In this document: positions 1 to 55,899 of the stretch, piece by piece | Layout: each line of letters starts with the position of its first letter | Numbering within the stretch: the first letter of the stretch is position 1 | Assembly (NCBI GenBank): GCA_014377485.1 | Contig: JACMPM010000101.1 | Coordinates: forward strand, 1-55,899 | Direction of reading: 5' to 3' | Source of the DNA: Bacteriovorax sp. | GTDB taxonomy: Bacteria > Bdellovibrionota > Bacteriovoracia > Bacteriovoracales > Bacteriovoracaceae | Length of the DNA stretch: 55,899 nt | Translations under genes and position numbers: made by a program | Notes under the pieces: generated by a model | Databases searched by the model: none | The model's input: only the letters and a program-made list of their open reading frames with translations | What the model was told of the DNA's origin: nothing

Positions 1-162
1 AGGAACATAGTGCCCAGAGAAAACTTGTCGTGGAAAATGGTCGACTCCGTCTTTTGTCGCCTCAGGATCTGGAGTGAGCGTGTTCATCAATGAATAATCT
101 GCCAATGGTGCAAGGTCATTGAGTGTTTTCACAAGAAGAGAGGGTCTATTTATCGTATTCAA
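1..162 (-). CDS. SelO-like (YdiU/UPF0061) protein, N-terminal part, cut by window edge
   Basis: Open on the minus strand from a TTG start at 162 with an AAGGA ribosome site about 6 bases upstream, running off the left edge after 54 codons. The translation contains PRQVFSGHYVP preceded by LADYSLMNTLTPDPEATKDG, which I associate from memory with the N-terminus of the SelO/YdiU pseudokinase AMPylator family (compare the family motif PRxVxxAxYSxVxPTP). SelO transfers AMP to Ser/Thr/Tyr of redox proteins. No kinase-fold residues lie within the visible part, so the name is tentative; that it is a gene is more certain. It is separated from the next gene by about 105 bases without obvious signals. 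Confidence 0.5.
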   Translation of the reverse strand, partial: MNTINRPSLLVKTLNDLAPLADYSLMNTLTPDPEATKDGVDHFPRQVFSGHYVP

Positions 163-267
163 ATGTCTTCCTTAATAGAATTATTTTTTAATTTAGACGA
201 ATTATATATTAACAGTAAAACCAATATGGCCAAAAAAATCAACTGACTGAATTAAATCAATTTTTAA

Positions 268-1362
268 TTAAGTATTATGAATAAGTTTAAAATCTATACA
301 GTTTGTAATTCTATTTTTTAAAAACTTATAAAGATCATTTGAGTTCTTTTCTAAATCTTCCCAGCCCTCCTTCGAAGTAATAATACAATCAATATCATCG
401 AATCTTAAAGGATAAAAACTATGTCCAGCAAGTCGCCACTCTCTTTCAAAATACCAAAAGAAAGGATCATCAATTCTTTTCTTCCCACTATTTACTCTTA
501 AGTCGAAAGGTTTTGTATAGCTTATATTTTTAGAATATGCAGAAAAAGATTCACTTTCATCTTTAGCGAACTCATGAAAATTATAATTAAATATTGACTG
601 TTGAGAGTTACCAACCTTTTCCCAATTAGCTAAACTACCTGCAATGCGTTCATAAAATGAACTTTTTTGTAAAACATAATTCACTGGTCGAAGGTCTCTT
701 ATTAAACTTGCAACAGCAAAAGAATTATAAGATTTATCGAGCAGTTTCTCTACATAGGCTTTAGGATCACTTATCCAACTATGTGCTTCTTGCTCTTTAA
801 AACGTGAAAATATTTTTTCTTTATTTATGCCAATTGCAACCGATAATTTCCCCCTAGCATAAGCTGCTGAATGGCTTTCAGTTTGTGCAATTGGAATATC
901 GCAAAAGCAGATGCAGTCATTTCTCCAAATAACCATGTCTTCATCAGAAAGTGAGTTTTTAATTGAAAAAATTTTAAAAAATTTAATTAAGTCATTATCG
1001 CAAGAGTGATCAAGTTTTTCTTGGAAATTTTTTAAACTAAAAGAATGCCCATTATTAAAACTAAAAAAATATTCACTTAAACATGCTCTCAAGAAAGACC
1101 TTTTTACTTCAATAGGATATGTTTTAAAACTTGCTAAATTTGAAAAAGTCAATTCTTGTAATTGTTGTGTTTCTAATACTCCAACACTTGAAGACAATAA
1201 AATGTCTCCTTGGTGAATTTTTTTCATTTCTTTTAAAAATGATTGCTGTTTCTCGCTTAGGTCTGTATTTGAATAATTTTCAAAAAAGATTTTTTTCATA
1301 ATATCCAGATTGGTAAAATGATATAGTGAATTCGAGATATAATTTTGTCCTGAGTATGACAT
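268..1362 (-). CDS. AbiGi/DUF2971-like protein
   Basis: A 364-residue soluble protein. It shows an N-terminal LYHFT motif (residues 13-17), a central CFCDIPIAQTESHSAAYARG block and a C-terminal FEREWR motif. A FHFT-like start, CFCDIPLSxxxxH and EREWR are features I recall from the AbiGi antitoxin (PF10899) and DUF2971 families, found in abortive-infection loci. The ATG follows GGAAAG about 6 bases upstream. It stands alone, with no AbiGii-like partner next to it, so a toxin-antitoxin reading is not supported locally. The family call is from motif memory; a domain search would settle it. Confidence 0.6.
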   Translation of the reverse strand: MSYSGQNYISNSLYHFTNLDIMKKIFFENYSNTDLSEKQQSFLKEMKKIHQGDILLSSSVGVLETQQLQELTFSNLASFKTYPIEVKRSFLRACLSEYFFSFNNGHSFSLKNFQEKLDHSCDNDLIKFFKIFSIKNSLSDEDMVIWRNDCICFCDIPIAQTESHSAAYARGKLSVAIGINKEKIFSRFKEQEAHSWISDPKAYVEKLLDKSYNSFAVASLIRDLRPVNYVLQKSSFYERIAGSLANWEKVGNSQQSIFNYNFHEFAKDESESFSAYSKNISYTKPFDLRVNSGKKRIDDPFFWYFEREWRLAGHSFYPLRFDDIDCIITSKEGWEDLEKNSNDLYKFLKNRITNCIDFKLIHNT

Positions 1363-1458
1363 TCTTTCTTTCCATTTAATTTTTTAACACTTTAAGCTAT
1401 TCTAGTTAGAATTTAAAAAAATGCAACTATAGATACGTTTTCATCGAGGTCATTTTAT

Positions 1459-1545
1459 TACTTTTTAACTCGACCAGCTGACCTGATACTTAGCTGTAAA
1501 GTAGAAGCCGATGACATTTTTTAGTTCGATACCTCCGACTTTTAT
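1459..1545 (+). repeat. Truncated copy of the left half of the 1631-1775 hairpin
   Basis: The stretch starting TTTTTAACTCGACCAGCT and continuing to CTGTAAAGTAGAAG is an imperfect direct copy of the left arm and first spacer of the large hairpin that begins at 1631. It lacks a matching right arm, so it looks like a decayed or half element. The rest of 1363-2014 holds no convincing gene. An open frame of 30 codons at 1888-1980 has no clear ribosome site, and a small GTAGCA/TGCTAC hairpin lies at 1987-2004, just downstream of ssb. Confidence 0.5.
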
Positions 1546-1630
1546 CTCTTAACTTGCTTGTTTTTAAACTTCATCTTCTGCCTCTCCTACCTCCCCTTCC
1601 CCTACCACTCTCTCTTATTCTTCATATTCC

Positions 1631-1775
1631 TTTTTTAACTAGGCCAGCTTCCTTATTACTTATCTGTAGAGTAGAAATTGACTTGGGTTTTTTAGACTTT
1701 AGACGTAAAAAAACCCAAGTCAATTTCGGAGCGGAAATTAAGTAATGTTTTGGGGAAGCTGGCCTAGTTAAAAAA
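1631..1775. repeat. Large nested hairpin, 145 bp, three successive perfect stems
   Basis: The outer arms 1631-1652 and 1754-1775 are perfect 22-bp inverted repeats (ending AACTAGGCCAGCTTCC). A middle stem pairs ATTACTTA at 1655-1662 with TAAGTAAT at 1739-1746. The apical stem pairs 1674-1693 with 1708-1727, 20 bp perfect with a 14-base loop. The size and the AAC...GTT outer ends recall integron attC sites, but the box bases fit only partly (GTTAAAA instead of GTTRRRY), and the outer arms are perfectly matched instead of carrying extrahelical bases. A transfer origin, a cruciform or a folded recombination site are all possible. Confidence 0.8.
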
Positions 1776-2014
1776 AGAATTTAAACCCCTTTCACAGATG
1801 TTCCCGACATCATTTGCATCTCTTTAACATATCTTTGACGCTAGTTCATCACCAGATTAACCACGTATTAAATTAAAAATATGATTAATGAATGACGTAA
1901 GTAAAGTTAATGAACTTGAAATTGATTTTTATAGTTTTGAATATTTAATGAATGAACTTTTAGAACGAAGACTAAGATAGTGGTAGTAGCAAGCTAGTGC
2001 TACTGCCAATAGTG

Positions 2015-2374
2015 CTAATAAGAAGCAGAAACAGGCGCATCAACCTCTGTAGAAGTTTGGAATTTTATCTCGCGTGCCATGATAAACTTCGTAAATCTCT
2101 CTTTACCTTCTTTATCCTGCCAGTTATCGATCTTAAGTGGCCCTGTAACAGAAACCTTGCTGCCTTTTTTAAGGTTTTCATTACAAGAGATCGCATTCTT
2201 ATCCCAACACTCTACATTGTGCCAGGTAACCTTCTTTTGCTTGATGTTTTCAGCATCAATCCAGTCTTCATTTACCGCAATAGAGAAATTACAGACTGAC
2301 TTACCTACTGGGATGACCTTAAGAACAGGGTCAGCTCCAAGACGGCCTTCGATTGTAAAAACTTTAGTACTCAT
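2015..2374 (-). CDS. ssb: Single-stranded DNA-binding protein
   Basis: A 119-residue OB-fold SSB. The N-terminus (TIEGRLGADPVLK), VCNFSIAVNEDW, TWHNVECWDKNA and GSKVSVTGPLKIDNWQDKEG are classic SSB segments. It coats single-stranded plasmid DNA during transfer, replication or establishment. It ends in APVSASY and lacks the acidic DDxxPF tip that recruits host repair proteins, so it may act mainly as a coating protein. Its ATG overlaps the stop of the upstream gene by 4 bases, placing it as the last gene of the transfer operon, a common position for plasmid ssb genes. Confidence 0.9.
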   Translation of the reverse strand: MSTKVFTIEGRLGADPVLKVIPVGKSVCNFSIAVNEDWIDAENIKQKKVTWHNVECWDKNAISCNENLKKGSKVSVTGPLKIDNWQDKEGKERFTKFIMAREIKFQTSTEVDAPVSASY

Positions 2375-2772
2375 TGATTCACTCCTTTTTTTGACTTCTT
2401 TTGAAGTCCGTTAAGAACAAACTCAAACATCGTATAGTTTGTTCCGTGTTTATGATTAAATTTTCTAACCTCTTCATTGGCCCGATCTTCATCGCTTAAT
2501 GAAGAATTTTGAATCTCGGCAATATCAGATTCTTTTAATAGCTTTAATGCATGAGCGACTAATGATGAAAACTCGATAACAGCACCATAGTCTTTTTGAT
2601 TGCACCTTATAAGAAGCTCATCGATCAGATTGGCAGTTTCATCCTTGTCATCTTTTCTGCTGTAGATATAGCGATGCTTGATTTCTATCGCCGTATTGAG
2701 ATTTAGATTCTTTGTTAATTTACCCGCTTTCGATGTTTTTACGACTTCTTCTAATTGTGATTCGTTATGCAT
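2371..2772 (-). CDS. Hypothetical protein in the transfer operon
   Basis: A 133-residue, highly charged and mostly helical protein with no signal peptide or membrane segment. I do not recognise a family. It overlaps ssb by 4 bases downstream and the replication-relaxation-like gene by 22 bases upstream, so it is surely co-translated with them. The position between a DNA-processing-like protein and SSB suggests a role in plasmid DNA processing or transfer, which is inference from context only. Confidence 0.75.
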   Translation of the reverse strand: MHNESQLEEVVKTSKAGKLTKNLNLNTAIEIKHRYIYSRKDDKDETANLIDELLIRCNQKDYGAVIEFSSLVAHALKLLKESDIAEIQNSSLSDEDRANEEVRKFNHKHGTNYTMFEFVLNGLQKKSKKGVNQ

Positions 2773-3587
2773 GTGGCCTCCATTGGTTCTTTCTTTTTGC
2801 TTAAATCTAAAACAACAATTTCTTCACCAAAGAACTTCTCTATTGATAATTCTTTGGTAGCGCACTCCATTGTGGAGTTAGCGAGAATTGATCCATACTG
2901 ATGATTTTGAGAAGAATATAAAAAAATGATTTTACCGTTTAATCCCTTTTGACTTGTCTCGCTCTTGTTTTCCATAATCAATTCCTGGATTCTTCTGCGA
3001 TATGAATTTAGAATCGATTTGCTTTTAAAAAAGTAGATTACATAGTCAAAATACGTACTCTCTTTATATTGAATAAATTTTTCATAAACACGATCAGACG
3101 ACTTTTGTGTAAGTTCAACCTCGATTGCAACCTTAAATATTTTGTCATTGTGACTTATTCCCAGATAAGCATCTGGCGAAAGTGAAAGCTCTAATGAATT
3201 TGTTGAGCTAAAGGCATTAGGGACTCTTGAGGTTTGATATTCATGAGGTAGTTTGTAATAGTGAACATTTTCGCGATTCATTAATTCAATTCCAAGAATT
3301 GAAATAAATAAATTGTGATACACCATCGATTCATCAATTGATGAACGAGGACTTTTCAAGTGATTCAATGTCTTCTTGGTAGGAAGAATTATCATTTCAT
3401 TTTTGTTATCTAATCGAGAAATATAAACAAACTCCTCAATAGCTAGTCTGTGAATCTTTCTTCTTAAACCATGTATTGAAATATTTGAAGTAAGTTGCTT
3501 GTGTAAACTCCGTAGCGTTAATACCCCCCATTTATCCAATGCATTTATAATTTCAATGTTAGACCAGAGTAAAATATCCTTATTCAT
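2751..3587 (-). CDS. Replication-relaxation-like protein (winged helix plus nuclease-like domain)
   Basis: 278 residues. The N-terminal 70 residues look like a winged helix (IINALDKWGVLTLRSLHKQL, then HGLRRKIHRLAIEEFV). The middle carries PDAYLGI...FKVAIEVELTQKS...KFIQYK, the pattern of the replication-relaxation family (PF13814), which resembles PD-(D/E)xK folds and is found next to plasmid mobilisation genes. It sits directly behind the coupling-protein gene (3-base gap), so it may prepare or mark the plasmid DNA for the coupling protein. No recognisable relaxase is present in the window, so this protein is a candidate for part of that role; that is inference. Confidence 0.6.
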   Translation of the reverse strand: MNKDILLWSNIEIINALDKWGVLTLRSLHKQLTSNISIHGLRRKIHRLAIEEFVYISRLDNKNEMIILPTKKTLNHLKSPRSSIDESMVYHNLFISILGIELMNRENVHYYKLPHEYQTSRVPNAFSSTNSLELSLSPDAYLGISHNDKIFKVAIEVELTQKSSDRVYEKFIQYKESTYFDYVIYFFKSKSILNSYRRRIQELIMENKSETSQKGLNGKIIFLYSSQNHQYGSILANSTMECATKELSIEKFFGEEIVVLDLSKKKEPMEATCITNHN

Positions 3588-3590
3588 TTT

Positions 3591-5123
3591 TTATTCCTTA
3601 TAAAAATTCTCAATTCCTGTAATGGAATCACTATTCTTCTTTATTTCGACTTTCTTAGTTACTATTGATGCTTTTAAAATTGGATTTTCATGTATAAGAA
3701 TTTTGAGACTATGGTCCTGATCTGCTCTATTTTTATATCCAAAAACATCTGACTTTCTAATATCTCTAAGTTTTAAAAAATGAAGCGAGCTTGGAGACTT
3801 GGTCAGCATAATACATTGACCAATTTCAAGATCTTTAATGACCTGTGGCGGACAAAGATACTCTCTAACATCTCGAACAGAACCTCGCTCACTTTCAATA
3901 TTATCAACCGTCATTGCTGATCTTTTAACAGTTTTAAAAGTACCGATTGACTCAGAAATTGCTGAAGCATAATCGTTATTACCTTGCTTTAAGATAAACC
4001 AATTAGAACATAGCTCTAGTAAGTGATCTTTAAATTGCGGACCAATTTTTTCAGCATCAGCTGGCGTCTGCATGGCAATGAATGTCTGGTAACCAGAAGA
4101 TCGGTTCTTATTAAGGAAATCGATGAAGTCTTCATATAAGATACTTCCAGCTTCATCGATAAACACAGCAAATGAATCTCGTATTGAATCATGACTATCA
4201 TCAGCTTCTATTCCCACCATATGAGAAGTCATTTGAATATCATTTATAATAAGTTTTCCAATGGTCTTAGCAACCGAGCCATAACCTTGAGTAGAAAGTC
4301 CTACATATAAAGACTTTTTAGATTTTCTTAAATTTCTCATATCAATGGATCGACCATTATCTTCTAATAGTCTTCCAAATGGTGATGCCATGATGATTTC
4401 TAGTTGAGCCAGAAGACCTGACGTTTCCTTGTGATCACGATGTTCAGCTAAATGCCGATAGATATTAGGAAGTGAAATAAGAGTTTTTTCATCAGTTAGT
4501 GCTGCCATTGTCTGCATCAATGCTCTCTGAGATTGATCTTTATAATAGCGAGCTTCTCCTTCACTCCACTCAAGAGACCTCATAATTATCTGAGTTCTCT
4601 GAGTGTTGTTGAGGCCATTAAATGGGTTATAAGACATTTCATCTGGGTATAACTCCGAAAAAATTAAGCATTCCTTTCCGTAGTATTTATTTAAATTTCG
4701 AAATTGAAGAATCTCACTTTTACTTCCTTTAGGATCGAAATAAATCAAGGGTGAATTAACCTGGATCTTATATTCCATGATTAGAGATATAAGATTAGAT
4801 TTACCAAAACCAGAGCCTCCTAAAATGAGGTTGTGTCGCTCCATCGGAATTTCAGTAAATAGGACATCTCTCTTGTTGCTTACCGAATAACCAATAGACT
4901 GAGGATTAAGAGTAGTCTTTTGAGTGATGATAAAACTTTCTAAAATAACTTTCTTTTGATTTCTTTTCGATATTCTATCGATAAGAAGCTCTATCAATTT
5001 TGAAAGACCTTTAGTCGTGAGTCCAATCAAGTCTTCCATTAATGTCGACAGTAATTCTGTAAAAGGATCTATCGTGCCCTTGCTAGCACCAGAGCTTTTA
5101 TTGCTGCTATTATTGATAGTCAT
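3591..5123 (-). CDS. virD4: Type IV coupling protein (VirD4/TraG/TraD-like ATPase)
   Basis: The ATPase that feeds DNA into the type IV channel. Numbered from the ATG at 5123 (510 residues): Walker A GGSGFGKS at about 102-109, YFDPKGSK just after, Walker B AVFIDEAG at about 319-325, then QTPADAEKIG and the QGNNDYASAI region typical of TraG-like proteins. A longer frame reaches 5180, but that would overlap the preceding gene by 71 bases; the ATG at 5123 has AAAGG 9 bases upstream and overlaps by 14. No N-terminal membrane segments are visible, unlike classical VirD4, so it may be anchored by a partner. Confidence 0.88.
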   Translation of the reverse strand: MTINNSSNKSSGASKGTIDPFTELLSTLMEDLIGLTTKGLSKLIELLIDRISKRNQKKVILESFIITQKTTLNPQSIGYSVSNKRDVLFTEIPMERHNLILGGSGFGKSNLISLIMEYKIQVNSPLIYFDPKGSKSEILQFRNLNKYYGKECLIFSELYPDEMSYNPFNGLNNTQRTQIIMRSLEWSEGEARYYKDQSQRALMQTMAALTDEKTLISLPNIYRHLAEHRDHKETSGLLAQLEIIMASPFGRLLEDNGRSIDMRNLRKSKKSLYVGLSTQGYGSVAKTIGKLIINDIQMTSHMVGIEADDSHDSIRDSFAVFIDEAGSILYEDFIDFLNKNRSSGYQTFIAMQTPADAEKIGPQFKDHLLELCSNWFILKQGNNDYASAISESIGTFKTVKRSAMTVDNIESERGSVRDVREYLCPPQVIKDLEIGQCIMLTKSPSSLHFLKLRDIRKSDVFGYKNRADQDHSLKILIHENPILKASIVTKKVEIKKNSDSITGIENFYKE

Positions 5124-5604
5124 ATTCATAAACCTTTGTTTCTGGATAAACGATTGTCTTTCCACCTTCTTTTTTTTCAACTCGCTCTAAAATAGTGTGC
5201 TCTGTAATAATTTGTTTTTTTACTAATCCTTTAAGTCTCTCAGGAAGGTTTTGAGCAGGTACAAGATAGCTTTTTGATTCACTTGGCTCTACCAGCTTAA
5301 ATCCTAAATCTTCGGGTATTGGATTTGGACTATCATTTAACTTATCTCTCTTAATCATCTGGCTCATTTCTTTATTATCAGGATCATCAGAATTTAATAA
5401 ATATCCAATACCTGCTCCTATAGCTGCTCCAACGGCCCCCCAAACTATGGTGTTAAAACCGTCTGATTCTTTATCAGGTGAAAAACTATAACCTGCAATT
5501 CCTCCAACTGCCGCTCCGGCCAATCCTCCATAAAGAATTGAAGACTTTGTTGTAGAACATGAAGTGATTGATAAAATGCAAACTGTTATTAAAATATTTT
5601 TCAT
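5110..5604 (-). CDS. Glycine-zipper lipoprotein of the T4SS operon (VirB7-like position)
   Basis: 164 residues with a lipoprotein signal (MKNILITVCILSITSC, lipid Cys at 16). Two glycine-zipper segments follow (GGLAGAAVGGIAGY and WGAVGAAIGAGIGYLL), which commonly insert in or cross a membrane, then a hydrophilic tail. It lies between the VirB10-like and coupling-protein genes with 4- and 14-base overlaps. A small outer-membrane lipoprotein stabilising the VirB9/VirB10 core (VirB7 or TraV role) is the natural reading, though the length and the glycine zipper differ from classical VirB7. Confidence 0.7.
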   Translation of the reverse strand: MKNILITVCILSITSCSTTKSSILYGGLAGAAVGGIAGYSFSPDKESDGFNTIVWGAVGAAIGAGIGYLLNSDDPDNKEMSQMIKRDKLNDSPNPIPEDLGFKLVEPSESKSYLVPAQNLPERLKGLVKKQIITEHTILERVEKKEGGKTIVYPETKVYEYDYQ

Positions 5605-6434
5605 ATTTTAAATCTCCTCGTGAAATAAATTAAAATTTTTGTTCCAGCATCAATAGAGAGCTTGGATTCAGTGGTTTTATACTCGTCTGTATTCATTTGA
5701 ATAATCTCATCAAGAGCACCAATACCTCCTGATTTAATCTTATTTTTTGCTGATGTAGTGACTGACTCCATACCTAGCGGGTTAATCACTCTGTCGAGGG
5801 ATACATCTAATCCCTGCTTGAGCGTTGCGGCCGTAATAGCACCCACGGCAAATTGCTCTTTACCAGAGTAAAACTTTCCCAAAAGCCCTGCCGTACCATC
5901 CAGATTTAATAAAATAGTCTCCACATCATATTCGTCATCGTTAGTAATTAAACGATTACATGCCGTAAGAACACGTTTATTTTTAGATACTCCAACACAG
6001 GAAAACAATGTTCCTGATGGCAAGCCTTCAAATGCCTCAACTGTTTCAACAAGTAGTGGTGACTCAAGATTTGAAGATACAACTGAATTTAATAAACGAC
6101 CTTTTATTACGGAACCCGTTTTTAGGTCGTACTGGTTCGAAAAATCCCAGATACCTAAGGAGTTTTTATCTAAATATTTCTTTAGCAAAAGAGAATTTGC
6201 TTTATCAATATCTTTTACTTCAATATAATCCAAAGAGACAGCTTCGGCATTCATACTTTTTCTAATATGATTTTTGGGCGAATTAATTTTTAATTTTTTT
6301 TCATTTGTAACTGAACCTTGATCAGATAATTTATCCTCAACAAAGATTTTATTTGAAAATTTTTTACTTAATTCAATTGGTGCTGAAAAACATCTATAAC
6401 TAATTAACATTACAAAACACACAAGATATTTCAT
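5601..6434 (-). CDS. virB10: VirB10/TrbI-like core-complex protein with a signal peptide
   Basis: 277 residues. The C-terminal two thirds match the VirB10/TraB outer-membrane-core fold: LKTGSVIKGRLLNSVVSSNLESP, then GLPSGTLFSCVGV, LDGTAGLLGKFYSG, and the final SIDAGTKILIYFTRRF. The N-terminus (MKYLVCFVMLISYRCFSAP) looks like a cleavable signal peptide, not the cytoplasmic tail, inner-membrane helix and proline-rich linker of classical VirB10. If so, it does not span both membranes and may not sense coupling-ATPase activity directly. Overlaps of 4 bases on both sides mark one operon. Confidence 0.8.
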   Translation of the reverse strand: MKYLVCFVMLISYRCFSAPIELSKKFSNKIFVEDKLSDQGSVTNEKKLKINSPKNHIRKSMNAEAVSLDYIEVKDIDKANSLLLKKYLDKNSLGIWDFSNQYDLKTGSVIKGRLLNSVVSSNLESPLLVETVEAFEGLPSGTLFSCVGVSKNKRVLTACNRLITNDDEYDVETILLNLDGTAGLLGKFYSGKEQFAVGAITAATLKQGLDVSLDRVINPLGMESVTTSAKNKIKSGGIGALDEIIQMNTDEYKTTESKLSIDAGTKILIYFTRRFKI

Positions 6435-6901
6435 AAAACCCTCTCAGAATTGATATAAACAGAAGTCCCCTTAGGAAGATAGACACTCGAGCGAGCCTTA
6501 ACGATAATATCGTTAACAACAATTTCGTTTTCAATTAAATTTTTGAATTGAATTGAAGAAACGCCTTCATAAATTTCCCAAGTATTAGTCTTTTTTACTA
6601 GCACGTAGGAATTATTTTTCTGACCATCAGAGACAGTATAAAAACTGTCATATCTTGAACTATCAATATGCACCTTAAATTGATAATTTTTATTCTCAGT
6701 CAAAATAATTAATTCCGTCTGATTCATCGTTCTGATTGGTTGAATTACAATTACATTCTTTTTCCTGTTGGTATTTACAGAAAAATCTCCTGCCTTCCCA
6801 ATAGCCGCAAAAGTAATAGGCTCATTAAAAACTATAGTGGTAGGTATTGTGGGAGAAATAGATAAGGCCGTGGCCACATTTAACAATGTTTGAATTAACA
6901 T
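6431..6901 (-). CDS. VirB9/TraK-like core-complex protein, N-terminal domain only
   Basis: 156 residues. The sequence TTIVFNEPITFAAIGKAGDFSV, VIVIQPIRTMNQTELIILTE and NYQFKVHID follows the N-terminal domain of VirB9/TraK (pT.I.F...I....G....F). VirB9 is usually about 270-290 residues with a second domain contacting VirB7; here only the first domain plus a short YLPKGTSVYINSERV tail is present. A hydrophobic start may be a weak signal peptide. It sits between the VirB8- and VirB10-like genes in the conventional order, which supports the assignment. Confidence 0.7.
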   Translation of the reverse strand: MLIQTLLNVATALSISPTIPTTIVFNEPITFAAIGKAGDFSVNTNRKKNVIVIQPIRTMNQTELIILTENKNYQFKVHIDSSRYDSFYTVSDGQKNNSYVLVKKTNTWEIYEGVSSIQFKNLIENEIVVNDIIVKARSSVYLPKGTSVYINSERVL

Positions 6902-6903
6902 CT

Positions 6904-7362
6904 TTAATCCTTGGTAGTTAATTTAATATTTTGATTATCAAGTTCACGAATATTTTTAATCGAATAGAACTCTCGATTATTCATGGACTGCTCCAAGTAA
7001 ACATCAAGTCCTCTTAATCCTGAATTAGTTTCTACGATTACTTTGCAAAGTCCGTCTCTGTACTTAATGTCTATAATTTTGTCGTCAGTTTCAAAATTAA
7101 AACTTGCCGGATTATCTTTTAAATAATTCCAAATTTCTTCATTGTAATACTGAGAATAGACTTGACCTTGAAGAAGACCATTAACTCCGTGGTAACAGAT
7201 CTTTTCTGCAGTTTCACCAGCAACAAAATTTGGATTGTTTTTTAGATGATAGTTAATCGATTCGTCTTTGAAGGTTCTGTAACAAATCATTAGAACAAGT
7301 ATGCAATTAGTCACAATGTACCAATTGATTCTAAATTTATTTTCATCTTTTATATATTTCAT
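6904..7362 (-). CDS. VirB8/TraE-like inner-membrane protein
   Basis: 152 residues with a short cytoplasmic N-terminus, one transmembrane helix at about 14-31 (WYIVTNCILVLMICY) and a periplasmic domain. This is the topology of VirB8/TraE, which nucleates the T4SS assembly platform. Its size is smaller than typical VirB8 (about 230) and nearer TraE. Sequence similarity is weak by eye; the call rests on topology and on its place between VirB6 and VirB9 relatives. Its ATG overlaps the stop of the upstream gene. Confidence 0.6.
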   Translation of the reverse strand: MKYIKDENKFRINWYIVTNCILVLMICYRTFKDESINYHLKNNPNFVAGETAEKICYHGVNGLLQGQVYSQYYNEEIWNYLKDNPASFNFETDDKIIDIKYRDGLCKVIVETNSGLRGLDVYLEQSMNNREFYSIKNIRELDNQNIKLTTKD

Positions 7363-8732
7363 ACATTTCTCGTTGGGAAATTATTAGAGTGAGTATTGTT
7401 TTTTAAGTTATTAGTTGAAAACTTAGAGTTCCCTCTAAATTTCGTTGTATTCATATCTTTTACAAAATTAGGATTTCTTACGAGACTAGGCACTTTAGCG
7501 GTCTTTAAATAATTTCCTATTTCCGGTTTTTGGATTCTATTTATTGGATTATTAGTTTTTCTTACAGCATCTTTATAGCTTAAAGGGTTGCTGATAGAAT
7601 TTTTTGAAACCTCAGACGAACTCATCTTTTTTAAATCTCGAACCATACCTAACTTAGAATTTGTATTTTCTTTGGCATTAAAAATTGAATCAAGCTTGGT
7701 TACAATTTTCTCTTTTGCATTCATACTTTTAAAAGCTTCTGAACCCTTTGGAGCCAAAGTTGAATTCATAAAACCTGTTTTTGTTTTACCAATATCATCA
7801 GGTCCTAGCTTTAATCCCTTACTGGATAATATTTTTGATGAATTTTTAGATAGACTTTCTTTGAAAGAATTTTTTAAAAGACCAGGGCCACTCGATCCAA
7901 AATGTCCAGCGGTCTGGGCATAACCTTTCCCAAGAATTGTTGAATTATTCAAAGCAGACATTGCCATTACAGTTGTTCCCATCATGGCCATTTGACTTCC
8001 GAAGGCAGCGACTCCTTCACCCGTTACAATTTTCCAAGATAGATAAAGAGATGCTAAGCTAAAGAGAGAAATTATGAGAAAATGCAAAACTCCTGCTAAG
8101 CCGATTTCCCCTTTCGGGCCTATGCCGACTTCATTTCCCTTTGCTAGGAGTACTATTATGATTGAGAGAATAATTGGTGATATAAACAACCAAAGTAAAC
8201 TTTGAAATAATGAAACAAAGGATTTTTCTCCCGGATGCTGAAGAATACCGATTGCACAAATTAGAGGATAAAGTATCCACAATAAAGCATTAACTAATGA
8301 GTACAATTGTCGAGTAAAGATAAAACATATTTTAAAAATTAAACTGATTGCAACATATGGAAGATATGAAGAAAAATTTGTGAATAATTCAACAGTTTCA
8401 TCCCAAAATCCGCTATCGGCATTTTTACCTTTAGTTACTTTAAGATAGTGATCGCAAAATTCTGTATTTTTACATAACTTAATTATGTTATTTGAAAAAC
8501 CGAAAGATAAATCTAGAGAGCTTACAAACAAGGTTTTGAATGACCCTAAAATTAAAAAACAAATAAAAACTCTTTTTATAACTCGAATAAAATTCATCTC
8601 ACCGAAATATTCGAACAAGATTGATAACAATAAAAAAATGACTATTAATCCATCGATATCTTTACTAATAATATCTGAGACATTTTTCAATGTAGGATAT
8701 TCAATAATCATATAACTTCTAAATGTATTCAT
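7359..8732 (-). CDS. VirB6/TrbL-like polytopic membrane protein
   Basis: 457 residues. Residues 1-265 contain about six hydrophobic segments (for example GLIVIFLLLSILFEYFG, FVSLFQSLLWLFISPIILSI, VLHFLIISLFSLASLYLSW) around a central periplasmic loop, followed by a GVAAFGSQMAMMGTTVMAMSAL segment and a long basic, Ser/Asn-rich soluble tail of about 170 residues. This is the architecture of VirB6/TrbL inner-membrane channel proteins. The gene overlaps both neighbours by 4 bases. The extended C-terminal tail resembles extended VirB6 forms; its function is unknown. Confidence 0.75.
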   Translation of the reverse strand: MNTFRSYMIIEYPTLKNVSDIISKDIDGLIVIFLLLSILFEYFGEMNFIRVIKRVFICFLILGSFKTLFVSSLDLSFGFSNNIIKLCKNTEFCDHYLKVTKGKNADSGFWDETVELFTNFSSYLPYVAISLIFKICFIFTRQLYSLVNALLWILYPLICAIGILQHPGEKSFVSLFQSLLWLFISPIILSIIIVLLAKGNEVGIGPKGEIGLAGVLHFLIISLFSLASLYLSWKIVTGEGVAAFGSQMAMMGTTVMAMSALNNSTILGKGYAQTAGHFGSSGPGLLKNSFKESLSKNSSKILSSKGLKLGPDDIGKTKTGFMNSTLAPKGSEAFKSMNAKEKIVTKLDSIFNAKENTNSKLGMVRDLKKMSSSEVSKNSISNPLSYKDAVRKTNNPINRIQKPEIGNYLKTAKVPSLVRNPNFVKDMNTTKFRGNSKFSTNNLKNNTHSNNFPTRNV

Positions 8733-9418
8733 TTCTTTTTGCCCTTCTTGACTTTAGAAAGTGCATTATTTTTTGAATTAACATCATTAATAATCTGATC
8801 CACTTGAAACTTCGTTAAATTGTTCTGAGTTGCTTGAAGACCATTAGATGTATTGATAGCTCCATTAAGAGATACCGTTTCTTTTAAAATAAGCGATGTA
8901 TTTTGTGCATTTACTCTTTCCATGTTTTTCGAAAAGCCTTTTCCTGCAGAGAAGCTTTTTATAATTTGTCTTTTTGCTGTTGAATCATCAGTTCTCACTT
9001 TCTTATCAACGATAATGGCATCCCCCTTAACCCTATCTGATTCATCCCTTGCATTCCTTGCTTGAGCAATTAAGTCTTTAAGCCTTGATTTTTGATCTTT
9101 AAGATTTTCAATAGCATCGTTTATTTCTGATAGGTCTTCTGGTTTTGAATTAGATAATCTAACGTAATTATCAGCCAGAGATTCGAGTTGCTCGACTACT
9201 TCATACTTTTCCTCAACTGTTTCGACTGTATCCCTAAAAAGTTTTGTATGTTTATCTGTTTCAGTTATTAATTGTTCAAGTCTTGTAATCTGTGATGCCG
9301 TGTTCGAAACTAAAGACATAAGCAATGCAGTATCAGAATCGGGAATTCCAAAAGCAGAACCAATCGCACGAGTGCTGACTAAAGCAAAAAGAACAGTGCC
9401 TTTTAATAAATTCTTCAT
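8729..9418 (-). CDS. VirB5/TrbJ-like periplasmic coiled-coil protein
   Basis: 229 residues with a signal peptide (MKNLLKGTVLFALVSTRAIGSAFG) and long heptad-rich helices from about residue 35 to 135 (QITRLEQLITETDKHTKLF and EEKYEVVEQLESLADN), then a basic tail ending KVKKGKKK. VirB5/TrbJ proteins are secreted, helical minor pilus components at the pilus tip. The location between VirB4 and VirB6 relatives is the canonical VirB5 slot. Sequence families in this group diverge strongly, so the assignment is by architecture and order. Confidence 0.65.
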   Translation of the reverse strand: MKNLLKGTVLFALVSTRAIGSAFGIPDSDTALLMSLVSNTASQITRLEQLITETDKHTKLFRDTVETVEEKYEVVEQLESLADNYVRLSNSKPEDLSEINDAIENLKDQKSRLKDLIAQARNARDESDRVKGDAIIVDKKVRTDDSTAKRQIIKSFSAGKGFSKNMERVNAQNTSLILKETVSLNGAINTSNGLQATQNNLTKFQVDQIINDVNSKNNALSKVKKGKKK

Positions 9419-11385
9419 GGCTGACCACCATTGTTTAAAACAACGTAGCTATTCATCACTTCTTGATATGTAAAAAAGGGTAGAAATTTTTCCTTAAATT
9501 GTTTCCATTTTGTTTTTTCATTGTGAGATGAGTTGTATATTCCTAACTCAAGCGAGGAAGCGTAATATCTACAGACTTTTTTTATTTTTGCATTTTTAAT
9601 AACTACTAAAAATTCAGAGAATTTATTTTTTTCTGAATTTAGATTTGTAATCAATTCTTGAGTAAAGGGATTAATAAATTCTTTTGAGTTAGTTGTAATA
9701 TCTTGTCTAAAATAAATCTGGAAATTACAACATCCCAGGATGGCCGTAGATATCTTTCCGAGTGTCAAAAAATCTTCAATGTTTTGGGTTATTGCAATAG
9801 CGGCACAGCCGTGTTTTCTAAAAGTTCTAAAACATTCTTCAATGTAATCTGCATTACGCTTTAAAAAGCTCCAACACTCATCAATTAACAATGTTCTTAG
9901 ATCACTTGAATCTCCTAGGTCTTTTAGATATTTGATAGCAAACAAGATCACACCAGGAATCATATCCTTCGGATATAATGAAAGATCAAAATACGTTATT
10001 TTTGATTTTTCAAATGAGTCGTTACTTATATACGGCCATACTTTTGAGAAATAATATGAAATCTCTTTTAATTCCTTATCCAGATATGTGACTAGCTCTT
10101 GAAATGTTAAAACATCGGCAAGTAATGCATTATTGATTAACTCAAAAAGTTTTCCTTTTTCTTTGGTTGAAATCTCACTTTCTGGAATAAAAGATAATAC
10201 AAATTCATTTAAAAATTCTGGATCACGAAATCCCATTGGGTTAATTTTTTCAGAGAAAATGTTACCACCATAATATTCACAATACTTTAAAAAAGATTCT
10301 CCCAGATCGATAATTACAACTGAGCGATTCTTTAATCTTGAGTAATCCAAAATCTTTTGTCCTAATACGGATTTACCCGAACCAGTCGTCCCAGATATTC
10401 CCATATTCCCGTTTTCGGCTGCATGATAGAAATTATCGAAAAAAACTTTATTGCCTGATCTTGTTTGAAACTCTATTCCATCTTCATAAATATGCTCTCT
10501 ATGCAGCGGCAGTACATTACATAGATATGTGGATGTAATTGGATGGCATCTTAAAAATTCGGAATTAACACCAAAAAAGAGAGTTGGTACAAGTTTAGCA
10601 AATGAATTTTTTGTTTCAATAAGCGGAGTAATCTTAAGTTTTTTTAGATTTGAAAATAACTCGTTTGTTAAGTAATTTAACCGGGATTCGCTCTCAGATT
10701 TAAGAATAAACCACATTTCAGACTCAAATATTCCTTCGAGACCTGAGGTTAATTCTTTTACCAAATGCTCGCTTTGCTTAAATGCATTTTCTGAGCTTTC
10801 ATCTGAAATTAATTTACCGATATTTCCGACATGAAGCTTTCTAGAGTTATCAAGCATCTTAATTGCTGTTTCACTTGGAATCCTGCTAAAGGTAATAAGC
10901 TGATCTCCCAGCTCGCTGAGTTGAAACGGGTAATGAGAATCTGCAAAATCATAAACATTTACTAGTCGATAGTAGATTCCGTTGATTTTAAATGAATCTA
11001 GGCCAAAATTTACATCACCATAGAAGTCATCATGACCTGCTAGGAAGTAATCAAAATAGTTTGTTGCATTTTTTGCACCTAAAAAATCTATTTCAAATGG
11101 GCATTCAATAAAAAAGCGATCATCCAATTTGTAACATTTAAAAGACACTCTTTTCGAAGACTCTTTAAGCCTATCCTTCAGTGTCGTATTAAGATCATTA
11201 AGCATATAATTGTTTGTGGTCGTTAAAAGAAAATTCTTTATTTGTTCCAGATAACCAAGGCCTTCAAACTCTTCCATTTGTAAAAAATCTAGAGGAAATA
11301 CTTCGAAAACATACTTAATGTTTCCATTAATATCTTGGATTGCATTGCCATCTATGGATTTAATGGGTAACTCACTCATTTTCAT
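9415..11385 (-). CDS. virB4: VirB4/TraC conjugation ATPase
   Basis: 656 residues, the hallmark ATPase that drives pilus assembly. Walker A GTTGSGKS at 332-339 (context MGISGTTGSGKSVLGQKIL), Walker B LLIDE at 499-503 followed by CWSFLK, then FRTFRKHGCAAIAITQNIEDF, the conserved VirB4 segment after Walker B. The N-terminal half is the usual VirB4 platform domain. The length is shorter than Agrobacterium VirB4 (about 790) but complete by motifs. Start ATG at 11385 overlaps the upstream stop by 4 bases. This gene is the firmest proof of a conjugation or secretion apparatus. Confidence 0.93.
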   Translation of the reverse strand: MKMSELPIKSIDGNAIQDINGNIKYVFEVFPLDFLQMEEFEGLGYLEQIKNFLLTTTNNYMLNDLNTTLKDRLKESSKRVSFKCYKLDDRFFIECPFEIDFLGAKNATNYFDYFLAGHDDFYGDVNFGLDSFKINGIYYRLVNVYDFADSHYPFQLSELGDQLITFSRIPSETAIKMLDNSRKLHVGNIGKLISDESSENAFKQSEHLVKELTSGLEGIFESEMWFILKSESESRLNYLTNELFSNLKKLKITPLIETKNSFAKLVPTLFFGVNSEFLRCHPITSTYLCNVLPLHREHIYEDGIEFQTRSGNKVFFDNFYHAAENGNMGISGTTGSGKSVLGQKILDYSRLKNRSVVIIDLGESFLKYCEYYGGNIFSEKINPMGFRDPEFLNEFVLSFIPESEISTKEKGKLFELINNALLADVLTFQELVTYLDKELKEISYYFSKVWPYISNDSFEKSKITYFDLSLYPKDMIPGVILFAIKYLKDLGDSSDLRTLLIDECWSFLKRNADYIEECFRTFRKHGCAAIAITQNIEDFLTLGKISTAILGCCNFQIYFRQDITTNSKEFINPFTQELITNLNSEKNKFSEFLVVIKNAKIKKVCRYYASSLELGIYNSSHNEKTKWKQFKEKFLPFFTYQEVMNSYVVLNNGGQP

Positions 11386-11654
11386 ATTTTCTCCTCAGAA
11401 ATTTTCTTTATAAATTGATTGATTTTTAAACCATCCTTTCGGTGCAAATAAAAATACAATGCTCTTTTTGGAAAAAGTCTTCTATACTGCGTTTTACCTA
11501 GAGCGATTCCTACACTTAAAAAAACAGTTATAAAGTAATCATGGAATATTAAAAAATATGTCATACTGACCATTAATGAAATCATGATGTCATAGAGATC
11601 ATATCCATAGATTTTAGGTGCAGTTTTTATAAATTTATAATTTGTAGCTTCCAT
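11382..11654 (-). CDS. VirB3/TraL-like protein
   Basis: 90 residues. It begins with a short polar segment (KFIKTAPKIYGYDLYD), has a hydrophobic hairpin at about 25-55 (IMISLMVSMTYFLIFHDYF, then VFLSVGIALGK) and ends in a basic tail with the RALYFYLHRKDGL motif. This is the pattern of VirB3/TraL proteins, which dock beside VirB4. Its position directly before the VirB4 gene and after the pilin gene fits exactly. One base separates it from the pilin stop codon region. Confidence 0.75.
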   Translation of the reverse strand: MEATNYKFIKTAPKIYGYDLYDIMISLMVSMTYFLIFHDYFITVFLSVGIALGKTQYRRLFPKRALYFYLHRKDGLKINQFIKKISEEKI

Positions 11655-11656
11655 AA

Positions 11657-11932
11657 TTATTTTAGAAATTTAAAAAATGCGACAATTGCACTTGCTCCAA
11701 AAAAGCAAATAATTCCTAATATTGCAGCTGACATTTTCCTGGAACCTTCCTGGCTTCCGCTGTTCATATAAATTGCAGCGATCATTACAAAAATTATCAA
11801 AATGGTTGCACCCACGGCTTCAAGTTTAGTTTGTAAGGTTTTTGCACCTGACGCTAAATCAGTTGAGGCATAACTTACACTTGCATTGGTAATTAGATTC
11901 AATAATACAAAAAAAGATTTCTTCGATTTCAT
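11657..11932 (-). CDS. VirB2/TraA-like pilin
   Basis: 91 residues with a long signal peptide ending near SYAS (about residue 23), followed by DLASGAKTLQTKLEAVGATI and two hydrophobic helices (ILIIFVMIAAIYM and AAILGIICFFGASAIVAFF) separated by a short polar loop NSGSQEGSRK. This is the standard conjugative pilin architecture. It is first of the strictly ordered virB-like genes, directly upstream of the VirB3 relative. Confidence 0.78.
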   Translation of the reverse strand: MKSKKSFFVLLNLITNASVSYASTDLASGAKTLQTKLEAVGATILIIFVMIAAIYMNSGSQEGSRKMSAAILGIICFFGASAIVAFFKFLK

Positions 11933-11946
11933 GTTAACTCCTATGT

Positions 11947-13710
11947 CTAATATTTATTCGCACCATAAACTTTTATTGTGCTATTTAAGATGTATTGATT
12001 TTCAAAACTAGTTACTGAATAACTAGGCCCCCCATAACACGCAGAAATTAATCCTGTTCTAGCAGCTGAGGTTATCTGATCTGGATCACGAAAAATTATA
12101 TAGATTTTATTTTTAAGATTGTATTTCAAACTATCAAAATCCACTTTAATTTGATTTCCAAAATTATGAAGACTTGCTTTAACTGGTCTTCCATAGGAAT
12201 CTTCAAATGTGAGCCATTTTGTATAATTGATTGTATTAAAACTTATGGGAGTTGAAGTTTGTGAAACAGCAGAAAATACTTCAGTACATCCCGCGCGACA
12301 AATGCAACTTCCATTATGTTTTATTTCTGGATCTGCACTCATTGTACACGAGCCACTACAAATATCTCCAGTGTAGTTAGTACTTTGACTTTCTACGATA
12401 GAAATTTTTTGTACATCTCCGGCATTTATAATTAGTCTATCGCCTTCAATGACATTTTCAATTAAAAGCTTTGTGTTAAAATTCTCTGTGCCCAGCTCTA
12501 CCCATTTTTTTGTATTATTCAAAACATCTTTAATTGTTGAATATGAAACAACGTAAATGCCTTGTGCTTTAACTTTTGCGAGAACCGAATCCTCTTCTCC
12601 AAACACACTCCAAAGACCTCTTTGGGCATCGTCCTGAGTTTGATTATCTAAATCAAATGGGTATTTTGCAGTAGACTCTATTCCATCAATTGAGCTGATA
12701 TCTCCATCTTTAGTAAGTATTACATTTTTTCCATTTTGCTTTAGTACTTCTAATAAAGTCATACCTGGAGATACAAAGAAAACGTCTGTCTTGCTGTTTG
12801 TAGAAAAAATTATCTTCGCATCACCATTAAAAACATTATCTAATACTTGTTTGTAATTTAACTGAATATTTTCATAGGTATAATTATAATCGGTAAACTT
12901 TATGCCTATCTCGCTTCTGCTTAAAATCTTTTCTAAAATGGTATTTGAGCTAATTTCATTAGCAATTAACGGATAAATTGTTACCGGGGAATAGCTAGAA
13001 GATCCGTCGAGTTTGATTTTTTCTTTAGATCCAGAAGACTTTAATAAAAAGTGATCATAGATTGGAGTTTCTTCCATTTTTTCATAGTCATAAAAAAATG
13101 ACTGCAGACTGATATCTGAAATTTCGGTCACATTTTTTATATTTGATAATCTGATTTTAAAATTTGTAAGAAATTTACCTGAGTTATTGTCTATAGAATT
13201 TTCTAGCTTCGGAAGCTTGTTAATGAATGGGAAATACTGATCGTCAGTCCATGATGAGAGAATATTTGTTCGTAAGTCATCGTTTGTAATAATATCTAAT
13301 TTTTCTGTTTTAGTATTTCTTAGGTGATTGTATTGATTAATTACAACCTTTCTTCTAAGAACCTTAAGCGTATCAATATCGCCACCTTTCTGATCTGCAG
13401 TTTCCGTAAATTCTTGTTTTAAAATTGAAAAATCATAGTCTCCTAGAAGCAATTCTTTATTAAGTCTAAAAATTGCACCAATAGAAACATCTTGAACTAG
13501 GCCTATAGAGATCTTGGGAATATCGGCCACAAATGGATTTGTTCCTAGCTTTAATTCGATTTCATCTGGCACTCCATCGAAGTCCGAATCAGGCAATACG
13601 TTAATTGACTCAAGAGTATTAGTTGCAACAACAGAACTAGATTTGCTTTTAACAGAGCAACTCGTAAGCAATAAAAATAAAGAAGCGATTAAAATTTTTG
13701 ATTTTTTCAT
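11947..13710 (-). CDS. Large lipoprotein heading the T4SS operon
   Basis: About 587 residues from the ATG at 13710, preferred because GGAAAGG lies 4 bases upstream; a start at 13722 is also possible. Signal peptide with lipobox LLTSC. Just after it, DSDFDGVPDEIELKLGTNPF is a calcium-binding thrombospondin type 3-like repeat. A cysteine-rich stretch (CSGSCTMSADPE, then CICRAGC) lies near residue 450. The rest is rich in Ser/Thr/Asn and probably beta-structured. I do not recognise the whole. As first gene of the operon it may be a surface or mating-contact protein; this is inference. Confidence 0.75.
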   Translation of the reverse strand: MKKSKILIASLFLLLTSCSVKSKSSSVVATNTLESINVLPDSDFDGVPDEIELKLGTNPFVADIPKISIGLVQDVSIGAIFRLNKELLLGDYDFSILKQEFTETADQKGGDIDTLKVLRRKVVINQYNHLRNTKTEKLDIITNDDLRTNILSSWTDDQYFPFINKLPKLENSIDNNSGKFLTNFKIRLSNIKNVTEISDISLQSFFYDYEKMEETPIYDHFLLKSSGSKEKIKLDGSSSYSPVTIYPLIANEISSNTILEKILSRSEIGIKFTDYNYTYENIQLNYKQVLDNVFNGDAKIIFSTNSKTDVFFVSPGMTLLEVLKQNGKNVILTKDGDISSIDGIESTAKYPFDLDNQTQDDAQRGLWSVFGEEDSVLAKVKAQGIYVVSYSTIKDVLNNTKKWVELGTENFNTKLLIENVIEGDRLIINAGDVQKISIVESQSTNYTGDICSGSCTMSADPEIKHNGSCICRAGCTEVFSAVSQTSTPISFNTINYTKWLTFEDSYGRPVKASLHNFGNQIKVDFDSLKYNLKNKIYIIFRDPDQITSAARTGLISACYGGPSYSVTSFENQYILNSTIKVYGANKY

Positions 13711-13790
13711 TTTCCTTTCCATTTTTTAAATATGAATTGAAAAACAATATTGGATAAATTTAATCACCTGTAAAACAAGTGACACTCAGG

Positions 13791-13818
13791 TTGCGACACG
13801 ATTTCTTACATGTCGTAA
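13791..13818. promoter_or_regulatory. Dyad operator candidate 1 upstream of the T4SS operon
   Basis: TTGCGACA and TGTCGTAA form an inverted repeat separated by 12 bases, located about 80 bases upstream of the lipoprotein start on the minus strand. The half-site CGACA/TGTCG recurs in a second dyad at 13887-13914. Such paired dyads before a transfer operon usually bind a dimeric regulator; the regulator gene at 14232-15062 is a nearby candidate (inference). Confidence 0.55.
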
Positions 13819-13886
13819 CTTTTGCAATTTTAAAAAATGAAAATTTAATTGGTTAGGATTTTTTGATGCACTAGCAAATGCGAGAA

Positions 13887-13914
13887 TTAACGACATTAAA
13901 AATTTTGTCGTCAA
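13887..13914. promoter_or_regulatory. Dyad operator candidate 2 upstream of the T4SS operon
   Basis: TTAACGACA and TGTCGTCAA flank a 10-base AT-rich spacer. The CGACA/TGTCG half-sites match those of the dyad at 13791-13818; the spacing differs by two bases. It lies between the terminator at 13930 and the start of the T4SS operon. Confidence 0.5.
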
Positions 13915-13929
13915 AAATTTAATAAAAAA

Positions 13930-13951
13930 AAGGCCCTGCGAACAGGGCCTT
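13930..13951 (-). terminator. Intrinsic terminator after the 13981-14238 gene
   Basis: On the minus strand AAGGCCCTG-TTCG-CAGGGCCTT forms a 9-bp stem with a stable UUCG tetraloop, followed by a run of T. It lies 30 bases downstream of the stop codon of the small secreted protein gene and separates it from the T4SS operon promoter region. Confidence 0.9.
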
Positions 13952-13980
13952 GAGTATTAATTTATTTTGAGAAAGTAGAA

Positions 13981-14238
13981 CTAATCACCACTACCTTCAC
14001 CACCACCTTTTTTAATGGCCATAATCTGTATTGGTATTAATTTTTTTACTGAGAATTTTAAAGAACTATTATTTAAGCTTTCAGCATAATCAACAACATT
14101 GTTTAGTTCAATTTCATTTGCACATTTCTCGATAACTACTTCACCATTTAACTGATCAGAAAGAGTTACTTCATACTCATGCGAAAAAGCATTTGAAGAT
14201 ATTGATAAAAAGACAAGTATTCCAATTGTTCTTAACAT
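13981..14238 (-). CDS. Small secreted protein, unknown function
   Basis: 85 residues with a signal peptide (MLRTIGILVFLSISSNAFS), a mature part of about 60 residues and a Gly-rich end (KKGGGEGSGD). A single cysteine lies at about residue 39. I do not recognise it. Its start overlaps the end of the upstream regulator gene by 7 bases, so the two are one transcription unit ending at the terminator at 13930-13951. Confidence 0.65.
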   Translation of the reverse strand: MLRTIGILVFLSISSNAFSHEYEVTLSDQLNGEVVIEKCANEIELNNVVDYAESLNNSSLKFSVKKLIPIQIMAIKKGGGEGSGD

Positions 14239-15062
14239 AACTTATCTCCTTCAGCCTTGAACTCGATTTTTTCAATAACCTTTGCAAGCGTAAATCTAAT
14301 TGCCTCATCATAACTAGGTTTAGATGCGTTCACAATTTCCATAATATCCAAATAATTAGATCTCATTTTTTCTCGAATTAATTCATAATCAGAAGGAGTA
14401 ACATCGCCTATCGCAACACTAATGTAATTGGGGTTCATTAAATCAGAATTTTCTTCCTTATAGATGTCACCAATAATTGTTTTGATAAAATTCTTTCTAA
14501 TTTTTCTATCCCAAGTAAGACGTGTTTTTCTTTTAACTTGGTCATTTTCATCAATTTCTACAAATCCTAATTTAATCATTTCATCGAGCTGCTTTAAACC
14601 ATTAGCACCGAACTGTTCTTTAATTTTAGCCAAATCAGTTCCATAATCACCTGAAGTCATTATGTAAATTTGATTGAATATACTAGATGAAGTCAGCTCA
14701 GCCTGTACTGCTGCATGTTTTGAAATATCTAAGAATTTATTAGTAGAGCCACCAATAAATTGCATATGATTCTTTTTAATGAAGTCGCTTACAATTACCG
14801 GTGACTTCGACAATATTTCTGCCAATGAGTTGGTGCTATAGATCTGAGAATACACATCAACTATAGTTGTTACGTGCGGAGTGAACTTCTTATTATCTTC
14901 AAAGAATCTCTCCATTGTTCTAAGAACAATGTTTGTGTTTTTTGCGAAATCTTTAATGAGCTGACGAAGAGGAATATTCATCTCTTCAGAATATTTTCTA
15001 ATATCCTCTGCGATTATCTGCTTAATCGACATAGTCTCGCTAGGCGTTTCTGTGCTTAACAT
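14232..15062 (-). CDS. Putative transcription regulator (TIGR02147/DUF4423-like architecture)
   Basis: 276 residues from the ATG at 15062, which has AAGGAAGG 4 bases upstream; an in-frame ATG at 15101 is less well placed. The N-terminal 60 residues look like a helix-turn-helix (EDIRKYSEEMNIPLRQLIKD then RTMERFFEDNKKFTP). The middle KIKEQFGANGLKQLDEMIKLG, then FVEIDENDQVKRK resembles the winged-helix plus linker of TIGR02147 proteins, known mainly from Bdellovibrio and Fibrobacter. It is divergent from the NTase gene at 15249 and upstream of a secreted small protein. It could control the T4SS operon, which lies next to it. Confidence 0.55.
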   Translation of the reverse strand: MLSTETPSETMSIKQIIAEDIRKYSEEMNIPLRQLIKDFAKNTNIVLRTMERFFEDNKKFTPHVTTIVDVYSQIYSTNSLAEILSKSPVIVSDFIKKNHMQFIGGSTNKFLDISKHAAVQAELTSSSIFNQIYIMTSGDYGTDLAKIKEQFGANGLKQLDEMIKLGFVEIDENDQVKRKTRLTWDRKIRKNFIKTIIGDIYKEENSDLMNPNYISVAIGDVTPSDYELIREKMRSNYLDIMEIVNASKPSYDEAIRFTLAKVIEKIEFKAEGDKLC

Positions 15063-15192
15063 GCAACCTTCCTTAAAATTCGTAGGAACTGAAATTCTCA
15101 TACTTAAACGGCCTTTGTCTATAGGCGAAACTTTGGACTCAATATGTAGTATCGGATACTTGCCTCGTCAAAAAATCTTAACTTTGTCATTT

Positions 15193-15230
15193 TATATCAT
15201 ATTTTTCATATATATAATAAATATGATATA
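15193..15230. promoter_or_regulatory. Promoter and operator of the first NTase/HTH pair
   Basis: A perfect 12-bp inverted repeat (TATATCATATTT and AAATATGATATA, outer ends 15193 and 15230) encloses TATAAT at 15213-15218, a likely -10 box. TTGTCA at 15184-15189 may be part of the -35. An operator that brackets the -10 box predicts repression by the module's own HTH protein, as in many toxin-antitoxin loci. Confidence 0.65.
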
Positions 15231-15248
15231 CTAAACTCAGGAGTATTG

Positions 15249-15791
15249 ATGATTAGAAAAATGTTAACAGAACTAGATGAATGGCTAGTTGAAAAAAATC
15301 GAAGAATCACACTTCATGTAATTGGTGGATACGCGCTTGAGTTAAAAAATATTCAACGAGGATTTCAAACTGAAGACATCGATTCAATACTTCATATAAA
15401 TGAACAAGATATTATTGAGAAAATTCAGTCGATTGGAAAAATTCACGGTAATCAGCAATGGTTTGATTTTGGAGCTTCATCTTTGACCGTGCCCTCTGGG
15501 TACGAAAAAAGACTAGAGAAAATAAGCGACTATGAAAATATCGATCTGTTTGTTTTAAGCAATAGCGACATTATAAAAATGAAAGTGGCCGCATATCACT
15601 CTCGTAGAGAGCGAGGGATTTACAGAGACCTTGAAGACCTAAAGCACTTATCACCAACAAAAGAAGAAATTTCAGAAGCGATTAAATTTTATTACGAAGA
15701 ATATTCAAAGGATCTAACAGGTAAATTTAAATTAGAATTTGAAAAAGAAGTGGCCGAATTAAAAACCGAACTTCTGGGGATCTTTAAATGA
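15249..15791 (+). CDS. Nucleotidyltransferase-fold protein (DUF6036-like), module 1
   Basis: 180 residues from the ATG at 15249 (AGGAG 5 bases upstream). NTase signature: HVIGGYAL then TEDIDSIL, giving the GG motif and the acidic ExD pair, plus IDLFVLSNSDIIKMKVAAYHSR, the third acidic residue and the conserved Lys of AbiEii-like enzymes. Family members act as toxins that modify tRNA or proteins, or as their antitoxic counterparts. The gene overlaps the next one by 4 bases. The pair has a second version at 44446-45616, arguing for a real two-gene module. Confidence 0.72.
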   Translation: MIRKMLTELDEWLVEKNRRITLHVIGGYALELKNIQRGFQTEDIDSILHINEQDIIEKIQSIGKIHGNQQWFDFGASSLTVPSGYEKRLEKISDYENIDLFVLSNSDIIKMKVAAYHSRRERGIYRDLEDLKHLSPTKEEISEAIKFYYEEYSKDLTGKFKLEFEKEVAELKTELLGIFK

Positions 15792-16447
15792 ACCTAGAAG
15801 AATTTCTGGATAATGCTCATTCCCTTGGAATTAAGATCAATCGCTCCGCTGAGAAGAGAAGAGATTATATTGATTTAGAAAGCTTTTTTTTATACTCAAC
15901 AATTCACATATCTAGCTCTATTAGAGTTGCTCGTTATATCGAATACTGGGCATTTTCATTTGGTAAATATTTGTCTGTAAAAAGAATTAACGATCATATT
16001 AAAAAAGGTCACCCATATAAACCTGAGTTCTTAAATGGACTTTTAAAAATCATCGATGAGAATTTTGATAAATCAGGGCCTATGAAAAATCTCTTTCAAA
16101 AAAAGACCGGTGGAACTAAAGGAAGCATTCCAATAGTCCCAGGATTCGAATTTAAAAAATTAGACCCAAAATGGGAATCAGTTGGTGTTTCAGCTCCAAT
16201 TTTTATTCCCGATGAACTAGCTAAAACAATTCAAGGCCTAGATTGGATTTCAAAAAATTGCCCTGAGATTTATTATCGCATGCAGGGAATCTCACCAGTA
16301 TTAAGTGATATTCGCGCTTATATGTTTTTCAAAAATAAAGTGAGTCTCTATAGGGTCGCTAAAGACTTAAGCCTTACCTATGCGTGCGTTCATCAAAATT
16401 ATAAGAAATACTTGGAACCTTTTGGGATTAATGTTTCAAACTCGTAA
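15788..16447 (+). CDS. HTH-ended partner of NTase module 1
   Basis: 219 residues, unknown family. The C-terminus (SLYRVAKDLSLTYACVHQNYKKYLEPFG) reads as a helix-turn-helix, and the N-terminal 70 residues are helical. The counterpart at 44966-45616 has the same length and a similar C-terminal segment (IKELLGCSYEPANRIFKQY), although overall identity is low. It probably is the DNA-binding autoregulator or antitoxin for the overlapping NTase gene and would bind the dyad at 15193-15230 (inference). It ends 11 bases from the convergent AbiEii gene. Confidence 0.65.
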   Translation: MNLEEFLDNAHSLGIKINRSAEKRRDYIDLESFFLYSTIHISSSIRVARYIEYWAFSFGKYLSVKRINDHIKKGHPYKPEFLNGLLKIIDENFDKSGPMKNLFQKKTGGTKGSIPIVPGFEFKKLDPKWESVGVSAPIFIPDELAKTIQGLDWISKNCPEIYYRMQGISPVLSDIRAYMFFKNKVSLYRVAKDLSLTYACVHQNYKKYLEPFGINVSNS

Positions 16448-16458
16448 AAAGATTTGCC

Positions 16459-17322
16459 CTAACGTATTTTTCGTATGAACTCTTTTAAAACCTCTACGTA
16501 AAAATCAAAAGACTGTCTTCCATGTGAAGTCGTAGTGGCCTCAACCGTAGTCCACCCTTTTCGTTGAATCTCTAGGAAATCGTCAGAAAAAATCTTATCT
16601 AACATAACTAATGGAACTTCTTTTGCCATAAAAACATTTCCGATATGCTTCTTAGCTTCTTCGTAAAAAAGATCAATCGAGGCTTTATCTTCTTTTAAAC
16701 TCTTACTAATTAAATTAGCAATATCGTAAAAATCACGAGTTCTTTGTTTATTTCCAGAATACTTATAGTCTGGATGCTGCTGACAGATTGCTCTAACCTT
16801 CTCGAGAATTATTAAAATTCTTGAGTAAGCTTTAATTTCACTTCCTTGAATTTTTACTTTTTGGACAGATCCACAATATTCAAATTCAGAAATTTCCATA
16901 GTGATCTTGGGAGAATTAGTATTCCTTGGAACTAAAGCTGCTTTTGACTTAAGCCCGCCTTCTAAAGTAGATTTAGCATTATCAATTAACTTGAACTCTA
17001 GTTGCCATCCAGACCAAAAATCAGGCAACCCATTACTTCGAACCTTAGGCTTCCTAATCCAAGTGCAATCAAAAACATGAAGTCCAAAAGAATTAAAATG
17101 TCCCTTAAGTATATCTCTTGTAAAGACAAAGAACTCTTCCGGTTTTTCAATTTTCCCAGAAGTCGAGAAATCAATATCTGATGAAAAGCGATGATCTATA
17201 TTCTCGACCAATCGAACAGCTTGACCACCTTTCAAATATATTTCATTTTTGAAATAATCATTTGAATATAAGCAAGTCAGGCATTCTACAATAATTTCTT
17301 CAATCGACCAGGCTTTATTCAT
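16459..17322 (-). CDS. abiEii: AbiEii-family nucleotidyltransferase toxin
   Basis: 287 residues. YLKGGQAVRLVE (KGGQ 31-34) and RFSSDIDFST (SDIDF 48-52) are the family's NTase motifs; TRDFYDIANLI later is the conserved C-terminal motif of AbiEii/AbiGii proteins. In Streptococcus AbiEii blocks growth, and the related Mycobacterium MenT enzymes add nucleotides to tRNA. The start overlaps the AbiEi stop by 8 bases, the usual antitoxin-toxin arrangement. All motif residues are present, so the toxin is probably active. Confidence 0.85.
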   Translation of the reverse strand: MNKAWSIEEIIVECLTCLYSNDYFKNEIYLKGGQAVRLVENIDHRFSSDIDFSTSGKIEKPEEFFVFTRDILKGHFNSFGLHVFDCTWIRKPKVRSNGLPDFWSGWQLEFKLIDNAKSTLEGGLKSKAALVPRNTNSPKITMEISEFEYCGSVQKVKIQGSEIKAYSRILIILEKVRAICQQHPDYKYSGNKQRTRDFYDIANLISKSLKEDKASIDLFYEEAKKHIGNVFMAKEVPLVMLDKIFSDDFLEIQRKGWTTVEATTTSHGRQSFDFYVEVLKEFIRKIR

Positions 17323-18229
17323 TCTTAATTCCTTTAGGATAAAAAATCTTCCACTCTTCCGAATAATTCCAAGTTGACCGATACTCTTTATCTAAAAAGA
17401 AATCTTTCATTTCCTCATTAAAAAATAATTTCCTCCACTCCTTAGCAGATTTATTATCTGTATTTAAATCCAAAACAAATCCTATTTTTTGCCAATATGG
17501 ATACTTGGGGACCAGTGCATCGTAGTATTTTTTTAATTCTTTAATATTTATTTTTTGATCTTTGAAAGACTCTAAAACTTGAGTTATTCCTCCTGAGTAT
17601 TGTGGCGAAATAATTGAATCTAAAAACGTTCTTTCAATATTAGACATCGGTATCTTGGTCTCACCAAGTTCATCGTCTTTTAATATATAATCAATTATAC
17701 CTACTCCATTCATAAATTGTTTTTCTAGAAAATAATATTGATGGTCAGAGTATTCAAAATATCTTTGAGTAGTTCTATGAGATTTCATAAAACTCATTTT
17801 TACCTTGTCTACAGAGTATTCGAATGGTTCTGTTGTTGCAGGTAAAGATTCATTACAAATATAAAATGATTTCGGCCTTTGATCAGTTAGTCCAAGAAAA
17901 TACATCGCTGTTAAATTTCCTAAGTAATGACCGTGACCATGTGTAAACGCGTTGGCAATTTGAATTGGTTCCACATCTTTTCGAAAAGAAAAAAGTAGAT
18001 TAGAAAATCTAAGATTATGTAGGATTAATTCATGCTGAATCTTTCTGGAATAAATCAGCTTACTGAGACTGTTACATAGCTTGGTTGAATCAATGTCGAT
18101 GTCACCACTTGATATTACTTCTTCGCTCACAACATCTGTAATTACTCTCTTTAGCTCTGAAGGCCTAAAAACGACTCCTAGATTGTTTATAACTTTTTCA
18201 ATAAGATGTGAGTATTTTGACTTTTTCAT
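17315..18229 (-). CDS. abiEi: AbiEi-family antitoxin and autorepressor
   Basis: About 304 residues from the ATG at 18229 (AAGG 3 bases upstream); a longer frame to 18262 would run through the operator palindrome and is unlikely. The protein begins with a winged-helix-like segment (VINNLGVVFRPSELKRVI) and contains LTAMYFLGLTDQRPKSFYIC and NIERTFLDSI, typical of AbiEi antitoxin proteins. AbiEi both neutralises AbiEii and represses its own operon by binding inverted repeats. Two perfect palindromes lie directly upstream (18239-18260 and 18321-18348). Confidence 0.8.
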   Translation of the reverse strand: MKKSKYSHLIEKVINNLGVVFRPSELKRVITDVVSEEVISSGDIDIDSTKLCNSLSKLIYSRKIQHELILHNLRFSNLLFSFRKDVEPIQIANAFTHGHGHYLGNLTAMYFLGLTDQRPKSFYICNESLPATTEPFEYSVDKVKMSFMKSHRTTQRYFEYSDHQYYFLEKQFMNGVGIIDYILKDDELGETKIPMSNIERTFLDSIISPQYSGGITQVLESFKDQKINIKELKKYYDALVPKYPYWQKIGFVLDLNTDNKSAKEWRKLFFNEEMKDFFLDKEYRSTWNYSEEWKIFYPKGIKNE

Positions 18230-18238
18230 GAACCTTAT

Positions 18239-18260
18239 GCTGACATATATATATGTCAGC
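18239..18260. promoter_or_regulatory. AbiE operator palindrome 1
   Basis: A perfect 22-bp palindrome with half GCTGACATATA, 9 bases upstream of the AbiEi ATG. The core ACATATATATATGT is shared with the palindrome at 18321-18348 while the flanks differ. AbiEi is known to bind paired inverted repeats before its own gene. Confidence 0.8.
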
Positions 18261-18320
18261 ATAATCGATTCTTAAATTTTGTCAAATTAAGATTAAAGTT
18301 TTTTCAGAATATTCCGATTA

Positions 18321-18348
18321 ATGGTACATATATATATGTACCATTATA
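18321..18348. promoter_or_regulatory. AbiE operator palindrome 2
   Basis: A perfect 28-bp palindrome with half TAATGGTACATATA. It shares the ACATATATATATGT core with palindrome 1, with 60 bases between them. The promoter of the minus-strand AbiE operon should lie between or around the two sites. Confidence 0.8.
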
Positions 18349-18360
18349 CAGTGAAAGATT

Positions 18361-18571
18361 TACTTGTCAAGTCACTTAAGTATTTGATTTTAATGAGTGC
18401 ATGTTTCTGTATGACAGCAAGCCAGAGCATGAAAAACTTAGTTGTAGCTGAAAAAATTCCTTAAAATCTTAATTTCTGAATATTTTCAAATTAACTTCCT
18501 CAGCTGAGAGTAGTAAGTAACTGAGGTTAAGCGAAAACGTAACGACGTAGATAAGCCTATTTCACAAGAAC
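18361..18571 (+). repeat. R repeat copy 1 (R1), degenerate long form
   Basis: The right half (CTGAGGTTAAGCGAAAACG, then CTATTTCACAAGAAC) closely matches R3 and R4. The left end ACTTGTCAAGTCACTTAAG is a degraded version of the TTCTTGTCAAAT start. Total length is about 211 bp, like R3, instead of the usual 120. No gene boundary lies close to its right end; the next candidate is the micro-frame at 18757. Confidence 0.6.
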
Positions 18572-18704
18572 AACTTTTCTTGGCACTTTTCCGCCAATCT
18601 ACGGGAAAAACAAACTCTCTTCCTCACGATTAAATAACTAGTTACAGAAAAAATTCTTCGATTTTTGAAATTTTTATTCATAATTCAATTCTGATGTATA
18701 TTAT

Positions 18705-18813
18705 TTTCACCGGTGAAACAAATCTCTTGAGAGTTTACACTAAAGGAGTCAAACCAATGACATTTAGAAAGAACATGCACGATGGAATCAAAGTTTGTGA
18801 ACTTGAAGAGTAG
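18705..18813 (+). other. 14-bp palindrome followed by an 18-codon micro-frame with a strong ribosome site
   Basis: TTTCACCGGTGAAA (18705-18718) is a perfect palindrome. It is followed by AAAGGAG and, 9 bases on, an ATG at 18757 opening an 18-codon frame (MTFRKNMHDGIKVCELEE) ending TAG at 18811-18813. It could be a regulated small peptide, a leader, or the remaining N-terminus of a lost gene. The rest of 18814-18946 holds nothing I can name. Confidence 0.35.
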
Positions 18814-18946
18814 GGTCGCTCCTAAAACATAAAATTGGAAAAAAAGTTATTAGTTTTTCAAAAGTACCTAGAAACTTTTATTAAAGTTAAAAAAATATAC
18901 TAGCGAACTTGCCACTAATAATTTTCTGACGACATTTACAAGATTT

Positions 18947-18986
18947 AAAAAGGCCCTTGAAATCTATAAAGTTTCTGGGCCTTTTT
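18947..18986. terminator. Bidirectional terminator-like hairpin (family C, copy 1)
   Basis: AAAAAGGCCC pairs with GGGCCTTTTT and, after a TT/TG mismatch, GAAA pairs with TTTC around a 9-base loop. A and T tracts on each side allow termination both ways. The same two-helix layout with compensating bases recurs at 19634-19669 and 22129-22164; each copy lies shortly to the left of an R repeat. Confidence 0.8.
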
Positions 18987-19093
18987 AATTTTAGAAAGTA
19001 TCTTTGAAATCTAATTGAGAAGCGGTTATATCTTCTTTACAGTTATCTTAAGACTTTAAATCCAAAGACTGAGACCAAAAAAACTTTAAATTG

Positions 19094-19213
19094 TTCTTGT
19101 CAAATGAGCTTAGATACTAGGAGGGTCAAACAAGCCCGAATGAGCTTACGAGAAGTAAGTGAATGAGAGCGCAGTGAAGGCGTGACAACGAAGATAAGTT
19201 TATTTCACGAGAA
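19094..19213 (+). repeat. R repeat copy 2 (R2)
   Basis: A standard 120-bp copy. It starts TTCTTGTCAAATGAGCTTAG and ends AAGTTTATTTCACGAGAA; the two ends pair with the usual C:C mismatch. The apical hairpin is CTTAC-gagaa-GTAAG. Its right end is 25 bases from the stop codon of an endonuclease I tail on the minus strand. Confidence 0.9.
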
Positions 19214-19238
19214 CACAATTTAGACCTATTTTGATTGT

Positions 19239-19290
19239 TTACTTACTGCAGGCTTCAAGAAGGTCAGTATTCCTAATCCCCTGCACCTCA
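19239..19290 (-). pseudogene. Endonuclease I (EndA/NucM) C-terminal tail remnant
   Basis: Read on the minus strand this stretch gives EVQGIRNTDLLEACSK and a TAA stop at 19239-19241. It matches the end of endonuclease I proteins (VQGNxNxxxxxAC). The second remnant at 21153-21521 ends in a similar EVQQNKNLDLMEACQKQVK. There is no start and no body: the [2Fe-2S] gene at 19297 directly abuts it, as if the endonuclease body had been replaced up to its last 17 codons beside R2. Confidence 0.7.
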
Positions 19291-19296
19291 AGACTA

Positions 19297-19563
19297 TTAG
19301 AGCTTATTTTTTACATCTTCGATAAAGGCAAGGACATCGTTCAAGCAGCACTTTCCTGAAGGATTTGATACATCACAAAAGCAACCTGAATTTTTCATTT
19401 TAGCTTTGATGTCATTGAGTATTTGATCTTCTCTTCCATTTTTAACTGATTCATATAATTCTTTTTTAGAATGTTTAAAACAATAGCAAATTAATCCTTC
19501 TAGATTTTCTAAATCTAGATTAGTATCACTCGCTTTCTTGTTTTCGTCACAGCATTTTTTCAT
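19297..19563 (-). CDS. BFD-like [2Fe-2S]-binding protein
   Basis: 88 residues. LICYCFKHSKKELYESVKNG supplies CxC, and GCFCDVSNPSGKCCLNDVLAFI supplies the second cysteine pair, the spacing of Fer2_BFD domains (bacterioferritin-associated ferredoxin, NirB and CopZ-like). An extra CC pair sits at residues 4-5. Such small proteins bind a [2Fe-2S] cluster for iron or copper handling. No partner oxidoreductase is near. It is the only gene between R2 and R3. Confidence 0.7.
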   Translation of the reverse strand: MKKCCDENKKASDTNLDLENLEGLICYCFKHSKKELYESVKNGREDQILNDIKAKMKNSGCFCDVSNPSGKCCLNDVLAFIEDVKNKL

Positions 19564-19633
19564 TGGTTAACTTTAGTATTTTATCGCTTGAATGGACATA
19601 AAAAATGCCAAAATTATAAATACTTTAGAATCA

Positions 19634-19669
19634 AAATGCCCCTGAGATTTTTATGGTCTCCAGGCATTT
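19634..19669. terminator. Terminator-like hairpin (family C, copy 2)
   Basis: AAATGCC pairs with GGCATTT and GAGA pairs with TCTC, separated by CC/CA, around a 9-base loop. The bases differ from copy 1 but pairing is kept. It lies 28 bases left of R3, downstream (minus-strand sense) of the gene at 19958. Confidence 0.65.
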
Positions 19670-19697
19670 GAAAAATAAAATATTCTAATTTCAATTA

Positions 19698-19904
19698 TTC
19701 TTGTCAAATAGGTTTAGATTCTAAGCACGGGCGATTGCAACCGAAAGAGCTTACGAATAGTAAGTCACTGCAAGCGGCAAAGTGTGAGAGCACTTTGAAT
19801 GCTTAGCTAGCTTTGGTGCAAGTGTCTCTTAAAGACATTCAGCGGGCAAGGACTCTGAGGTTAAGTGAGAACGTAACGTTGTTAATGAGTGAACCTCACA
19901 AGAA
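19698..19904 (+). repeat. R repeat copy 3 (R3), long form
   Basis: Starts TTCTTGTCAAATAGGTTTAG and ends GTGAACCTCACAAGAAT, 207 bp. The apical hairpin is CTTAC-gaata-GTAAG. It shares the segment CTGAGGTTAAGTGAGAACG with R1 and R4 (a subfamily) and carries about 85 extra bases between the apical hairpin and the right arm. 53 bases separate it from the stop codon of the minus-strand gene on its right. Confidence 0.85.
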
Positions 19905-19957
19905 TAATAAACCCATTACGTTGCCAGTTTAATACAGACCTCAAACGTTTTTTTAAA

Positions 19958-21076
19958 TTAATTAATTTTTATTTTTCTTAAAATTTTACAGGCAACTTTA
20001 TGCTTATCATTGCAAGCTTGAGTTAACATTTTTTTATAAGTACTTAGTCTCTTTTGAAATACCAATTTTGTTTCGTTTTTAGAATTATCTAATATTTGAA
20101 TTTCGCAATACCAACCCTTTTCAGAGGTACACGACTTCATAAAAAGAGCTGTAGCAACCTCTATTTCATTTAACATTAATTTAGCATCTATTGCCGCAAA
20201 ACAGAGTCCAGTTGCTTCGGGAGCGTTGTCACATCCTTTCTTAAACCAAAAATAAGCTGCCTTTTCATCTTTACGCTGCTCTTCCTCGTATTGCCCAACT
20301 ACAAAGCAAGAGCTACCACCACCTAATTCACAAGCTTTGGCAAAATATGGAATCTTTTCTACGTAATATTTAGATTTTTGATTGCCAGCCTTCTCACACA
20401 CTTTGATTGTATTGCAATTAACATCTACATACTTTCCATCCCAACCCACTTCAATATCATTATCTTTTGCTCTTGCTGCATTCAAGTCTGTTTCTTCTCT
20501 ATTGGCACTAGGTGGTGTTTTATGCGTTATCTTATATTGAGATAAAATGCTACACGAAACAGCATGTCCATCCTCGCAAGCTTCTAATAGCATTCTTCTG
20601 AATTTTTTATATCCGACAAGGCCACTATCAGCACCAAAGCTACATTCAAAAACATCTTTAACACACACTTTTTTAAAAACGTCTTTCGCTTGTTGAATCT
20701 GGTCCAAATCGAGAAATGAATCCTTAGCAGCTAAACAAAGACTCAATTCGTTTGTTATATCACATCCTTTTTTATAGAACTCCGCCGCTTTCTTTTTATT
20801 TTTATTTTGTGACCATCCAGCTAGATAACAAAAATTCCCACTACCTTTGTTACAAGCGATTTCATAAAATCTTATTTTGCTTTTAAATGTTCCGTGTACG
20901 AGAAAAAGACTTAAATCATCCTCTGATAAATCTTTTCCGTTATTATACTCCTTCCAAGCATCGATTGTTTCTTGGTGCCACTGACCCCCAATCTGATCTT
21001 CTGCAAAGGAGCTACTAACTATCTGCAAACTTATAATGATCGAAATCAACACAACAAACATATAAGTAAATTTCAT
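19958..21076 (-). CDS. Secreted Sel1-like (HcpC-type) cysteine-rich repeat protein
   Basis: 372 residues with a signal peptide ending SSFA at about 26. The mature protein has repeated helical pairs with spaced cysteines (FYEIACNKGSGNFCYLAG, FYKKGCDITNELSLC, FWFKKGCDNAPEATGLC, LTQACNDKHKVACKIL), typical of cysteine-rich Sel1 repeats such as Helicobacter HcpC, where disulfides link helix pairs. These are periplasmic or secreted protein-binding scaffolds. A shorter relative lies at 34345-35013. Its substrate is unknown. It sits in the minus-strand interval between the endonuclease I remnant and R3. Confidence 0.75.
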   Translation of the reverse strand: MKFTYMFVVLISIIISLQIVSSSFAEDQIGGQWHQETIDAWKEYNNGKDLSEDDLSLFLVHGTFKSKIRFYEIACNKGSGNFCYLAGWSQNKNKKKAAEFYKKGCDITNELSLCLAAKDSFLDLDQIQQAKDVFKKVCVKDVFECSFGADSGLVGYKKFRRMLLEACEDGHAVSCSILSQYKITHKTPPSANREETDLNAARAKDNDIEVGWDGKYVDVNCNTIKVCEKAGNQKSKYYVEKIPYFAKACELGGGSSCFVVGQYEEEQRKDEKAAYFWFKKGCDNAPEATGLCFAAIDAKLMLNEIEVATALFMKSCTSEKGWYCEIQILDNSKNETKLVFQKRLSTYKKMLTQACNDKHKVACKILRKIKIN

Positions 21077-21152
21077 AATATTTCCTAAATTTTTAACTTA
21101 ATTAGAACATTTTTTTTTGAAAAGGCAAATACTAGGGCGGCGGTGCTACTCA

Positions 21153-21521
21153 TTACTTAACTTGTTTCTGGCACGCTTCCATCAAGTCCAAATTCTTATT
21201 TTGCTGAACTTCACTAACTTTATATGCCCACCCACACTGCTCTCTGGTTAATGGATACTTCCTCCAAACCTCAAACAACTTCTCATTCTTTCCTGATATA
21301 AAATTCGTCTTCAAATACTTCGAATAAGTTTTCTGAAAATACATGTAGGTAAACGCTACCAATGCTTTCACTTCATCTCTCGGCTCTGCCTTTCTATCTT
21401 GAACTATAAAGTTACATTTTCCGTACTGATCTCTCTTTCCTTGCACCATCGCAAAAGAATAATTTTTTCTATCGCCATTCAACTTCCCGCCTGCCGGCCC
21501 GAAGTGAAAGAGCGGAAGGCT
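21153..21521 (-). pseudogene. Endonuclease I (EndA/NucM), C-terminal fragment
   Basis: The translation FGPAGGKLNGDRKNYSFAMV, YGKCNFIVQDRKAEPRDEVK, FQKTYSKYLK, YPLTREQCGWAYKVSEVQQN and LMEACQKQVK follows the C-terminal half of periplasmic endonuclease I (PF04231). The frame is open only to 21521, where a stop and an unrelated GC-rich stretch break it; the EWEHV catalytic region is missing. A TTG start at 21482 exists but the product would lack the active site. I read it as a truncated gene. It is about 76 bases from the start of the Sel1-like gene. Confidence 0.75.
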
Positions 21522-21776
21522 TCAAATGATCGGGATTGGTGCCGGTTACGATAAAACATTTGCGAAACTTTAAAATCCACAGGCCGAATATTTGAAGGGT
21601 CGACAAGTGGTAAAAGCGAATGCTTGTTTTTTTTAAAAAAATTATTAGCAAGTAAATTCGTTTTTATGATTATTTTAATTGGAATTGATAGGAAAAAGGT
21701 AGCCTTCTTTTCACTTCCAATAAGTTGAAGACAATGGCATTAAAAATGCAATTGTATGTTTAACCTGGAGGTTTAT

Positions 21777-21947
21777 ATGGATATATTGAATAGGGTAGGA
21801 AAATGGTACTTAATAAGGGAAGTAGTTCGAAAAATATTCAAATCAAAGGAAGTGCAATCTTCTTCTTATGGTGAGTCAACATTTAATTCAAAGGCGCCAA
21901 TGAAAAACGATGCCTATAACAACGACAAAGCCGATAGGAAAAACTAG
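21777..21947 (+). CDS. Small basic protein, unknown
   Basis: 56 residues from an ATG with a strong GGAGG 5 bases upstream: a first helix VGKWYLIREVVRKIFKSK, then a Ser/Asn-rich tail ending NDKADRKN. No family recognised. It is the only plus-strand gene in the otherwise empty interval 21522-22128, which besides it shows nothing but the family C hairpin. The good ribosome site is the main support. Confidence 0.45.
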   Translation: MDILNRVGKWYLIREVVRKIFKSKEVQSSSYGESTFNSKAPMKNDAYNNDKADRKN

Positions 21948-22128
21948 GCCATAAGCTGGTATTCCACAGGTCAGATATTTTTTAAATTCACTTTCAAGAT
22001 GAAAGGGCACCCATAGGACAAATTAGGCTATAAAATAAAAAACTAATTCGATCACGGGGACGACCTTTTTGAGCTGAATCGGCTCATGAAATATGGTCGC
22101 TCTTATTTAGACGAATAAAATTAAGACA

Positions 22129-22164
22129 AAATGCCCCTGAGATTTTTAAAGTCTCCGGGCATTT
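22129..22164. terminator. Terminator-like hairpin (family C, copy 3)
   Basis: AAATGCCC pairs with GGGCATTT, GAGA with TCTC, around a 9-base loop; followed by an A tract (plus) and a short T tract on the minus strand. It lies 27 bases left of R4, downstream of the minus-strand TPR-like gene. Confidence 0.7.
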
Positions 22165-22191
22165 AAAAAAATTAATTTTTCTTTTTCCTAA

Positions 22192-22312
22192 CTCTTGTCA
22201 AATGAGCTTAGTTACAAGGCACGGATTTACGCAACCGATGGAGCATACGACTGAGTATGTGACTGAGGTTAAGTGAGAACGTAACGCCGTAAATGAGCAC
22301 ATTTCACAAGAG
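22192..22312 (+). repeat. R repeat copy 4 (R4)
   Basis: Starts CTCTTGTCAAATGAGCTTAG and ends GCACATTTCACAAGAG. The outer pairs are CTCTTG/CAAGAG where other copies have TTCTTG/CAAGAA, a compensatory change. The apical hairpin is GCATAC-gactga-GTATGT. Its right arm overlaps the end of the minus-strand gene at 22304, giving that gene its stop codon (TTG TGA). Confidence 0.9.
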
Positions 22313-22972
22313 CCGAACTTCGTTGATGACGTCTTGAAACTCTTTATAGCTCAGTGGCTTCTTGCACCTCTTCGCCCCCTCCCTTAATGCCCACATCATC
22401 TTCTTCTCATCTCCCAGAACTCCCCATGCAAGTGCGTAGTGAACATATGAATTGTAATATTTTTTATCAAAATCTACATACACTTCCCATGCTTTAATAG
22501 ATTTCTTCGCCCAAGATTCTGCTCTTTTCCGTTGTCCTTTTTTGGCAAGTACGAGTGCATATTGAGCACCACCGACACCGGAAGAGTAAAGTTCATATTT
22601 GTCTTTAGTTTTTTTGTATTCGTTTATACCAAGTTCATATTGTTTTTTAAAATTGTGACTTTGATAGTAATATTCGTTTTTTATAAAATTTTTCGCCCAA
22701 GGAGATAGACCTTTCAATTTATTTAAAAAGGTTTTCATTTTCGCTATGGCATTTTTACGTTCGGTTGTATGTTTTGATTTTGAGTCTGTTAGGTAGAAAT
22801 CACAAAGTACAGAATAGTATTTAAATTCCACCACCACATCACCAGGAAATAACTTCAAGCCCATTTTGCAATGATCAACTGCCTTTTTATAGTTTGCATC
22901 CGATACAAACTTAAATCCGGCCATCCACCAATCACGTCTTCTCTCAATGTATTCGTCAGTATATTTAGGCAT
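22304..22972 (-). CDS. TPR-like helical repeat protein
   Basis: 222 residues, all helical, with tetratricopeptide-like pairs (NYKKAVDHCKMGLKLFPGD, QYALVLAKKGQRKRAESWAK, HYALAWGVLGDEKKMMWALR). No signal peptide. It probably is a protein-interaction scaffold; partner unknown. The last codons (CGG CTC TTG TGA) lie inside the right arm of R4, so the repeat supplies its C-terminus and stop. Its start is 18 bases downstream of the HEPN-like gene, so both are one unit. Confidence 0.65.
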   Translation of the reverse strand: MPKYTDEYIERRRDWWMAGFKFVSDANYKKAVDHCKMGLKLFPGDVVVEFKYYSVLCDFYLTDSKSKHTTERKNAIAKMKTFLNKLKGLSPWAKNFIKNEYYYQSHNFKKQYELGINEYKKTKDKYELYSSGVGGAQYALVLAKKGQRKRAESWAKKSIKAWEVYVDFDKKYYNSYVHYALAWGVLGDEKKMMWALREGAKRCKKPLSYKEFQDVINEVRLL

Positions 22973-22990
22973 TGTAAATTCTCAAGTTAA

Positions 22991-23998
22991 TCACTGGTCC
23001 TTGTTTTTCGATGTACTATCTTTAATATTTAAATATTCTAAGGCATCTTGGTAAAACAGAGAGGGACCAAACAGTTCTTTTAGTCTTGAAAAATATTCTT
23101 TATGATTCTTCCAGCGTTGGTGATGCTTAAGAGAGTCGTCATAGCATTCCATCATCGATTTAGAAATTTTCTCACCTTTATAAATTACATTATGAAAATA
23201 AACTTCCCTTCCATCAAAAGAATGTGCCCCTAAATCAATAACTGCATTCATTTGTGAAATTGATTTATCTAACAACTCCCATACTTCTTTTAATAAACCT
23301 GAATTAGTCGTATCCATAAACCATGAAAAAAGAGATTGAGTCTCTCTTGACTCCCTAGGTAAATCGTCACTAAGGTTTGCTCCTTCATCTGGCCGAGCCA
23401 AATTAAAAACAAAGACATTACCTCTGTGACTTGGTTTATATTTATGCTTGCAGTTATTTGCTAAAATTCTTAATTGATCAAAATTCCCATGAATGAGTGA
23501 AGATCTCAATTCATTCAAATTTTTTAATTTCATATTTAGATGCTTTTCTATTTTATTATCAATCTCTGTGATGATTATACTTAAATCTTTAAAGGTCATA
23601 ATTTTAGTATTTTTATGCTTACTACTTCTAAGCTCATAGGGTTTTTTTATATCAATATTCAAGTGCTCAGCTAGAAGCTTCACCTTGAACTCCCACAAAG
23701 CAGCATAGCCTGCAACAATACTAAAATACCACATTTGATGTTGAAATAAATGGTCAACTGATTTAGAAAAATTATCAAAACGCGATTCTTTGTTATAAAT
23801 GTCTGAAACAATTTGATCTAACAAATTCTGCATTTGAAATTGATTTTGAATATTTTTAGCATTCCAAAACTTCGAAAGAGATCCACTAACAATACCTCTA
23901 ATTAAATCTTCTTCCGTTAATATTCCTGAATCAGGATCACTTATTTTAAAAACCTTAAACGCAAGTTTTAATTTTTTAAAATATTTTTTTAACAACAT
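22991..23998 (-). CDS. Hypothetical protein with a possible HEPN motif
   Basis: 335 residues, mostly helical, soluble. Residues 165-170 within LNELRSSLIHGN give R-x4-H, the RNase motif of HEPN domains, placed in a helix after a long helical region as in that superfamily. HEPN proteins are often toxins or antiviral RNases, frequently with an antitoxin partner; here the TPR-like gene follows by 18 bases. The motif is short and could be chance. The gene is bounded by R5 on its upstream side. Confidence 0.55.
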   Translation of the reverse strand: MLLKKYFKKLKLAFKVFKISDPDSGILTEEDLIRGIVSGSLSKFWNAKNIQNQFQMQNLLDQIVSDIYNKESRFDNFSKSVDHLFQHQMWYFSIVAGYAALWEFKVKLLAEHLNIDIKKPYELRSSKHKNTKIMTFKDLSIIITEIDNKIEKHLNMKLKNLNELRSSLIHGNFDQLRILANNCKHKYKPSHRGNVFVFNLARPDEGANLSDDLPRESRETQSLFSWFMDTTNSGLLKEVWELLDKSISQMNAVIDLGAHSFDGREVYFHNVIYKGEKISKSMMECYDDSLKHHQRWKNHKEYFSRLKELFGPSLFYQDALEYLNIKDSTSKNKDQ

Positions 23999-24064
23999 TT
24001 CCTTCCTAAAGTTTCAAAAAATAATTTGTGTATTTATAAATTATTAAAAATCTAACTCAACCTA

Positions 24065-24184
24065 TTCTTGTCAAATAAGCTTAGGTGCTAGGAAGGTCAA
24101 ACAAGCCCGAGGAGCATACGGAGTAGTATGCGACCGAGAGCGAAGTGATGGCGTGACAACGCAGATAAGTTTATTTCACAAGAA
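24065..24184 (+). repeat. R repeat copy 5 (R5)
   Basis: Starts TTCTTGTCAAATAAGCTTAG and ends AAGTTTATTTCACAAGAA, 120 bp. The apical hairpin is GCATAC-ggagta-GTATGC. Only three bases separate its right end from the stop codon of the replication initiator gene. Confidence 0.92.
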
Positions 24185-24187
24185 TAA

Positions 24188-25759
24188 CTAATGTGAGGGT
24201 CTCTTATCAAAAAGTTTAAACTCCTGCAGAAAATCCTTCGCTACAGTCCTAACCTTATCCTGAAACAGCAGCGTATACGCCATCTGCATCTCATCGATGC
24301 CTTCTTCCAGAAGCTTCGTTTTTGCAGTCTCTTCGATCAATTTTTTATATTTCTGATCTTTCATAATATCTTCTAATAATTTATTAAAAGACTGATCGAA
24401 CTTTTTTTCTTCTTCTTGTTTTTGAAGTTCTTTTTTATAACGGTGCTGTTGGATGACAGCTAATTCTTTTTGCTTTTTAACTTCGGCGACTCTTTCAGTT
24501 AGAAATGATCTGTACTTATCGGGATACAACAAAGTTTCATTGATCATTGATTCTAGAATTGATTTAGCTAAAGCTTTCAATGTTTTTGTAATTTTATAAT
24601 TACATTTGAAAATTTGCCAGAAAGTTAGATCAAGGCAAAATTCTGATGCTAGATATTCACCTTTGTTCCATTTGAATTTTTCATTTCCAGTACGTGCTTG
24701 ATAAAGTGAATCAAATTCGCGTCTGTAATTTTCAAGATCGATTTCATTGAAGTCGATTGTTTTTAAAGAAGCTTCCCCATATTCGAAAACTAAATCTTCA
24801 AAGAACTGATCACCTTTATTTTCAATTAAGGCCGGATCGTGGAAATGAATCATGATCTCCCAGTCTTCTTTGTCTCTTATTTTTGTAATACTGAAATCAA
24901 AGACAGCTGTGATTTCTCTAGTTTTTTGAAGGTATTCAAATATTAATCTTCTTCTCTTATCTTTTTGTGAATCTTGAAGCCCAATGACTTGCGCAAGCTC
25001 GTTAAGATTAAAAAGAAAGTCAGATCCAAAACTTCTTTTCTTAGAATAAAGGAAAATTAAAATTCTTCTTTGATGACCTGCTGAGAGTGAAAGATATTCT
25101 TTCTGTTCAACAACAGAAACATATTCATCATAAAGGTTCTTAATAATGTTGTGATCAAACTCAACATAGAAAAAGTCAGAATGGTTCGATAAAAAACCTT
25201 CTCTTGTTCCACCAGAACGAATACGACCGCTCTTTAAAATAATCTTGGTATTTTCTTCGGCCTGGAGAATCTTTCCAGAAGGTGAATGATATCTAAAATT
25301 CTTAAATGAAAGGTTCTGACTTGCGATACGCTTTATGGCCTTCGAGATTCGGTTTGAATTATTCTCGCTTAGTCCAAGCCTTCTACATACCTCTGCAAGT
25401 GTGTAATACACTCTACGCTCGGTTCCGGCCTCAATAGCATGTATTGGAACAAGGGCCGAGCGTTGCTCGAAGGCCATTGTTAATAAAACTAGAAGCACAT
25501 CGTTTTCAACGGACTGAAGTGGACCTTCATCTGATTGAGTTGTGACCTCAAGCATATAAATGGAACCATTATCGTCGACTGTACGAACAACTGATTTTTG
25601 TTTTTCAAATTTAGCGTTTTCGTCAATGTAATATCTGAATGGCAAAGCTAGACCGAGATTAACTTCAATCTTAAAGTTATTTTCTTTACCATTGGTAATC
25701 TCTGGAACATTAGGCAATATTAAATCGTGTGACGAATCATTCTCGTTGATCGATTGCAC
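24188..25759 (-). CDS. Plasmid replication initiator protein (RPA/TrfA-like)
   Basis: 523 residues. The N-terminal and central part match replication initiator protein A (PF10134): LGLALPFRYYIDENAKFEKQ, NDVLLVLLTMAFEQRSALVP, YYTLAEVCRRLGLSENNSNR (helix-turn-helix), LSLSAGHQRRILIFLYSKK and LNELAQVIGL (second winged helix). The C-terminal 180 residues are a charged coiled coil. It would bind the iterons immediately upstream (25826-26712) and open the origin. Its start is about 65 bases from the nearest iteron, so autorepression through iterons is likely. Its stop abuts R5. Confidence 0.85.
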   Translation of the reverse strand: MQSINENDSSHDLILPNVPEITNGKENNFKIEVNLGLALPFRYYIDENAKFEKQKSVVRTVDDNGSIYMLEVTTQSDEGPLQSVENDVLLVLLTMAFEQRSALVPIHAIEAGTERRVYYTLAEVCRRLGLSENNSNRISKAIKRIASQNLSFKNFRYHSPSGKILQAEENTKIILKSGRIRSGGTREGFLSNHSDFFYVEFDHNIIKNLYDEYVSVVEQKEYLSLSAGHQRRILIFLYSKKRSFGSDFLFNLNELAQVIGLQDSQKDKRRRLIFEYLQKTREITAVFDFSITKIRDKEDWEIMIHFHDPALIENKGDQFFEDLVFEYGEASLKTIDFNEIDLENYRREFDSLYQARTGNEKFKWNKGEYLASEFCLDLTFWQIFKCNYKITKTLKALAKSILESMINETLLYPDKYRSFLTERVAEVKKQKELAVIQQHRYKKELQKQEEEKKFDQSFNKLLEDIMKDQKYKKLIEETAKTKLLEEGIDEMQMAYTLLFQDKVRTVAKDFLQEFKLFDKRPSH

Positions 25760-25825
25760 TATCTCTTCCCTGTTAATGCTTACTTATATATAATTAAACT
25801 GTACTATTGCATTTCTGGCCATAGA

Positions 25826-26712
25826 AATATCCCAATTTGCACAGATAGATGAAAATATCCTAGTCTTCACAGATGTCGAACATTATCCCCGACATCACAG
25901 GCCGCCAGAGGCCAAGAGATTAGTAATGCAAAAAACATCCGTCACTTCACAGGATGATGAGAAATTTTCGAGATTGATCTGTGACGACAGAGATAAAGAG
26001 ACTGTGAAGTGAGAGATATACAAACACCACCTGTGATGAGCGGGATGAAGCATCTGTGAAGCGAGAGATAACGCTCTGTGAGGCCACGGATGCAGGTTCA
26101 TTTAAACACTTGAAAAGATAGTTTTTCATCCCGGACATCACTGACTGTATGTATGTATATATTTAAGTATTAATATATAGAACGTGAAGACAGGGATATC
26201 TTTTAAGATCTAAATTCAAATTTTTGACTTCATATAAAGATAATATCCCTGTCTTCACAGATGAATGCTTAAATCTTCTGAATAGCAGCGCATATTTAAA
26301 ATAAAACATCCCCATTATTACAGCTTGATACACATAAAATTAAGAACTTAATAATAGATATCCGTCTCTTCACAGATCGACTACTCATAATATCCCCGTC
26401 TTCACAGACTACTGGGATTGATAAAACGATATATCCCTCTCTTCACAGATCTATCCCCATAAAGACCAACTAAACTCCCCATAATATCCCTGTCATCACA
26501 GGCCTCAGAGAAAAAATCAAAATTTTTTTATTAATAGTCGATTCATCTGTGAAATGAAGGATGAAATAAATATCAGGATGATATTTATTGTCGCCATAAG
26601 CGCCCGTAGGGAAGTGAGCTGGACGCGAGCGTAACAATTTAATTTTGTATTTATTAAATATCTCTCTCATCACAGGCCTTGAGATATTTGTCTGTGATGT
26701 GTGGGATGCAGA
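25826..26712. other. Replication origin with about 20 iterons
   Basis: Copies of a 17-bp iteron (consensus ATCCCTGTCTTCACAGA) occur in both directions: plus-orientation copies near 25827, 25855, 25882, 25939, 26127, 26248, 26308, 26357, 26389, 26430, 26483 and 26657; inverted copies near 25977, 26001, 26031, 26052, 26075, 26182, 26550 and 26690. Spacing is irregular and AT-rich stretches lie between. It is directly upstream of the initiator gene, the standard oriV arrangement. Two outlying iterons lie at 27246 and 32625. Short open frames in this stretch are by-products of the repeats. Confidence 0.88.
26588..26637 (+). repeat. Structured repeat B, copy 1
   Basis: TTGTCGCCATAAGCGCCCG continues to GCGAGCGTAACAA. 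The ends TTGT and AACAA pair, with GC-rich hairpins inside. Related copies: 28128-28175 (minus strand), 45850-45925 and 54226-54296 (both inside R repeats) and a diverged long form at 46966-47106. This copy lies inside the iteron region. Confidence 0.6.
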
Positions 26713-26778
26713 ATAAATTATTAATTTGGTAGAGAATTTTAATTTTTCATTTATCCAATTAAAGGAAGAAAATTAATT
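26685..26778 (+). repeat. Direct repeat flanking the 26788-27123 gene, left copy
   Basis: About 94 bp starting TATTTGTCTGTGATGTG, carrying one inverted iteron and ending in AAAGGAAGAAAATTAATTTA. It is repeated with about 85% identity by eye at 27241-27333. Confidence 0.8.
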
Positions 26779-26787
26779 TAGAAGTTT

Positions 26788-27123
26788 CTATACAACTCTT
26801 TTCGGAACACCAGAAAATTTCTCAGGCTTGCTTCCTCGGGTGATTCCTTTGAAAAAGGCAATTCGTGTAGTTTCAAATACAGAGTTCACCTCAGTTCTCG
26901 ATCCAAGAAATTTTTCATAATCAAAATTTTCAGCTAGCAGAGCTTTATACCAATGAGTGCTATCAGAATAATGAGGAGCCTCATATAAAATCGTTATCCA
27001 AATGCTTTGGCAATTATTACATTTCGAAAACCATGCGCCATCAAAATCTGCATCAGCATCTTTGATATCGCAAATTTTTGTGCCTTCAAAATTTAAATGA
27101 GTTCGCTTACATTCGCATTCCAT
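26788..27123 (-). CDS. Small zinc-ribbon-like protein, unknown
   Basis: 111 residues. MECECKRTHL at the start and CNNCQSIW (residues 35-42) provide CxC and CxxC pairs that could bind zinc. The rest is mixed, with WYKALLAENFDYEKFLG in the middle and a basic C-terminus. No family recognised. The gene sits between two 94-bp direct repeats, so the gene plus one repeat forms a unit of about 550 bp that could be gained or lost by homologous recombination. Confidence 0.6.
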   Translation of the reverse strand: MECECKRTHLNFEGTKICDIKDADADFDGAWFSKCNNCQSIWITILYEAPHYSDSTHWYKALLAENFDYEKFLGSRTEVNSVFETTRIAFFKGITRGSKPEKFSGVPKRVV

Positions 27124-27240
27124 ATTGTGATGTTATGGAATTCGGTTTTAACTGTCTAGTTTACTAATGCTATAGATTCGCTGATTTTATCATTTCTTTT
27201 TTGAAGTTCGATTAGGGATGAGGTAGTGAACCTGTGTCTA

Positions 27241-27333
27241 TATTTGTCTGTGATGTGAGGGATGAAGAATAAATTATTAATTTACTAGAGAATTTTAATT
27301 CTTCGTTTATCGAATCAAAGGAAGAAATTTAAT
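27241..27333 (+). repeat. Direct repeat flanking the 26788-27123 gene, right copy
   Basis: Second copy of the repeat at 26685-26778, again beginning TATTTGTCTGTGATGTG with an iteron at 27246-27263 and ending in a GGAAGAAATTTAAT stretch just downstream of the NTase gene stop. Confidence 0.8.
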
Positions 27334-27341
27334 CTAATGTT

Positions 27342-27956
27342 TTAGACTTTAAAGTCGCAAAGATGAAGTACTAATTCTTCAACGTTTGAATAGCTTGATT
27401 CTTTTTTGAGAGCTAGTCGAAAAAGTTCAAATGTTTTTGAATCATTCTTCTCTAGCCAAGTGAGCGTATGTTTATCTCCAAGATCCCAAATATGAGCAAA
27501 ATCGCAATAAAGTGGTAGTAGTTTAGCAAGTAAATCATTTCTTCTATAATCCCCTAAAATATCATTTTGTTGAATGTAGATCAAAGAGTCCAAAATCTGC
27601 TTCTTCCTCTGAGTAATTCTTGATAGTGAAAGTGGTTCTGGAGAATGAGATAGACGAGCTAAGGTTGAATCAACTAAAGCTTTAGCAAATCCTTTTTCAT
27701 CTGTTAATATTTTAGATTGCCATAGGTATAATACATCATTCGGTCTTTTAGCGATTTCTTCATCATCAACAATTAAATCTATCGTGATATTTTCAAATTT
27801 AATAATTTCTCTTATTCTTTTGCCCTCTTTTCGAATACACAAAAAGTCATAGTCGCTATCTGATCTAAATTTATCTCCCGCTCGGCTTCCATAGAGAATC
27901 ACAGAATGAAATTTATATTTATCTTTTAAGAAATCTAAAATTTTTTCTAATTTCAT
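27342..27956 (-). CDS. Stand-alone nucleotidyltransferase-domain protein
   Basis: 204 residues. The N-terminal MNT-type NTase domain shows LYGSRAGDKFRSDSDYDFL (GSRAG 23-27, acidic pair at 34 and 36) and ITIDLIVDD for the third acidic residue. The C-terminal 90 residues are helical and could be a HEPN-like or substrate-binding domain, though no clear RxxxxH is visible. Such proteins act as antitoxins (AMPylating a HEPN toxin) or as antibiotic-modifying enzymes. No separate HEPN partner is adjacent. Confidence 0.75.
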   Translation of the reverse strand: MKLEKILDFLKDKYKFHSVILYGSRAGDKFRSDSDYDFLCIRKEGKRIREIIKFENITIDLIVDDEEIAKRPNDVLYLWQSKILTDEKGFAKALVDSTLARLSHSPEPLSLSRITQRKKQILDSLIYIQQNDILGDYRRNDLLAKLLPLYCDFAHIWDLGDKHTLTWLEKNDSKTFELFRLALKKESSYSNVEELVLHLCDFKV

Positions 27957-28100
27957 AAAGTGCCTTATGATAAATGTTGTTTCAATTTATCGGTCGAATA
28001 AATAAATAAATAAAAATTTCATCATGCATTTTAACAAAATTTATCCAAATGGTTTATAAACTCTGATTTTATAGCTTTTCTATGTCTTTCGATTCAAAGG

Positions 28101-28245
28101 TGGGGTCCACGTCCCCCAGATCCCTATTTGTTACGCTCGCATCGTACTCGCTACTCTTCGAGCGCCTACGGCGACTAAAAATAGCTTCATGCTATTTTTA
28201 TCGCTCGCGCTTTAGTTTGTTTCGATAAATCGAAATGTAGTTAGT
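28101..28245. repeat. Composite repeat D with embedded B copy
   Basis: TGGGGTCCACGTCCCCCA at the left and GCTCGCGCTTTAGTTTG with the hairpin TTTCGATAAATCGAAA (28220-28235) at the right are also found together at 42039-42112. Here about 80 bases are inserted between them: a B copy on the minus strand (28128-28175) and the hairpin AAAAATAGC-ttcat-GCTATTTTT. The rest of 27957-28528 is AT-rich, with no gene that I can support. Confidence 0.7.
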
Positions 28246-28528
28246 AGATAAAAAAAGGATCTGGTATTTCAAAAAAAGTAAACCTTCTCTTACCCAACCT
28301 AGAGTTTGCAATTACAAGAAAACTCTAGGGAGTACCTGCTTTAAAATGCGTAAACATTTGGGGGTTACGCTTCTGAAGTGAGGGATTAGCGTTGATTAGT
28401 TCTTTATTTTTTGTAGAGAATTTATAAATCATTTTCTAGTAAGCTAGCACCTACTAAAAAAGATTTTCAGTGAGCAAAAATCAATTATACTTTTGATCAG
28501 TCTTTCATAGGGGATCATGGGTCTGTTA

Positions 28529-29329
28529 TTAACTTAGAAAATAAACCATAATTTCATCATATACATGATAGCCGTAATAAATGAGCTTTTGTCCAAGATA
28601 AAATAAAAGAAAACTATAAATTGTGACAATTGAGTATGTTAGAAACTTCGTTTTCAGACGAAAAGATAATAAAGTTAAAATGCTTAAAACAACTATGATT
28701 GAAAGAAAAATTAGAAAATCTTTTTTATTATCACTCATTGAAGTTAGATTTGAACTTTTGATTAATTGGAGTTTTCCAGTAAAATAATTTATCGAAAACG
28801 TTTTATCACAACTTGTGCTAATTAAAATTTCACTACTTTTATTGTCAGGATTTAAACTATAATTGGCCCACAAGTGTTCGTTTTGGTCTGAATAGGTATC
28901 ACGCCTTAATCTTTTGCAGAATTGATTTACTTTGTAGAAGAATTTAATTTTTCCATTTTCAAAAATAGTTAATCCGTTATCGGATAAGTCATTAACCAAA
29001 AAGTTGAAAAAAATCACATGAGTTTCATCATTTAAAACTTCGAATCGAGATAGTGGCAATAATGGAGCATAAGGAAATGGAGCTAGAAATCTTTTTGTTA
29101 GGCGGTCATAAATTCCAGATTTTGGAAAACCCTCCAATGCTAATTTTTCCTCATCATCAGGATGAACTTGTGCGAAGTAAAATTTTTCATTGGAAGACTC
29201 GCCTATAATAGACTTTCTTGTTTCAATTTTTATATTTTTGTATTCTGGGGGAGTTCTTAAATTTAAATTATCTTGAATGAAAAAGTAGGCTGTAACAAGA
29301 ATGAAAATTGGTAATAATAACTTTTTCAT
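28529..29329 (-). CDS. Membrane protein with N-terminal anchor and C-terminal membrane segments
   Basis: 266 residues: an N-terminal hydrophobic segment (MKKLLLPIFILVTAYFFI), a soluble region of about 170 residues that looks beta-rich (FPKSGIYDRLTKRFLAPFPY, GKIKFFYKVNQF) and probably lies outside the cytoplasm, then two C-terminal transmembrane helices (FLIFLSIIVVLSILTLLSF and FLTYSIVTIYSFLLFYLG). No family recognised. It is a single gene between the D repeat and R6. Confidence 0.65.
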   Translation of the reverse strand: MKKLLLPIFILVTAYFFIQDNLNLRTPPEYKNIKIETRKSIIGESSNEKFYFAQVHPDDEEKLALEGFPKSGIYDRLTKRFLAPFPYAPLLPLSRFEVLNDETHVIFFNFLVNDLSDNGLTIFENGKIKFFYKVNQFCKRLRRDTYSDQNEHLWANYSLNPDNKSSEILISTSCDKTFSINYFTGKLQLIKSSNLTSMSDNKKDFLIFLSIIVVLSILTLLSFRLKTKFLTYSIVTIYSFLLFYLGQKLIYYGYHVYDEIMVYFLS

Positions 29330-29397
29330 AATTTCCTAAAGGGCAAATTCTTATCGAGAGTAAAAGTAAGTTGTAAAAAAAGTTCCAGCACACCAAA

Positions 29398-29517
29398 TTC
29401 TTGTCAAATGGGATTAGATTCTAGAAACAACAAGCAAGCCCGAGGAGCATACGAAGTAGTATGCGACCGAGAGCGAAGCGTAGTTGAGACGACGAAGATG
29501 GTCTCATTTCACAAGAA
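29398..29517 (+). repeat. R repeat copy 6 (R6)
   Basis: Starts TTCTTGTCAAATGGGATTAG and ends ATGGTCTCATTTCACAAGAA. The second stem (GGGATTAG/ATGGTCTC) differs from R5 but remains paired. The apical hairpin is GCATAC-gaagta-GTATGC. Seven bases separate its right end from the stop codon of the ParA-partner gene. Confidence 0.92.
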
Positions 29518-29524
29518 TGAAAGC

Positions 29525-30085
29525 TTATTTTAACAGCGAGTTAAAATAACTTTCAAGCGCTTCTTCCGTTTGTAGTGTGGTCAGGTCAGTATTATTACTC
29601 CCTATCTTCGAAAACACGGCCTTCAATGCTGCTCTTATTACTGTATTTTCAGTGATCCTTGGAAGTGATCCTTTATTTGCAATCGAGCTTCTTTTTCTTG
29701 CAAGAGAAATTTCTGCTGATAGATCTCTAATTAGATAAAATTCTTCTTCGTTAAAAGTGACCATTTTGTTAAGAAATTTATCGTAAGTTTTCGTTGGATA
29801 TTTTCTGAATTTTTGTAATTCAGAACCAATATTTCCTATTTCTTCATTGTTGTTTGAAGCAGAAACTGATCTGGGTGCTTCCGCTCTCATCTCTACTTTC
29901 TTTTCAATATGAACTTCAGGTCTTTTTTCGATTCGAATTTCTGTCCTTTCTTCAACTCTATTTTCTTCCTGAGCACTCCACTTTGTACCAGTATCAAGAG
30001 GAGATTTATATGCACCTGGTTCTTCTTTTTTAATTCTCTTGCTTGTTGCAAAGATACTGAAATCGTCTTGAGTATTATCGTTCAT
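29525..30085 (-). CDS. Centromere-binding partner of ParA (ParB-like role)
   Basis: 186 residues from the ATG at 30085, which has AGGAG upstream and follows the parA stop directly; a longer frame running into parA is unlikely. The N-terminal half is low-complexity and charged, with glutamate/arginine repeats (ERTEIRIEKRPEVHIEKKVE). The C-terminal part (residues about 95-186) is a compact helical domain (NKMVTFNEEEFYLIRDLSAE, ITENTVIRAALKAVF) that resembles ribbon-helix-helix or small DNA-binding domains. Position after parA makes a partition adaptor likely; no classical ParB motifs are present. Confidence 0.65.
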   Translation of the reverse strand: MNDNTQDDFSIFATSKRIKKEEPGAYKSPLDTGTKWSAQEENRVEERTEIRIEKRPEVHIEKKVEMRAEAPRSVSASNNNEEIGNIGSELQKFRKYPTKTYDKFLNKMVTFNEEEFYLIRDLSAEISLARKRSSIANKGSLPRITENTVIRAALKAVFSKIGSNNTDLTTLQTEEALESYFNSLLK

Positions 30086-30086
30086 A

Positions 30087-30962
30087 TTATACCTCTGCTC
30101 CTTTAGTGTTAACTTTGGATGTCGTTGTAGATGATGTTGAAGCTGCTTTTTCAAGAGCAATCATTCTGCTTAACATCTCCTTTGTTAATTTCAAGTATTC
30201 TTTATGTCCTCGCTCACTTGGCTTTGTGACATCATAAATTGTCTGTTGTCCTCTGGGTAAAAAGGCAAACTTTGAAGCGATTGGGATAATAGAATCAAAT
30301 AAATGAATTCCTGATTTTTTACAATACTCACCTAGTTCAACGATAGCTTCTTTTGACTTATTAATTCGGTTATCAGAACTACTGACAAACACCCCTAGAG
30401 CTTCTAGATCTTTATTATGGCCCTTTTTAACCTTCATCGCTGTTGAGATTGTCTGTCCAATTGATCCGAGAGAAAAATCAGTCATCTGAACTGGTGTGAT
30501 GAAATAGTCACTAGCAATTAAACTAGAGACAGTTTCAATTCCAAGTTTTGGCGTATTATCGATCAGGACAAATTGAAAATCCTGAATATCATCATTTTCA
30601 ACGATCAGATCTTTTAAAAGTGTGTAACCTTCAATTCCTAACTGAGTCAGCGTGCTCTCGATTGAATAAGAGTTCCCACGTGCATCTGTTACTTCGGAAG
30701 GGATAATTGATAGATTTGGATTTTTGGTCTTAACGATCACTTCACTAAGTGATCCACCGTTAGCAATAATGTGACAAATCCCCTTCTGAGATTTTGAATC
30801 AAGATGACCAATAGTTGAGTAAGTTGAGTTACCTTGTGAAGTATCCCAGTCTATGATGAGTGTTTTAAAGCCCATGTTCGCAAGTGCCGTTGCGATATGA
30901 ATTGTTGAAGTCGTCTTCCCGACCCCGCCTTTTTGAGCAATGACTGAAATAATTCTTGGCAT
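30087..30962 (-). CDS. parA: ParA partition ATPase
   Basis: 291 residues from the ATG at 30962 (GGAGG 4 bases upstream); an in-frame ATG further upstream would overlap the operator palindrome. Deviant Walker A KGGVGKTT at 11-18, LIIDWDTSQGN (Walker A' region) and FVLIDNTPKLG (Walker B) identify a type Ib-like ParA without an N-terminal HTH domain. It pulls plasmid copies apart on the nucleoid. It forms an operon with the partner gene, and the palindromes at 30979-31003 and 31233-31257 upstream are candidate operator/centromere sites. Confidence 0.92.
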   Translation of the reverse strand: MPRIISVIAQKGGVGKTTSTIHIATALANMGFKTLIIDWDTSQGNSTYSTIGHLDSKSQKGICHIIANGGSLSEVIVKTKNPNLSIIPSEVTDARGNSYSIESTLTQLGIEGYTLLKDLIVENDDIQDFQFVLIDNTPKLGIETVSSLIASDYFITPVQMTDFSLGSIGQTISTAMKVKKGHNKDLEALGVFVSSSDNRINKSKEAIVELGEYCKKSGIHLFDSIIPIASKFAFLPRGQQTIYDVTKPSERGHKEYLKLTKEMLSRMIALEKAASTSSTTTSKVNTKGAEV

Positions 30963-30969
30963 ATGTTCC

Positions 30970-31400
30970 TCCATGGATCTTTTAAAGTTTGAAACTTTAA
31001 AAGTATGCAAGTCTCAAAGTTTTGAAGTGTTAAATTCACTAACTCTAAGAGTTTAAAAGTTTTAATTATTTAAAGTATAAAACATTACAAGTTTTAAGCA
31101 ATAAAAGTTTTTAACTTTTATAGTTAGTAACTTTTAAACTTGGATTCTTTGAAACTTTACTAGTGTTGAAGTTTTAGAGTTTGAAAGATTAACACTTTTA
31201 AACTGTCAAACTGTGCGTGCGTTGAGCGTATACTTTTAAAGTTTGAAACTTTAAAACTGATCATCAGAATATCCCAAATAATCACCAGAAGCTTCATAAG
31301 ACTTTTAAAGAGAACTTCAAAAAATGCATAGTGAGAGTAGGGGAGTTTTAAAAACAATAAACTTTCATACTTTAAAAGTATTAAAGTTTAAAACACACAT
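30970..31400. other. Candidate partition centromere and par operator
   Basis: A dense, AT-rich array of AACTTTTA/TAAAAGTT-type half-sites. Two near-identical 25-bp palindromes (half CTTTTAAAGTTT) stand at 30979-31003, just before parA, and 31233-31257. More than ten single half-sites lie between and after them. This fits a parS-like site bound by the ParA partner and doubling as the operator of the par promoter. Open frames here are by-products of the repeats. Confidence 0.75.
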
Positions 31401-31525
31401 TTCCCCAATGAGGATTTGAGAGTGAAAAAGATTTGAAGTGATATTATTGTCAAAAAAAATTAATTACATGAGACAATTATAAAGATGATTTAATAATGAA
31501 GTTCATCCAAAAAGAATCTGAGTTC

Positions 31526-31651
31526 GACCTCTGGTCAAATGTCGTCAGCCTCAAGAAGCGATTGAGAGAGGGCGAGGAGTTTACGAATAGTAAATGACCG
31601 AGACAGAGACGACTGAGCGACGACCAGGATGGCGGTATTTCACAAGAGGTC
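31526..31651 (+). repeat. R repeat copy 7 (R7)
   Basis: Outer arms GACCTCTGGTCAAAT and ATTTCACAAGAGGTC. The outermost GACCTCT/AGAGGTC pairing is private to this copy, so the stem extends outward with its own compensating sequence. The apical hairpin is TTTAC-gaata-GTAAA. The right arm supplies AGAGG, a ribosome site, 4 bases before the ATG at 31654. Confidence 0.88.
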
Positions 31652-31653
31652 CC

Positions 31654-31875
31654 ATGGCACAATATAAGAATTTAGGCCAATTCACAAGAGTCATCGACGG
31701 ATTAAAGTCATTAGATGCTAATATCCTCATAACAGAAAAAACTGAAGTCAGTCCATTTTTGTCAGATATTAGAGTTAAGATTGAAATTGAAGCAAACTAT
31801 GAACAAGTTCTAAAGAATCTGAGTGAAGTTAAAAATTCAAAGACTCCTTTAGAAACGATACGACCGCTTCAGTAA
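31654..31875 (+). CDS. Small protein starting at the R7 border
   Basis: 73 residues from the ATG at 31654 (MAQYKNLGQFTRVIDG). Upstream codons lie within R7 and are unlikely to be translated. The sequence alternates beta and helix (DANILITEKTEVSPFLSDIR, VKIEIEANYEQVLKNLSEV); no family recognised. Its ribosome site appears to be the AGAGG of the R7 right arm. Co-directional with the next gene, with a gap of about 35 bases. Confidence 0.6.
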   Translation: MAQYKNLGQFTRVIDGLKSLDANILITEKTEVSPFLSDIRVKIEIEANYEQVLKNLSEVKNSKTPLETIRPLQ

Positions 31876-31910
31876 CAGTGAAAAAACTAGAATAGTGAGG
31901 AAGATTTTTG

Positions 31911-32285
31911 ATGAGTTCAATTTTTCCAATTATTTTGGGTGCAATTTTAGGTCTTTCGTCATCATTGATGGTTCTTGCATTTTTTAGAAAAAAAATAAAA
32001 TGCGATTCTAGTATAACTGTAAAAAGACGTTTGATTATTTCAACAATTGGCTCTTTGTTTGTTTCTGTTCCTGCCATAATTTTGATTTCAATTGTGAGTT
32101 ATACAACCCAAAATAAGCAGCTCTCAGGTAATAGTCTAGTATCATTTGGTTTAGTAGGATTGCTCACGATGGTAATTGTGCATTTCAGAGAGAATCTTTT
32201 AGATGAAAAATTCCAGAGGCTTTTTTTAGGAATTTTTGTGATTTATCTAATATTTTTAATACTTGGATTCAAAATTGGTATTTAA
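31911..32285 (+). CDS. Small integral membrane protein
   Basis: 124 residues from the ATG at 31911 (GAGGA about 9 bases upstream). Four predicted transmembrane helices by eye: IFPIILGAILGLSSSLMVLA, LIISTIGSLFVSVPAIILIS, LVSFGLVGLLTMVIVHF and LFLGIFVIYLIFLILGF. No family recognised. It may form a unit with the gene at 31654. Confidence 0.6.
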   Translation: MSSIFPIILGAILGLSSSLMVLAFFRKKIKCDSSITVKRRLIISTIGSLFVSVPAIILISIVSYTTQNKQLSGNSLVSFGLVGLLTMVIVHFRENLLDEKFQRLFLGIFVIYLIFLILGFKIGI

Positions 32286-32399
32286 TCAAATCCACTTAGA
32301 GTAAATAACCGATAAAATTATTCTGATATTCACTAACACGCAGTTGAAATTCATTCTCTTTTTAAGATATGCTCACTCCTTAGAATAAATGGAGAAACT

Positions 32400-32612
32400 A
32401 TGAAATTAATCAACGACATTACCGAGCTTAAAAAAGGCGACACCATTATTGTAAAAGGGAACGCTAGTTTGCTTGCGCGTGGATTTTCAAAAGTTTTGGG
32501 AGATATTCTACTCATTGAGAAGGGAAAATTAAACTTCACTTTAAAATGTAAAGAGACTGATTCTCTCGAGAGCATCAATCTAGATACAGGCCTTGTTTTT
32601 TTAATTAACTAA
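32400..32612 (+). CDS. Small protein, unknown
   Basis: 70 residues, ATG preceded by GGAG. The sequence (LKKGDTIIVKGNASLLARGF, then SKVLGDILLIEKGKLNF) looks like a small beta-barrel or SH3-like fold. No family recognised. It is followed by an isolated iteron at 32625-32643 and by a strong terminator at 32691-32732. Confidence 0.55.
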   Translation: MKLINDITELKKGDTIIVKGNASLLARGFSKVLGDILLIEKGKLNFTLKCKETDSLESINLDTGLVFLIN

Positions 32613-32624
32613 TCTCCTAATTCA

Positions 32625-32643
32625 TCTGTGAAGACACGGATGG
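32625..32643 (-). repeat. Isolated iteron far from the origin
   Basis: TCTGTGAAGACACGGATGG matches the inverted iteron pattern (CTGTGAnnnnnnGGAT). It lies about 6 kb from the main array; it could support initiator-mediated DNA looping (handcuffing) or be a leftover of rearrangement. Confidence 0.6.
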
Positions 32644-32690
32644 CGTGCAGATTCACTTCAAAAAAATTACACCTTTAAAATTAGAATTCC

Positions 32691-32732
32691 AAAACACGCC
32701 ATAAATTGTTTTATTTATGGCGTGTTTTTTTT
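32691..32732. terminator. Strong intrinsic terminator
   Basis: AAAACACGCCATAAA pairs perfectly with TTTATGGCGTGTTTT (32714-32728) around an 8-base loop, followed by more T. It can end plus-strand transcripts from 31654-32612; the A tract at its left also allows use on the minus strand. Confidence 0.9.
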
Positions 32733-32791
32733 AAAAATCAATATAGAATAAATTTAAATCAAAATTCGTAGAAAATCACGAATACTACAAA

Positions 32792-32968
32792 ATGGACGCC
32801 AGTATGGATGATAAAAAAGAAGGAATAAAGGCCCTAGAATTTATGAAACAAATTTCAAAGGGTGAAGTTTTAAAAAAGGGCTTTTTGAATCTGAAAAATT
32901 GTAAGGCCAAAACAGGGCTTAAAAAAGTTGGAAGAAGTAGAAATCAAAAAGGCCATAAGAACTACTAG
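32792..32968 (+). CDS. Small basic protein, unknown
   Basis: 58 residues (MDASMDDKKEGIKALEFMKQ, then a lysine-rich half ending NQKGHKNY). It is the first gene after the terminator and ends 25 bases before the next start, so it likely heads the 32968-33674 unit. No clear Shine-Dalgarno before 32792, so the second Met at 32804 is possible. The high lysine content suggests nucleic-acid binding. No family recognised. Confidence 0.45.
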   Translation: MDASMDDKKEGIKALEFMKQISKGEVLKKGFLNLKNCKAKTGLKKVGRSRNQKGHKNY

Positions 32969-32993
32969 TCATTAACGAATCAAGGATTGAATC

Positions 32994-33674
32994 GTGGAAA
33001 AAGAAAGTTTGCACCAGATAAAGTCGCTAATCGCTGAATCAAAAAAAATACGAACTGATCGAGGTGAAGACTTATTCTCCAATAGAAAGTCTGGACCTGA
33101 AAAATTAACGTCTCAGATTCAAATACCTTCTGAAAAGATCATATCTAATGAAGTAGAATTTAAAAACCTTCGCGACTCCCACACAAAACTCGCAAATCTC
33201 ATTGCTGATAATGAGAAAAAAATTATTGATAAAAATGATCAGGTATTGCCAATCAAAAAAGCACGCTCGAAATCGATCCATCTTTATATAGATGAAAAAA
33301 TCGAGCACTTTCTAAAGGCCGAATCAGAAAAAGCTGAAACCAAATGGGGCCTAAGAAAAAACGCCGGACTTGGAAATCTAATACAGAAATTCATTCTGAA
33401 TTTTATCGAGCTAAAAAAGCGGGAAGAAAGACAGCTAAAAAGAGTGAAGAAGGTTGTAGCTGAATTTCAAATTCATATAGTGGAATTTAAGAAATACTCT
33501 GGAGTCGATCTGATTAGAGCTGAAGAGTCAAATCAGAAAATGAAAGTGCTCTCGAATGACTTGAATATACTTCTATCATTGTTAGAGTTTGAGGATAATT
33601 CCTTAAATATCTGCATAGGCACTGAACAACATAGTTGGGTTGAATTCATATTAAGGTGGAAGCATCAATCCTGA
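32994..33674 (+). CDS. Coiled-coil protein, unknown
   Basis: 226 residues from a GTG start at 32994 with AAGGA 7 bases upstream. Charged and helical; RSKSIHLYIDEKIEHFLKAE (around residue 90) resembles ribbon-helix-helix DNA-binding segments, followed by a long basic helix (ELKKREERQLKRVKKVVAEF). It may be a plasmid DNA-binding or mobilisation accessory protein; this is inference. The following gene starts 60 bases on. Confidence 0.55.
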   Translation: MEKESLHQIKSLIAESKKIRTDRGEDLFSNRKSGPEKLTSQIQIPSEKIISNEVEFKNLRDSHTKLANLIADNEKKIIDKNDQVLPIKKARSKSIHLYIDEKIEHFLKAESEKAETKWGLRKNAGLGNLIQKFILNFIELKKREERQLKRVKKVVAEFQIHIVEFKKYSGVDLIRAEESNQKMKVLSNDLNILLSLLEFEDNSLNICIGTEQHSWVEFILRWKHQS

Positions 33675-33735
33675 GCGAGAGAATTCGTACAAAAGTTGTT
33701 GTAGAAATGTTCGAGAAATTACTAAGGACAGAAAA

Positions 33736-34320
33736 ATGAAAAAAATAATTCCAGTATCAGAAGTTGCCAATCTTAAAAGACCAAAATACTTTCCATTAAA
33801 AAAAGGAAAGATAGAAATAGTTCCTGTTCAACTTGAAGAATTAGACCCAATTTTAGATAAATACTTTAAAGTCGTTTTTCCAAGTATGGCCTCTACGTCC
33901 CCTGCTAAGTTAAGTAAAAAACAAAAAGCAAATAGAGAAAGTTTGTTTGCGGAATATAGAAAACTTCATTGGGAATGTTTTTTCTTTAAATATGAAGGAA
34001 AGATAGTCGGCTGGTTCATGGGGGAAATGGATGATAATAAAACTTTTTACATGAGAAACACTGGAATTTTACCAAAGTTTCAAGGTAAGAAAATCTACTC
34101 TTTATTTTTCCCAAGATTTTTAGAGTATCTTGAAGAAATTGGGTACGAAAGAGTGTCTTCACATCACTCACCTAATAATGGTCAAATATTTCACCTAAAA
34201 TTAAAATACGGATTCATGATCGTAGGCTCTGAAACTCATGAAGTTTATGGGCAACTTATAAAGATGATTAAAATTTTTGATAAAAAGCAAAATGAAGCAT
34301 TCATTAAAAGATACTGTTAA
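33736..34320 (+). CDS. GNAT-family N-acetyltransferase
   Basis: 194 residues. The acetyl-CoA-binding region is visible as RNTGILPKFQGKKIYSLFFP (motif A, QGKKI equivalent of Q/RxxGxG/A), preceded by beta strands YEGKIVGWFMGEMDDN and followed by SHHSPNNGQIFHLKLKYGF (motif B). Substrate unknown. The glycine pattern of motif A is degenerate (QGKKIY). Good ribosome site AAGGA before the ATG. Cargo gene between the par region and R8. Confidence 0.75.
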   Translation: MKKIIPVSEVANLKRPKYFPLKKGKIEIVPVQLEELDPILDKYFKVVFPSMASTSPAKLSKKQKANRESLFAEYRKLHWECFFFKYEGKIVGWFMGEMDDNKTFYMRNTGILPKFQGKKIYSLFFPRFLEYLEEIGYERVSSHHSPNNGQIFHLKLKYGFMIVGSETHEVYGQLIKMIKIFDKKQNEAFIKRYC

Positions 34321-34344
34321 GTAGAATTATATAATAGGAAAAAT

Positions 34345-35013
34345 ATGATCAAACTAATGGCTATAATTACAATATTCTCAATTTCTACAATATCTCTATC
34401 AAGTGAGGTAAGCCTTCTAACAAAAACAAACAATGAAGATCGACTCAAGAATTTGCTAGAGTTTTCTCAAAAAAAATTTAATGAACTTTGCAAAGACAAA
34501 AGCTTAGATGAGTGCAATGAAATAGCATCTAGTTTAGCTAAAGAAGGAAAACGTGATATCGCGATGAGTTTAGCTTTAGAAATATGTCAAAGAGGTCAAA
34601 CAAGCAAAGATGCCTGTTATTGGTACACTTATACAATGAGTGAAAATGCTAAGGGTTTAAATAAGATGGTTGCCGAACTTGCGTGTAAAAATGGCAATGG
34701 ACAAGGGTGTACAAGTCTTACTCAATTTATACCAAGAAAATTAGCAAAGGATAAAAAATTAGTCCATGATCTTTTTATGAAGGCATGTGATCTGGGAACT
34801 GGTTTTGGATGCAATCAAATTGCAGATGAATTTTATCATAAAAATAATACTCCTAAGGCAATGGAGTATTTTAAAAAAGCATGTGATCTTAAATACTCGT
34901 TAGGATGCTTTTCTTTATCAGAATATTATAAAGATATGGGAAAAATGGAAGAACACATAAAATACAAGAAAATCTCATGTGACCTAGATGAAAGTAAATC
35001 CGATTGCAAGTAA
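34345..35013 (+). CDS. Secreted Sel1-like cysteine-rich repeat protein (short)
   Basis: 222 residues with a signal peptide (MIKLMAIITIFSISTISLSS). Repeats LFMKACDLGTGFGCNQIADE and YFKKACDLKYSLGCFSLSEY show the CxxxxxxxC helix-pair pattern of HcpC-type Sel1 proteins; the last repeat ends at a terminal DCK. It is a shorter relative of the protein at 19958-21076. Both are probably periplasmic scaffolds of unknown target. Confidence 0.75.
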   Translation: MIKLMAIITIFSISTISLSSEVSLLTKTNNEDRLKNLLEFSQKKFNELCKDKSLDECNEIASSLAKEGKRDIAMSLALEICQRGQTSKDACYWYTYTMSENAKGLNKMVAELACKNGNGQGCTSLTQFIPRKLAKDKKLVHDLFMKACDLGTGFGCNQIADEFYHKNNTPKAMEYFKKACDLKYSLGCFSLSEYYKDMGKMEEHIKYKKISCDLDESKSDCK

Positions 35014-35044
35014 TTTAATTTTCCAACAAAACTAGGAATAGCCT

Positions 35045-35551
35045 ATGAAATTTTCAGAGAAAAAATATAACACTCTCGTAAAAGAATTAGGAAAGCTATA
35101 TTCTGAGTTTATTGAAATCAACAAATCAGATTTTGGACCAGTTTCGCCTAACGATCATATCGTAGGAGCAATTGGTGAATGGCGAGCAATTCAAATTATT
35201 AAAAAAACAATGAGCCTTGAAGCTAAACGTGCTTCTACTAACTCAAAAAGTTCTAATGATCTTGTTGTGAAATATAAAAACAAAGATCGCTACATCTCCG
35301 TAAAATCTACAACTGAACATTCAAAAACTGGTTTGTCTGGAATTTTTCACACTGGACAAGGTGAGTGGGATCATTGCCTTTGCATTAGACTAGAGAAGGA
35401 CCTTACATATAAAGATCATTTTTGGATTTCAAAGAAAGAGGTAAATTTATTATTTACGCATTCAGATGGCAGGGCCAAGCAATTTAAGTGGGCCAAAGCC
35501 GAATCTTGCGCAAAGAAGGGAGAATATCCTAGTTGGTTCAAGCTAGATTAA
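35045..35551 (+). CDS. Possible PD-(D/E)xK nuclease-fold protein
   Basis: 168 residues. HIVGAIGEWRAIQI (Glu45) is followed by SSNDLVVKYKNKDRYISVKS, with Asp72 and Lys87 spaced as in the PD-(D/E)xK core, although the usual Glu before Lys is Ser. A C-terminal FHTGQGEWDHCLCIRLEKD strand pair follows. Similar small proteins occur next to restriction systems. The catalytic assignment is inferred from spacing only. It ends 109 bases left of R8; the interval holds a short hairpin shared with 37284-37303. Confidence 0.55.
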   Translation: MKFSEKKYNTLVKELGKLYSEFIEINKSDFGPVSPNDHIVGAIGEWRAIQIIKKTMSLEAKRASTNSKSSNDLVVKYKNKDRYISVKSTTEHSKTGLSGIFHTGQGEWDHCLCIRLEKDLTYKDHFWISKKEVNLLFTHSDGRAKQFKWAKAESCAKKGEYPSWFKLD

Positions 35552-35586
35552 TTACGAGAGATAATGAAAAAAAATGATTTTAATAG

Positions 35587-35606
35587 ATTGCTAAGGAATA
35601 TGCGAT
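35587..35606 (+). repeat. Short shared hairpin, copy 1
   Basis: ATTGCTAAGGAATATGCGAT: ATTGC can pair with GCGAT around a 10-base loop. The same element, with ATCGC instead of ATTGC, stands at 37284-37303. Both are just downstream of a gene. Confidence 0.6.
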
Positions 35607-35660
35607 TAAATAAGTACTAAGTTAGAAGAATCGGAAAAATAAAAAATATACCTAATCCTA

Positions 35661-35780
35661 TTCTTGTCAAATGAGCTAAGTTACTAGGCACGGGCGAGTG
35701 AAATGGAGGAGCTTACGAAGAGTAAGTGATCGACATTGAAAGAGCCTGTAACGAAGTAAATGAGCACATTTCACAAGAAT
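35661..35780 (+). repeat. R repeat copy 8 (R8)
   Basis: Starts TTCTTGTCAAATGAGCTAAG and ends TGAGCACATTTCACAAGAA, 120 bp. The second stem (GAGCTAAGTTAC with GTAAATGAGCAC) is paired with wobble positions. The apical hairpin is CTTAC-gaaga-GTAAG. It is followed after 23 bases by the hydrolase start codon. Confidence 0.92.
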
Positions 35781-35803
35781 TAACTAACTCTAAGGAAAAA
35801 TGA

Positions 35804-36673
35804 ATGGCTTTTGTAAAACACCGCTTCGGCAGCACTTTCTACGTTAAATTCAAATCCAATTCGAAGGTGAAGAAAACACCTATAATCTTTCTGCATGGAG
35901 GCCCTGGCAGCACTCACAATTACTTTTTAAACCTAAAATCCCTAGCAAAGGATCGCGAAATCTACATGTACGATCAGATCGGAGGTGGGCAAAGTTCTGA
36001 TACGGGTATTAAGCACTGGACGATTGATACCTTCGTTGAAGAGCTGAAGACCTTAGTAAAGGCCTGGAAGCTAGATAATTATATTCTTATGGGAGCTTCC
36101 TGGGGTACGACTCTGGCCTTAGAGTATTTCTTAGCGGCAAATAAGAATGAGAAAAAAAGAATTGAAAAAATTATTTTTCAATCGCCATTATTTTCGACTA
36201 GTGATTGGGAGAAAGATGCAAATCGATTAATAAAGGAGCTTCCAAAGAAATCTAGAAAAATTATAAATTATTGTCATGAAATAGAGGCGACTGATTCAAA
36301 GGTCTATCAAAAAACAGTCCTGGAATACTATCTGAAACACGTTTTAAGAAATAAGAAGCTTTTATTTGCACCCAGAAAACCAAATATAAATGGCGACAAG
36401 ATCTACGCTCACATGTGGGGACCATCAGAATTTAAAGCGACCGGGACGTTGAAGAAATATGAGCGGGCTTCGCAGTTAAAAAAATTGAAACTTCCCGTAC
36501 TTCTTGTTTGTGGACAGTATGATGAAGCGACTCCAGAGACTGTGAAGAAGTATCATAAGATGATTAAAGGATCGCAGTTTAAGGTTATTAAGGTTATTAA
36601 GGAAGCTTCACACTGTATTAGCTTAGAAAGGCCGAAGGATTTAATAAAAGTTATAAAAACTTTTATAGACTGA
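35804..36673 (+). CDS. Alpha/beta hydrolase, proline iminopeptidase-like
   Basis: 289 residues. Oxyanion-hole motif HGGPGS at 31-36, DQIGGGQSS, nucleophile elbow GASWGT with Ser99, Asp240 in CGQYDEATPE and His270 in EASHCISLERP: the full catalytic triad. HGGPG plus DQxGxGxS is characteristic of the S33 proline iminopeptidase family; tricorn-type peptidases and other esterases share the fold. The gene is framed by R8 (23 bases before) and R9 (29 bases after). A diverged copy of its last 65 bases occurs again right after R9. Confidence 0.85.
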   Translation: MAFVKHRFGSTFYVKFKSNSKVKKTPIIFLHGGPGSTHNYFLNLKSLAKDREIYMYDQIGGGQSSDTGIKHWTIDTFVEELKTLVKAWKLDNYILMGASWGTTLALEYFLAANKNEKKRIEKIIFQSPLFSTSDWEKDANRLIKELPKKSRKIINYCHEIEATDSKVYQKTVLEYYLKHVLRNKKLLFAPRKPNINGDKIYAHMWGPSEFKATGTLKKYERASQLKKLKLPVLLVCGQYDEATPETVKKYHKMIKGSQFKVIKVIKEASHCISLERPKDLIKVIKTFID

Positions 36674-36702
36674 AAATAAAAAAAGAGGCGCTCGTTGCTC
36701 CC

Positions 36703-36831
36703 TGAATTATTGTCAAATGTGTCCAGATTCAACGAACGACTAAGCGAGTACGATGAGCATACGGAGTAGTATGCGATAGAGTAAGAGACGAGGAAGAGAG
36801 GAAGAAGATGGATTTATTTCACAATAATTCA
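36703..36831 (+). repeat. R repeat copy 9 (R9)
   Basis: Outer arms TGAATTATTGTCAAAT and ATTTCACAATAATTCA. The usual CTTG/CAAG is replaced on both sides by ATTG/CAAT, a double compensatory change. The apical hairpin is GCATAC-ggagta-GTATGC. Its right end is 2 bases from the start of a second, frameshifted copy of the hydrolase 3' end. Confidence 0.92.
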
Positions 36832-36833
36832 AA

Positions 36834-36902
36834 TGCTTCACTTTGTTTTAGTTTGAAAGACCGAAGGAATTATTGAAAGTCATAGGAAAGTTTATTAAAT
36901 AA
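36834..36902 (+). pseudogene. Remnant of a second hydrolase 3' end
   Basis: From GCTTCACTTTGTTTTAG on, the sequence parallels the hydrolase gene from its His270 region to its stop. With one base restored it reads FERPKELLKVIGKFIK and TAA, against LERPKDLIKVIKTFID in the intact gene. It begins 2 bases after R9. The TAA overlaps the ATG of the lipocalin-like gene, suggesting a former hydrolase-lipocalin gene pair. Confidence 0.75.
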
Positions 36903-37264
36903 TGAATAAGTTAGTTGGCAACTACAAGCTTTTATCTCATGGAACCTACAATCGTTCGGGTGAATTTACACCTACTTCGCAATATTTAAAAGGTGAGCTT
37001 ATCTATTCAAGTGAAGGATATCTCAGTGTGCTGATATTTTTTAATGAAGATTCAGAAATACCCAGAAAATTTTTGGCCTATTCCGGAAATTATGAAATTA
37101 CCGGTGATTCAGAAGTCATTCATAAAATTAATATTTGTTCGAATTCAAAAAAAAATAGAACTCAAGAATCTCGAAATTATAGATTTATAGATAATTTTTT
37201 ATTTCTCTCTTGTACTTTAGATGGTGGAGAAATATTTGAAGCAAAGTGGGAGAGATTTAATTAG
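36902..37264 (+). CDS. Lipocalin-like domain protein
   Basis: 120 residues. LVGNYKLLSHGTYNRSGEFT, LKGELIYSSEGYLSVLIFF and the final EAKWERFN fit the lipocalin-like domain family (PF13924), where LxGxWxLxSxE and GxLxYxxDGYMSV are conserved. Such small cytoplasmic beta-barrels bind hydrophobic ligands; the ligand is unknown. It starts on the last base of the hydrolase remnant's stop codon, so it was probably translationally coupled to that lost gene. Confidence 0.75.
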   Translation: MNKLVGNYKLLSHGTYNRSGEFTPTSQYLKGELIYSSEGYLSVLIFFNEDSEIPRKFLAYSGNYEITGDSEVIHKINICSNSKKNRTQESRNYRFIDNFLFLSCTLDGGEIFEAKWERFN

Positions 37265-37283
37265 TTGATATTATTTTTTAAAG

Positions 37284-37303
37284 ATCGCTAAGGAATATGC
37301 GAT
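37284..37303 (+). repeat. Short shared hairpin, copy 2
   Basis: ATCGCTAAGGAATATGCGAT: perfect ATCGC/GCGAT stem with a 10-base loop. Copy 1 is at 35587-35606. Confidence 0.6.
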
Positions 37304-37456
37304 AGAATTTAATGTAAATATTTACCCTCCCACCGAAACTAACCTCCAAATTGTCCCACTGAAACGCTCGGTCTCTTCTCAATGTTTTACACCTCGATCA
37401 TTAACAGTGTGCAAGTGTTTTTTCTTAAAAATTAAGAATATTGAAGACTTACTTTC

Positions 37457-37470
37457 AGCACAGCTGTGCT
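37457..37470. promoter_or_regulatory. Palindrome upstream of the restriction-modification gene
   Basis: AGCACAGCTGTGCT, a perfect 14-bp palindrome about 80 bases before the start. It is a possible operator for delayed or autogenous control of the restriction enzyme. The region 37304-37551 shows no other recognisable element. Confidence 0.5.
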
Positions 37471-37551
37471 TGATAAGCATTGGTAGGCACTGGTGTCCAC
37501 ACTAGATTTTAAGACTATTTTCTAGGAGAATTTAATTTATAGCATGCCAGG

Positions 37552-40365
37552 ATGGCCCGCAACTTAAAGGAAGAAATCAGGATGATTCTTAGATATTTAT
37601 CTATTCATGATAATTTAGGAAAATTTTCTCAAAAATGGAAAAATTATAATAAGAATGAACGTACTGGTTATCAGTCATTTCTTTCTGATTTTTTTAGATG
37701 TTTCGGATTAAATTTTGAAGATCCAAATAATTTACCTTTCGAATATAATACAGGTAATGGCTTTGCCGATGCTTATTTAGAAAATTCTGTAATTTTCGAA
37801 ATGAAAGATTTTAATAAGTATAAAACAAAAGAACAATTAGAAAGTCAATTACCACAAGCATTGAAATATTGGGAAGCTAAAGGAAGGCATGTTCCATTTT
37901 TAGTTCTTTGTAATTTTCACGAATTTATAATTCATGATACTAGAGATGGAGAAAATCATCATGTCAAATTAGCTCAATTAGAATCTAGAGTTGACTCTTT
38001 CTCGTTCTTGGTAAAACTCAATCCTACGTTTGTCCCAGAACAAGAAGCAGTCACAAAAAAATCGGCAATGTTAGTCGGTAATTTTTATAAAGCATTAATA
38101 GAAAGAAATGCTGCGAAGAAAGAGGACATTGACTTATTCGTACTACAAGCATTGTTTTGTTTGTTTTCAGAAGATATAGGATATTTACCGGCCCAAACAT
38201 TTACTACTTGTATTCGTAAAATTAGAGATGGTGAAGATAATTCTGCAAATATTCTTGGAACACTTTTTAAAATGATGGATGAAAAAGAACCCAACAGAAA
38301 AAAAGGACGTTTCGCTAATGTTCGCTATTTCAATGGGCCTCTATTCAGTAAGCGTCCAGAAATTGTTTTAGAAGATAATGAAGTTTCCTTACTTTGGGAT
38401 TGCTGTCAGCTTGACTGGGGTAATGTTAAGCCGGAAATTTTTGGTGCAGTTTTTGAATCAAGTCAATCATCTAAAGCTCGACATAAAGATGGTATGCATT
38501 TTACATCAGAGGAAGATATATTGAGTGTCATCGGACCCTGTATCATTGAGCCTTGGCTACTAGAAATTAATAAAGCAAATACGGAAAGAGAATTAATTGA
38601 GATTCATAAAAAACTTATGGCGTTCCGTGTTTTAGATCCAGCATGTGGTAGTGGAAATTTTCTAGTAGTAGCTTACAGAGAAATTAAAAAACTAGAACAA
38701 AAGATTTTTTTCAAATTTAAAAATGCGGCTGCATGTACATATAATGAAGCTCAGCAAAAGCTTGGATGGTTTCCCGTATCAAATATGCATGGTGTAGAAC
38801 TAAACCAATTTCCAGCTTTTTTGAGCAAGGTTTCATTATGGATTTCAAAGAAATTACTAGTTAACGAATATAGACTCTTAGAACAAGATTTACCTCTTGA
38901 AGAGTTAAAACATATCGTTTGTGCTGATGCCTTGGAGATTAAGTGGGATAACGTTGATGTTGTAGTAGGAAATCCACCTTATATTGGATGCAAACAAATT
39001 AAAGAAGCTCGTGGAGTAGAATATTGTAATTGGTTAAGTAAGAGATTTAAGGATCACAACCAAATGTCTGATTATTGTACCTATTGGTTTGAAAAGGTAC
39101 TAGAAGACGTGAGACCTGGGGTAAGAGTTGGACTTGTTTGCACTAATTCTATTTCTCAAACCAATAGTCGAATTGCTTCTCTTGATAAAGTTATCATTAA
39201 TGGTGGTGAAATTTTTAATGCAATTTCTAGTAAGAAATGGTCAGGGGATGCGAAAGTTCACGTTAGTATTGTTAATTTTATTAATAAAAAGACTTATTCT
39301 GGAATAAAAAAATTAGATAATGAGGTCGTCACAAAAATTAGTACTCGATTATTAAAATTTGAAGTTGATGTTGAGTCAGTAGGATTAGAAGTAAATATGA
39401 ATAAAGCATTTCAAGGAGTATGTGCCTTAGGAAAAGCCTTTATTTTAAGCGATAAGGAAGCTGAAGTTCTTTTAAAAAATAAAAAGAATAAAGAAGTTAT
39501 TAAAAGATACTACACAGCTTCAAGTGTAGTGGATGACCCACAAAATAATCCATCCGAATGGATTATAGATTTTCAAGATTGGCCGCTTGAAACTGCAAAG
39601 CTTTACCCTGAAGTTTTAGATTGCTTAAAGAAACATATAGAGATTGAAAAAAAACAAGCTGAGAAAAAAGATACAAAGAAAAGAAATAAACTAAGAAGTG
39701 CTTCCAATAAAAACTGGTGGAAGTTTTGGAGAACAAGAGCTGAGCTTAGAGCTGCAATTGCACCTTTGGAAAAATATATATTAGTTTCGAGACATACAAA
39801 ATACCCAATATTTATTTTTGTTGAGAGTAAAATTTCTTTACCAGAAGATTCAACAGTGGCAATAGCATTTGATGATTATAACTCTTTAGGTATTTTGCAA
39901 TCTAAATTTCATACAGATTGGTATAAATTTCAATGCTCCACTATAAAAGGAGATTCAAGATATACAAATACATTCGTATTTGAAACATTTCCGTTTCCTA
40001 AAAAAATCACAAACAGTGTTGGAGATGTAATGAAAAATATTGAATTATATCGAAAAGAAGCCTGTAAAAAACAAAAAATTGGTTTAACTGATCTTTACAA
40101 TGAAATGGCAGAAGGTGGACATGATATCTTAAAGAAACTTCATCAAAAATTAGACTCAGAAGTTGCAACTTGTTATGGATTTGCTAAGTCCAATCTAAAT
40201 TCATATGAAAATGTTATTAAGTTTTTAAATGCTCTTAACTCAGAGATTGCAGAAATTACTTCAAGACCAGCTGATGCTGCAAATGTTAGAAAGGTCGCGA
40301 AGAAAGCAAGTGGAGTTTTAGAAACTACTACTTCAAAGAAAATTGTTAAGAGAAAGCAAGTTTAG
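37552..40365 (+). CDS. Type IIG restriction-modification enzyme, MmeI-like
   Basis: 937 residues in one chain. Nuclease core: Asp73, then Glu83-Met-Lys85 (FADAYLENSVIFEMKD), matching the D-x9-ExK arrangement of MmeI. N6-adenine methyltransferase motifs: VLDPACGSGNFL at about 359-370 and VVVGNPPYIG at about 470-479 (NPPY). The C-terminal third (KKNWWKFWRTRAELRAAIAP, YTNTFVFETFPFP) is the target-recognition region. MmeI enzymes bind a short asymmetric site, methylate one strand and cut about 20 bases away; one protein gives both activities. An ATG at 37582 with AAAGGAAG upstream is an alternative start. Confidence 0.9.
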   Translation: MARNLKEEIRMILRYLSIHDNLGKFSQKWKNYNKNERTGYQSFLSDFFRCFGLNFEDPNNLPFEYNTGNGFADAYLENSVIFEMKDFNKYKTKEQLESQLPQALKYWEAKGRHVPFLVLCNFHEFIIHDTRDGENHHVKLAQLESRVDSFSFLVKLNPTFVPEQEAVTKKSAMLVGNFYKALIERNAAKKEDIDLFVLQALFCLFSEDIGYLPAQTFTTCIRKIRDGEDNSANILGTLFKMMDEKEPNRKKGRFANVRYFNGPLFSKRPEIVLEDNEVSLLWDCCQLDWGNVKPEIFGAVFESSQSSKARHKDGMHFTSEEDILSVIGPCIIEPWLLEINKANTERELIEIHKKLMAFRVLDPACGSGNFLVVAYREIKKLEQKIFFKFKNAAACTYNEAQQKLGWFPVSNMHGVELNQFPAFLSKVSLWISKKLLVNEYRLLEQDLPLEELKHIVCADALEIKWDNVDVVVGNPPYIGCKQIKEARGVEYCNWLSKRFKDHNQMSDYCTYWFEKVLEDVRPGVRVGLVCTNSISQTNSRIASLDKVIINGGEIFNAISSKKWSGDAKVHVSIVNFINKKTYSGIKKLDNEVVTKISTRLLKFEVDVESVGLEVNMNKAFQGVCALGKAFILSDKEAEVLLKNKKNKEVIKRYYTASSVVDDPQNNPSEWIIDFQDWPLETAKLYPEVLDCLKKHIEIEKKQAEKKDTKKRNKLRSASNKNWWKFWRTRAELRAAIAPLEKYILVSRHTKYPIFIFVESKISLPEDSTVAIAFDDYNSLGILQSKFHTDWYKFQCSTIKGDSRYTNTFVFETFPFPKKITNSVGDVMKNIELYRKEACKKQKIGLTDLYNEMAEGGHDILKKLHQKLDSEVATCYGFAKSNLNSYENVIKFLNALNSEIAEITSRPADAANVRKVAKKASGVLETTTSKKIVKRKQV

Positions 40366-40513
40366 GAACTAATTCTTTCGATAATTGATTATAAATTTGT
40401 TCAAGTTGTAACTTTAGAAATGCAACATCAATACTTGAAGATGAGGAATTAAGCATTTCCTCTAGGTAATCTATTTTATTTTCAAGCAGGATAAGTTGTG
40501 AAGTTGAAATCAT
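40346..40513 (-). CDS. Small helical protein, unknown
   Basis: 55 residues from the ATG at 40513 (GGA 3 bases upstream); a longer frame reaches 40537. It reads ISTSQLILLENKIDYLEEML, then SIDVAFLKLQLEQIYNQL, two leucine-rich helices that could form a coiled-coil hairpin. It overlaps the 3' end of the convergent restriction gene by 20 bases. No family recognised; a chance frame cannot be excluded. Confidence 0.4.
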   Translation of the reverse strand: MISTSQLILLENKIDYLEEMLNSSSSSIDVAFLKLQLEQIYNQLSKELVPKLAFS

Positions 40514-40701
40514 TATTCCATCTCTGTGCAGGTTCATCGAATTAATATCAAATTCAATAAGTTTTTACATCAATTTTTGAGTCTTTTTATTAAAATAATT
40601 CATAAAAAATCTTACTTTTTTAAAATACTTGGTAATCACTTCAATATGTTATCTAAGCTTATCTAAAGCTTCGGCGTGTCATCGATTAGTCTATGCTGTA
40701 A

Positions 40702-41181
40702 GTAAAATTATTTACACAAAAGGCTAAGGATATTTCTGATAAATATATTGATCCACCATATACGACTGATTTTGGAATCATGTTTTTACCATTCGAAGGA
40801 ATCTACGCTGAAGTAGTTCGTAAAGCTAGTTTCCTAGAAGATCTTCAAAGAGAGTATAAAGTAATCGTTACAGGCCCCTCTACATTGGCCGCACTATTAA
40901 ACAGCCTTCAGATGGGCTTTAAAACGCTCGCAATTCAAAAAAGCAGTAGTCAGGTATGGAAAGTGTTAGGTGCAGTTAAAACGGAGTTTGAGAAGTTTGG
41001 TGGCATGCTTGAAAAGTCACAGCGAAATATCCAATTAGGCTTGAATGATTTAGATACCCTTATTGGAACTCGATCAAACATGATTCGTAGCAAGTTGAAG
41101 TCTATTGAAAGCTTATCAGAAAGTGACACAAAAATGATGCTTCCTGAAATTTTAGCGATAGATGCGGATGATGATACATAA
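40702..41181 (+). pseudogene. RmuC C-terminal remnant
   Basis: From 40702 the frame reads FTQKAKDISDKYIDPPYTTD, FGIMFLPFEGIYAEVVRK, YKVIVTGPSTLAALLNSLQM, FKTLAIQKSSSQVWKVLGAV and KTEFEKFGGML, the conserved C-terminal half of the RmuC recombination-limiting protein (usually 400-500 residues). There is no start codon before 40780 and a stop stands just upstream, so the N-terminal coiled coil is gone. It may be a fragment carried along with the island. 40538-40701 holds nothing else recognised. Confidence 0.8.
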
Positions 41182-41227
41182 AATAGTTTAATTTGAACTT
41201 TCGCAAAATATTAGTCACGATATAATA

Positions 41228-42025
41228 ATGAATCAAAATATTGCAAATATTTTCAAAAGCTGCAGAAAGTTTAATAAGCTTCAACAGACTGCAATGGCAA
41301 AGACTTTAAATATCACACAAGGAACGATTTCCAAAATTGAAGATGCTACCATGAAGATTGAAATGGAGCTTTGGTTCAAGTTTCTAGAAATCTTTAAAGT
41401 TAAAGATCCTTATTGCTTTTATTATAATTCTTTCGAAATATCTACTCAAAATAGTGCGTTTTTGGTGCAAGAGGGAAGTCCATTACTGCCAAAGTTTAAA
41501 TTTACTGATGACTTCCTATATCTTGAAGTAAAAATGATTCGCCCATTAATTGACCTGGTTCAATCTAAACATTCAGATGAGTTTGATTTATTTTTAAAAA
41601 AGAACAATTTAAAAAAAGAAATAATTTATCTTCTTAATCATCCAATCCCCTTAGAAATAATTGAGAGTTTTTTTCATTTTTTAGAAAGTATGAAAATAAA
41701 TGCTAAGACGTTGATGAGATTAAACCTAGATTTTCAATCTACTCTAGGTGAAACTATGCTAAATGGTAAAGCTCCAGAATTAAGTGATGCTTTAAATATT
41801 TTTAATCAAAGTAATAATATTTTAGATTATAATTTTATTAATAGTAATCAGTATGCAGTTTCCACAGATCTAACAAGCTTAAATTCTCTTAAAAATGATA
41901 GTTTTTTGATGGAGTATTGTCTTTTGCTGCCATTGCTTTTCTTAAAGTCAAAGATAAATCCCAATATAGCATTAGTAGAAAAAGAGATTAAAAACAACAA
42001 TACTTGGTTGATCTCTTTTCAGTAA
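41228..42025 (+). CDS. XRE-family helix-turn-helix regulator
   Basis: 265 residues. The N-terminal HTH (IFKSCRKFNKLQQTAMAKTL then ITQGTISKIEDATMK, about residues 6-45) is a clear Cro/CI-type domain. The remaining 200 residues are a helical regulatory domain without recognised motifs. It stands alone after the RmuC remnant and before the D repeat and R10; its target may be its own promoter or a neighbouring module. Confidence 0.75.
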   Translation: MNQNIANIFKSCRKFNKLQQTAMAKTLNITQGTISKIEDATMKIEMELWFKFLEIFKVKDPYCFYYNSFEISTQNSAFLVQEGSPLLPKFKFTDDFLYLEVKMIRPLIDLVQSKHSDEFDLFLKKNNLKKEIIYLLNHPIPLEIIESFFHFLESMKINAKTLMRLNLDFQSTLGETMLNGKAPELSDALNIFNQSNNILDYNFINSNQYAVSTDLTSLNSLKNDSFLMEYCLLLPLLFLKSKINPNIALVEKEIKNNNTWLISFQ

Positions 42026-42038
42026 AGTTTAAATTCAA

Positions 42039-42112
42039 GGAGGTGGACACGTCCCCCATGCCCCTATGCCGCTCGCGCTCTAGTTTGTTTCGATAAATCG
42101 AAACCTAGCTAG
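42039..42112. repeat. Composite repeat D, second copy without the B insert
   Basis: GGAGGTGGACACGTCCCCCA at the left and GCTCGCGCTCTAGTTTG followed by TTTCGATAAATCGAAA (42088-42103) at the right match 28101-28245, but the 80-base middle with the B element and an extra hairpin is absent. This gives a with/without pair for the insertion. Confidence 0.7.
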
Positions 42113-42258
42113 TATGAGAAAAAAAGGGTATGCGATCTAAAGCAGACAACCGATATAAAAGCCATCTCCCTGAAGTAATTAAAAAGTCTCAACTAAGACT
42201 AAGGCACAATATTTTATCAAGAAGCCCCACCATTTAACCAACTAGAAACTTTCCCACC

Positions 42259-42378
42259 TTCTTGTCAAATTCGTTCAGATTCTAGGAATGGCAAGCAAGC
42301 TCGAGGGAGCTTATGAATAATAAGTGACCGAGAGTGAAGGGACGGCACGACAACGAAGATGAATGAATTTCACAAGAA
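42259..42378 (+). repeat. R repeat copy 10 (R10)
   Basis: Starts TTCTTGTCAAATTCGTTCAG and ends TGAATGAATTTCACAAGAA. The second stem TTCGTTCA/TGAATGAA is unlike R2 or R6 but still paired. The apical hairpin is CTTAT-gaata-ATAAG (compensated against CTTAC/GTAAG). Three bases separate its right end from the umuC stop. About 45 bases to its left are shared with the left flank of R11. Confidence 0.92.
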
Positions 42379-42381
42379 TAG

Positions 42382-43701
42382 CTACTTCACTTTGGATTGT
42401 GTTAACACCTCGTCAATTAATGGTACTTCCCCCCAATTGGTACAATATGATGGTGTCATCATCGGCCTTTCTGCTTCAAAGTTTCCATTACCCAATCCAC
42501 AAGCTGCACTACGAATCGTATTTGGTTTATACTTCTGGTTGATCTTATCAATTGTATTCATGAGGCTAATTCTTTTTGGATCATCATCTTCATAAAAAAG
42601 AGAACTTTGATGTGAATCAATATCTTGTAATTTCTTTAAAGAAATTCCTATTTTTTTATACTCAAATTGTGGATCATAGATTGAATCTAACAATGACCAA
42701 ACAGCCTCGATAATCTTAACTGTGTCCATTGTGTAACTTGGTAAACTCATTTTTATGCTGTCACTAAACTGAGGAAGCTCAGGACTGTGAAAATCTGTAC
42801 TTAAAAACAAACCAACTTCTTTGCATAATGATCCCTGCCTTCTCATGTCTTCAGATGCAAGTGTTGCGTAGGTTGCTAATGATTGCTTAAGTAGAACAAG
42901 ATCATTTGTTTTATTTCCCAGAGTTCGGCTATGTGAAATTTCTTCTTTTTTTTCTATTGGTTCATCGATTCTGAAACATTGAACTCCTTGCAGTTCTAGT
43001 TGAATTTTTCTTCCATTAATCGTAAGAAGCTTTTGAATTTTTTCTGGAGATGGATAGTCCCTGAATTGTTTTGCATTGTTAATTCCAAGCTTTCTTAATT
43101 GTTTCCCTCGTGATTTACCTATTCCCCATAATTTTTCAACCGGAGTCCTTTCTAAGGCCCAATCTAGATTTAATTCATTGATTTCAAAAACTCCCTTATA
43201 CATAGGATTCTTTTTTGCAATTTTCACCGCAATTTTAACTAGTGTTATATTTGGCGCAAAAGCAATACATCCTTCTAGACGAGTGTGCATATAAACCGCA
43301 TTAACAACTTCTAGTCCAAACTTTAATAAGCTCTCCGTTGGTATATGGCTTACATCGAATAATCCTTCATCAATTGAATACACAAATAAGTGTGGAGTAA
43401 ATTTTCTTAATTCTGTAAAAAGTAGACGAGAGAAATATGCGTATGTCTCAAAGTTTGCGGAGAAAACATAAACGTGATTTCCTTTTGCTACTTTTTTTAT
43501 TTCCCAAGCAGTCGTTCCAATATCAATTCCTAGATCTTTTGCTTCTTTCGAAGCGGCGATTACAATTCCACCAGTGTTGCCGAGAATGGCAATAGGCTCT
43601 CCTCGAATTTCTGGTCTGAAGACTCCTTCAACCATAGCGTAACAGCCATTCACATCAAAAATAGCAATGCACTTTTTGCTGAATAAACTATCAGTAAGCA
43701 T
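42382..43701 (-). CDS. umuC: Y-family DNA polymerase, UmuC-like
   Basis: 439 residues. Catalytic acidic residues: Asp16 in IAIFDVNGCYAMVE and Asp111-Glu112 in FVYSIDEGLFDVS. The helix-hairpin-helix PVEKLWGIGKSRGKQLRKLG and the C-terminal little finger follow. As pol V core it copies past DNA lesions at the cost of mutations; plasmid-borne copies help survive DNA damage and transfer. It overlaps the UmuD-like gene by one base, and its stop codon is 3 bases from R10. Length is normal for UmuC. Confidence 0.9.
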   Translation of the reverse strand: MLTDSLFSKKCIAIFDVNGCYAMVEGVFRPEIRGEPIAILGNTGGIVIAASKEAKDLGIDIGTTAWEIKKVAKGNHVYVFSANFETYAYFSRLLFTELRKFTPHLFVYSIDEGLFDVSHIPTESLLKFGLEVVNAVYMHTRLEGCIAFAPNITLVKIAVKIAKKNPMYKGVFEINELNLDWALERTPVEKLWGIGKSRGKQLRKLGINNAKQFRDYPSPEKIQKLLTINGRKIQLELQGVQCFRIDEPIEKKEEISHSRTLGNKTNDLVLLKQSLATYATLASEDMRRQGSLCKEVGLFLSTDFHSPELPQFSDSIKMSLPSYTMDTVKIIEAVWSLLDSIYDPQFEYKKIGISLKKLQDIDSHQSSLFYEDDDPKRISLMNTIDKINQKYKPNTIRSAACGLGNGNFEAERPMMTPSYCTNWGEVPLIDEVLTQSKVK

Positions 43702-44258
43702 TAGTTCCCTTTTATTGAAATATGAATTGAGCTAACGACAGCAATGAAATAATAATCGTCTGGATTTAAAACAACAGGTTTGTATTTTGGATTTAATGAG
43801 AAAGCTACGACTTTATTATTTATGATCTTAATTTGGTTGCAGTAGGTTTTGTTTCTATAGCGATAGACACACACTTCACCACTGGCATGTTGCTCACAAA
43901 ATTTCAGGAGTACATATCCATTCATAGGAATTAATGGACTCATGTTATCAGTCGTAATCTTGTAAAATATGTCTCCAGGAAACTTTTCATCAAGCGATAC
44001 ACGCTGATTGTGGTTTTGGTTGCTGATTCCAAAAAGTTGTTTGCTTGTGTCCACTTTCTTTTTTTGTTCAGCTTCAACGTCCGCATTCCTTTGAAGATCA
44101 ACAAACTCTTTTACGGCCTGATCCCTGCGGTTGAAATATTCTCGCTCTCTACCCATTAGAACAGGGCCGGCGTAATATTCACTAGTGGCAGACTCTTCGT
44201 TATATTCATTTTTAAATTCTTCTGGGTCGTAAATGTATTCTTGGTTTGTTTTACTCAT
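43701..44258 (-). CDS. UmuD-like S24 protein without catalytic Ser and Lys
   Basis: 185 residues. The C-terminal fold fits LexA/UmuD peptidases (FPGDIFYKITTDNMSPLIP, GYVLLKFCEQHASGEVCVYR, YCNQIKIINNKVVAFSLNPK). The usual GDSM nucleophile motif reads TDNM, with Asn105 in place of Ser, and the lysine of the TVKRL motif appears replaced by Asn (about residue 141, YCNQI). It should therefore not self-cleave. The N-terminal 90 residues are an unusual acidic extension. It is translationally linked to UmuC, so a permanent structural partner of the polymerase is likely. Confidence 0.75.
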   Translation of the reverse strand: MSKTNQEYIYDPEEFKNEYNEESATSEYYAGPVLMGREREYFNRRDQAVKEFVDLQRNADVEAEQKKKVDTSKQLFGISNQNHNQRVSLDEKFPGDIFYKITTDNMSPLIPMNGYVLLKFCEQHASGEVCVYRYRNKTYCNQIKIINNKVVAFSLNPKYKPVVLNPDDYYFIAVVSSIHISIKGN

Positions 44259-44413
44259 AATCGTATATTGCGTAATTTTTGCGTAAGTATCAAGAGGGAA
44301 AAATCTTTCAATGTGTTTTTAGTTCTGCTTATTAGAAATATCAGTCACTTGCTTTGTGCCTGAAAAGATATATTTTAGGTAAAATCTGTTGTGTTCCTAT
44401 CAATGATGTATGA

Positions 44414-44425
44414 TACAATATTGTA
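44414..44425. promoter_or_regulatory. Palindromic operator of the second NTase/HTH pair
   Basis: TACAATATTGTA, perfect, 20 bases upstream of the NTase ATG. Like the dyad at 15193-15230 it sits at the promoter of an NTase/HTH gene pair, so repression by the module's own HTH protein is likely. Between it and the divergent UmuD-like gene, TTACGCAA occurs twice as a direct repeat (minus strand, near 44270-44290). Confidence 0.55.
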
Positions 44426-44445
44426 AGTTACAGTATGAGGTTAGA

Positions 44446-44979
44446 ATGATTACTAGTGCAATTGAAGAATTTGATCAATATTTAAATGATAAGTCACTTA
44501 AGTTTGAAGCGATTATTATTGGGGGAGCGGCTCTCTCGATCTTGCACATTATTACTCGAATGACTGAAGATGTAGATTGCATTGATCCTGTAATCCCTGA
44601 CGAAATAAAAAAAGCTAGTGCAGAATTCATAAAACTAAATCCAAAGCACGGTTTAAATCCAGAAAAATTTTTAAACAATGGGCCGATTTCAATTATTGAA
44701 ACATTACCTGATGGTTGGAAAGGAAGAACGCAATTAATTTTTCAAGGAAAGGCCCTAACTTTTTTTACTCTTGGACGGATCGATTTATTAAAAACAAAAC
44801 TGGATGCCATGGTTCATCGTGGTAGAGATATGGAAGATGTTGTAGCGATGAAGCCGACAGAAGCTGAGCTTGTAGAATGCAAAGAGTGGGTTTTGAATGC
44901 TGATGGAGGAGAACACTGGCCAGAAATGGTAAAAGAATCTTTTGATGAATTAAGGAGTAAATTAAATGGAAACTCCTAA
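44446..44979 (+). CDS. Nucleotidyltransferase-fold protein (DUF6036-like), module 2
   Basis: 177 residues from the ATG at 44446 (TGAGG 5 bases before); upstream codons run through the operator. FEAIIIGGAALSIL and TRMTEDVDCID give the GG and ExD motifs; TFFTLGRIDLLKTKLDAMVH is the conserved Asp/Lys region. It matches module 1 (15249-15791) in layout: NTase first, overlapping (14 bases) an HTH-ended second gene. A toxin-antitoxin or defence role is likely but not shown. Confidence 0.72.
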   Translation: MITSAIEEFDQYLNDKSLKFEAIIIGGAALSILHIITRMTEDVDCIDPVIPDEIKKASAEFIKLNPKHGLNPEKFLNNGPISIIETLPDGWKGRTQLIFQGKALTFFTLGRIDLLKTKLDAMVHRGRDMEDVVAMKPTEAELVECKEWVLNADGGEHWPEMVKESFDELRSKLNGNS

Positions 44980-45616
44980 CTTAAATACAGCACTTTCTCG
45001 AATTGGGTTTAGAATTGCTTCAAATGATTTAGATAATAGTACTGAATATTATGTTGATCTAGAAGAAACTCTTATTAAGGCCCTATATGATGCTAGAGAT
45101 GATGGACGATTAATGTCTTTGATTTTTAGCTGGCAAGAAATGAATGGTGAATTCTTAATTGCGGAAAAATTTTTTAAGGTAAGAGATCGTTACCAAAAAA
45201 TTCTTGGAGTGAATCATCTTATCAACGCATTTTGTGCTTATTCAGTTCACCTAGGATTACATAAATATAAGAAGGGAAGCATTCGACTTAAAAATGAAAA
45301 ATATTTGTTGCGTGAAGCTCCAGCAGCAGTTAAGTCAAGTGGTGCAGTTCCATGGCTTAAAGAAATTAATATAATTTGTCCTATTTCTCAATTTATATTA
45401 AAAAGCGAATCAGTTATGCCTCCTAAAGAGCTTGTAAAATTTAATCTTCAATTTAAAAATAGATTAATTTATGGAGCAAATTGGAGAGCAGATATTATTA
45501 CGGCGATACAGCTAGGAATTGAAAATCCTTCAAAAATAAAAGAATTGCTTGGTTGTTCTTATGAGCCAGCAAATAGGATTTTTAAGCAGTATTCGATGGC
45601 TATGAGCAAGATTTAA
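44966..45616 (+). CDS. HTH-ended partner of NTase module 2
   Basis: 216 residues. The C-terminal segment WRADIITAIQLGIENPSKIK and ELLGCSYEPANRIFKQY reads as a helix-turn-helix. A middle region (LKEINIICPISQFILKSESV) is similar in position, not sequence, to the module 1 partner. It is probably the DNA-binding regulator or antitoxin. The interval 45617-45787 after it contains only the 45-bp flank shared with R10. Confidence 0.65.
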   Translation: METPNLNTALSRIGFRIASNDLDNSTEYYVDLEETLIKALYDARDDGRLMSLIFSWQEMNGEFLIAEKFFKVRDRYQKILGVNHLINAFCAYSVHLGLHKYKKGSIRLKNEKYLLREAPAAVKSSGAVPWLKEINIICPISQFILKSESVMPPKELVKFNLQFKNRLIYGANWRADIITAIQLGIENPSKIKELLGCSYEPANRIFKQYSMAMSKI

Positions 45617-45787
45617 TAACTAGTCAGAAGAATGAAGCCTTTGTATGTGCTATCTATATCTATGAAATAACTCCAAATCACTAAAATAACCCTCATTACA
45701 CAAGTACTTACAAGTCTCAATATTTAAGACTCGTCTAAACAAATATATCAAGAAGACTCATAAATTAACCGACTAGAAACCATCCCA

Positions 45788-45984
45788 CCTGCTTGTCAAA
45801 TTCGCTCAGCTTCTAGAAATGGCAAGCAAGCTCGATGGAGCTTATGAATTATTCTCAGGATTGAGAATAATGTCGCCGCAGGCGCTCCAAAGGAGCAAGC
45901 CTCAGGACGAGGCGCAGACAATAGTATGAGATCGACATTGAAGGGACGGTATGACAACGAAGATGAATGAATTTCACAAGTAGG
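45788..45984 (+). repeat. R repeat copy 11 (R11) with a nested B element
   Basis: Outer arms CCTGCTTGTCAAATTCG and TGAATTTCACAAGTAGG, with private outermost pairs CCTG/TAGG. The apical hairpin is split by about 75 bases (45850-45925) of B element: ATTCTC/GAGAAT hairpin, GTCGCCGCAGGC, GCTC/GAGC, GCCTC/GAGGC. The right arm contains TAGGA and ends 4 bases before the ATG of the WYL gene, so it may provide the ribosome site. Confidence 0.9.
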
Positions 45985-45988
45985 ACCA

Positions 45989-46963
45989 ATGAAAGATTAT
46001 ACAAAGACGGATGCATGTCTCTTATTAATCCAAACCATCTGTAAGGCTCCACGCCTGACCCTAACCGATAAGACCGTTCGTGAGATCCTTGGAGACCCTT
46101 CTAAGGCACAATACCATAAGCTGATTAATGAGCTGACGACCGATGTAGGGGATAGGAAAGCGATACTTTTAAAGCAGAAAGACTCTGAGGGAAATATTCA
46201 GTTTCAATTGAATCATTGTGACTGGGTTAATTTCATTGAAGGGACTCAGGAAATTCATTTCATTCTTAAATCTTATAAGGAGATGGGACATCTATTTCCC
46301 AAGATTGATGTTGATGGGGTTTCTGTTCATGCAAAAAATATCGATAGGAGATTTCACTATTTAAGTCAGGTGAAAGTAAAGGATTCAACTGAATCTGTTG
46401 CTGGTGTCCAAACACACCTGGAGTCTTTGATAAAGGCGTTGGTAGGCAATAGACGTATTTTTATTAAGTACAAAGATAATGATAAAAATAAAGAAAAGAC
46501 CGCAACAGAGATATTCCCTTTAACACTTGTTCAATACCGAGATGATTTATACCTGGTGGCCTATAAAACAGAAATGGGAGTTGAGAATCTAAGACACTAT
46601 AAGGTTTCACGAATTTTAGAAATTATTGAGTCGAAATCTGGCTTTAAATATCCAAACGAAGCAAAGTGGAATCCAAAAGAATATTTTAAAAACAATTCCG
46701 GTATCTTTGTTGGAAACGAGAAGAAGGCAGTATTTAGAATTTATAATGAATCAAAAAAAATTCTCTCAGAAAAAAGCTTCTTTAATTCTACGATCATTAA
46801 TCAAATGAAAGATTATGATGAGTACCAATGTGTTTATTCGAATGTAGAAGAATTTATGGGCTTCTTATTCATCTATGGCCAGGACGTGGAGATAGTAGGA
46901 GATGCAGTTTTGAAAAAGGCGTTCAGAGAAAAAGCTGAAAAAATTTTATTGCGAAATAAATAG
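45989..46963 (+). CDS. WYL-domain transcription regulator
   Basis: 324 residues: N-terminal winged helix (DACLLLIQTICKAPRLTLTD, VREILGDPSKAQYHKLINEL), WYL domain around residues 150-215 (NRRIFIKYKDND, ATEIFPLTLVQYRDDLYLVA, ENLRHYKVSRILEI), then a WCX-like C-terminal domain ending KKAFREKAEKILLRN. WYL domains sense nucleic-acid or nucleotide ligands and often regulate phage-defence loci. It starts 4 bases after R11 and precedes the protease-like gene and the HNH-AAA-DnaB operon, which it may control (inference). Confidence 0.85.
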   Translation: MKDYTKTDACLLLIQTICKAPRLTLTDKTVREILGDPSKAQYHKLINELTTDVGDRKAILLKQKDSEGNIQFQLNHCDWVNFIEGTQEIHFILKSYKEMGHLFPKIDVDGVSVHAKNIDRRFHYLSQVKVKDSTESVAGVQTHLESLIKALVGNRRIFIKYKDNDKNKEKTATEIFPLTLVQYRDDLYLVAYKTEMGVENLRHYKVSRILEIIESKSGFKYPNEAKWNPKEYFKNNSGIFVGNEKKAVFRIYNESKKILSEKSFFNSTIINQMKDYDEYQCVYSNVEEFMGFLFIYGQDVEIVGDAVLKKAFREKAEKILLRNK

Positions 46964-46965
46964 CA

Positions 46966-47106
46966 TGACGCTATTTATTGTCACCGCAAGGTTTGTGCCT
47001 GCTGCAAAAGACGAAAGTGTTTTGAGGCAAAGCTCCCTTGACGTTAAAGTCTAATAAAGACTTTTGGCGGCAATGATCTAGACAAGTACGATGCGAGCGC
47101 AACAAA
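46966..47106 (+). repeat. Diverged long copy of the B element
   Basis: ATAGC-atgac-GCTAT hairpin, then TTATTGTCACCGCAAGG at the left and AAGTACGATGCGAGCGCA ending ACAAATA at the right. The right part is nearly the reverse complement of 28124-28147. About 80 bases in between contain further small hairpins (AAAGTC/GACTTT). It fills the gap between the WYL gene and the convergent protease-like gene. Confidence 0.5.
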
Positions 47107-47176
47107 TAATGAATATGCAAAGTTTGTGATTTTAATAAATACTTAATTAGAGTTGTAGAGTTTGTTTATTTATGAA

Positions 47177-48730
47177 TTATGGTTTTTTAATATAAATTAG
47201 TTTGTTTATAAATAATTTACTCTCTAAAGTCGAATTGGCTTCTATAAGTTCTTTTCGAGTGCATTCGAATAATGGGGAAAATTTTTCACCCGAAAATGAT
47301 GGCTCCCAACAAATTAACCGATCTCTATCCAAAAAATCGATTAGCACAAAATGTTCATCTTCAACATTACCATAAATATTTTTATTTGGTCTTTTGGCTG
47401 AAATTTGAGGAAATTTGTGCCAAGAAATCTTGGCCATAAATATCCCATTTAGTGAATGTGCCATATCGTTAAAATTAGTAATCCTAGCATCTTTAACTCC
47501 ATGCTTGTTTAATAAATCTAATATTTGGTCAAAAATTTTTTCATATGAATTTTCAAGTGAATTTGTATTAATTGTATTTTTAAACGTAGTCATTAATTTT
47601 AAAAAATCTGCCCTATCATTTACAATAAACTTTTTTAAAATATGTAATATCGCAATAGAGCAAGATAGAGCACACTCGTATTCAAGCTGGAAAAAAATAC
47701 TTTTATCTAATATTGTTCCTTTAAATAGATTCTTAAAGTTTTTCTGAGGTAATATATGTAATCTCATACTGCGATCATCTTCAAAACTAATGGGCGGAGT
47801 CGATTTATTATAGTCATCTAAAGTTATACCATTTGCTTCTAATTCGGGATAAAGAAAATTTTTCAGAGTACTTTTAGCAAATTTTATTCTATTTTCAAAA
47901 ACAGTCACAAATGCTGGATTAATTTTACGAGAATCCAAATTCTCATCTTGATTTTGTTTTAGATATTTTTGAGTTAATGAGTCTGACTTAATTAATTCTT
48001 CTAATGAATGTATTTCTCTGATTAATAAAGTTTGTGAACTAGACATATTCCAAAAAAGTTCTTCGTTTTCTTTTAAAATTTCTTTAATCTCATTTATAGT
48101 ATCAATATGAAATTTATTACAAATTAGATTATTTTCTTCAAGGAATGATCTTTTCCATTTCATTCTTTTTTTATTCTTTAATACTTCATAGTGGGAAAAA
48201 AAATTATTATGATTGAAAATATTATCAGTACTTAACAAGCATGGAACACTTAAAATAAGTTCACTTGCAATTACACCAGCTCCAGTTAAGCGGTATCCCA
48301 TTTCACTCTTTGTCCTTTTAGATGTATCTGATTTATAATTTCTTTTAAAAATTCTATTTGGTTCATAAACAATACCGTACTCTTGTTCCCATTTTTTAAA
48401 ACTTGATGATTTTACAAAATTTGGGCATTTAAATTGTTCTCGCCGAGATAGGTCACGAATCTTATTTATTATTGTTCTACTTATCTCTCCTGAAGGAGAA
48501 TAAATTGGCCGATCATGATCCAAAATCCAAGAATGTTCACTTCGATCATTTATTAATTCTTCGATTCCGGTGGGAAAACCATCTAGGATTTGTTTTGAAA
48601 GTTTTAAAATTACTTGTGCCTGATCATAATCAATTCCATTATCTCGAGATAAATTAAGTCCTAGGGTACCATAAAGACCAAACCAGAATTGCCAATCACG
48701 TTTACTGGGAAGAAATGCACGTTTTGTCAT
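47177..48730 (-). CDS. Large protein with a possible C39-like cysteine peptidase domain
   Basis: 517 residues, no signal peptide. The N-terminal 160 residues may contain a winged helix (EMGYRLTGAGVIASELIL). The C-terminal third shows FQLEYECALSCSIAILHIL, resembling the QxxxxDCGxACLAMIL active-site helix of C39 (papain-like) peptidases with Cys353 as nucleophile, and DEHFVLIDFLDRDRLICWEP with His460 followed by an acidic residue, as in HxVVLxxxxxxxxxxxDP. No known family for the whole length. It is divergent from the HTH-led operon. The peptidase call is motif inference. Confidence 0.55.
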   Translation of the reverse strand: MTKRAFLPSKRDWQFWFGLYGTLGLNLSRDNGIDYDQAQVILKLSKQILDGFPTGIEELINDRSEHSWILDHDRPIYSPSGEISRTIINKIRDLSRREQFKCPNFVKSSSFKKWEQEYGIVYEPNRIFKRNYKSDTSKRTKSEMGYRLTGAGVIASELILSVPCLLSTDNIFNHNNFFSHYEVLKNKKRMKWKRSFLEENNLICNKFHIDTINEIKEILKENEELFWNMSSSQTLLIREIHSLEELIKSDSLTQKYLKQNQDENLDSRKINPAFVTVFENRIKFAKSTLKNFLYPELEANGITLDDYNKSTPPISFEDDRSMRLHILPQKNFKNLFKGTILDKSIFFQLEYECALSCSIAILHILKKFIVNDRADFLKLMTTFKNTINTNSLENSYEKIFDQILDLLNKHGVKDARITNFNDMAHSLNGIFMAKISWHKFPQISAKRPNKNIYGNVEDEHFVLIDFLDRDRLICWEPSFSGEKFSPLFECTRKELIEANSTLESKLFINKLIYIKKP

Positions 48731-48814
48731 AATAACATTATCGACAGAAGTTATGAAATATAAAGAAATTAATTTCCTTAAATTAAATTATCAGGAAAAT
48801 ATTTTCTCAATACT

Positions 48815-48842
48815 TGACATGGTGAACATTTTTTGCTATTAT
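48815..48842 (+). promoter_or_regulatory. Sigma70-type promoter of the HNH-AAA-DnaB operon
   Basis: TTGACA at 48815-48820 and TATTAT at 48837-48842 with a 16-base spacer. Transcription would start near 48849, so the HTH gene's start codon should lie downstream of that point. Confidence 0.6.
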
Positions 48843-49243
48843 GTAAAAATAAGCAATTAACTTACTTCCAAGGATTGAAGTTAAGAATTTTCAAGGAGTT
48901 AGAGACTTTAGGAGTTTATATAAAACCTAAGCCTCATGCCGAATCCTTTGCTCACAAGCAAACCCATAACATCCGCTTCTACCAGGATGAATGTCGTCGG
49001 TCCTATATCCACAAACCCACTGCACTCATACAAGCTCGTCTTGATCTTGGTCTAACTCAGATTGAAGCCGCAAATGCAGTCAAACTAACTCGTCAGAGAT
49101 ACGGCAATATTGAAAAGTCGAAAGCCGGAATAAAACTGCCTAGGGCTGAATCAATAGCATTATGCTTGGAAGCAAAAATAGAACAACTATTTCGCAAAGA
49201 CGAAAAAAGTAATCGTTACTTTGCCAAAAAATTCGAAGAATAA
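48833..49243 (+). CDS. XRE-family HTH protein
   Basis: Up to 136 residues; the frame is open from a TTG at 48833, which overlaps the predicted -10 box, so the true start is probably internal (for example the TTG at 48875). The C-terminal half is a Cro/CI-type HTH: TALIQARLDLGLTQIEAANA, VKLTRQRYGNIEKSKAGIKL, PRAESIALCLEAKIEQLF. No ATG is available in the first 100 codons. As first gene of the operon it probably regulates it. Confidence 0.7.
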   Translation: MLLCKNKQLTYFQGLKLRIFKELETLGVYIKPKPHAESFAHKQTHNIRFYQDECRRSYIHKPTALIQARLDLGLTQIEAANAVKLTRQRYGNIEKSKAGIKLPRAESIALCLEAKIEQLFRKDEKSNRYFAKKFEE

Positions 49244-49310
49244 AATTAAAACAAAAAAATAAAAAGTTTGTTTTTAAAATTAATAAACAGTCTAAAAACT
49301 GGAGATCAAA

Positions 49311-49571
49311 ATGTTAAAAAAAAATTCATCAAAAAAAGTGATTCAAAACAAAGATTCAAAAACAGAAAATTTCCTTACTCTTACAATACATAAACGGGAC
49401 TCAATGTTTTTCCATGTCCAAATAAGTGACTTCTCGTCGCTCGATGCTATGACCAAGGCAGAAATTCTAGAAATTGAGGAAAAATACAAAGGCAGCTTTA
49501 ATTTAATATTTAAAACTAAAGCATTAGAAAAGATGTTTAACGTCCATGTAGACGATCCTCAGTATTTATAA
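49311..49571 (+). CDS. Small protein in the defence-like operon
   Basis: 86 residues, GGAG 6 bases before the ATG. After a basic N-terminus (KKNSSKKVIQNKDSK) comes a compact beta/alpha stretch (FLTLTIHKRDSMFFHVQISD, then KAEILEIEEKYKGSFNLIFK). No family recognised. It lies 67 bases after the HTH gene and 21 bases before the nuclease gene, so it is likely co-transcribed and could be an adaptor or inhibitor. Confidence 0.6.
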   Translation: MLKKNSSKKVIQNKDSKTENFLTLTIHKRDSMFFHVQISDFSSLDAMTKAEILEIEEKYKGSFNLIFKTKALEKMFNVHVDDPQYL

Positions 49572-49592
49572 AATTAGTAGTTGAGGTAAAAA

Positions 49593-50936
49593 ATGAAAAA
49601 ACCAAATGACACTACTCTAAAAAGTGAAATCAAATTACCCATTGAACTTATTCCTTATACATCTTGGGGAAATAATCCACGTTCGATTTCTCCAAAAGAT
49701 TGGAAAAAATTAAGGTTAGAGTGTTACGAAAACGCAAAAAGAGTATGCGAGATTTGTGGTGACATAAAAAATACCGGAAAAGTGGAATGCCATGAAATTT
49801 GGGAATTTAATGATATAAAAAAAGTGCAAACACTTATCGGACTTATCGCCTTGTGTCCGCCATGTCACCAGGTGAAACATATAGGTCTTGCAAATAAAAT
49901 GGGTCGTGCCCAAAATGCAACTGAACATCTCGCTGAAATTAACAACTGGACAATAGATGAGGCAAATAATTATGTAAGTGAATCCATTAAAAAGTGGAAA
50001 GAAAGAAGTCGATATAGTTGGAAGTTAGACCTTGCTTGGATAAAGCGAAAGGGTATTAAGGTAAAAAATGAGAAGAATAGAACTCCTGCAGAATTAGTAA
50101 TCCTACTAGAGGCAATCCAAAATAATGATAATAAGTTAGTAAAATATTTACTAACTAAGAACAATAAATACAACTTTGCTGTTGATGAGAAAGGTAATCA
50201 AATATTACACATGGTGGTTAGGTCAAAAAACCTAAAAGTTACGAAATTATTTCTAAATGATCCGAATTTTATTAAAATGATCGACCAAGGAAACAAGGCT
50301 GGCATAACACCATTAATGCTATCCTGCCAGCTCGGAAGTAAGGAGATTGTTAAATTATTAGTAAATGCAGGTGCAAGTACTTCAAAGAAATGTAAGTATA
50401 AAAAATCTATTCTACATTATGTAGCCTTAAGCAATAATTTTGAAACATTTAAATATGTACACTCAAACTATTGTAAAAACTTAACTAATGAATCTGACTT
50501 TAAAGACGCATTATTTTTCCATAGAATTATGAGTAGTGAACAATTTTTTTCATCTAGCCTTCCAAGATCTATAAGGTTTGAGAGAAAAAAGATATTAGAA
50601 TATTCATTAGAATTCCTTACAAAAGATCAAGTAATTAAAAAAGATAAATTCGGAAAAACATTCCTTCACTGCATAGCATATCTAGGAGACAGAAAAACAA
50701 TTTTAAAAACATTAGAGAAAGGTGGGCTTGATACTATAGATTCCTTTGATAAATACGGAAAAACTCCAATCAATGAAGCGGCCCTTGGGTTGAATATCGA
50801 AGCTATAAAAACTCTTTTAGAGAAAAATGCAAAATTTAGGCATAAAACCAATTCAGGCGAAACAGCTTATGAAATTATAAAACAAAATATGGGCATAGAA
50901 ACAGCTGAAGAAGTATTTGGTACATATCTTAATTGA
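49593..50936 (+). CDS. HNH nuclease-ankyrin repeat fusion
   Basis: 447 residues. Residues 24-150 are an HNH endonuclease domain: TSWGNNPRSISPKDWKKLRL, zinc cysteines C52-x2-C55 (CEICG), catalytic block ECHEIWEF (His67), second pair C88-x2-C91 (LCPPCHQVKH) and His96. From about 168 to the end are ankyrin repeats: NQILHMVVRSKNLKVTKLFL, GITPLMLSCQLGSKEIVKLL, GKTPINEAALGLNIEAIKTL. The ankyrin part probably binds a partner or a phage protein and controls the nuclease. All metal and catalytic residues look intact. It leads into the AAA+ genes (27-base gap). Confidence 0.82.
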   Translation: MKKPNDTTLKSEIKLPIELIPYTSWGNNPRSISPKDWKKLRLECYENAKRVCEICGDIKNTGKVECHEIWEFNDIKKVQTLIGLIALCPPCHQVKHIGLANKMGRAQNATEHLAEINNWTIDEANNYVSESIKKWKERSRYSWKLDLAWIKRKGIKVKNEKNRTPAELVILLEAIQNNDNKLVKYLLTKNNKYNFAVDEKGNQILHMVVRSKNLKVTKLFLNDPNFIKMIDQGNKAGITPLMLSCQLGSKEIVKLLVNAGASTSKKCKYKKSILHYVALSNNFETFKYVHSNYCKNLTNESDFKDALFFHRIMSSEQFFSSSLPRSIRFERKKILEYSLEFLTKDQVIKKDKFGKTFLHCIAYLGDRKTILKTLEKGGLDTIDSFDKYGKTPINEAALGLNIEAIKTLLEKNAKFRHKTNSGETAYEIIKQNMGIETAEEVFGTYLN

Positions 50937-50963
50937 AATTTAAACAAAGGGACTCTAATACTA

Positions 50964-52214
50964 ATGAAAAAAAAATCAAATTACCTACCCAAGAATCTTT
51001 CCTTTAACGATCTAAATGAATGTTTAATCTTTCTGGGACACGATCGCCAAAAGAATAAAGCTGATGCTCAAAGCAAGATGGAAGATGTTGAAGCTGGGCT
51101 TAGTGATGATGAATATGAAGTGCTGATTGACTACATAAATGCAATGGAGATGATGGAACACAATTTTAAACTAAAAGAAATTATTCCATTCTGTAAAAGA
51201 GAAGATTTAATAAAACTTGCTAAAAAAATCTATCTTATAGGTTACATGGGTGTTGCTGATCTAGATATATCAAGCCACTTAACTCAACTTGAAATTGCAG
51301 CAGACTTTGAAAACTTAATTGATGACATCAATGATAAAGACATTATTGATCTATTAATTGAAATCGATGATGAGCATGACGAAATTGTTCTGAATGAATT
51401 CATTGTACCTGATGATGTGTTGAAAAGTTACGTTCTTCACAAGATAGGTATTAAAACTAAAAAGCAAAGTGGGGATGAAATAAACTTATCCACTAACTAT
51501 AATCTAGATCTTTTAAATATGGATAGCTTGTGCCCCCACGTCCATATTGAAGAATTAAAAAAAGTACATCAATACCTAAAAAGACCAGGCCCTAAGAAGT
51601 TTTATAACTGGGTAGTACTTTTTGAAGGTGCTCCAGGCACTGGGAAAACAGAGTATGCAAAGTTTTGTGCAAAAACGATGGAGCAACATTTTGTATACAC
51701 TTCTGCAGGAGGTCTTTTATCTGGATTTCATGGTGAATCAGAAGCAAATATTAAGAAACTTTTTGACGAAGCAGCAAGAAAAAATGCAATTATTTTTATC
51801 GACGAAGCAGATTCACTTGGGAGTAATAGAGCAAATGCGAGCCAAAGCTTCGAAACAAGTATTGTTAATGAGCTTCTTATACAGATCGAAAAATACCCAG
51901 GGATTGTCATTTTATCTACGAACATGACTGATAATTTAGATCCTGCCCTAATTGATAGGAGTATTCAGAAGATTACTTTTAACTATTTATCTAAAGAACA
52001 AGCACAAATAGCTTTTAATGTTTTTTTTGAGAGAAAGCTAACAGCATCTGAGCGCGAGAAGCTCAATAATGTAAAAAACTTGAGTCTTCGTAATTTCAGA
52101 GTAGTAATGCAGAAAACGTTTTTTACTGAAGAAGCAGACAATCTTAAATTAATAAAACTTTTACAGCTTGAGGTAGATTTTAGAACTAGGATCGAAGATT
52201 TAGGTGGCAAGTAA
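50964..52214 (+). CDS. AAA+ ATPase of the HNH-AAA-DnaB operon
   Basis: 416 residues. The first 190 are a helical domain of unknown family. AAA+ core: Walker A EGAPGTGKTEYA at about 220-231, Walker B AIIFIDEADS at about 275-284, then the signature NASQSFETSIVNELL, sensor 1 VILSTNMTDNLDPAL and an arginine near the finger position (IDRSIQKI). It resembles FtsH/proteasomal-type and ClpX-like classical AAA proteins. The C-terminal fusion partner in the next gene shares the NASQS signature, so the two AAA modules are related and could form a mixed ring. Confidence 0.82.
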   Translation: MKKKSNYLPKNLSFNDLNECLIFLGHDRQKNKADAQSKMEDVEAGLSDDEYEVLIDYINAMEMMEHNFKLKEIIPFCKREDLIKLAKKIYLIGYMGVADLDISSHLTQLEIAADFENLIDDINDKDIIDLLIEIDDEHDEIVLNEFIVPDDVLKSYVLHKIGIKTKKQSGDEINLSTNYNLDLLNMDSLCPHVHIEELKKVHQYLKRPGPKKFYNWVVLFEGAPGTGKTEYAKFCAKTMEQHFVYTSAGGLLSGFHGESEANIKKLFDEAARKNAIIFIDEADSLGSNRANASQSFETSIVNELLIQIEKYPGIVILSTNMTDNLDPALIDRSIQKITFNYLSKEQAQIAFNVFFERKLTASEREKLNNVKNLSLRNFRVVMQKTFFTEEADNLKLIKLLQLEVDFRTRIEDLGGK

Positions 52215-52351
52215 TGCGTAAAATTCTGGGTAATTAAGTTAAGGGAAAACCATTTGCCCAACCTGATAGGCCAAATTTCGCAAATATACTAACAAGTCTC
52301 ATTTTTTAATACATTTCTAAGTTATAAGCTACAAAACATAAAAGGTAAATT

Positions 52352-54088
52352 ATGGATTCAATAACAGAATCATTAAAAGAAGTTCTTAAAAACTTACAAG
52401 ATAAATTAAAATCATCAGATAATTTTAAAGGTCTTAAAACAGGTTATAAGGGACTCGATGAATGGCTTCAGGGATTAAAAAATGGAAATATAATAATCAT
52501 TGGATCCAGACCAGCAATGGGAAAAAGCTCGCTGGCCATCAGTATTGCCTTTCAGGCCTGTACTCTTTCAAAACGTCCAGTCATCTATTTTTCAAATCAA
52601 TTAAGTACTAATGAAATAGCGATGCGAATGCTTCTTGGTGTTGCCAAGGTTGATAATAAAAAAGTGCATAATAAAAAATTCTTAGAAGAAGACTTAAGAC
52701 AAATAGGAGCGGCTACAAAAGAAATAGCCGAACTACCAATTTTTTTAGATGACTATAACTCTTTAAATGTTGAAGAAATTATAAGCACATGTCGTAAGAA
52801 AAAAAATGAAGAAGATTTAGGTTTAATAATTATCGATAATCTTCAGGATATTAAAAGCAATGATTCATTAGAGTCCAATGAACAAATTTCTAAAAATTTA
52901 AAATTATTAAAGGCAATGGCGCGAGAGCTAGATTGCCCCGTTATCATATTATCTCAGGTTGGCCGGGGAGTTGAAGAGCGCTACAATAAACGTCCATATC
53001 TAGCAGATCTTAAAGATTCAGGAATGATAGAGCAATTGGCCGATGTAGTTTTGTTTATCTATCGTGAAGATCTCTATAATCCAAAATCAAGAGAAAAGGG
53101 CCTTGCGGAAATAATCATTGCAAAAAATCGGCATGGGGAGACTGGGATAGTAAAATTATTGTGGAAGGGAAGCTATTCAAGCTTTGAGGAACTAAGCCAA
53201 GGTAAAAAGCCACCATCTATTCCAGAAGATTCAAATGAACAAAATCCACCAACGGAATCACAATTTGTACCACCAAGTTTAACAGATTTTATAAGAATGC
53301 CAAAAAAGAATGTTACAAATACAGGAATCCAATTAAAAAAAATTAACTCAAATTATATGATTGATGGTCTAAGCGCTGACCATGATTTAAAAGTTGTAAC
53401 CGAAAAATTGGTTAAATATAATAAGAAGATGATAAGTGGAAAAAGTGACGTAAGTCTAAATATCATATTGAGCGGTCCTCCGGGCTCAGGAAAAACTGAA
53501 TACGCTAAGTATTTATCCCAAGAATTAAAAAAAGGGTTTATTTTCAAGCAAGCAAGTGATCTAAAAAGTAAGTGGGTGGGTGAGGGCGAAAAAAACATCA
53601 AAAAAGCCTTTATGGAGGCCCAGGAATCTAAAAGCATTCTATTTATTGATGAGATCGATACATTCTTACATTCAAGAGATAATGCATCTCAAAGTTACCA
53701 AATTAGTGAGGTTAATGAATTCCTTATTTGCTTAGAGAACTTCAAAGGAATTTTTATGTGTGCCACAAACTCAACTGAGCGAATGGATCCCGCAGCTTTA
53801 AGAAGATTTCTTTTTAAGATTAAATTCGACTTTCTAGATTCAACAGGTGCTTTGAAGTTCTATAATCATTTCTATAATGAATATGATGCTTCTGAATTAA
53901 GTATTCAAGAATTAGCAGATCTAAAACAAATTAAGAATTTAACTCCAAGTGATTTTAATACAGTTAAGAGAAAACTAATATTTGAAGACGAAATTAATCA
54001 CAATCAAATATTGAACTTACTTAAACAAGAAGTGGCCCATAAGAAATTTCACACTAAGGGAGTGATGGGTTTGGGAGTTAATATATAG
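52352..54088 (+). CDS. DnaB-type helicase domain fused to an AAA+ ATPase
   Basis: 578 residues with two ATPase modules. Residues 25-285 are the RecA-like DnaB helicase domain: LKTGYKGLDEWLQGLKNG, Walker A GSRPAMGKSSLA near 51-62, VIYFSNQLSTNEIAMRMLLG, Walker B LGLIIIDNLQDI, VIILSQVGRGVEERYNKRP and DSGMIEQLADVVLFIYRED. The DnaB N-terminal primase-binding domain is absent. Residues 330-560 are an AAA+ module: SGPPGSGKTEYA near 373, SILFIDEIDT, NASQSYQISEVNEFLIC and ATNSTERMDPAALRRF. This fusion is unfamiliar to me. A diverged copy of its last 48 bases follows R12. Confidence 0.85.
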   Translation: MDSITESLKEVLKNLQDKLKSSDNFKGLKTGYKGLDEWLQGLKNGNIIIIGSRPAMGKSSLAISIAFQACTLSKRPVIYFSNQLSTNEIAMRMLLGVAKVDNKKVHNKKFLEEDLRQIGAATKEIAELPIFLDDYNSLNVEEIISTCRKKKNEEDLGLIIIDNLQDIKSNDSLESNEQISKNLKLLKAMARELDCPVIILSQVGRGVEERYNKRPYLADLKDSGMIEQLADVVLFIYREDLYNPKSREKGLAEIIIAKNRHGETGIVKLLWKGSYSSFEELSQGKKPPSIPEDSNEQNPPTESQFVPPSLTDFIRMPKKNVTNTGIQLKKINSNYMIDGLSADHDLKVVTEKLVKYNKKMISGKSDVSLNIILSGPPGSGKTEYAKYLSQELKKGFIFKQASDLKSKWVGEGEKNIKKAFMEAQESKSILFIDEIDTFLHSRDNASQSYQISEVNEFLICLENFKGIFMCATNSTERMDPAALRRFLFKIKFDFLDSTGALKFYNHFYNEYDASELSIQELADLKQIKNLTPSDFNTVKRKLIFEDEINHNQILNLLKQEVAHKKFHTKGVMGLGVNI

Positions 54089-54121
54089 AGTCCCTAGCTC
54101 GTGCATAGCACGGCGTTCCCC

Positions 54122-54318
54122 TAATTGTTGTCAAATGAACTCAAATTCAAGAAACAAGGAACGAAGCTAAGGAGCATACGATCAGTATGTGATCGAAGCT
54201 GAGCTGACGAAGTGACGCCAAAAATTCTCAGGATAGAGAATTTTGTCGCCAAAGGCGCTCTATGAGCGAGCTTCATGGATGAAGCGAAGACAAAATTGGG
54301 TTTATTTCACAATAATTA
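54122..54318 (+). repeat. R repeat copy 12 (R12) with a nested B element
   Basis: Outer arms TAATTGTTGTCAAATGAAC and GGTTTATTTCACAATAATTA. The apical hairpin GCATAC-gatca-GTATGT is intact. A B element is inserted nearer the right arm (54226-54296): ATTCTC/GAGAAT, then TTGTC closing with GACAA around GCC/GGC, GCTC/GAGC and GCTTCA/TGAAGC hairpins, a small cloverleaf. The right end is 3 bases from a second copy of the DnaB-AAA gene's tail. Confidence 0.92.
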
Positions 54319-54321
54319 AAT

Positions 54322-54375
54322 AAGAAATTTCATACTAAAGGAATAGTTGGATTGGGAATTACACATGGAAACTGA
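54322..54375 (+). pseudogene. Remnant of a second DnaB-AAA gene 3' end
   Basis: Reads KKFHTKGIVGLGITHGN and stop, against KKFHTKGVMGLGVNI and stop at the end of the intact gene (54041-54088). The similarity begins 3 bases after R12. Its last bases overlap the ATG of the following gene at 54365. Confidence 0.8.
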
Positions 54376-54955
54376 AGACTCGTATAAAACCATCTGGGGT
54401 AAAAAAATAAAAGGAAATGAATGTGTTTTATTAAGAGGATTTATCTATAAGAAAGACGGTCAGTTAAATTCAATTTTTCATAGGTCACATGACTTTACTT
54501 ATTTTGAAAGATTCAAGTCCGATGTTAAAAAGTCAGCTGAAGTTCTTAATGGGAAATATTACCGCGGGGGAATGTCGGGGCCTAACGATTTTCAAGATGA
54601 AGAGGTAAGAAATAAACCAATTTGTCCCATTCCCTTAGAATATCTAGATCCTCCAATTGCACTTCTATGTAAATTATTGCCCATATATGGGATAAGCACG
54701 GTATACAGCTGTGGTGGCCATAAAGAAGACGAGAGCTGTCCAACGATTAGCTTTAGAAGTAACCTAGATCACATAAAAGCTAAGCATCTGTTCCATGAAG
54801 TCCTTCAGAATGATTTTTCAAAGGTCATTTTTTCAACAGGAAGGGGATGGATGGGTTTGAAAGTCGAATTCTTAATGGATAAGCATAATGAAGAATCCTA
54901 CTTTGAGATGAATTGGTTTATTCATAAATTAGCAAAAAACCTACTGAAAATTTGA
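54365..54955 (+). CDS. Hypothetical protein, phage or plasmid type
   Basis: 196 residues from the ATG at 54365; codons upstream belong to the remnant. Notable are KYYRGGMSGPNDFQDEEVRN, a proline-rich ICPIPLEYLDPPIALLCKLL and GISTVYSCGGHKEDESCP, where SCGGH with a nearby Cys could bind a metal. The pattern GxxTxxSCxGH recurs in small phage-encoded proteins I have seen, without known function. It lies directly downstream of the R12 remnant and may once have been the gene following a DnaB-AAA gene. Confidence 0.6.
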   Translation: METEDSYKTIWGKKIKGNECVLLRGFIYKKDGQLNSIFHRSHDFTYFERFKSDVKKSAEVLNGKYYRGGMSGPNDFQDEEVRNKPICPIPLEYLDPPIALLCKLLPIYGISTVYSCGGHKEDESCPTISFRSNLDHIKAKHLFHEVLQNDFSKVIFSTGRGWMGLKVEFLMDKHNEESYFEMNWFIHKLAKNLLKI

Positions 54956-55072
54956 ATAAGTGTATTTAGAAGTAAATAATTTAATAATCTTACAAAGGGG
55001 AGAAGTCTCATTTTTTGAGTTACCACACTGATAAATTATCCAATCAATATATTGGTGAGATGGAGTGTTTAT

Positions 55073-55417
55073 ATGACTAATTATGAATTATTATGTGAAA
55101 AAATCGAAAATCTAGAACAATTAGTAATCGACTTTAAGAGTCTTGCTGAAGATATTAAAAAATCAAATCTTACAGAAATACTTCATGGGTCGACACCTAT
55201 AATTGCTGATCAAATTCTCAGTGAAGATTTGATGTATGCTGATGCTTTAAAATTTGTAGTTGAACATAAATCTGCAAGTATTTCGTTACTTCAAAAAAAG
55301 TTTGGAATTGGGTATCAAAGAGCTTCAATGCTGATCTCAAAATTAGAAACAAGGGGAGCTATCGGCCCCGTAAATGGTTCAATGCCTAGAAAAGTTTTGT
55401 TGTTTAAAAGTAGATAG
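55073..55417 (+). CDS. Stand-alone FtsK gamma-type DNA-binding protein
   Basis: 114 residues from the ATG at 55073 (GGAG 8 bases before). After an N-terminal coiled coil (LLCEKIENLEQLVIDFKSLA) the C-terminal 65 residues form an FtsK gamma winged helix: YADALKFVVEHKSASISLLQ, KKFGIGYQRASMLISKLETR and GAIGPVNGSMPRKVL. In FtsK this domain reads KOPS sites and steers the translocase to dif. Without a motor, this protein could act as a regulator, or direct plasmid DNA to a host machine. Confidence 0.85.
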   Translation: MTNYELLCEKIENLEQLVIDFKSLAEDIKKSNLTEILHGSTPIIADQILSEDLMYADALKFVVEHKSASISLLQKKFGIGYQRASMLISKLETRGAIGPVNGSMPRKVLLFKSR

Positions 55418-55485
55418 AAACTTTCAATTGAAACGAGTGAAGAACGAGCAAAAGAAGAGGTCTAGGTAGTTGAGAGCTGCTACCG

Positions 55486-55553
55486 AATCTTGTCAAATGT
55501 GTTCATCTTCAAGAAGCTAAAAGACAGTCTGATGAGCATACAACTAGTATGAA
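55486..55553 (+). repeat. R repeat copy 13 (R13), left half only
   Basis: ATCTTGTCAAATGTGTTCAT, then the apical hairpin CATAC-aacta-GTATG. After that the sequence changes to AT-rich DNA and no ATTTCACAA right arm follows. It marks a broken end of the R array and borders a region (55554-55771) in which I see no other element. Confidence 0.7.
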
Positions 55554-55771
55554 TTTTGCTATTAAATAATTATTACACCATGCCCATTTGCCAATATTTC
55601 ATGCTGTATAATTTGTCGATTATTTCGACAACCTAGACACATTTTCTTTAATTTTCATACACTTACAGAGGTAAAAATATTTAATTTATTATTCTGTAAT
55701 GAATTAAATTAAACTGACCGAAGAATGCAAATAATACTTATTTTATGGATTTTTGTAATCAAGGGTTAAAA

Positions 55772-55899
55772 ATGTTTCACATTCAAGCAATTGCCTTGGG
55801 CTTCATTTTATCTTTCACTCAAGCTTCTTTTGCAGGCACTCGAGAATTTTCCGTCGATAAAACTGAAGGCACATCTCCTCTCACTATTTCATTCAATGC
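55772..55899 (+). CDS. Secreted protein with a PKD-like start, cut by window edge
   Basis: Open from the ATG at 55772 to the window end (42 codons). Signal peptide MFHIQAIALGFILSFTQASF ending at AGTR, followed by FSVDKTEGTSPLTISFN, which is the beginning of a PKD domain (G..PLTVxF). PKD domains are beta-sandwich modules of surface proteins, proteases and chitinases. The gene lies outside the R array and could be part of the backbone or of flanking DNA. Confidence 0.65.
   Translation, partial: MFHIQAIALGFILSFTQASFAGTREFSVDKTEGTSPLTISFN

Follow-up and report, generated by a model that had tools for sequence, protein, structure and literature searches.

Background

ERIC sequences (also called IRU or RU-1) are 127-bp palindromic MITEs of Enterobacteriaceae and Vibrionaceae, and how repeats of this type move has been an open question since the early 1990s. 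The range reported for ERIC comprises Enterobacteriaceae and Vibrionaceae (PMC10969869), and the mechanism by which ERIC-like repeats are mobilised has not been elucidated (PMC2759123, PMC2229807). Among other folded elements, the attC sites of sedentary integrons keep their recombinogenic strand on the leading-strand template, and inversion makes the cassettes unstable (PMC11023631).

Here we analyse a family of folded repeats, R, in a 55,899-nt stretch of Bacteriovorax sp. DNA (the window). A preliminary description had read its copies as delimiting cargo genes in a candidate cassette array, in the manner of integrons. Our verdict is that R is real, conserved and polar, and we see in it a new ERIC-like variant, not a cassette system. 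R resembles ERIC in length, in forming a hairpin over its full length with an apical GGAGCTTAC..AGTAAGTGAC hairpin, in the purine-rich mismatches on one strand, in the ~70-bp insert with matching hairpin loops that some copies carry without loss of the fold (as do R3, R11 and R12), and in its intergenic dispersal and placement just 3′ of stop codons (cus, ybh and nar in E. coli). It differs in its outer stem (TTCTTGT...ACAAGAA, without TATA ends), in its occurrence in other phyla, in its strict replication polarity and in its dense array on a plasmid. With the attC sites of sedentary chromosomal integrons R shares a long imperfect hairpin, asymmetric mismatches, uniform polarity and the location of the better-folding strand on the leading-strand template, but it has no R/L boxes and no adjoining integrase, and its chromosomal copies are not tied to mobile cassettes. 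REP/REPIN repeats, with their RAYT, are likewise dispersed intergenic palindromes near gene ends; unlike them, R is much longer, shows no GTAG foot on inspection, lacks a co-occurring Y1 transposase and keeps to a single orientation.

Copies of R in the window

Between 18.3 and 55.6 kb the window contains 11 full-length and 2 partial copies of an R hairpin of ~122 nt, all on the + strand, with a left arm TTCTTGT-C-AAAT and a right arm ATTT-C-ACAAGAA. They are listed here with the plasmid genes referred to below; bit scores are those of the R covariance model.

3591..11385, − strand: conjugation genes (TraD/TraG-like coupling protein, VirB4/TraG-type ATPase), in a region without R
R1, 18361..18571, + strand: degenerate; left part divergent, clear right arm at 18508-18571
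R2, 19092..19214, + strand: full-length ERIC-like hairpin, 125 bits
R3, 19696..19905, + strand: internal insert, about 87 nt longer, 47.6 bits
R4, 22190..22313, + strand: 103 bits
R5, 24063..24185, + strand: 131 bits; the − strand replication gene homologue stops 3 nt away
24188..25759, − strand: putative plasmid replication initiator; homologues of 23-92% identity in 12 related genomes
R6, 29396..29518, + strand: 128 bits
30087..31010, − strand: ParA-type ATPase (Pfam)
R7, 31527..31649, + strand: 105 bits; about 5 nt 5′ of a + strand ATG near 31654
R8, 35659..35780, + strand: 109 bits; 24 nt 5′ of a + strand alpha/beta-hydrolase gene
R9, 36705..36828, + strand: 108 bits
R10, 42257..42379, + strand: 129 bits; 3 nt from the stop of a − strand umuC-like gene
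R11, 45788..45983, + strand: apical-loop insert of ~72 nt (about 45850-45921), 72 bits
R12, 54123..54320, + strand: insert of ~75 nt (about 54214-54296), similar to the ERIC insert
R13, 55486..55553, + strand: left half only

R2 and R4-R10 are plain full-length copies (122-124 nt, 103-131 bits), while R3, R11 and R12 span the full length and have internal inserts of about 70-90 nt; the best E-values in the window reach 1e-29. R1 scored 24 bits over 18455-18571, with a blastn match at 18508-18575, and the half copy R13 gave no match with the R covariance model. The thirteen folded repeats of the preliminary description are thus in place and all on the + strand, but one of them is degenerate and another is half a copy. 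Its statement that they are absent from the transfer region (1-18.3 kb) was borne out, with 0 R matches at E<=10, whereas the role of delimiting cargo genes was too narrow, the replication gene homologue and the ParA operon being bounded by R5, R6 and R7 as well. Most window copies are 60-77% alike and have unrelated flanks; R10 and R11, which have flanks in common, indicate that some copies arose by segmental duplication.

Three stand-alone pieces resembling the insert module of R11 and R12 are located at 26563-26637 (including a + strand piece at 26569-26605), 28128-28204 and 46951-46986, and consist of inverted repeats GTCGCC/GGCGAC with short stem-loops. The cargo includes defence-like genes at 268-1362, 16459-17322, 37552-40365 and 50964-54088, of AbiGi-like and AbiEii-like types, together with a gene for a restriction-modification enzyme of MmeI type and one for a DnaB-helicase-AAA fusion (52352-54088), which has an AAA protein as its neighbour. 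At 40780-41181 there is an RmuC-like C-terminal fragment (133 aa), apparently a remnant.

Fold and strand asymmetry

From its closed TTCTTGT/ACAAGAA ends R continues through a C.C mismatch and the AAAT/ATTT pairing into mostly symmetric internal loops, and in a ten-sequence alignment two-sided compensatory changes that keep the pairing were found in 21 of the 32 consensus pairs. The opposite strand was matched in R4 and R8 only, at 26-29 bits against 103-109 bits on the R strand, so that the orientation calls are unambiguous. Predicted folding energies made the R strand more stable than its complement in 18/18 copies. The R strand is G-rich, with a skew (+0.04 to +0.38) opposite in sign to that of the surrounding DNA, which rules out the polarity described below as an artefact of composition.

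Relationship to ERIC

The apical GGAGCTTAC..AGTAAGTGAC of R resembles what we take to be the ERIC primer sequences, and this served as a lead. A covariance model was built from four E. coli ERICs (cus, pgk, ybh and nar). Over 118.6 kb of DNA from this genome and its relative G013, all nine of its matches, the best with E 1e-4, were full-length R elements on the right strand, and over 1.18 Mb of relatives' DNA the three matches at E<=5 were again R elements on the right strand. Conversely, the R model yielded six matches over 240 kb, comprising four of the six E. coli ERICs, on the right strand, and two alphaproteobacterial R copies, with no false site. The ERIC located 5′ of ybfA is 207 nt long owing to an insert, which aligns with that of R12 at a score of 37 (shuffle maximum 35; 0/2000 shuffles reach it) and has hairpins with CAGGA and CATGGATG loops in common with it. 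The R11 insert is clearly like that of R12; its own comparison with the ybfA insert was equalled in 94/2000 shuffles, which alone is not significant.

The kinship is visible with covariance models only, as blastn of R10 gave no match in E. coli. Rfam gave no window match at gathering scores and no match to R5 at E<=1. An E. coli ERIC (L224:9959-10078) matches the Rfam family V_AS5 (RF02818, Vibrio RNA AS5) at 44.5 bits, against a gathering score of 96; since it does so over the full length, V_AS5 appears to be a Vibrio ERIC, and R5 falls short of matching it. No consistent TA target duplication was found at the flanks of the window copies. The covariance searches and the insert comparison make common descent of R and ERIC likely. 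We class R as ERIC-like, and not as ERIC proper, because TA ends and duplications were not seen and ERIC is reported from a different range of hosts. The preliminary description had named identity with a known dispersed element that has a mapped transposase as evidence against a cassette array, and the reciprocal covariance searches come close to this outcome by relating R to ERIC.

Distribution beyond the window

In the same genome, the R covariance model located copies on three other contigs: C35 has three (all −), C25 has two (both +; outer stem different, inner part the same) and C75 has one. The search of relatives with such a model, which the preliminary description had proposed, confirmed the family in 46 of 144 related genomes, but the copies are dispersed beside housekeeping genes and tRNAs and come without an integrase. 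Eight genomes searched at looser limits have 2-22 copies each. Chromosomal copies are single, often hundreds of kb apart and not in arrays, and their neighbours, named from protein sequences, include rpoN, fur, nuoI, uvrA, recO and tRNA genes. An exact-end pattern search of species genomes revealed multi-copy families with the ends, mismatch and fold of R in an alphaproteobacterial and a verrucomicrobial MAG (best copy 59 bits with the R model). Most single matches of the wide pattern scan lacked the fold and were rejected as chance.

The slot 3′ of rpoN is occupied in related species by R, by other long palindromes or by plain terminator-like hairpins, and comparison at this place gave no alignable empty site. 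In 19 genomes of one genus (loci L234-L252) the rpoN stop is followed by species-specific, long, near-perfect palindromes with stems of ~30 bp; one group of these has the inner motif AGACAGTCCTCGCTC...CTGTGGAACTCGG in common, with outer stems unrelated between species. At the same place G129 (L243) has an apparent deletion remnant of the palindrome found in G145 and G175, as expected from palindrome-induced deletion.

Orientation relative to the replication fork

Positive GC skew marks the leading strand. For each of 61 chromosomal copies, drawn from 17 genomes, GC skew was computed over a 20-kb window around the repeat. Read along R, it was negative at all 61; it was also negative at 8/8 copies in the alphaproteobacterial and verrucomicrobial MAGs. 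R therefore reads against the fork. The 61 loci are not all independent, as the genomes behind many of them are related and have some insertions in common; this kinship lowers the effective number and leaves the conclusion standing. Loci of 3 kb on small contigs gave noisier skew with some positive values, as expected for their length. On complete chromosomes the R strand flips between replichores, with 9/9 copies following the rule in G129 (5 minus below 1.33 Mb, 4 plus above 2.5 Mb), 10/10 in G178 (6 minus, 4 plus) and 10/11 in G145, where the single rule-breaker is a weak match (1459003+). Most complete chromosomes have dnaA near coordinate 1; in G183 and G193, where it lies elsewhere, the local GC skew agrees with the R rule. 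On chromosomes the strand that folds better, as judged from the predicted energies, is the leading-strand template, which would be the strand less exposed in single-stranded form.

Since only 59% of genes in the skew windows run with the fork, gene direction is insufficient to account for R polarity, and a by-product of it was ruled out (p about 1e-14). A polarity set at the DNA level and independent of gene direction, as the preliminary description had proposed, is strongly supported, and it follows replication. The six E. coli ERICs are split 3:3. To our knowledge, there is no earlier account of strict replication polarity in such repeats.

Placement at gene and tRNA 3′ ends

A right-hand gene was called for 60 chromosomal copies. 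In 31 of them R ends, on its 3′ side, <=12 nt from a convergent stop codon, and in none <=12 nt from a start codon; in the stop-adjoining cases, about half of the copies, the gene concerned is codirectional with the fork. Of 30 loci in another set, 14 have R abutting the 3′ end of a tRNA, within about 4 nt and mostly without a gap. Three of four E. coli ERICs (cus, ybh and nar) are likewise situated a few nt 3′ of a stop codon. In the window, R4, R5, R6 and R10 adjoin stop codons as on chromosomes: the − strand gene 22304-22972 takes its stop codon from the right end of R4, and in the ParA operon the − strand gene 29525-30160 stops 7 nt from R6. R7, R8 and R11 end just 5′ of start codons, a peculiarity of the plasmid.

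Such placement would agree with R being chiefly a functional two-way terminator or 3′-end hairpin under selection at the mRNA level. The AAAAAGG...CCTTTTT flanks of the G129 and G145 copies are typical of two-way terminators, the spot 3′ of rpoN holds plain terminator-like hairpins in species without R, and in Yersinia ERIC at gene 3′ ends alters the mRNA (PMC10969869). We nevertheless regard it as improbable that this function is the main explanation, as it leaves unexplained why no copy serves fork-opposed genes (59% vs 100%), window copies have no T-run, and R7, R8 and R11 stand directly 5′ of start codons.

Possible mode of spread

We prefer to view R, with a probability of roughly 75%, as a family of ERIC-like, non-autonomous, MITE-like repeats, ~122 bp long and in some copies extended by a ~75-bp insert, that are fork-polar and dispersed on the chromosomes and plasmids of the phylum. 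Copies would be spread by an enzyme supplied in trans, and once in place may act as 3′-end hairpins or two-way terminators. Polarity could arise if insertion uses the single-stranded DNA of the fork in a fixed sense, or if copies facing the wrong way, in which the lagging-strand template would form the stable hairpin, are rapidly lost; both readings fit. No candidate for the mobilising enzyme or transposase of R was identified, Y1 transposases showing no co-occurrence with it.

Insertion of IS200/IS605 elements at fork single strands leaves strict replication polarity. A HUH/Y1 transposase of the IS200/IS605 or REP type, inserting single strands at the fork, would thus be expected to leave the trace seen here, and long hairpins are substrates of this class. 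Its involvement is nonetheless unlikely, as Y1_Tnp is absent from seven R carriers (G178, G069, G132, G095, G122, G097 and G098) and present in G063 and G173, in which R was not found, and the GTAG foot of REP was not seen in R.

Uniform polarity on the plasmid

Under the preferred ERIC-like reading, the family would have multiplied on a conjugative plasmid, and its uniform polarity in the window would most simply reflect one direction of replication or transfer for the whole molecule, which is the weakest step in the argument. GC skew in the window changes sign near 27 kb, at parA and the replication gene homologue (which we take to encode an initiator from its resemblance to Rep proteins, and which has no clear Pfam family), and the polarity of R is unchanged there. 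Read in the R direction, skew at R1-R5 fits the chromosomal rule, is near zero at R6 and is positive at R7-R13. R7-R13 are therefore off-rule; they would fit only if replication of the plasmid ran leftward along its whole length or if skew in this molecule followed gene direction, and the habit of the family explains the uniform window polarity only in part. The C35 copies show a weak fit to the fork rule. A search for relatives of the plasmid with common modules found no close one: the 92% Rep homologue (G004:C117) stops at a contig edge, and the R model found no R at the rep C-terminus copies of G004, where divergence at the very end prevented mapping of the insertion point. A cluster of short repeats (TTTAAAGTTTGAAACTTTAAAAGT) at 30972-31393, 5′ of parA, possibly represents partition sites or iterons.

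That the plasmid polarity is a matter of chance or of descent by local duplication, unrelated to replication, is an account that the shared flanks of R10 and R11 would favour, but we give it little credence: 13/13 copies agree (2^-12), the three C35 copies agree mutually as do both C25 copies, and most copies are 60-77% alike with unrelated flanks.

Least probable of all, and unsupported by our results, is the integron-like cassette array of the preliminary description, in which recombination would act on R as a folded single strand and a trans-acting integrase would move gene+R units: the right ends of R4-R7, R10 and R11 do lie within a few nt of genes of either direction, the variable inner inserts recall attC terminal structures, and the better-folding strand is placed as in sedentary integrons, but no pair of attC boxes (RYYYAAC/GTTRRRY) occurs on either strand of the 13 copies and no recombinase was found among 30 window proteins in a Pfam scan (both as already stated in that description), the five tyrosine-recombinase (Phage_integrase) matches of the genome are all off the R-bearing contigs, chromosomal copies stand singly beside core genes and tRNAs, and R is akin to ERIC.

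Significance

The ERIC-like family described here extends ERIC-type repeats beyond Gammaproteobacteria. Its lock to replication is the interesting part: copies that oppose the fork and lie at stop codons and tRNA ends provide a strong clue either to the substrate, in the form of fork single strands, or to selection on long hairpins. It is conceivable, albeit tentatively, that the whole class of palindromes including ERIC spreads by a fork-dependent, strand-specific process that deposits copies 3′ of genes, with a signature that is perfect here and decayed in E. coli. The polarity of R makes the question of how such repeats move testable on plasmids of known fork direction.

What the first reader, a model, noticed from the sequence alone, without database searches (positions are those of the whole stretch)
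52352..54088. DnaB helicase domain fused to a AAA+ ATPase
Two complete ATPase sites of different classes (RecA-like near residue 51, AAA+ near 373) in one chain. Helicase loaders such as DnaC are AAA+ proteins acting on DnaB, so this could be a helicase carrying its own loader-like module, though the NASQS-type AAA is closer to unfoldase-type families.
Basis: partly seen in the sequence, partly recalled or inferred. Interest (0 to 1): 0.7.

Follow-up and report, generated by a model that had tools for sequence, protein, structure and literature searches.

The report
Helicase ring fused to unfoldase ATPase
A Bacteriovoracales bacterium carries, in a defence-gene neighbourhood, a protein that joins the ring part of a DNA-unwinding helicase, whose key catalytic residue is replaced, to an apparently intact protein-unfolding motor; this joining was found nowhere else in the collections searched, and its function is untested.

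Summary
The fusion is real as sequence: one 578-aa frame, DnaB_C (27-280, E=1.5e-80), a disordered linker (~284-325) and an AAA domain (371-493, 1.6e-30). "Two complete ATPase sites" is not right. The AAA site is intact. The helicase site has Gln83 where E. coli DnaB has E262 (published as its catalytic glutamate) and B. stearothermophilus DnaB E241, while the P-loop lysine, Mg aspartate and arginine finger are kept. It also lacks the DnaB N-terminal (primase-binding) domain. The AAA domain is of the classic CDC48/p97/IetA type with an unfoldase-style pore loop (KWVGE), not evidently DnaC/DnaI type. Its relatives are 735-800-aa double-AAA proteins, scattered across phyla, often beside WYL regulators and nucleases. 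The helicase half groups with stand-alone NTD-less DnaB_C proteins of Bacteriovoracales, and unfused DnaB_C and AAA genes lie side by side elsewhere in the same genome. The fusion was seen only here: 129 relatives, 368 genomes of the phylum, phages, plasmids and viral contigs showed none. Best reading: an accessory, probably anti-mobile-element machine in which a hydrolysis-weak DnaB-type ring anchors an active AAA unfoldase to DNA or a replisome. "Helicase carrying its own loader" is less likely. Function is untested; interest moderate.

The parts
52352..54088 (+). DnaB_C-AAA fusion protein, 578 aa
   Evidence: single open frame; Pfam DnaB_C and AAA
52352..52429 (+). N-terminal segment with the DnaB linker-type helix (helix at residues 4-20); no DnaB N-terminal domain precedes it
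   Evidence: AF2 model; alignment starts at BstDnaB ~163-169; same start shared with L029 and L042
52430..53191 (+). DnaB C-terminal RecA-like ATPase domain (residues 27-280)
   Evidence: PF03796 1.5e-80; pLDDT mostly above 90
52502..52528 (+). Walker A of helicase domain, GSRPAMGKS (51-59)
52598..52600 (+). Gln83 (CAA) in place of the H1a catalytic glutamate
   Evidence: maps to BstDnaB E241 / E. coli DnaB E262; 63 of 67 relatives have E; PMC8213410, PMC9020082, PMC3814363
53201..53326 (+). Disordered Pro/Ser/Gln-rich linker (about residues 284-325)
   Evidence: pLDDT under 50 over 284-350 in the full-length model; sequence
53462..53830 (+). Classic AAA domain (residues 371-493), with Walker A 375-382, pore loop KWVGE 407-411, Walker B 429-434, sensor 1 N473, Arg fingers 484-485
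   Evidence: PF00004 1.6e-30; motif positions; fold
50964..52214 (+). Upstream paralogous AAA protein, 416 aa, related to the fused AAA domain (37%); first Arg-finger position is Asp331
   Evidence: PF00004 1.6e-27
49593..50936 (+). HNH nuclease plus ankyrin repeats, 447 aa, 27 bp upstream of the AAA gene; probable operon member
   Evidence: phrog_5200 HNH 4.3e-45; Ank repeats
45989..46963 (+). WYL-domain regulator of the same neighbourhood
   Evidence: PF13280 3.4e-11; 62% identical WYL gene beside a DnaB_C gene in G010 (L042)

Best explanation
An accessory, probably anti-phage or anti-mobile-element protein. A DnaB-type ring without the primase-binding domain, and with a catalytic E-to-Q change, binds ATP and single-stranded DNA (or joins a replisome) but turns over slowly, and so acts mainly as an anchor. 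The tethered classic AAA domain is the working motor and pulls on polypeptides bound to that DNA, such as phage replication or recombination proteins, possibly in mixed rings with the co-encoded AAA paralogue (50964-52214). Shown by sequence: the fusion, the missing N-terminal domain, E-to-Q, the intact classic AAA site with aromatic pore loop, and the neighbourhood. Inferred: rings, slow hydrolysis, DNA anchoring, polypeptide remodelling, defence role.
For: DnaB_C and AAA in one frame. Q83 at the catalytic Glu with Walker A K58, Mg Asp162, K258 and Arg finger R260 kept; E262 is the published catalytic glutamate of E. coli DnaB (PMC8213410; PMC9020082). AAA fold nearest CDC48/p97, Rix7, NVL, FtsH, PAN (Z 20-22; sequence profile), with KWVGE pore loop and complete site. 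DnaB_C half groups with stand-alone NTD-less DnaB_C proteins (98/90). DnaB_C and double-AAA genes lie together in own contig C35 and in G043 and G002. AAA relatives sit near WYL genes in 27 loci and DUF2779 in 8, and beside AddB-like and UvrD/RecB-like genes. AAA is closest to IetA in PADLOC (3.5e-27). The window also holds an MmeI-type RM gene and a DUF6036 nucleotidyltransferase.
Against: Defence is inferred from neighbours only. The fusion occurs in one genome, so no comparison of fused orthologues is possible. E-to-Q might not abolish turnover in this background. The DnaB_C clade contains long branches (L030, L031), so its exact joins are unsure. Stand-alone clade members mostly keep the Glu, so an inert ring is not a clade trait.
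Confidence: 0.4

Rival explanations
1. Dominant-negative or decoy DnaB: the hydrolysis-weak DnaB_C domain mixes into, or mimics, DnaB rings of the host, a phage or a plasmid, blocking or baiting replication; the AAA part disassembles or recycles the trapped complex.
For: E-to-Q keeps the ring and DNA residues; identity to family DnaB proteins 45-50% over the domain; NTD missing.
Against: No evidence of mixing. Its phylogenetic group is a separate accessory lineage; most stand-alone members keep the Glu.
Confidence: 0.2
2. Both motors are active: a helicase or translocase that unwinds DNA while the AAA module strips bound proteins ahead of or behind it.
For: Most SF4 motifs are kept; AAA intact.
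Against: Catalytic glutamate replaced by Gln; the mostly conserved Asp at position 229 is Leu.
Confidence: 0.13
3. Helicase carrying its own loader: the AAA ring opens and loads the DnaB ring as DnaC does.
For: The AAA is attached to the C-terminal face of DnaB, where DnaC docks (recalled knowledge).
Against: Classic AAA clade, not initiator/DnaC; no helicase-binding domain; a DnaA/DnaC-type protein stands separately in the unfused cluster on C35; outside Bacteriovoracales, AAA relatives have no DnaB within about 9 kb.
Confidence: 0.08
4. A recent, non-functional accident: two neighbouring accessory genes fused by deletion, decaying in one strain.
For: Found once only; helicase catalytic residue lost; unfused neighbours exist in the same genome.
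Against: Frame open over 578 codons; nearly all other key residues of both sites kept; terminal branch of the DnaB_C half not unusually long (0.71, the median).
Confidence: 0.12
5. Assembly error joining two genes.
For: Draft genome of 147 contigs; fusion seen once.
Against: In-frame junction with a coding, linker-like sequence; similar G+C in both halves (0.34 and 0.32); upstream AAA paralogue and flanks continuous. Reads could not be checked.
Confidence: 0.04

Closest known systems
DnaB replicative helicase, C-terminal domain (PF03796)
   Same: Walker A, Walker B Asp, H3/H4 motifs, Arg finger, linker-type helix; up to 50% identical to DnaB of relatives
   Different: No N-terminal domain; catalytic Glu is Gln; AAA domain added; in a defence-like neighbourhood rather than a replication locus
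DnaB_C-only phage or accessory proteins (phrog_243; L029, L030, L031 here)
   Same: NTD-less DnaB_C; nearest phylogenetic group (98/90)
   Different: None of those seen is fused to AAA; L029 and L031 keep the catalytic Glu (L030 has Asn there)
Double-AAA ATPases (phrog_10401; L028 to L041 and about 70 loci in other phyla)
   Same: Second AAA domain is homologous (33-50% identity) with the same conserved tail
   Different: First AAA domain and N-terminal helical region replaced by DnaB_C
IetA of the IetAS anti-phage system
   Same: Closest PADLOC AAA match (3.5e-27)
   Different: Far below the NCBIfam cut-off (84 against 510 bits); no subtilase among the scanned neighbours
DnaC/DnaI helicase loaders
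   Same: AAA+ proteins that act on DnaB from its C-terminal side (recalled)
   Different: Different AAA clade; no helicase-binding domain

Membership tests
DnaB replicative helicase | DnaB_C RecA-like domain | tested here: met
   PF03796 270.7 bits
DnaB replicative helicase | N-terminal primase-binding domain | tested here: not met
   protein starts at the linker helix; alignment to BstDnaB begins at 163-169; TIGR00665 298.6 bits, below the 385.25 cut-off
DnaB replicative helicase | H1a catalytic glutamate | tested here: not met
   Gln83 at E241/E262
Classic AAA proteins (CDC48/FtsH/PAN type) | AAA domain with Walker A, DE, sensor-1 N, two Arg of the SRH, aromatic pore loop | tested here: met
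DnaC/DnaI/IstB helicase loaders | initiator-clade AAA+ core | tested here: inconclusive
   PF01695 26.0 bits (cut-off 24.1) over 369-445 only, against PF00004 106.7; 70 columns, probability 8% with a DnaA/DnaC-type protein; best PDB sequence matches are CDC48-type
DnaC/DnaI/IstB helicase loaders | N-terminal helicase-binding domain before the AAA | tested here: not met
   the segment before the AAA is DnaB_C plus a disordered linker
IetAS anti-phage system | IetA ATPase at family cut-off | tested here: not met
   NF042959 84.3 bits against 510
IetAS anti-phage system | adjacent subtilisin-like IetS | tested here: not met
   no subtilase match among the scanned ORFs 45989-55417; the contig ends at 55899
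Anti-phage defence systems in general | protection against phage | not testable with these tools
   needs an infection assay

The most novel reading that the evidence does not exclude
A natural 'DNA-clamped unfoldase': a DnaB ring with a built-in E-to-Q mutation, frozen on single-stranded DNA, positions a p97-like AAA ring that extracts or unfolds proteins of invading replisomes; a two-ring architecture in one chain not described in the papers or collections searched here.
Probability: 0.22. Interest if true: 0.8.

Novelty: new variant of a known kind. Interest (0 to 1): 0.52.

Why it matters
The fusion links two accessory gene families of unknown role: NTD-less DnaB_C proteins and CDC48-like double-AAA proteins found across phyla near WYL regulators and nucleases. 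If they act together, the fusion points to ssDNA or the replisome as the place where this widespread AAA family works. The natural E-to-Q change resembles the substitution biochemists use to trap such motors in the ATP-bound state, so it gives an easily tested prediction.

Tried and rejected
Genome-contig scan with the single fusion protein found no relative. Viral-contig scan with the AAA domain found none; with the alignment it found double- or single-AAA proteins but no fusion. Phage and plasmid tblastn: 1345 and 2321 records match, none covering 80% of the query. A joint alignment of both halves misaligned the DnaB rows onto the AAA domain, so the halves were modelled apart; the full-length model has poor confidence for the AAA part for lack of AAA rows, and the relative placement of the domains cannot be read from it. 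'order' and 'class' searches returned the same 129 genomes as 'family'. Paper searches on DnaB-AAA fusions, PcfJ with DnaB, IetAS with subtilisin, and DUF2779 gave no description of this architecture. Promoter and terminator counts in the region do not exceed shuffles, so operon limits are not settled. DnaC-type folds are absent from the top 50 rows of the fold search, which does not exclude them.

Full report
WHAT IS THERE. Window ORF 52352-54088 (+) encodes 578 aa in one open frame, with an AAAGG just before the ATG. Pfam finds DnaB_C at 27-280 (1.5e-80) and AAA at 371-493 (1.6e-30). Between them lies a Pro/Ser/Gln-rich stretch of low model confidence. The halves have like G+C (0.34 and 0.32). 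Upstream are a 416-aa AAA paralogue (50964-52214; 37% to the fused AAA) and, 27 bp before that, an HNH-ankyrin protein.

THE HELICASE HALF. phmmer aligns residues 9-282 with DnaB from about its linker helix on; the DnaB N-terminal domain is absent. In the ungapped first block of the alignment residue 83 falls on BstDnaB E241 (11 pairs with 169, so 83 pairs with 241), and by the same count on E. coli DnaB position 262 (21 pairs with 200; that alignment was not printed). In E. coli DnaB, E262 is named the catalytic glutamate (PMC8213410) and the putative catalytic base (PMC9020082); the H1a Glu is the catalytic base in related SF4 enzymes (PMC3814363). Here it is Gln. Among 67 distinct DnaB_C rows with a residue there, 63 have E, 2 D, 1 N, 1 G, none Q. 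It is not a single-base slip in an otherwise standard motif: FSLEM reads FSNQL. K58, D162, R205, K258 and R260 are kept.

THE AAA HALF. All catalytic features are present. Sequence profiles and folds place it in the classic AAA clade: CDC48/p97, Rix7, NVL, FtsH, PAN (Z about 20-22, rmsd mostly 2.5-3.6 over 220-240 residues; 221 of 290 residues modelled with pLDDT of 90 or more). It has a KWVGE pore loop of the kind classic AAA protein translocases use (recalled knowledge). Comparison with a DnaA/DnaC-type protein of the same genome gives only the Walker A-B stretch.

RELATIVES. The fused AAA is homologous to the second AAA of double-AAA proteins, mostly 735-800 aa. These occur sporadically: 12 of 129 relatives, the window's genome included, and 80 best loci in Lentisphaerota, Fibrobacter, Spirochaetota, Desulfobacterota, Burkholderiales and others. 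Across about 95 loci, a WYL-type regulator recurs in 27, an RtcR-like protein in 10 (named from sequence by eye) and DUF2779 in 8. Some Bacteriovoracales loci also have AddB-like PDDEXK and UvrD/RecB-like genes. Outside Bacteriovoracales none of the scanned AAA loci has a DnaB_C gene nearby.

LINK BETWEEN THE HALVES. In the same genome, contig C35 (L028) has, on one strand, a DnaA/DnaC-type protein, a full DnaB (450 aa), a double-AAA (733 aa; its second AAA is 48% identical to the fused one) and a DnaB_C-only protein (268 aa). In G043 a DnaB_C-only gene lies about 2.3 kb from a double-AAA gene, and in G002 a short DnaB_C-like gene lies 0.4 kb away. In the tree, the fused DnaB_C groups with the stand-alone DnaB_C proteins of G043, G046 and G029 (98/90), not with chromosomal DnaB; two of these are long branches. 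The C35 DnaB_C-only protein is instead sister to the C35 DnaB, so NTD loss probably happened more than once. G010 (same genus) has a DnaB_C gene with the same start beside a 62% identical WYL gene, cut by the contig end. So fusion of two co-located accessory genes is plausible.

UNIQUENESS. No second fusion was found among 129 family genomes, 368 phylum genomes (AAA profile; listed frames are double-AAA or single-AAA sized), phages, plasmids, viral contigs or the 80 GTDB loci.

HOST. L102 is a named record (Bacteriovoracales bacterium CSBr16_179) with the same length and match position as contig G105:C68, a genome of the window's family; hence the host is placed in Bacteriovoracales.

MECHANISM. 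Shown: anatomy, E-to-Q, intact AAA, neighbourhood. Inferred: the DnaB_C part anchors on ssDNA or a replisome in an ATP-bound state while the AAA remodels proteins, as part of an anti-mobile-element function (confidence 0.4). A decoy or dominant-negative role, two active motors, loader action, accident and misassembly are ranked as rivals. No activity has been tested.

Noticed in passing
L028 (own genome contig C35) 4924-11254, minus strand: An extra helicase cluster: DnaA/DnaC-type protein, second full DnaB (450 aa), double-AAA protein, NTD-less DnaB_C (268 aa) and a 185-aa protein without Pfam, PADLOC or PHROG match.
   Followed up: partly
window 49593-50936 (+): HNH nuclease domain joined to ankyrin repeats in one 447-aa protein.
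   Followed up: no
window 55052-55417 (+): Stand-alone FtsK gamma (DNA-binding winged helix) domain in a 121-aa protein, without the motor.
   Followed up: no
window 37552-46963: Island-like run: MmeI-type restriction-modification protein, XRE regulator, peptidase S24/UmuD-like and DNA-polymerase (phrog_1268) pair, DUF6036 nucleotidyltransferase, WYL regulator.
   Followed up: partly
window 47177-48730 (-): 517-aa protein with no Pfam, NCBIfam, PADLOC or PHROG match.
   Followed up: no
L029 7909-9908 and L030 8011-9929: NTD-less DnaB_C genes adjacent to PcfJ-domain proteins in two genomes of the family.
   Followed up: partly
L030 9102-9929: Another NTD-less DnaB_C protein in which the H1a Glu position holds Asn (FSLNEP).
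   Followed up: no
loci L037, L089, L092, L094, L095, L098, L116, L118, L123, L150: Double-AAA genes near a protein that looks like RtcR (RNA-repair regulator; named by eye from sequence, not scanned).
   Followed up: no
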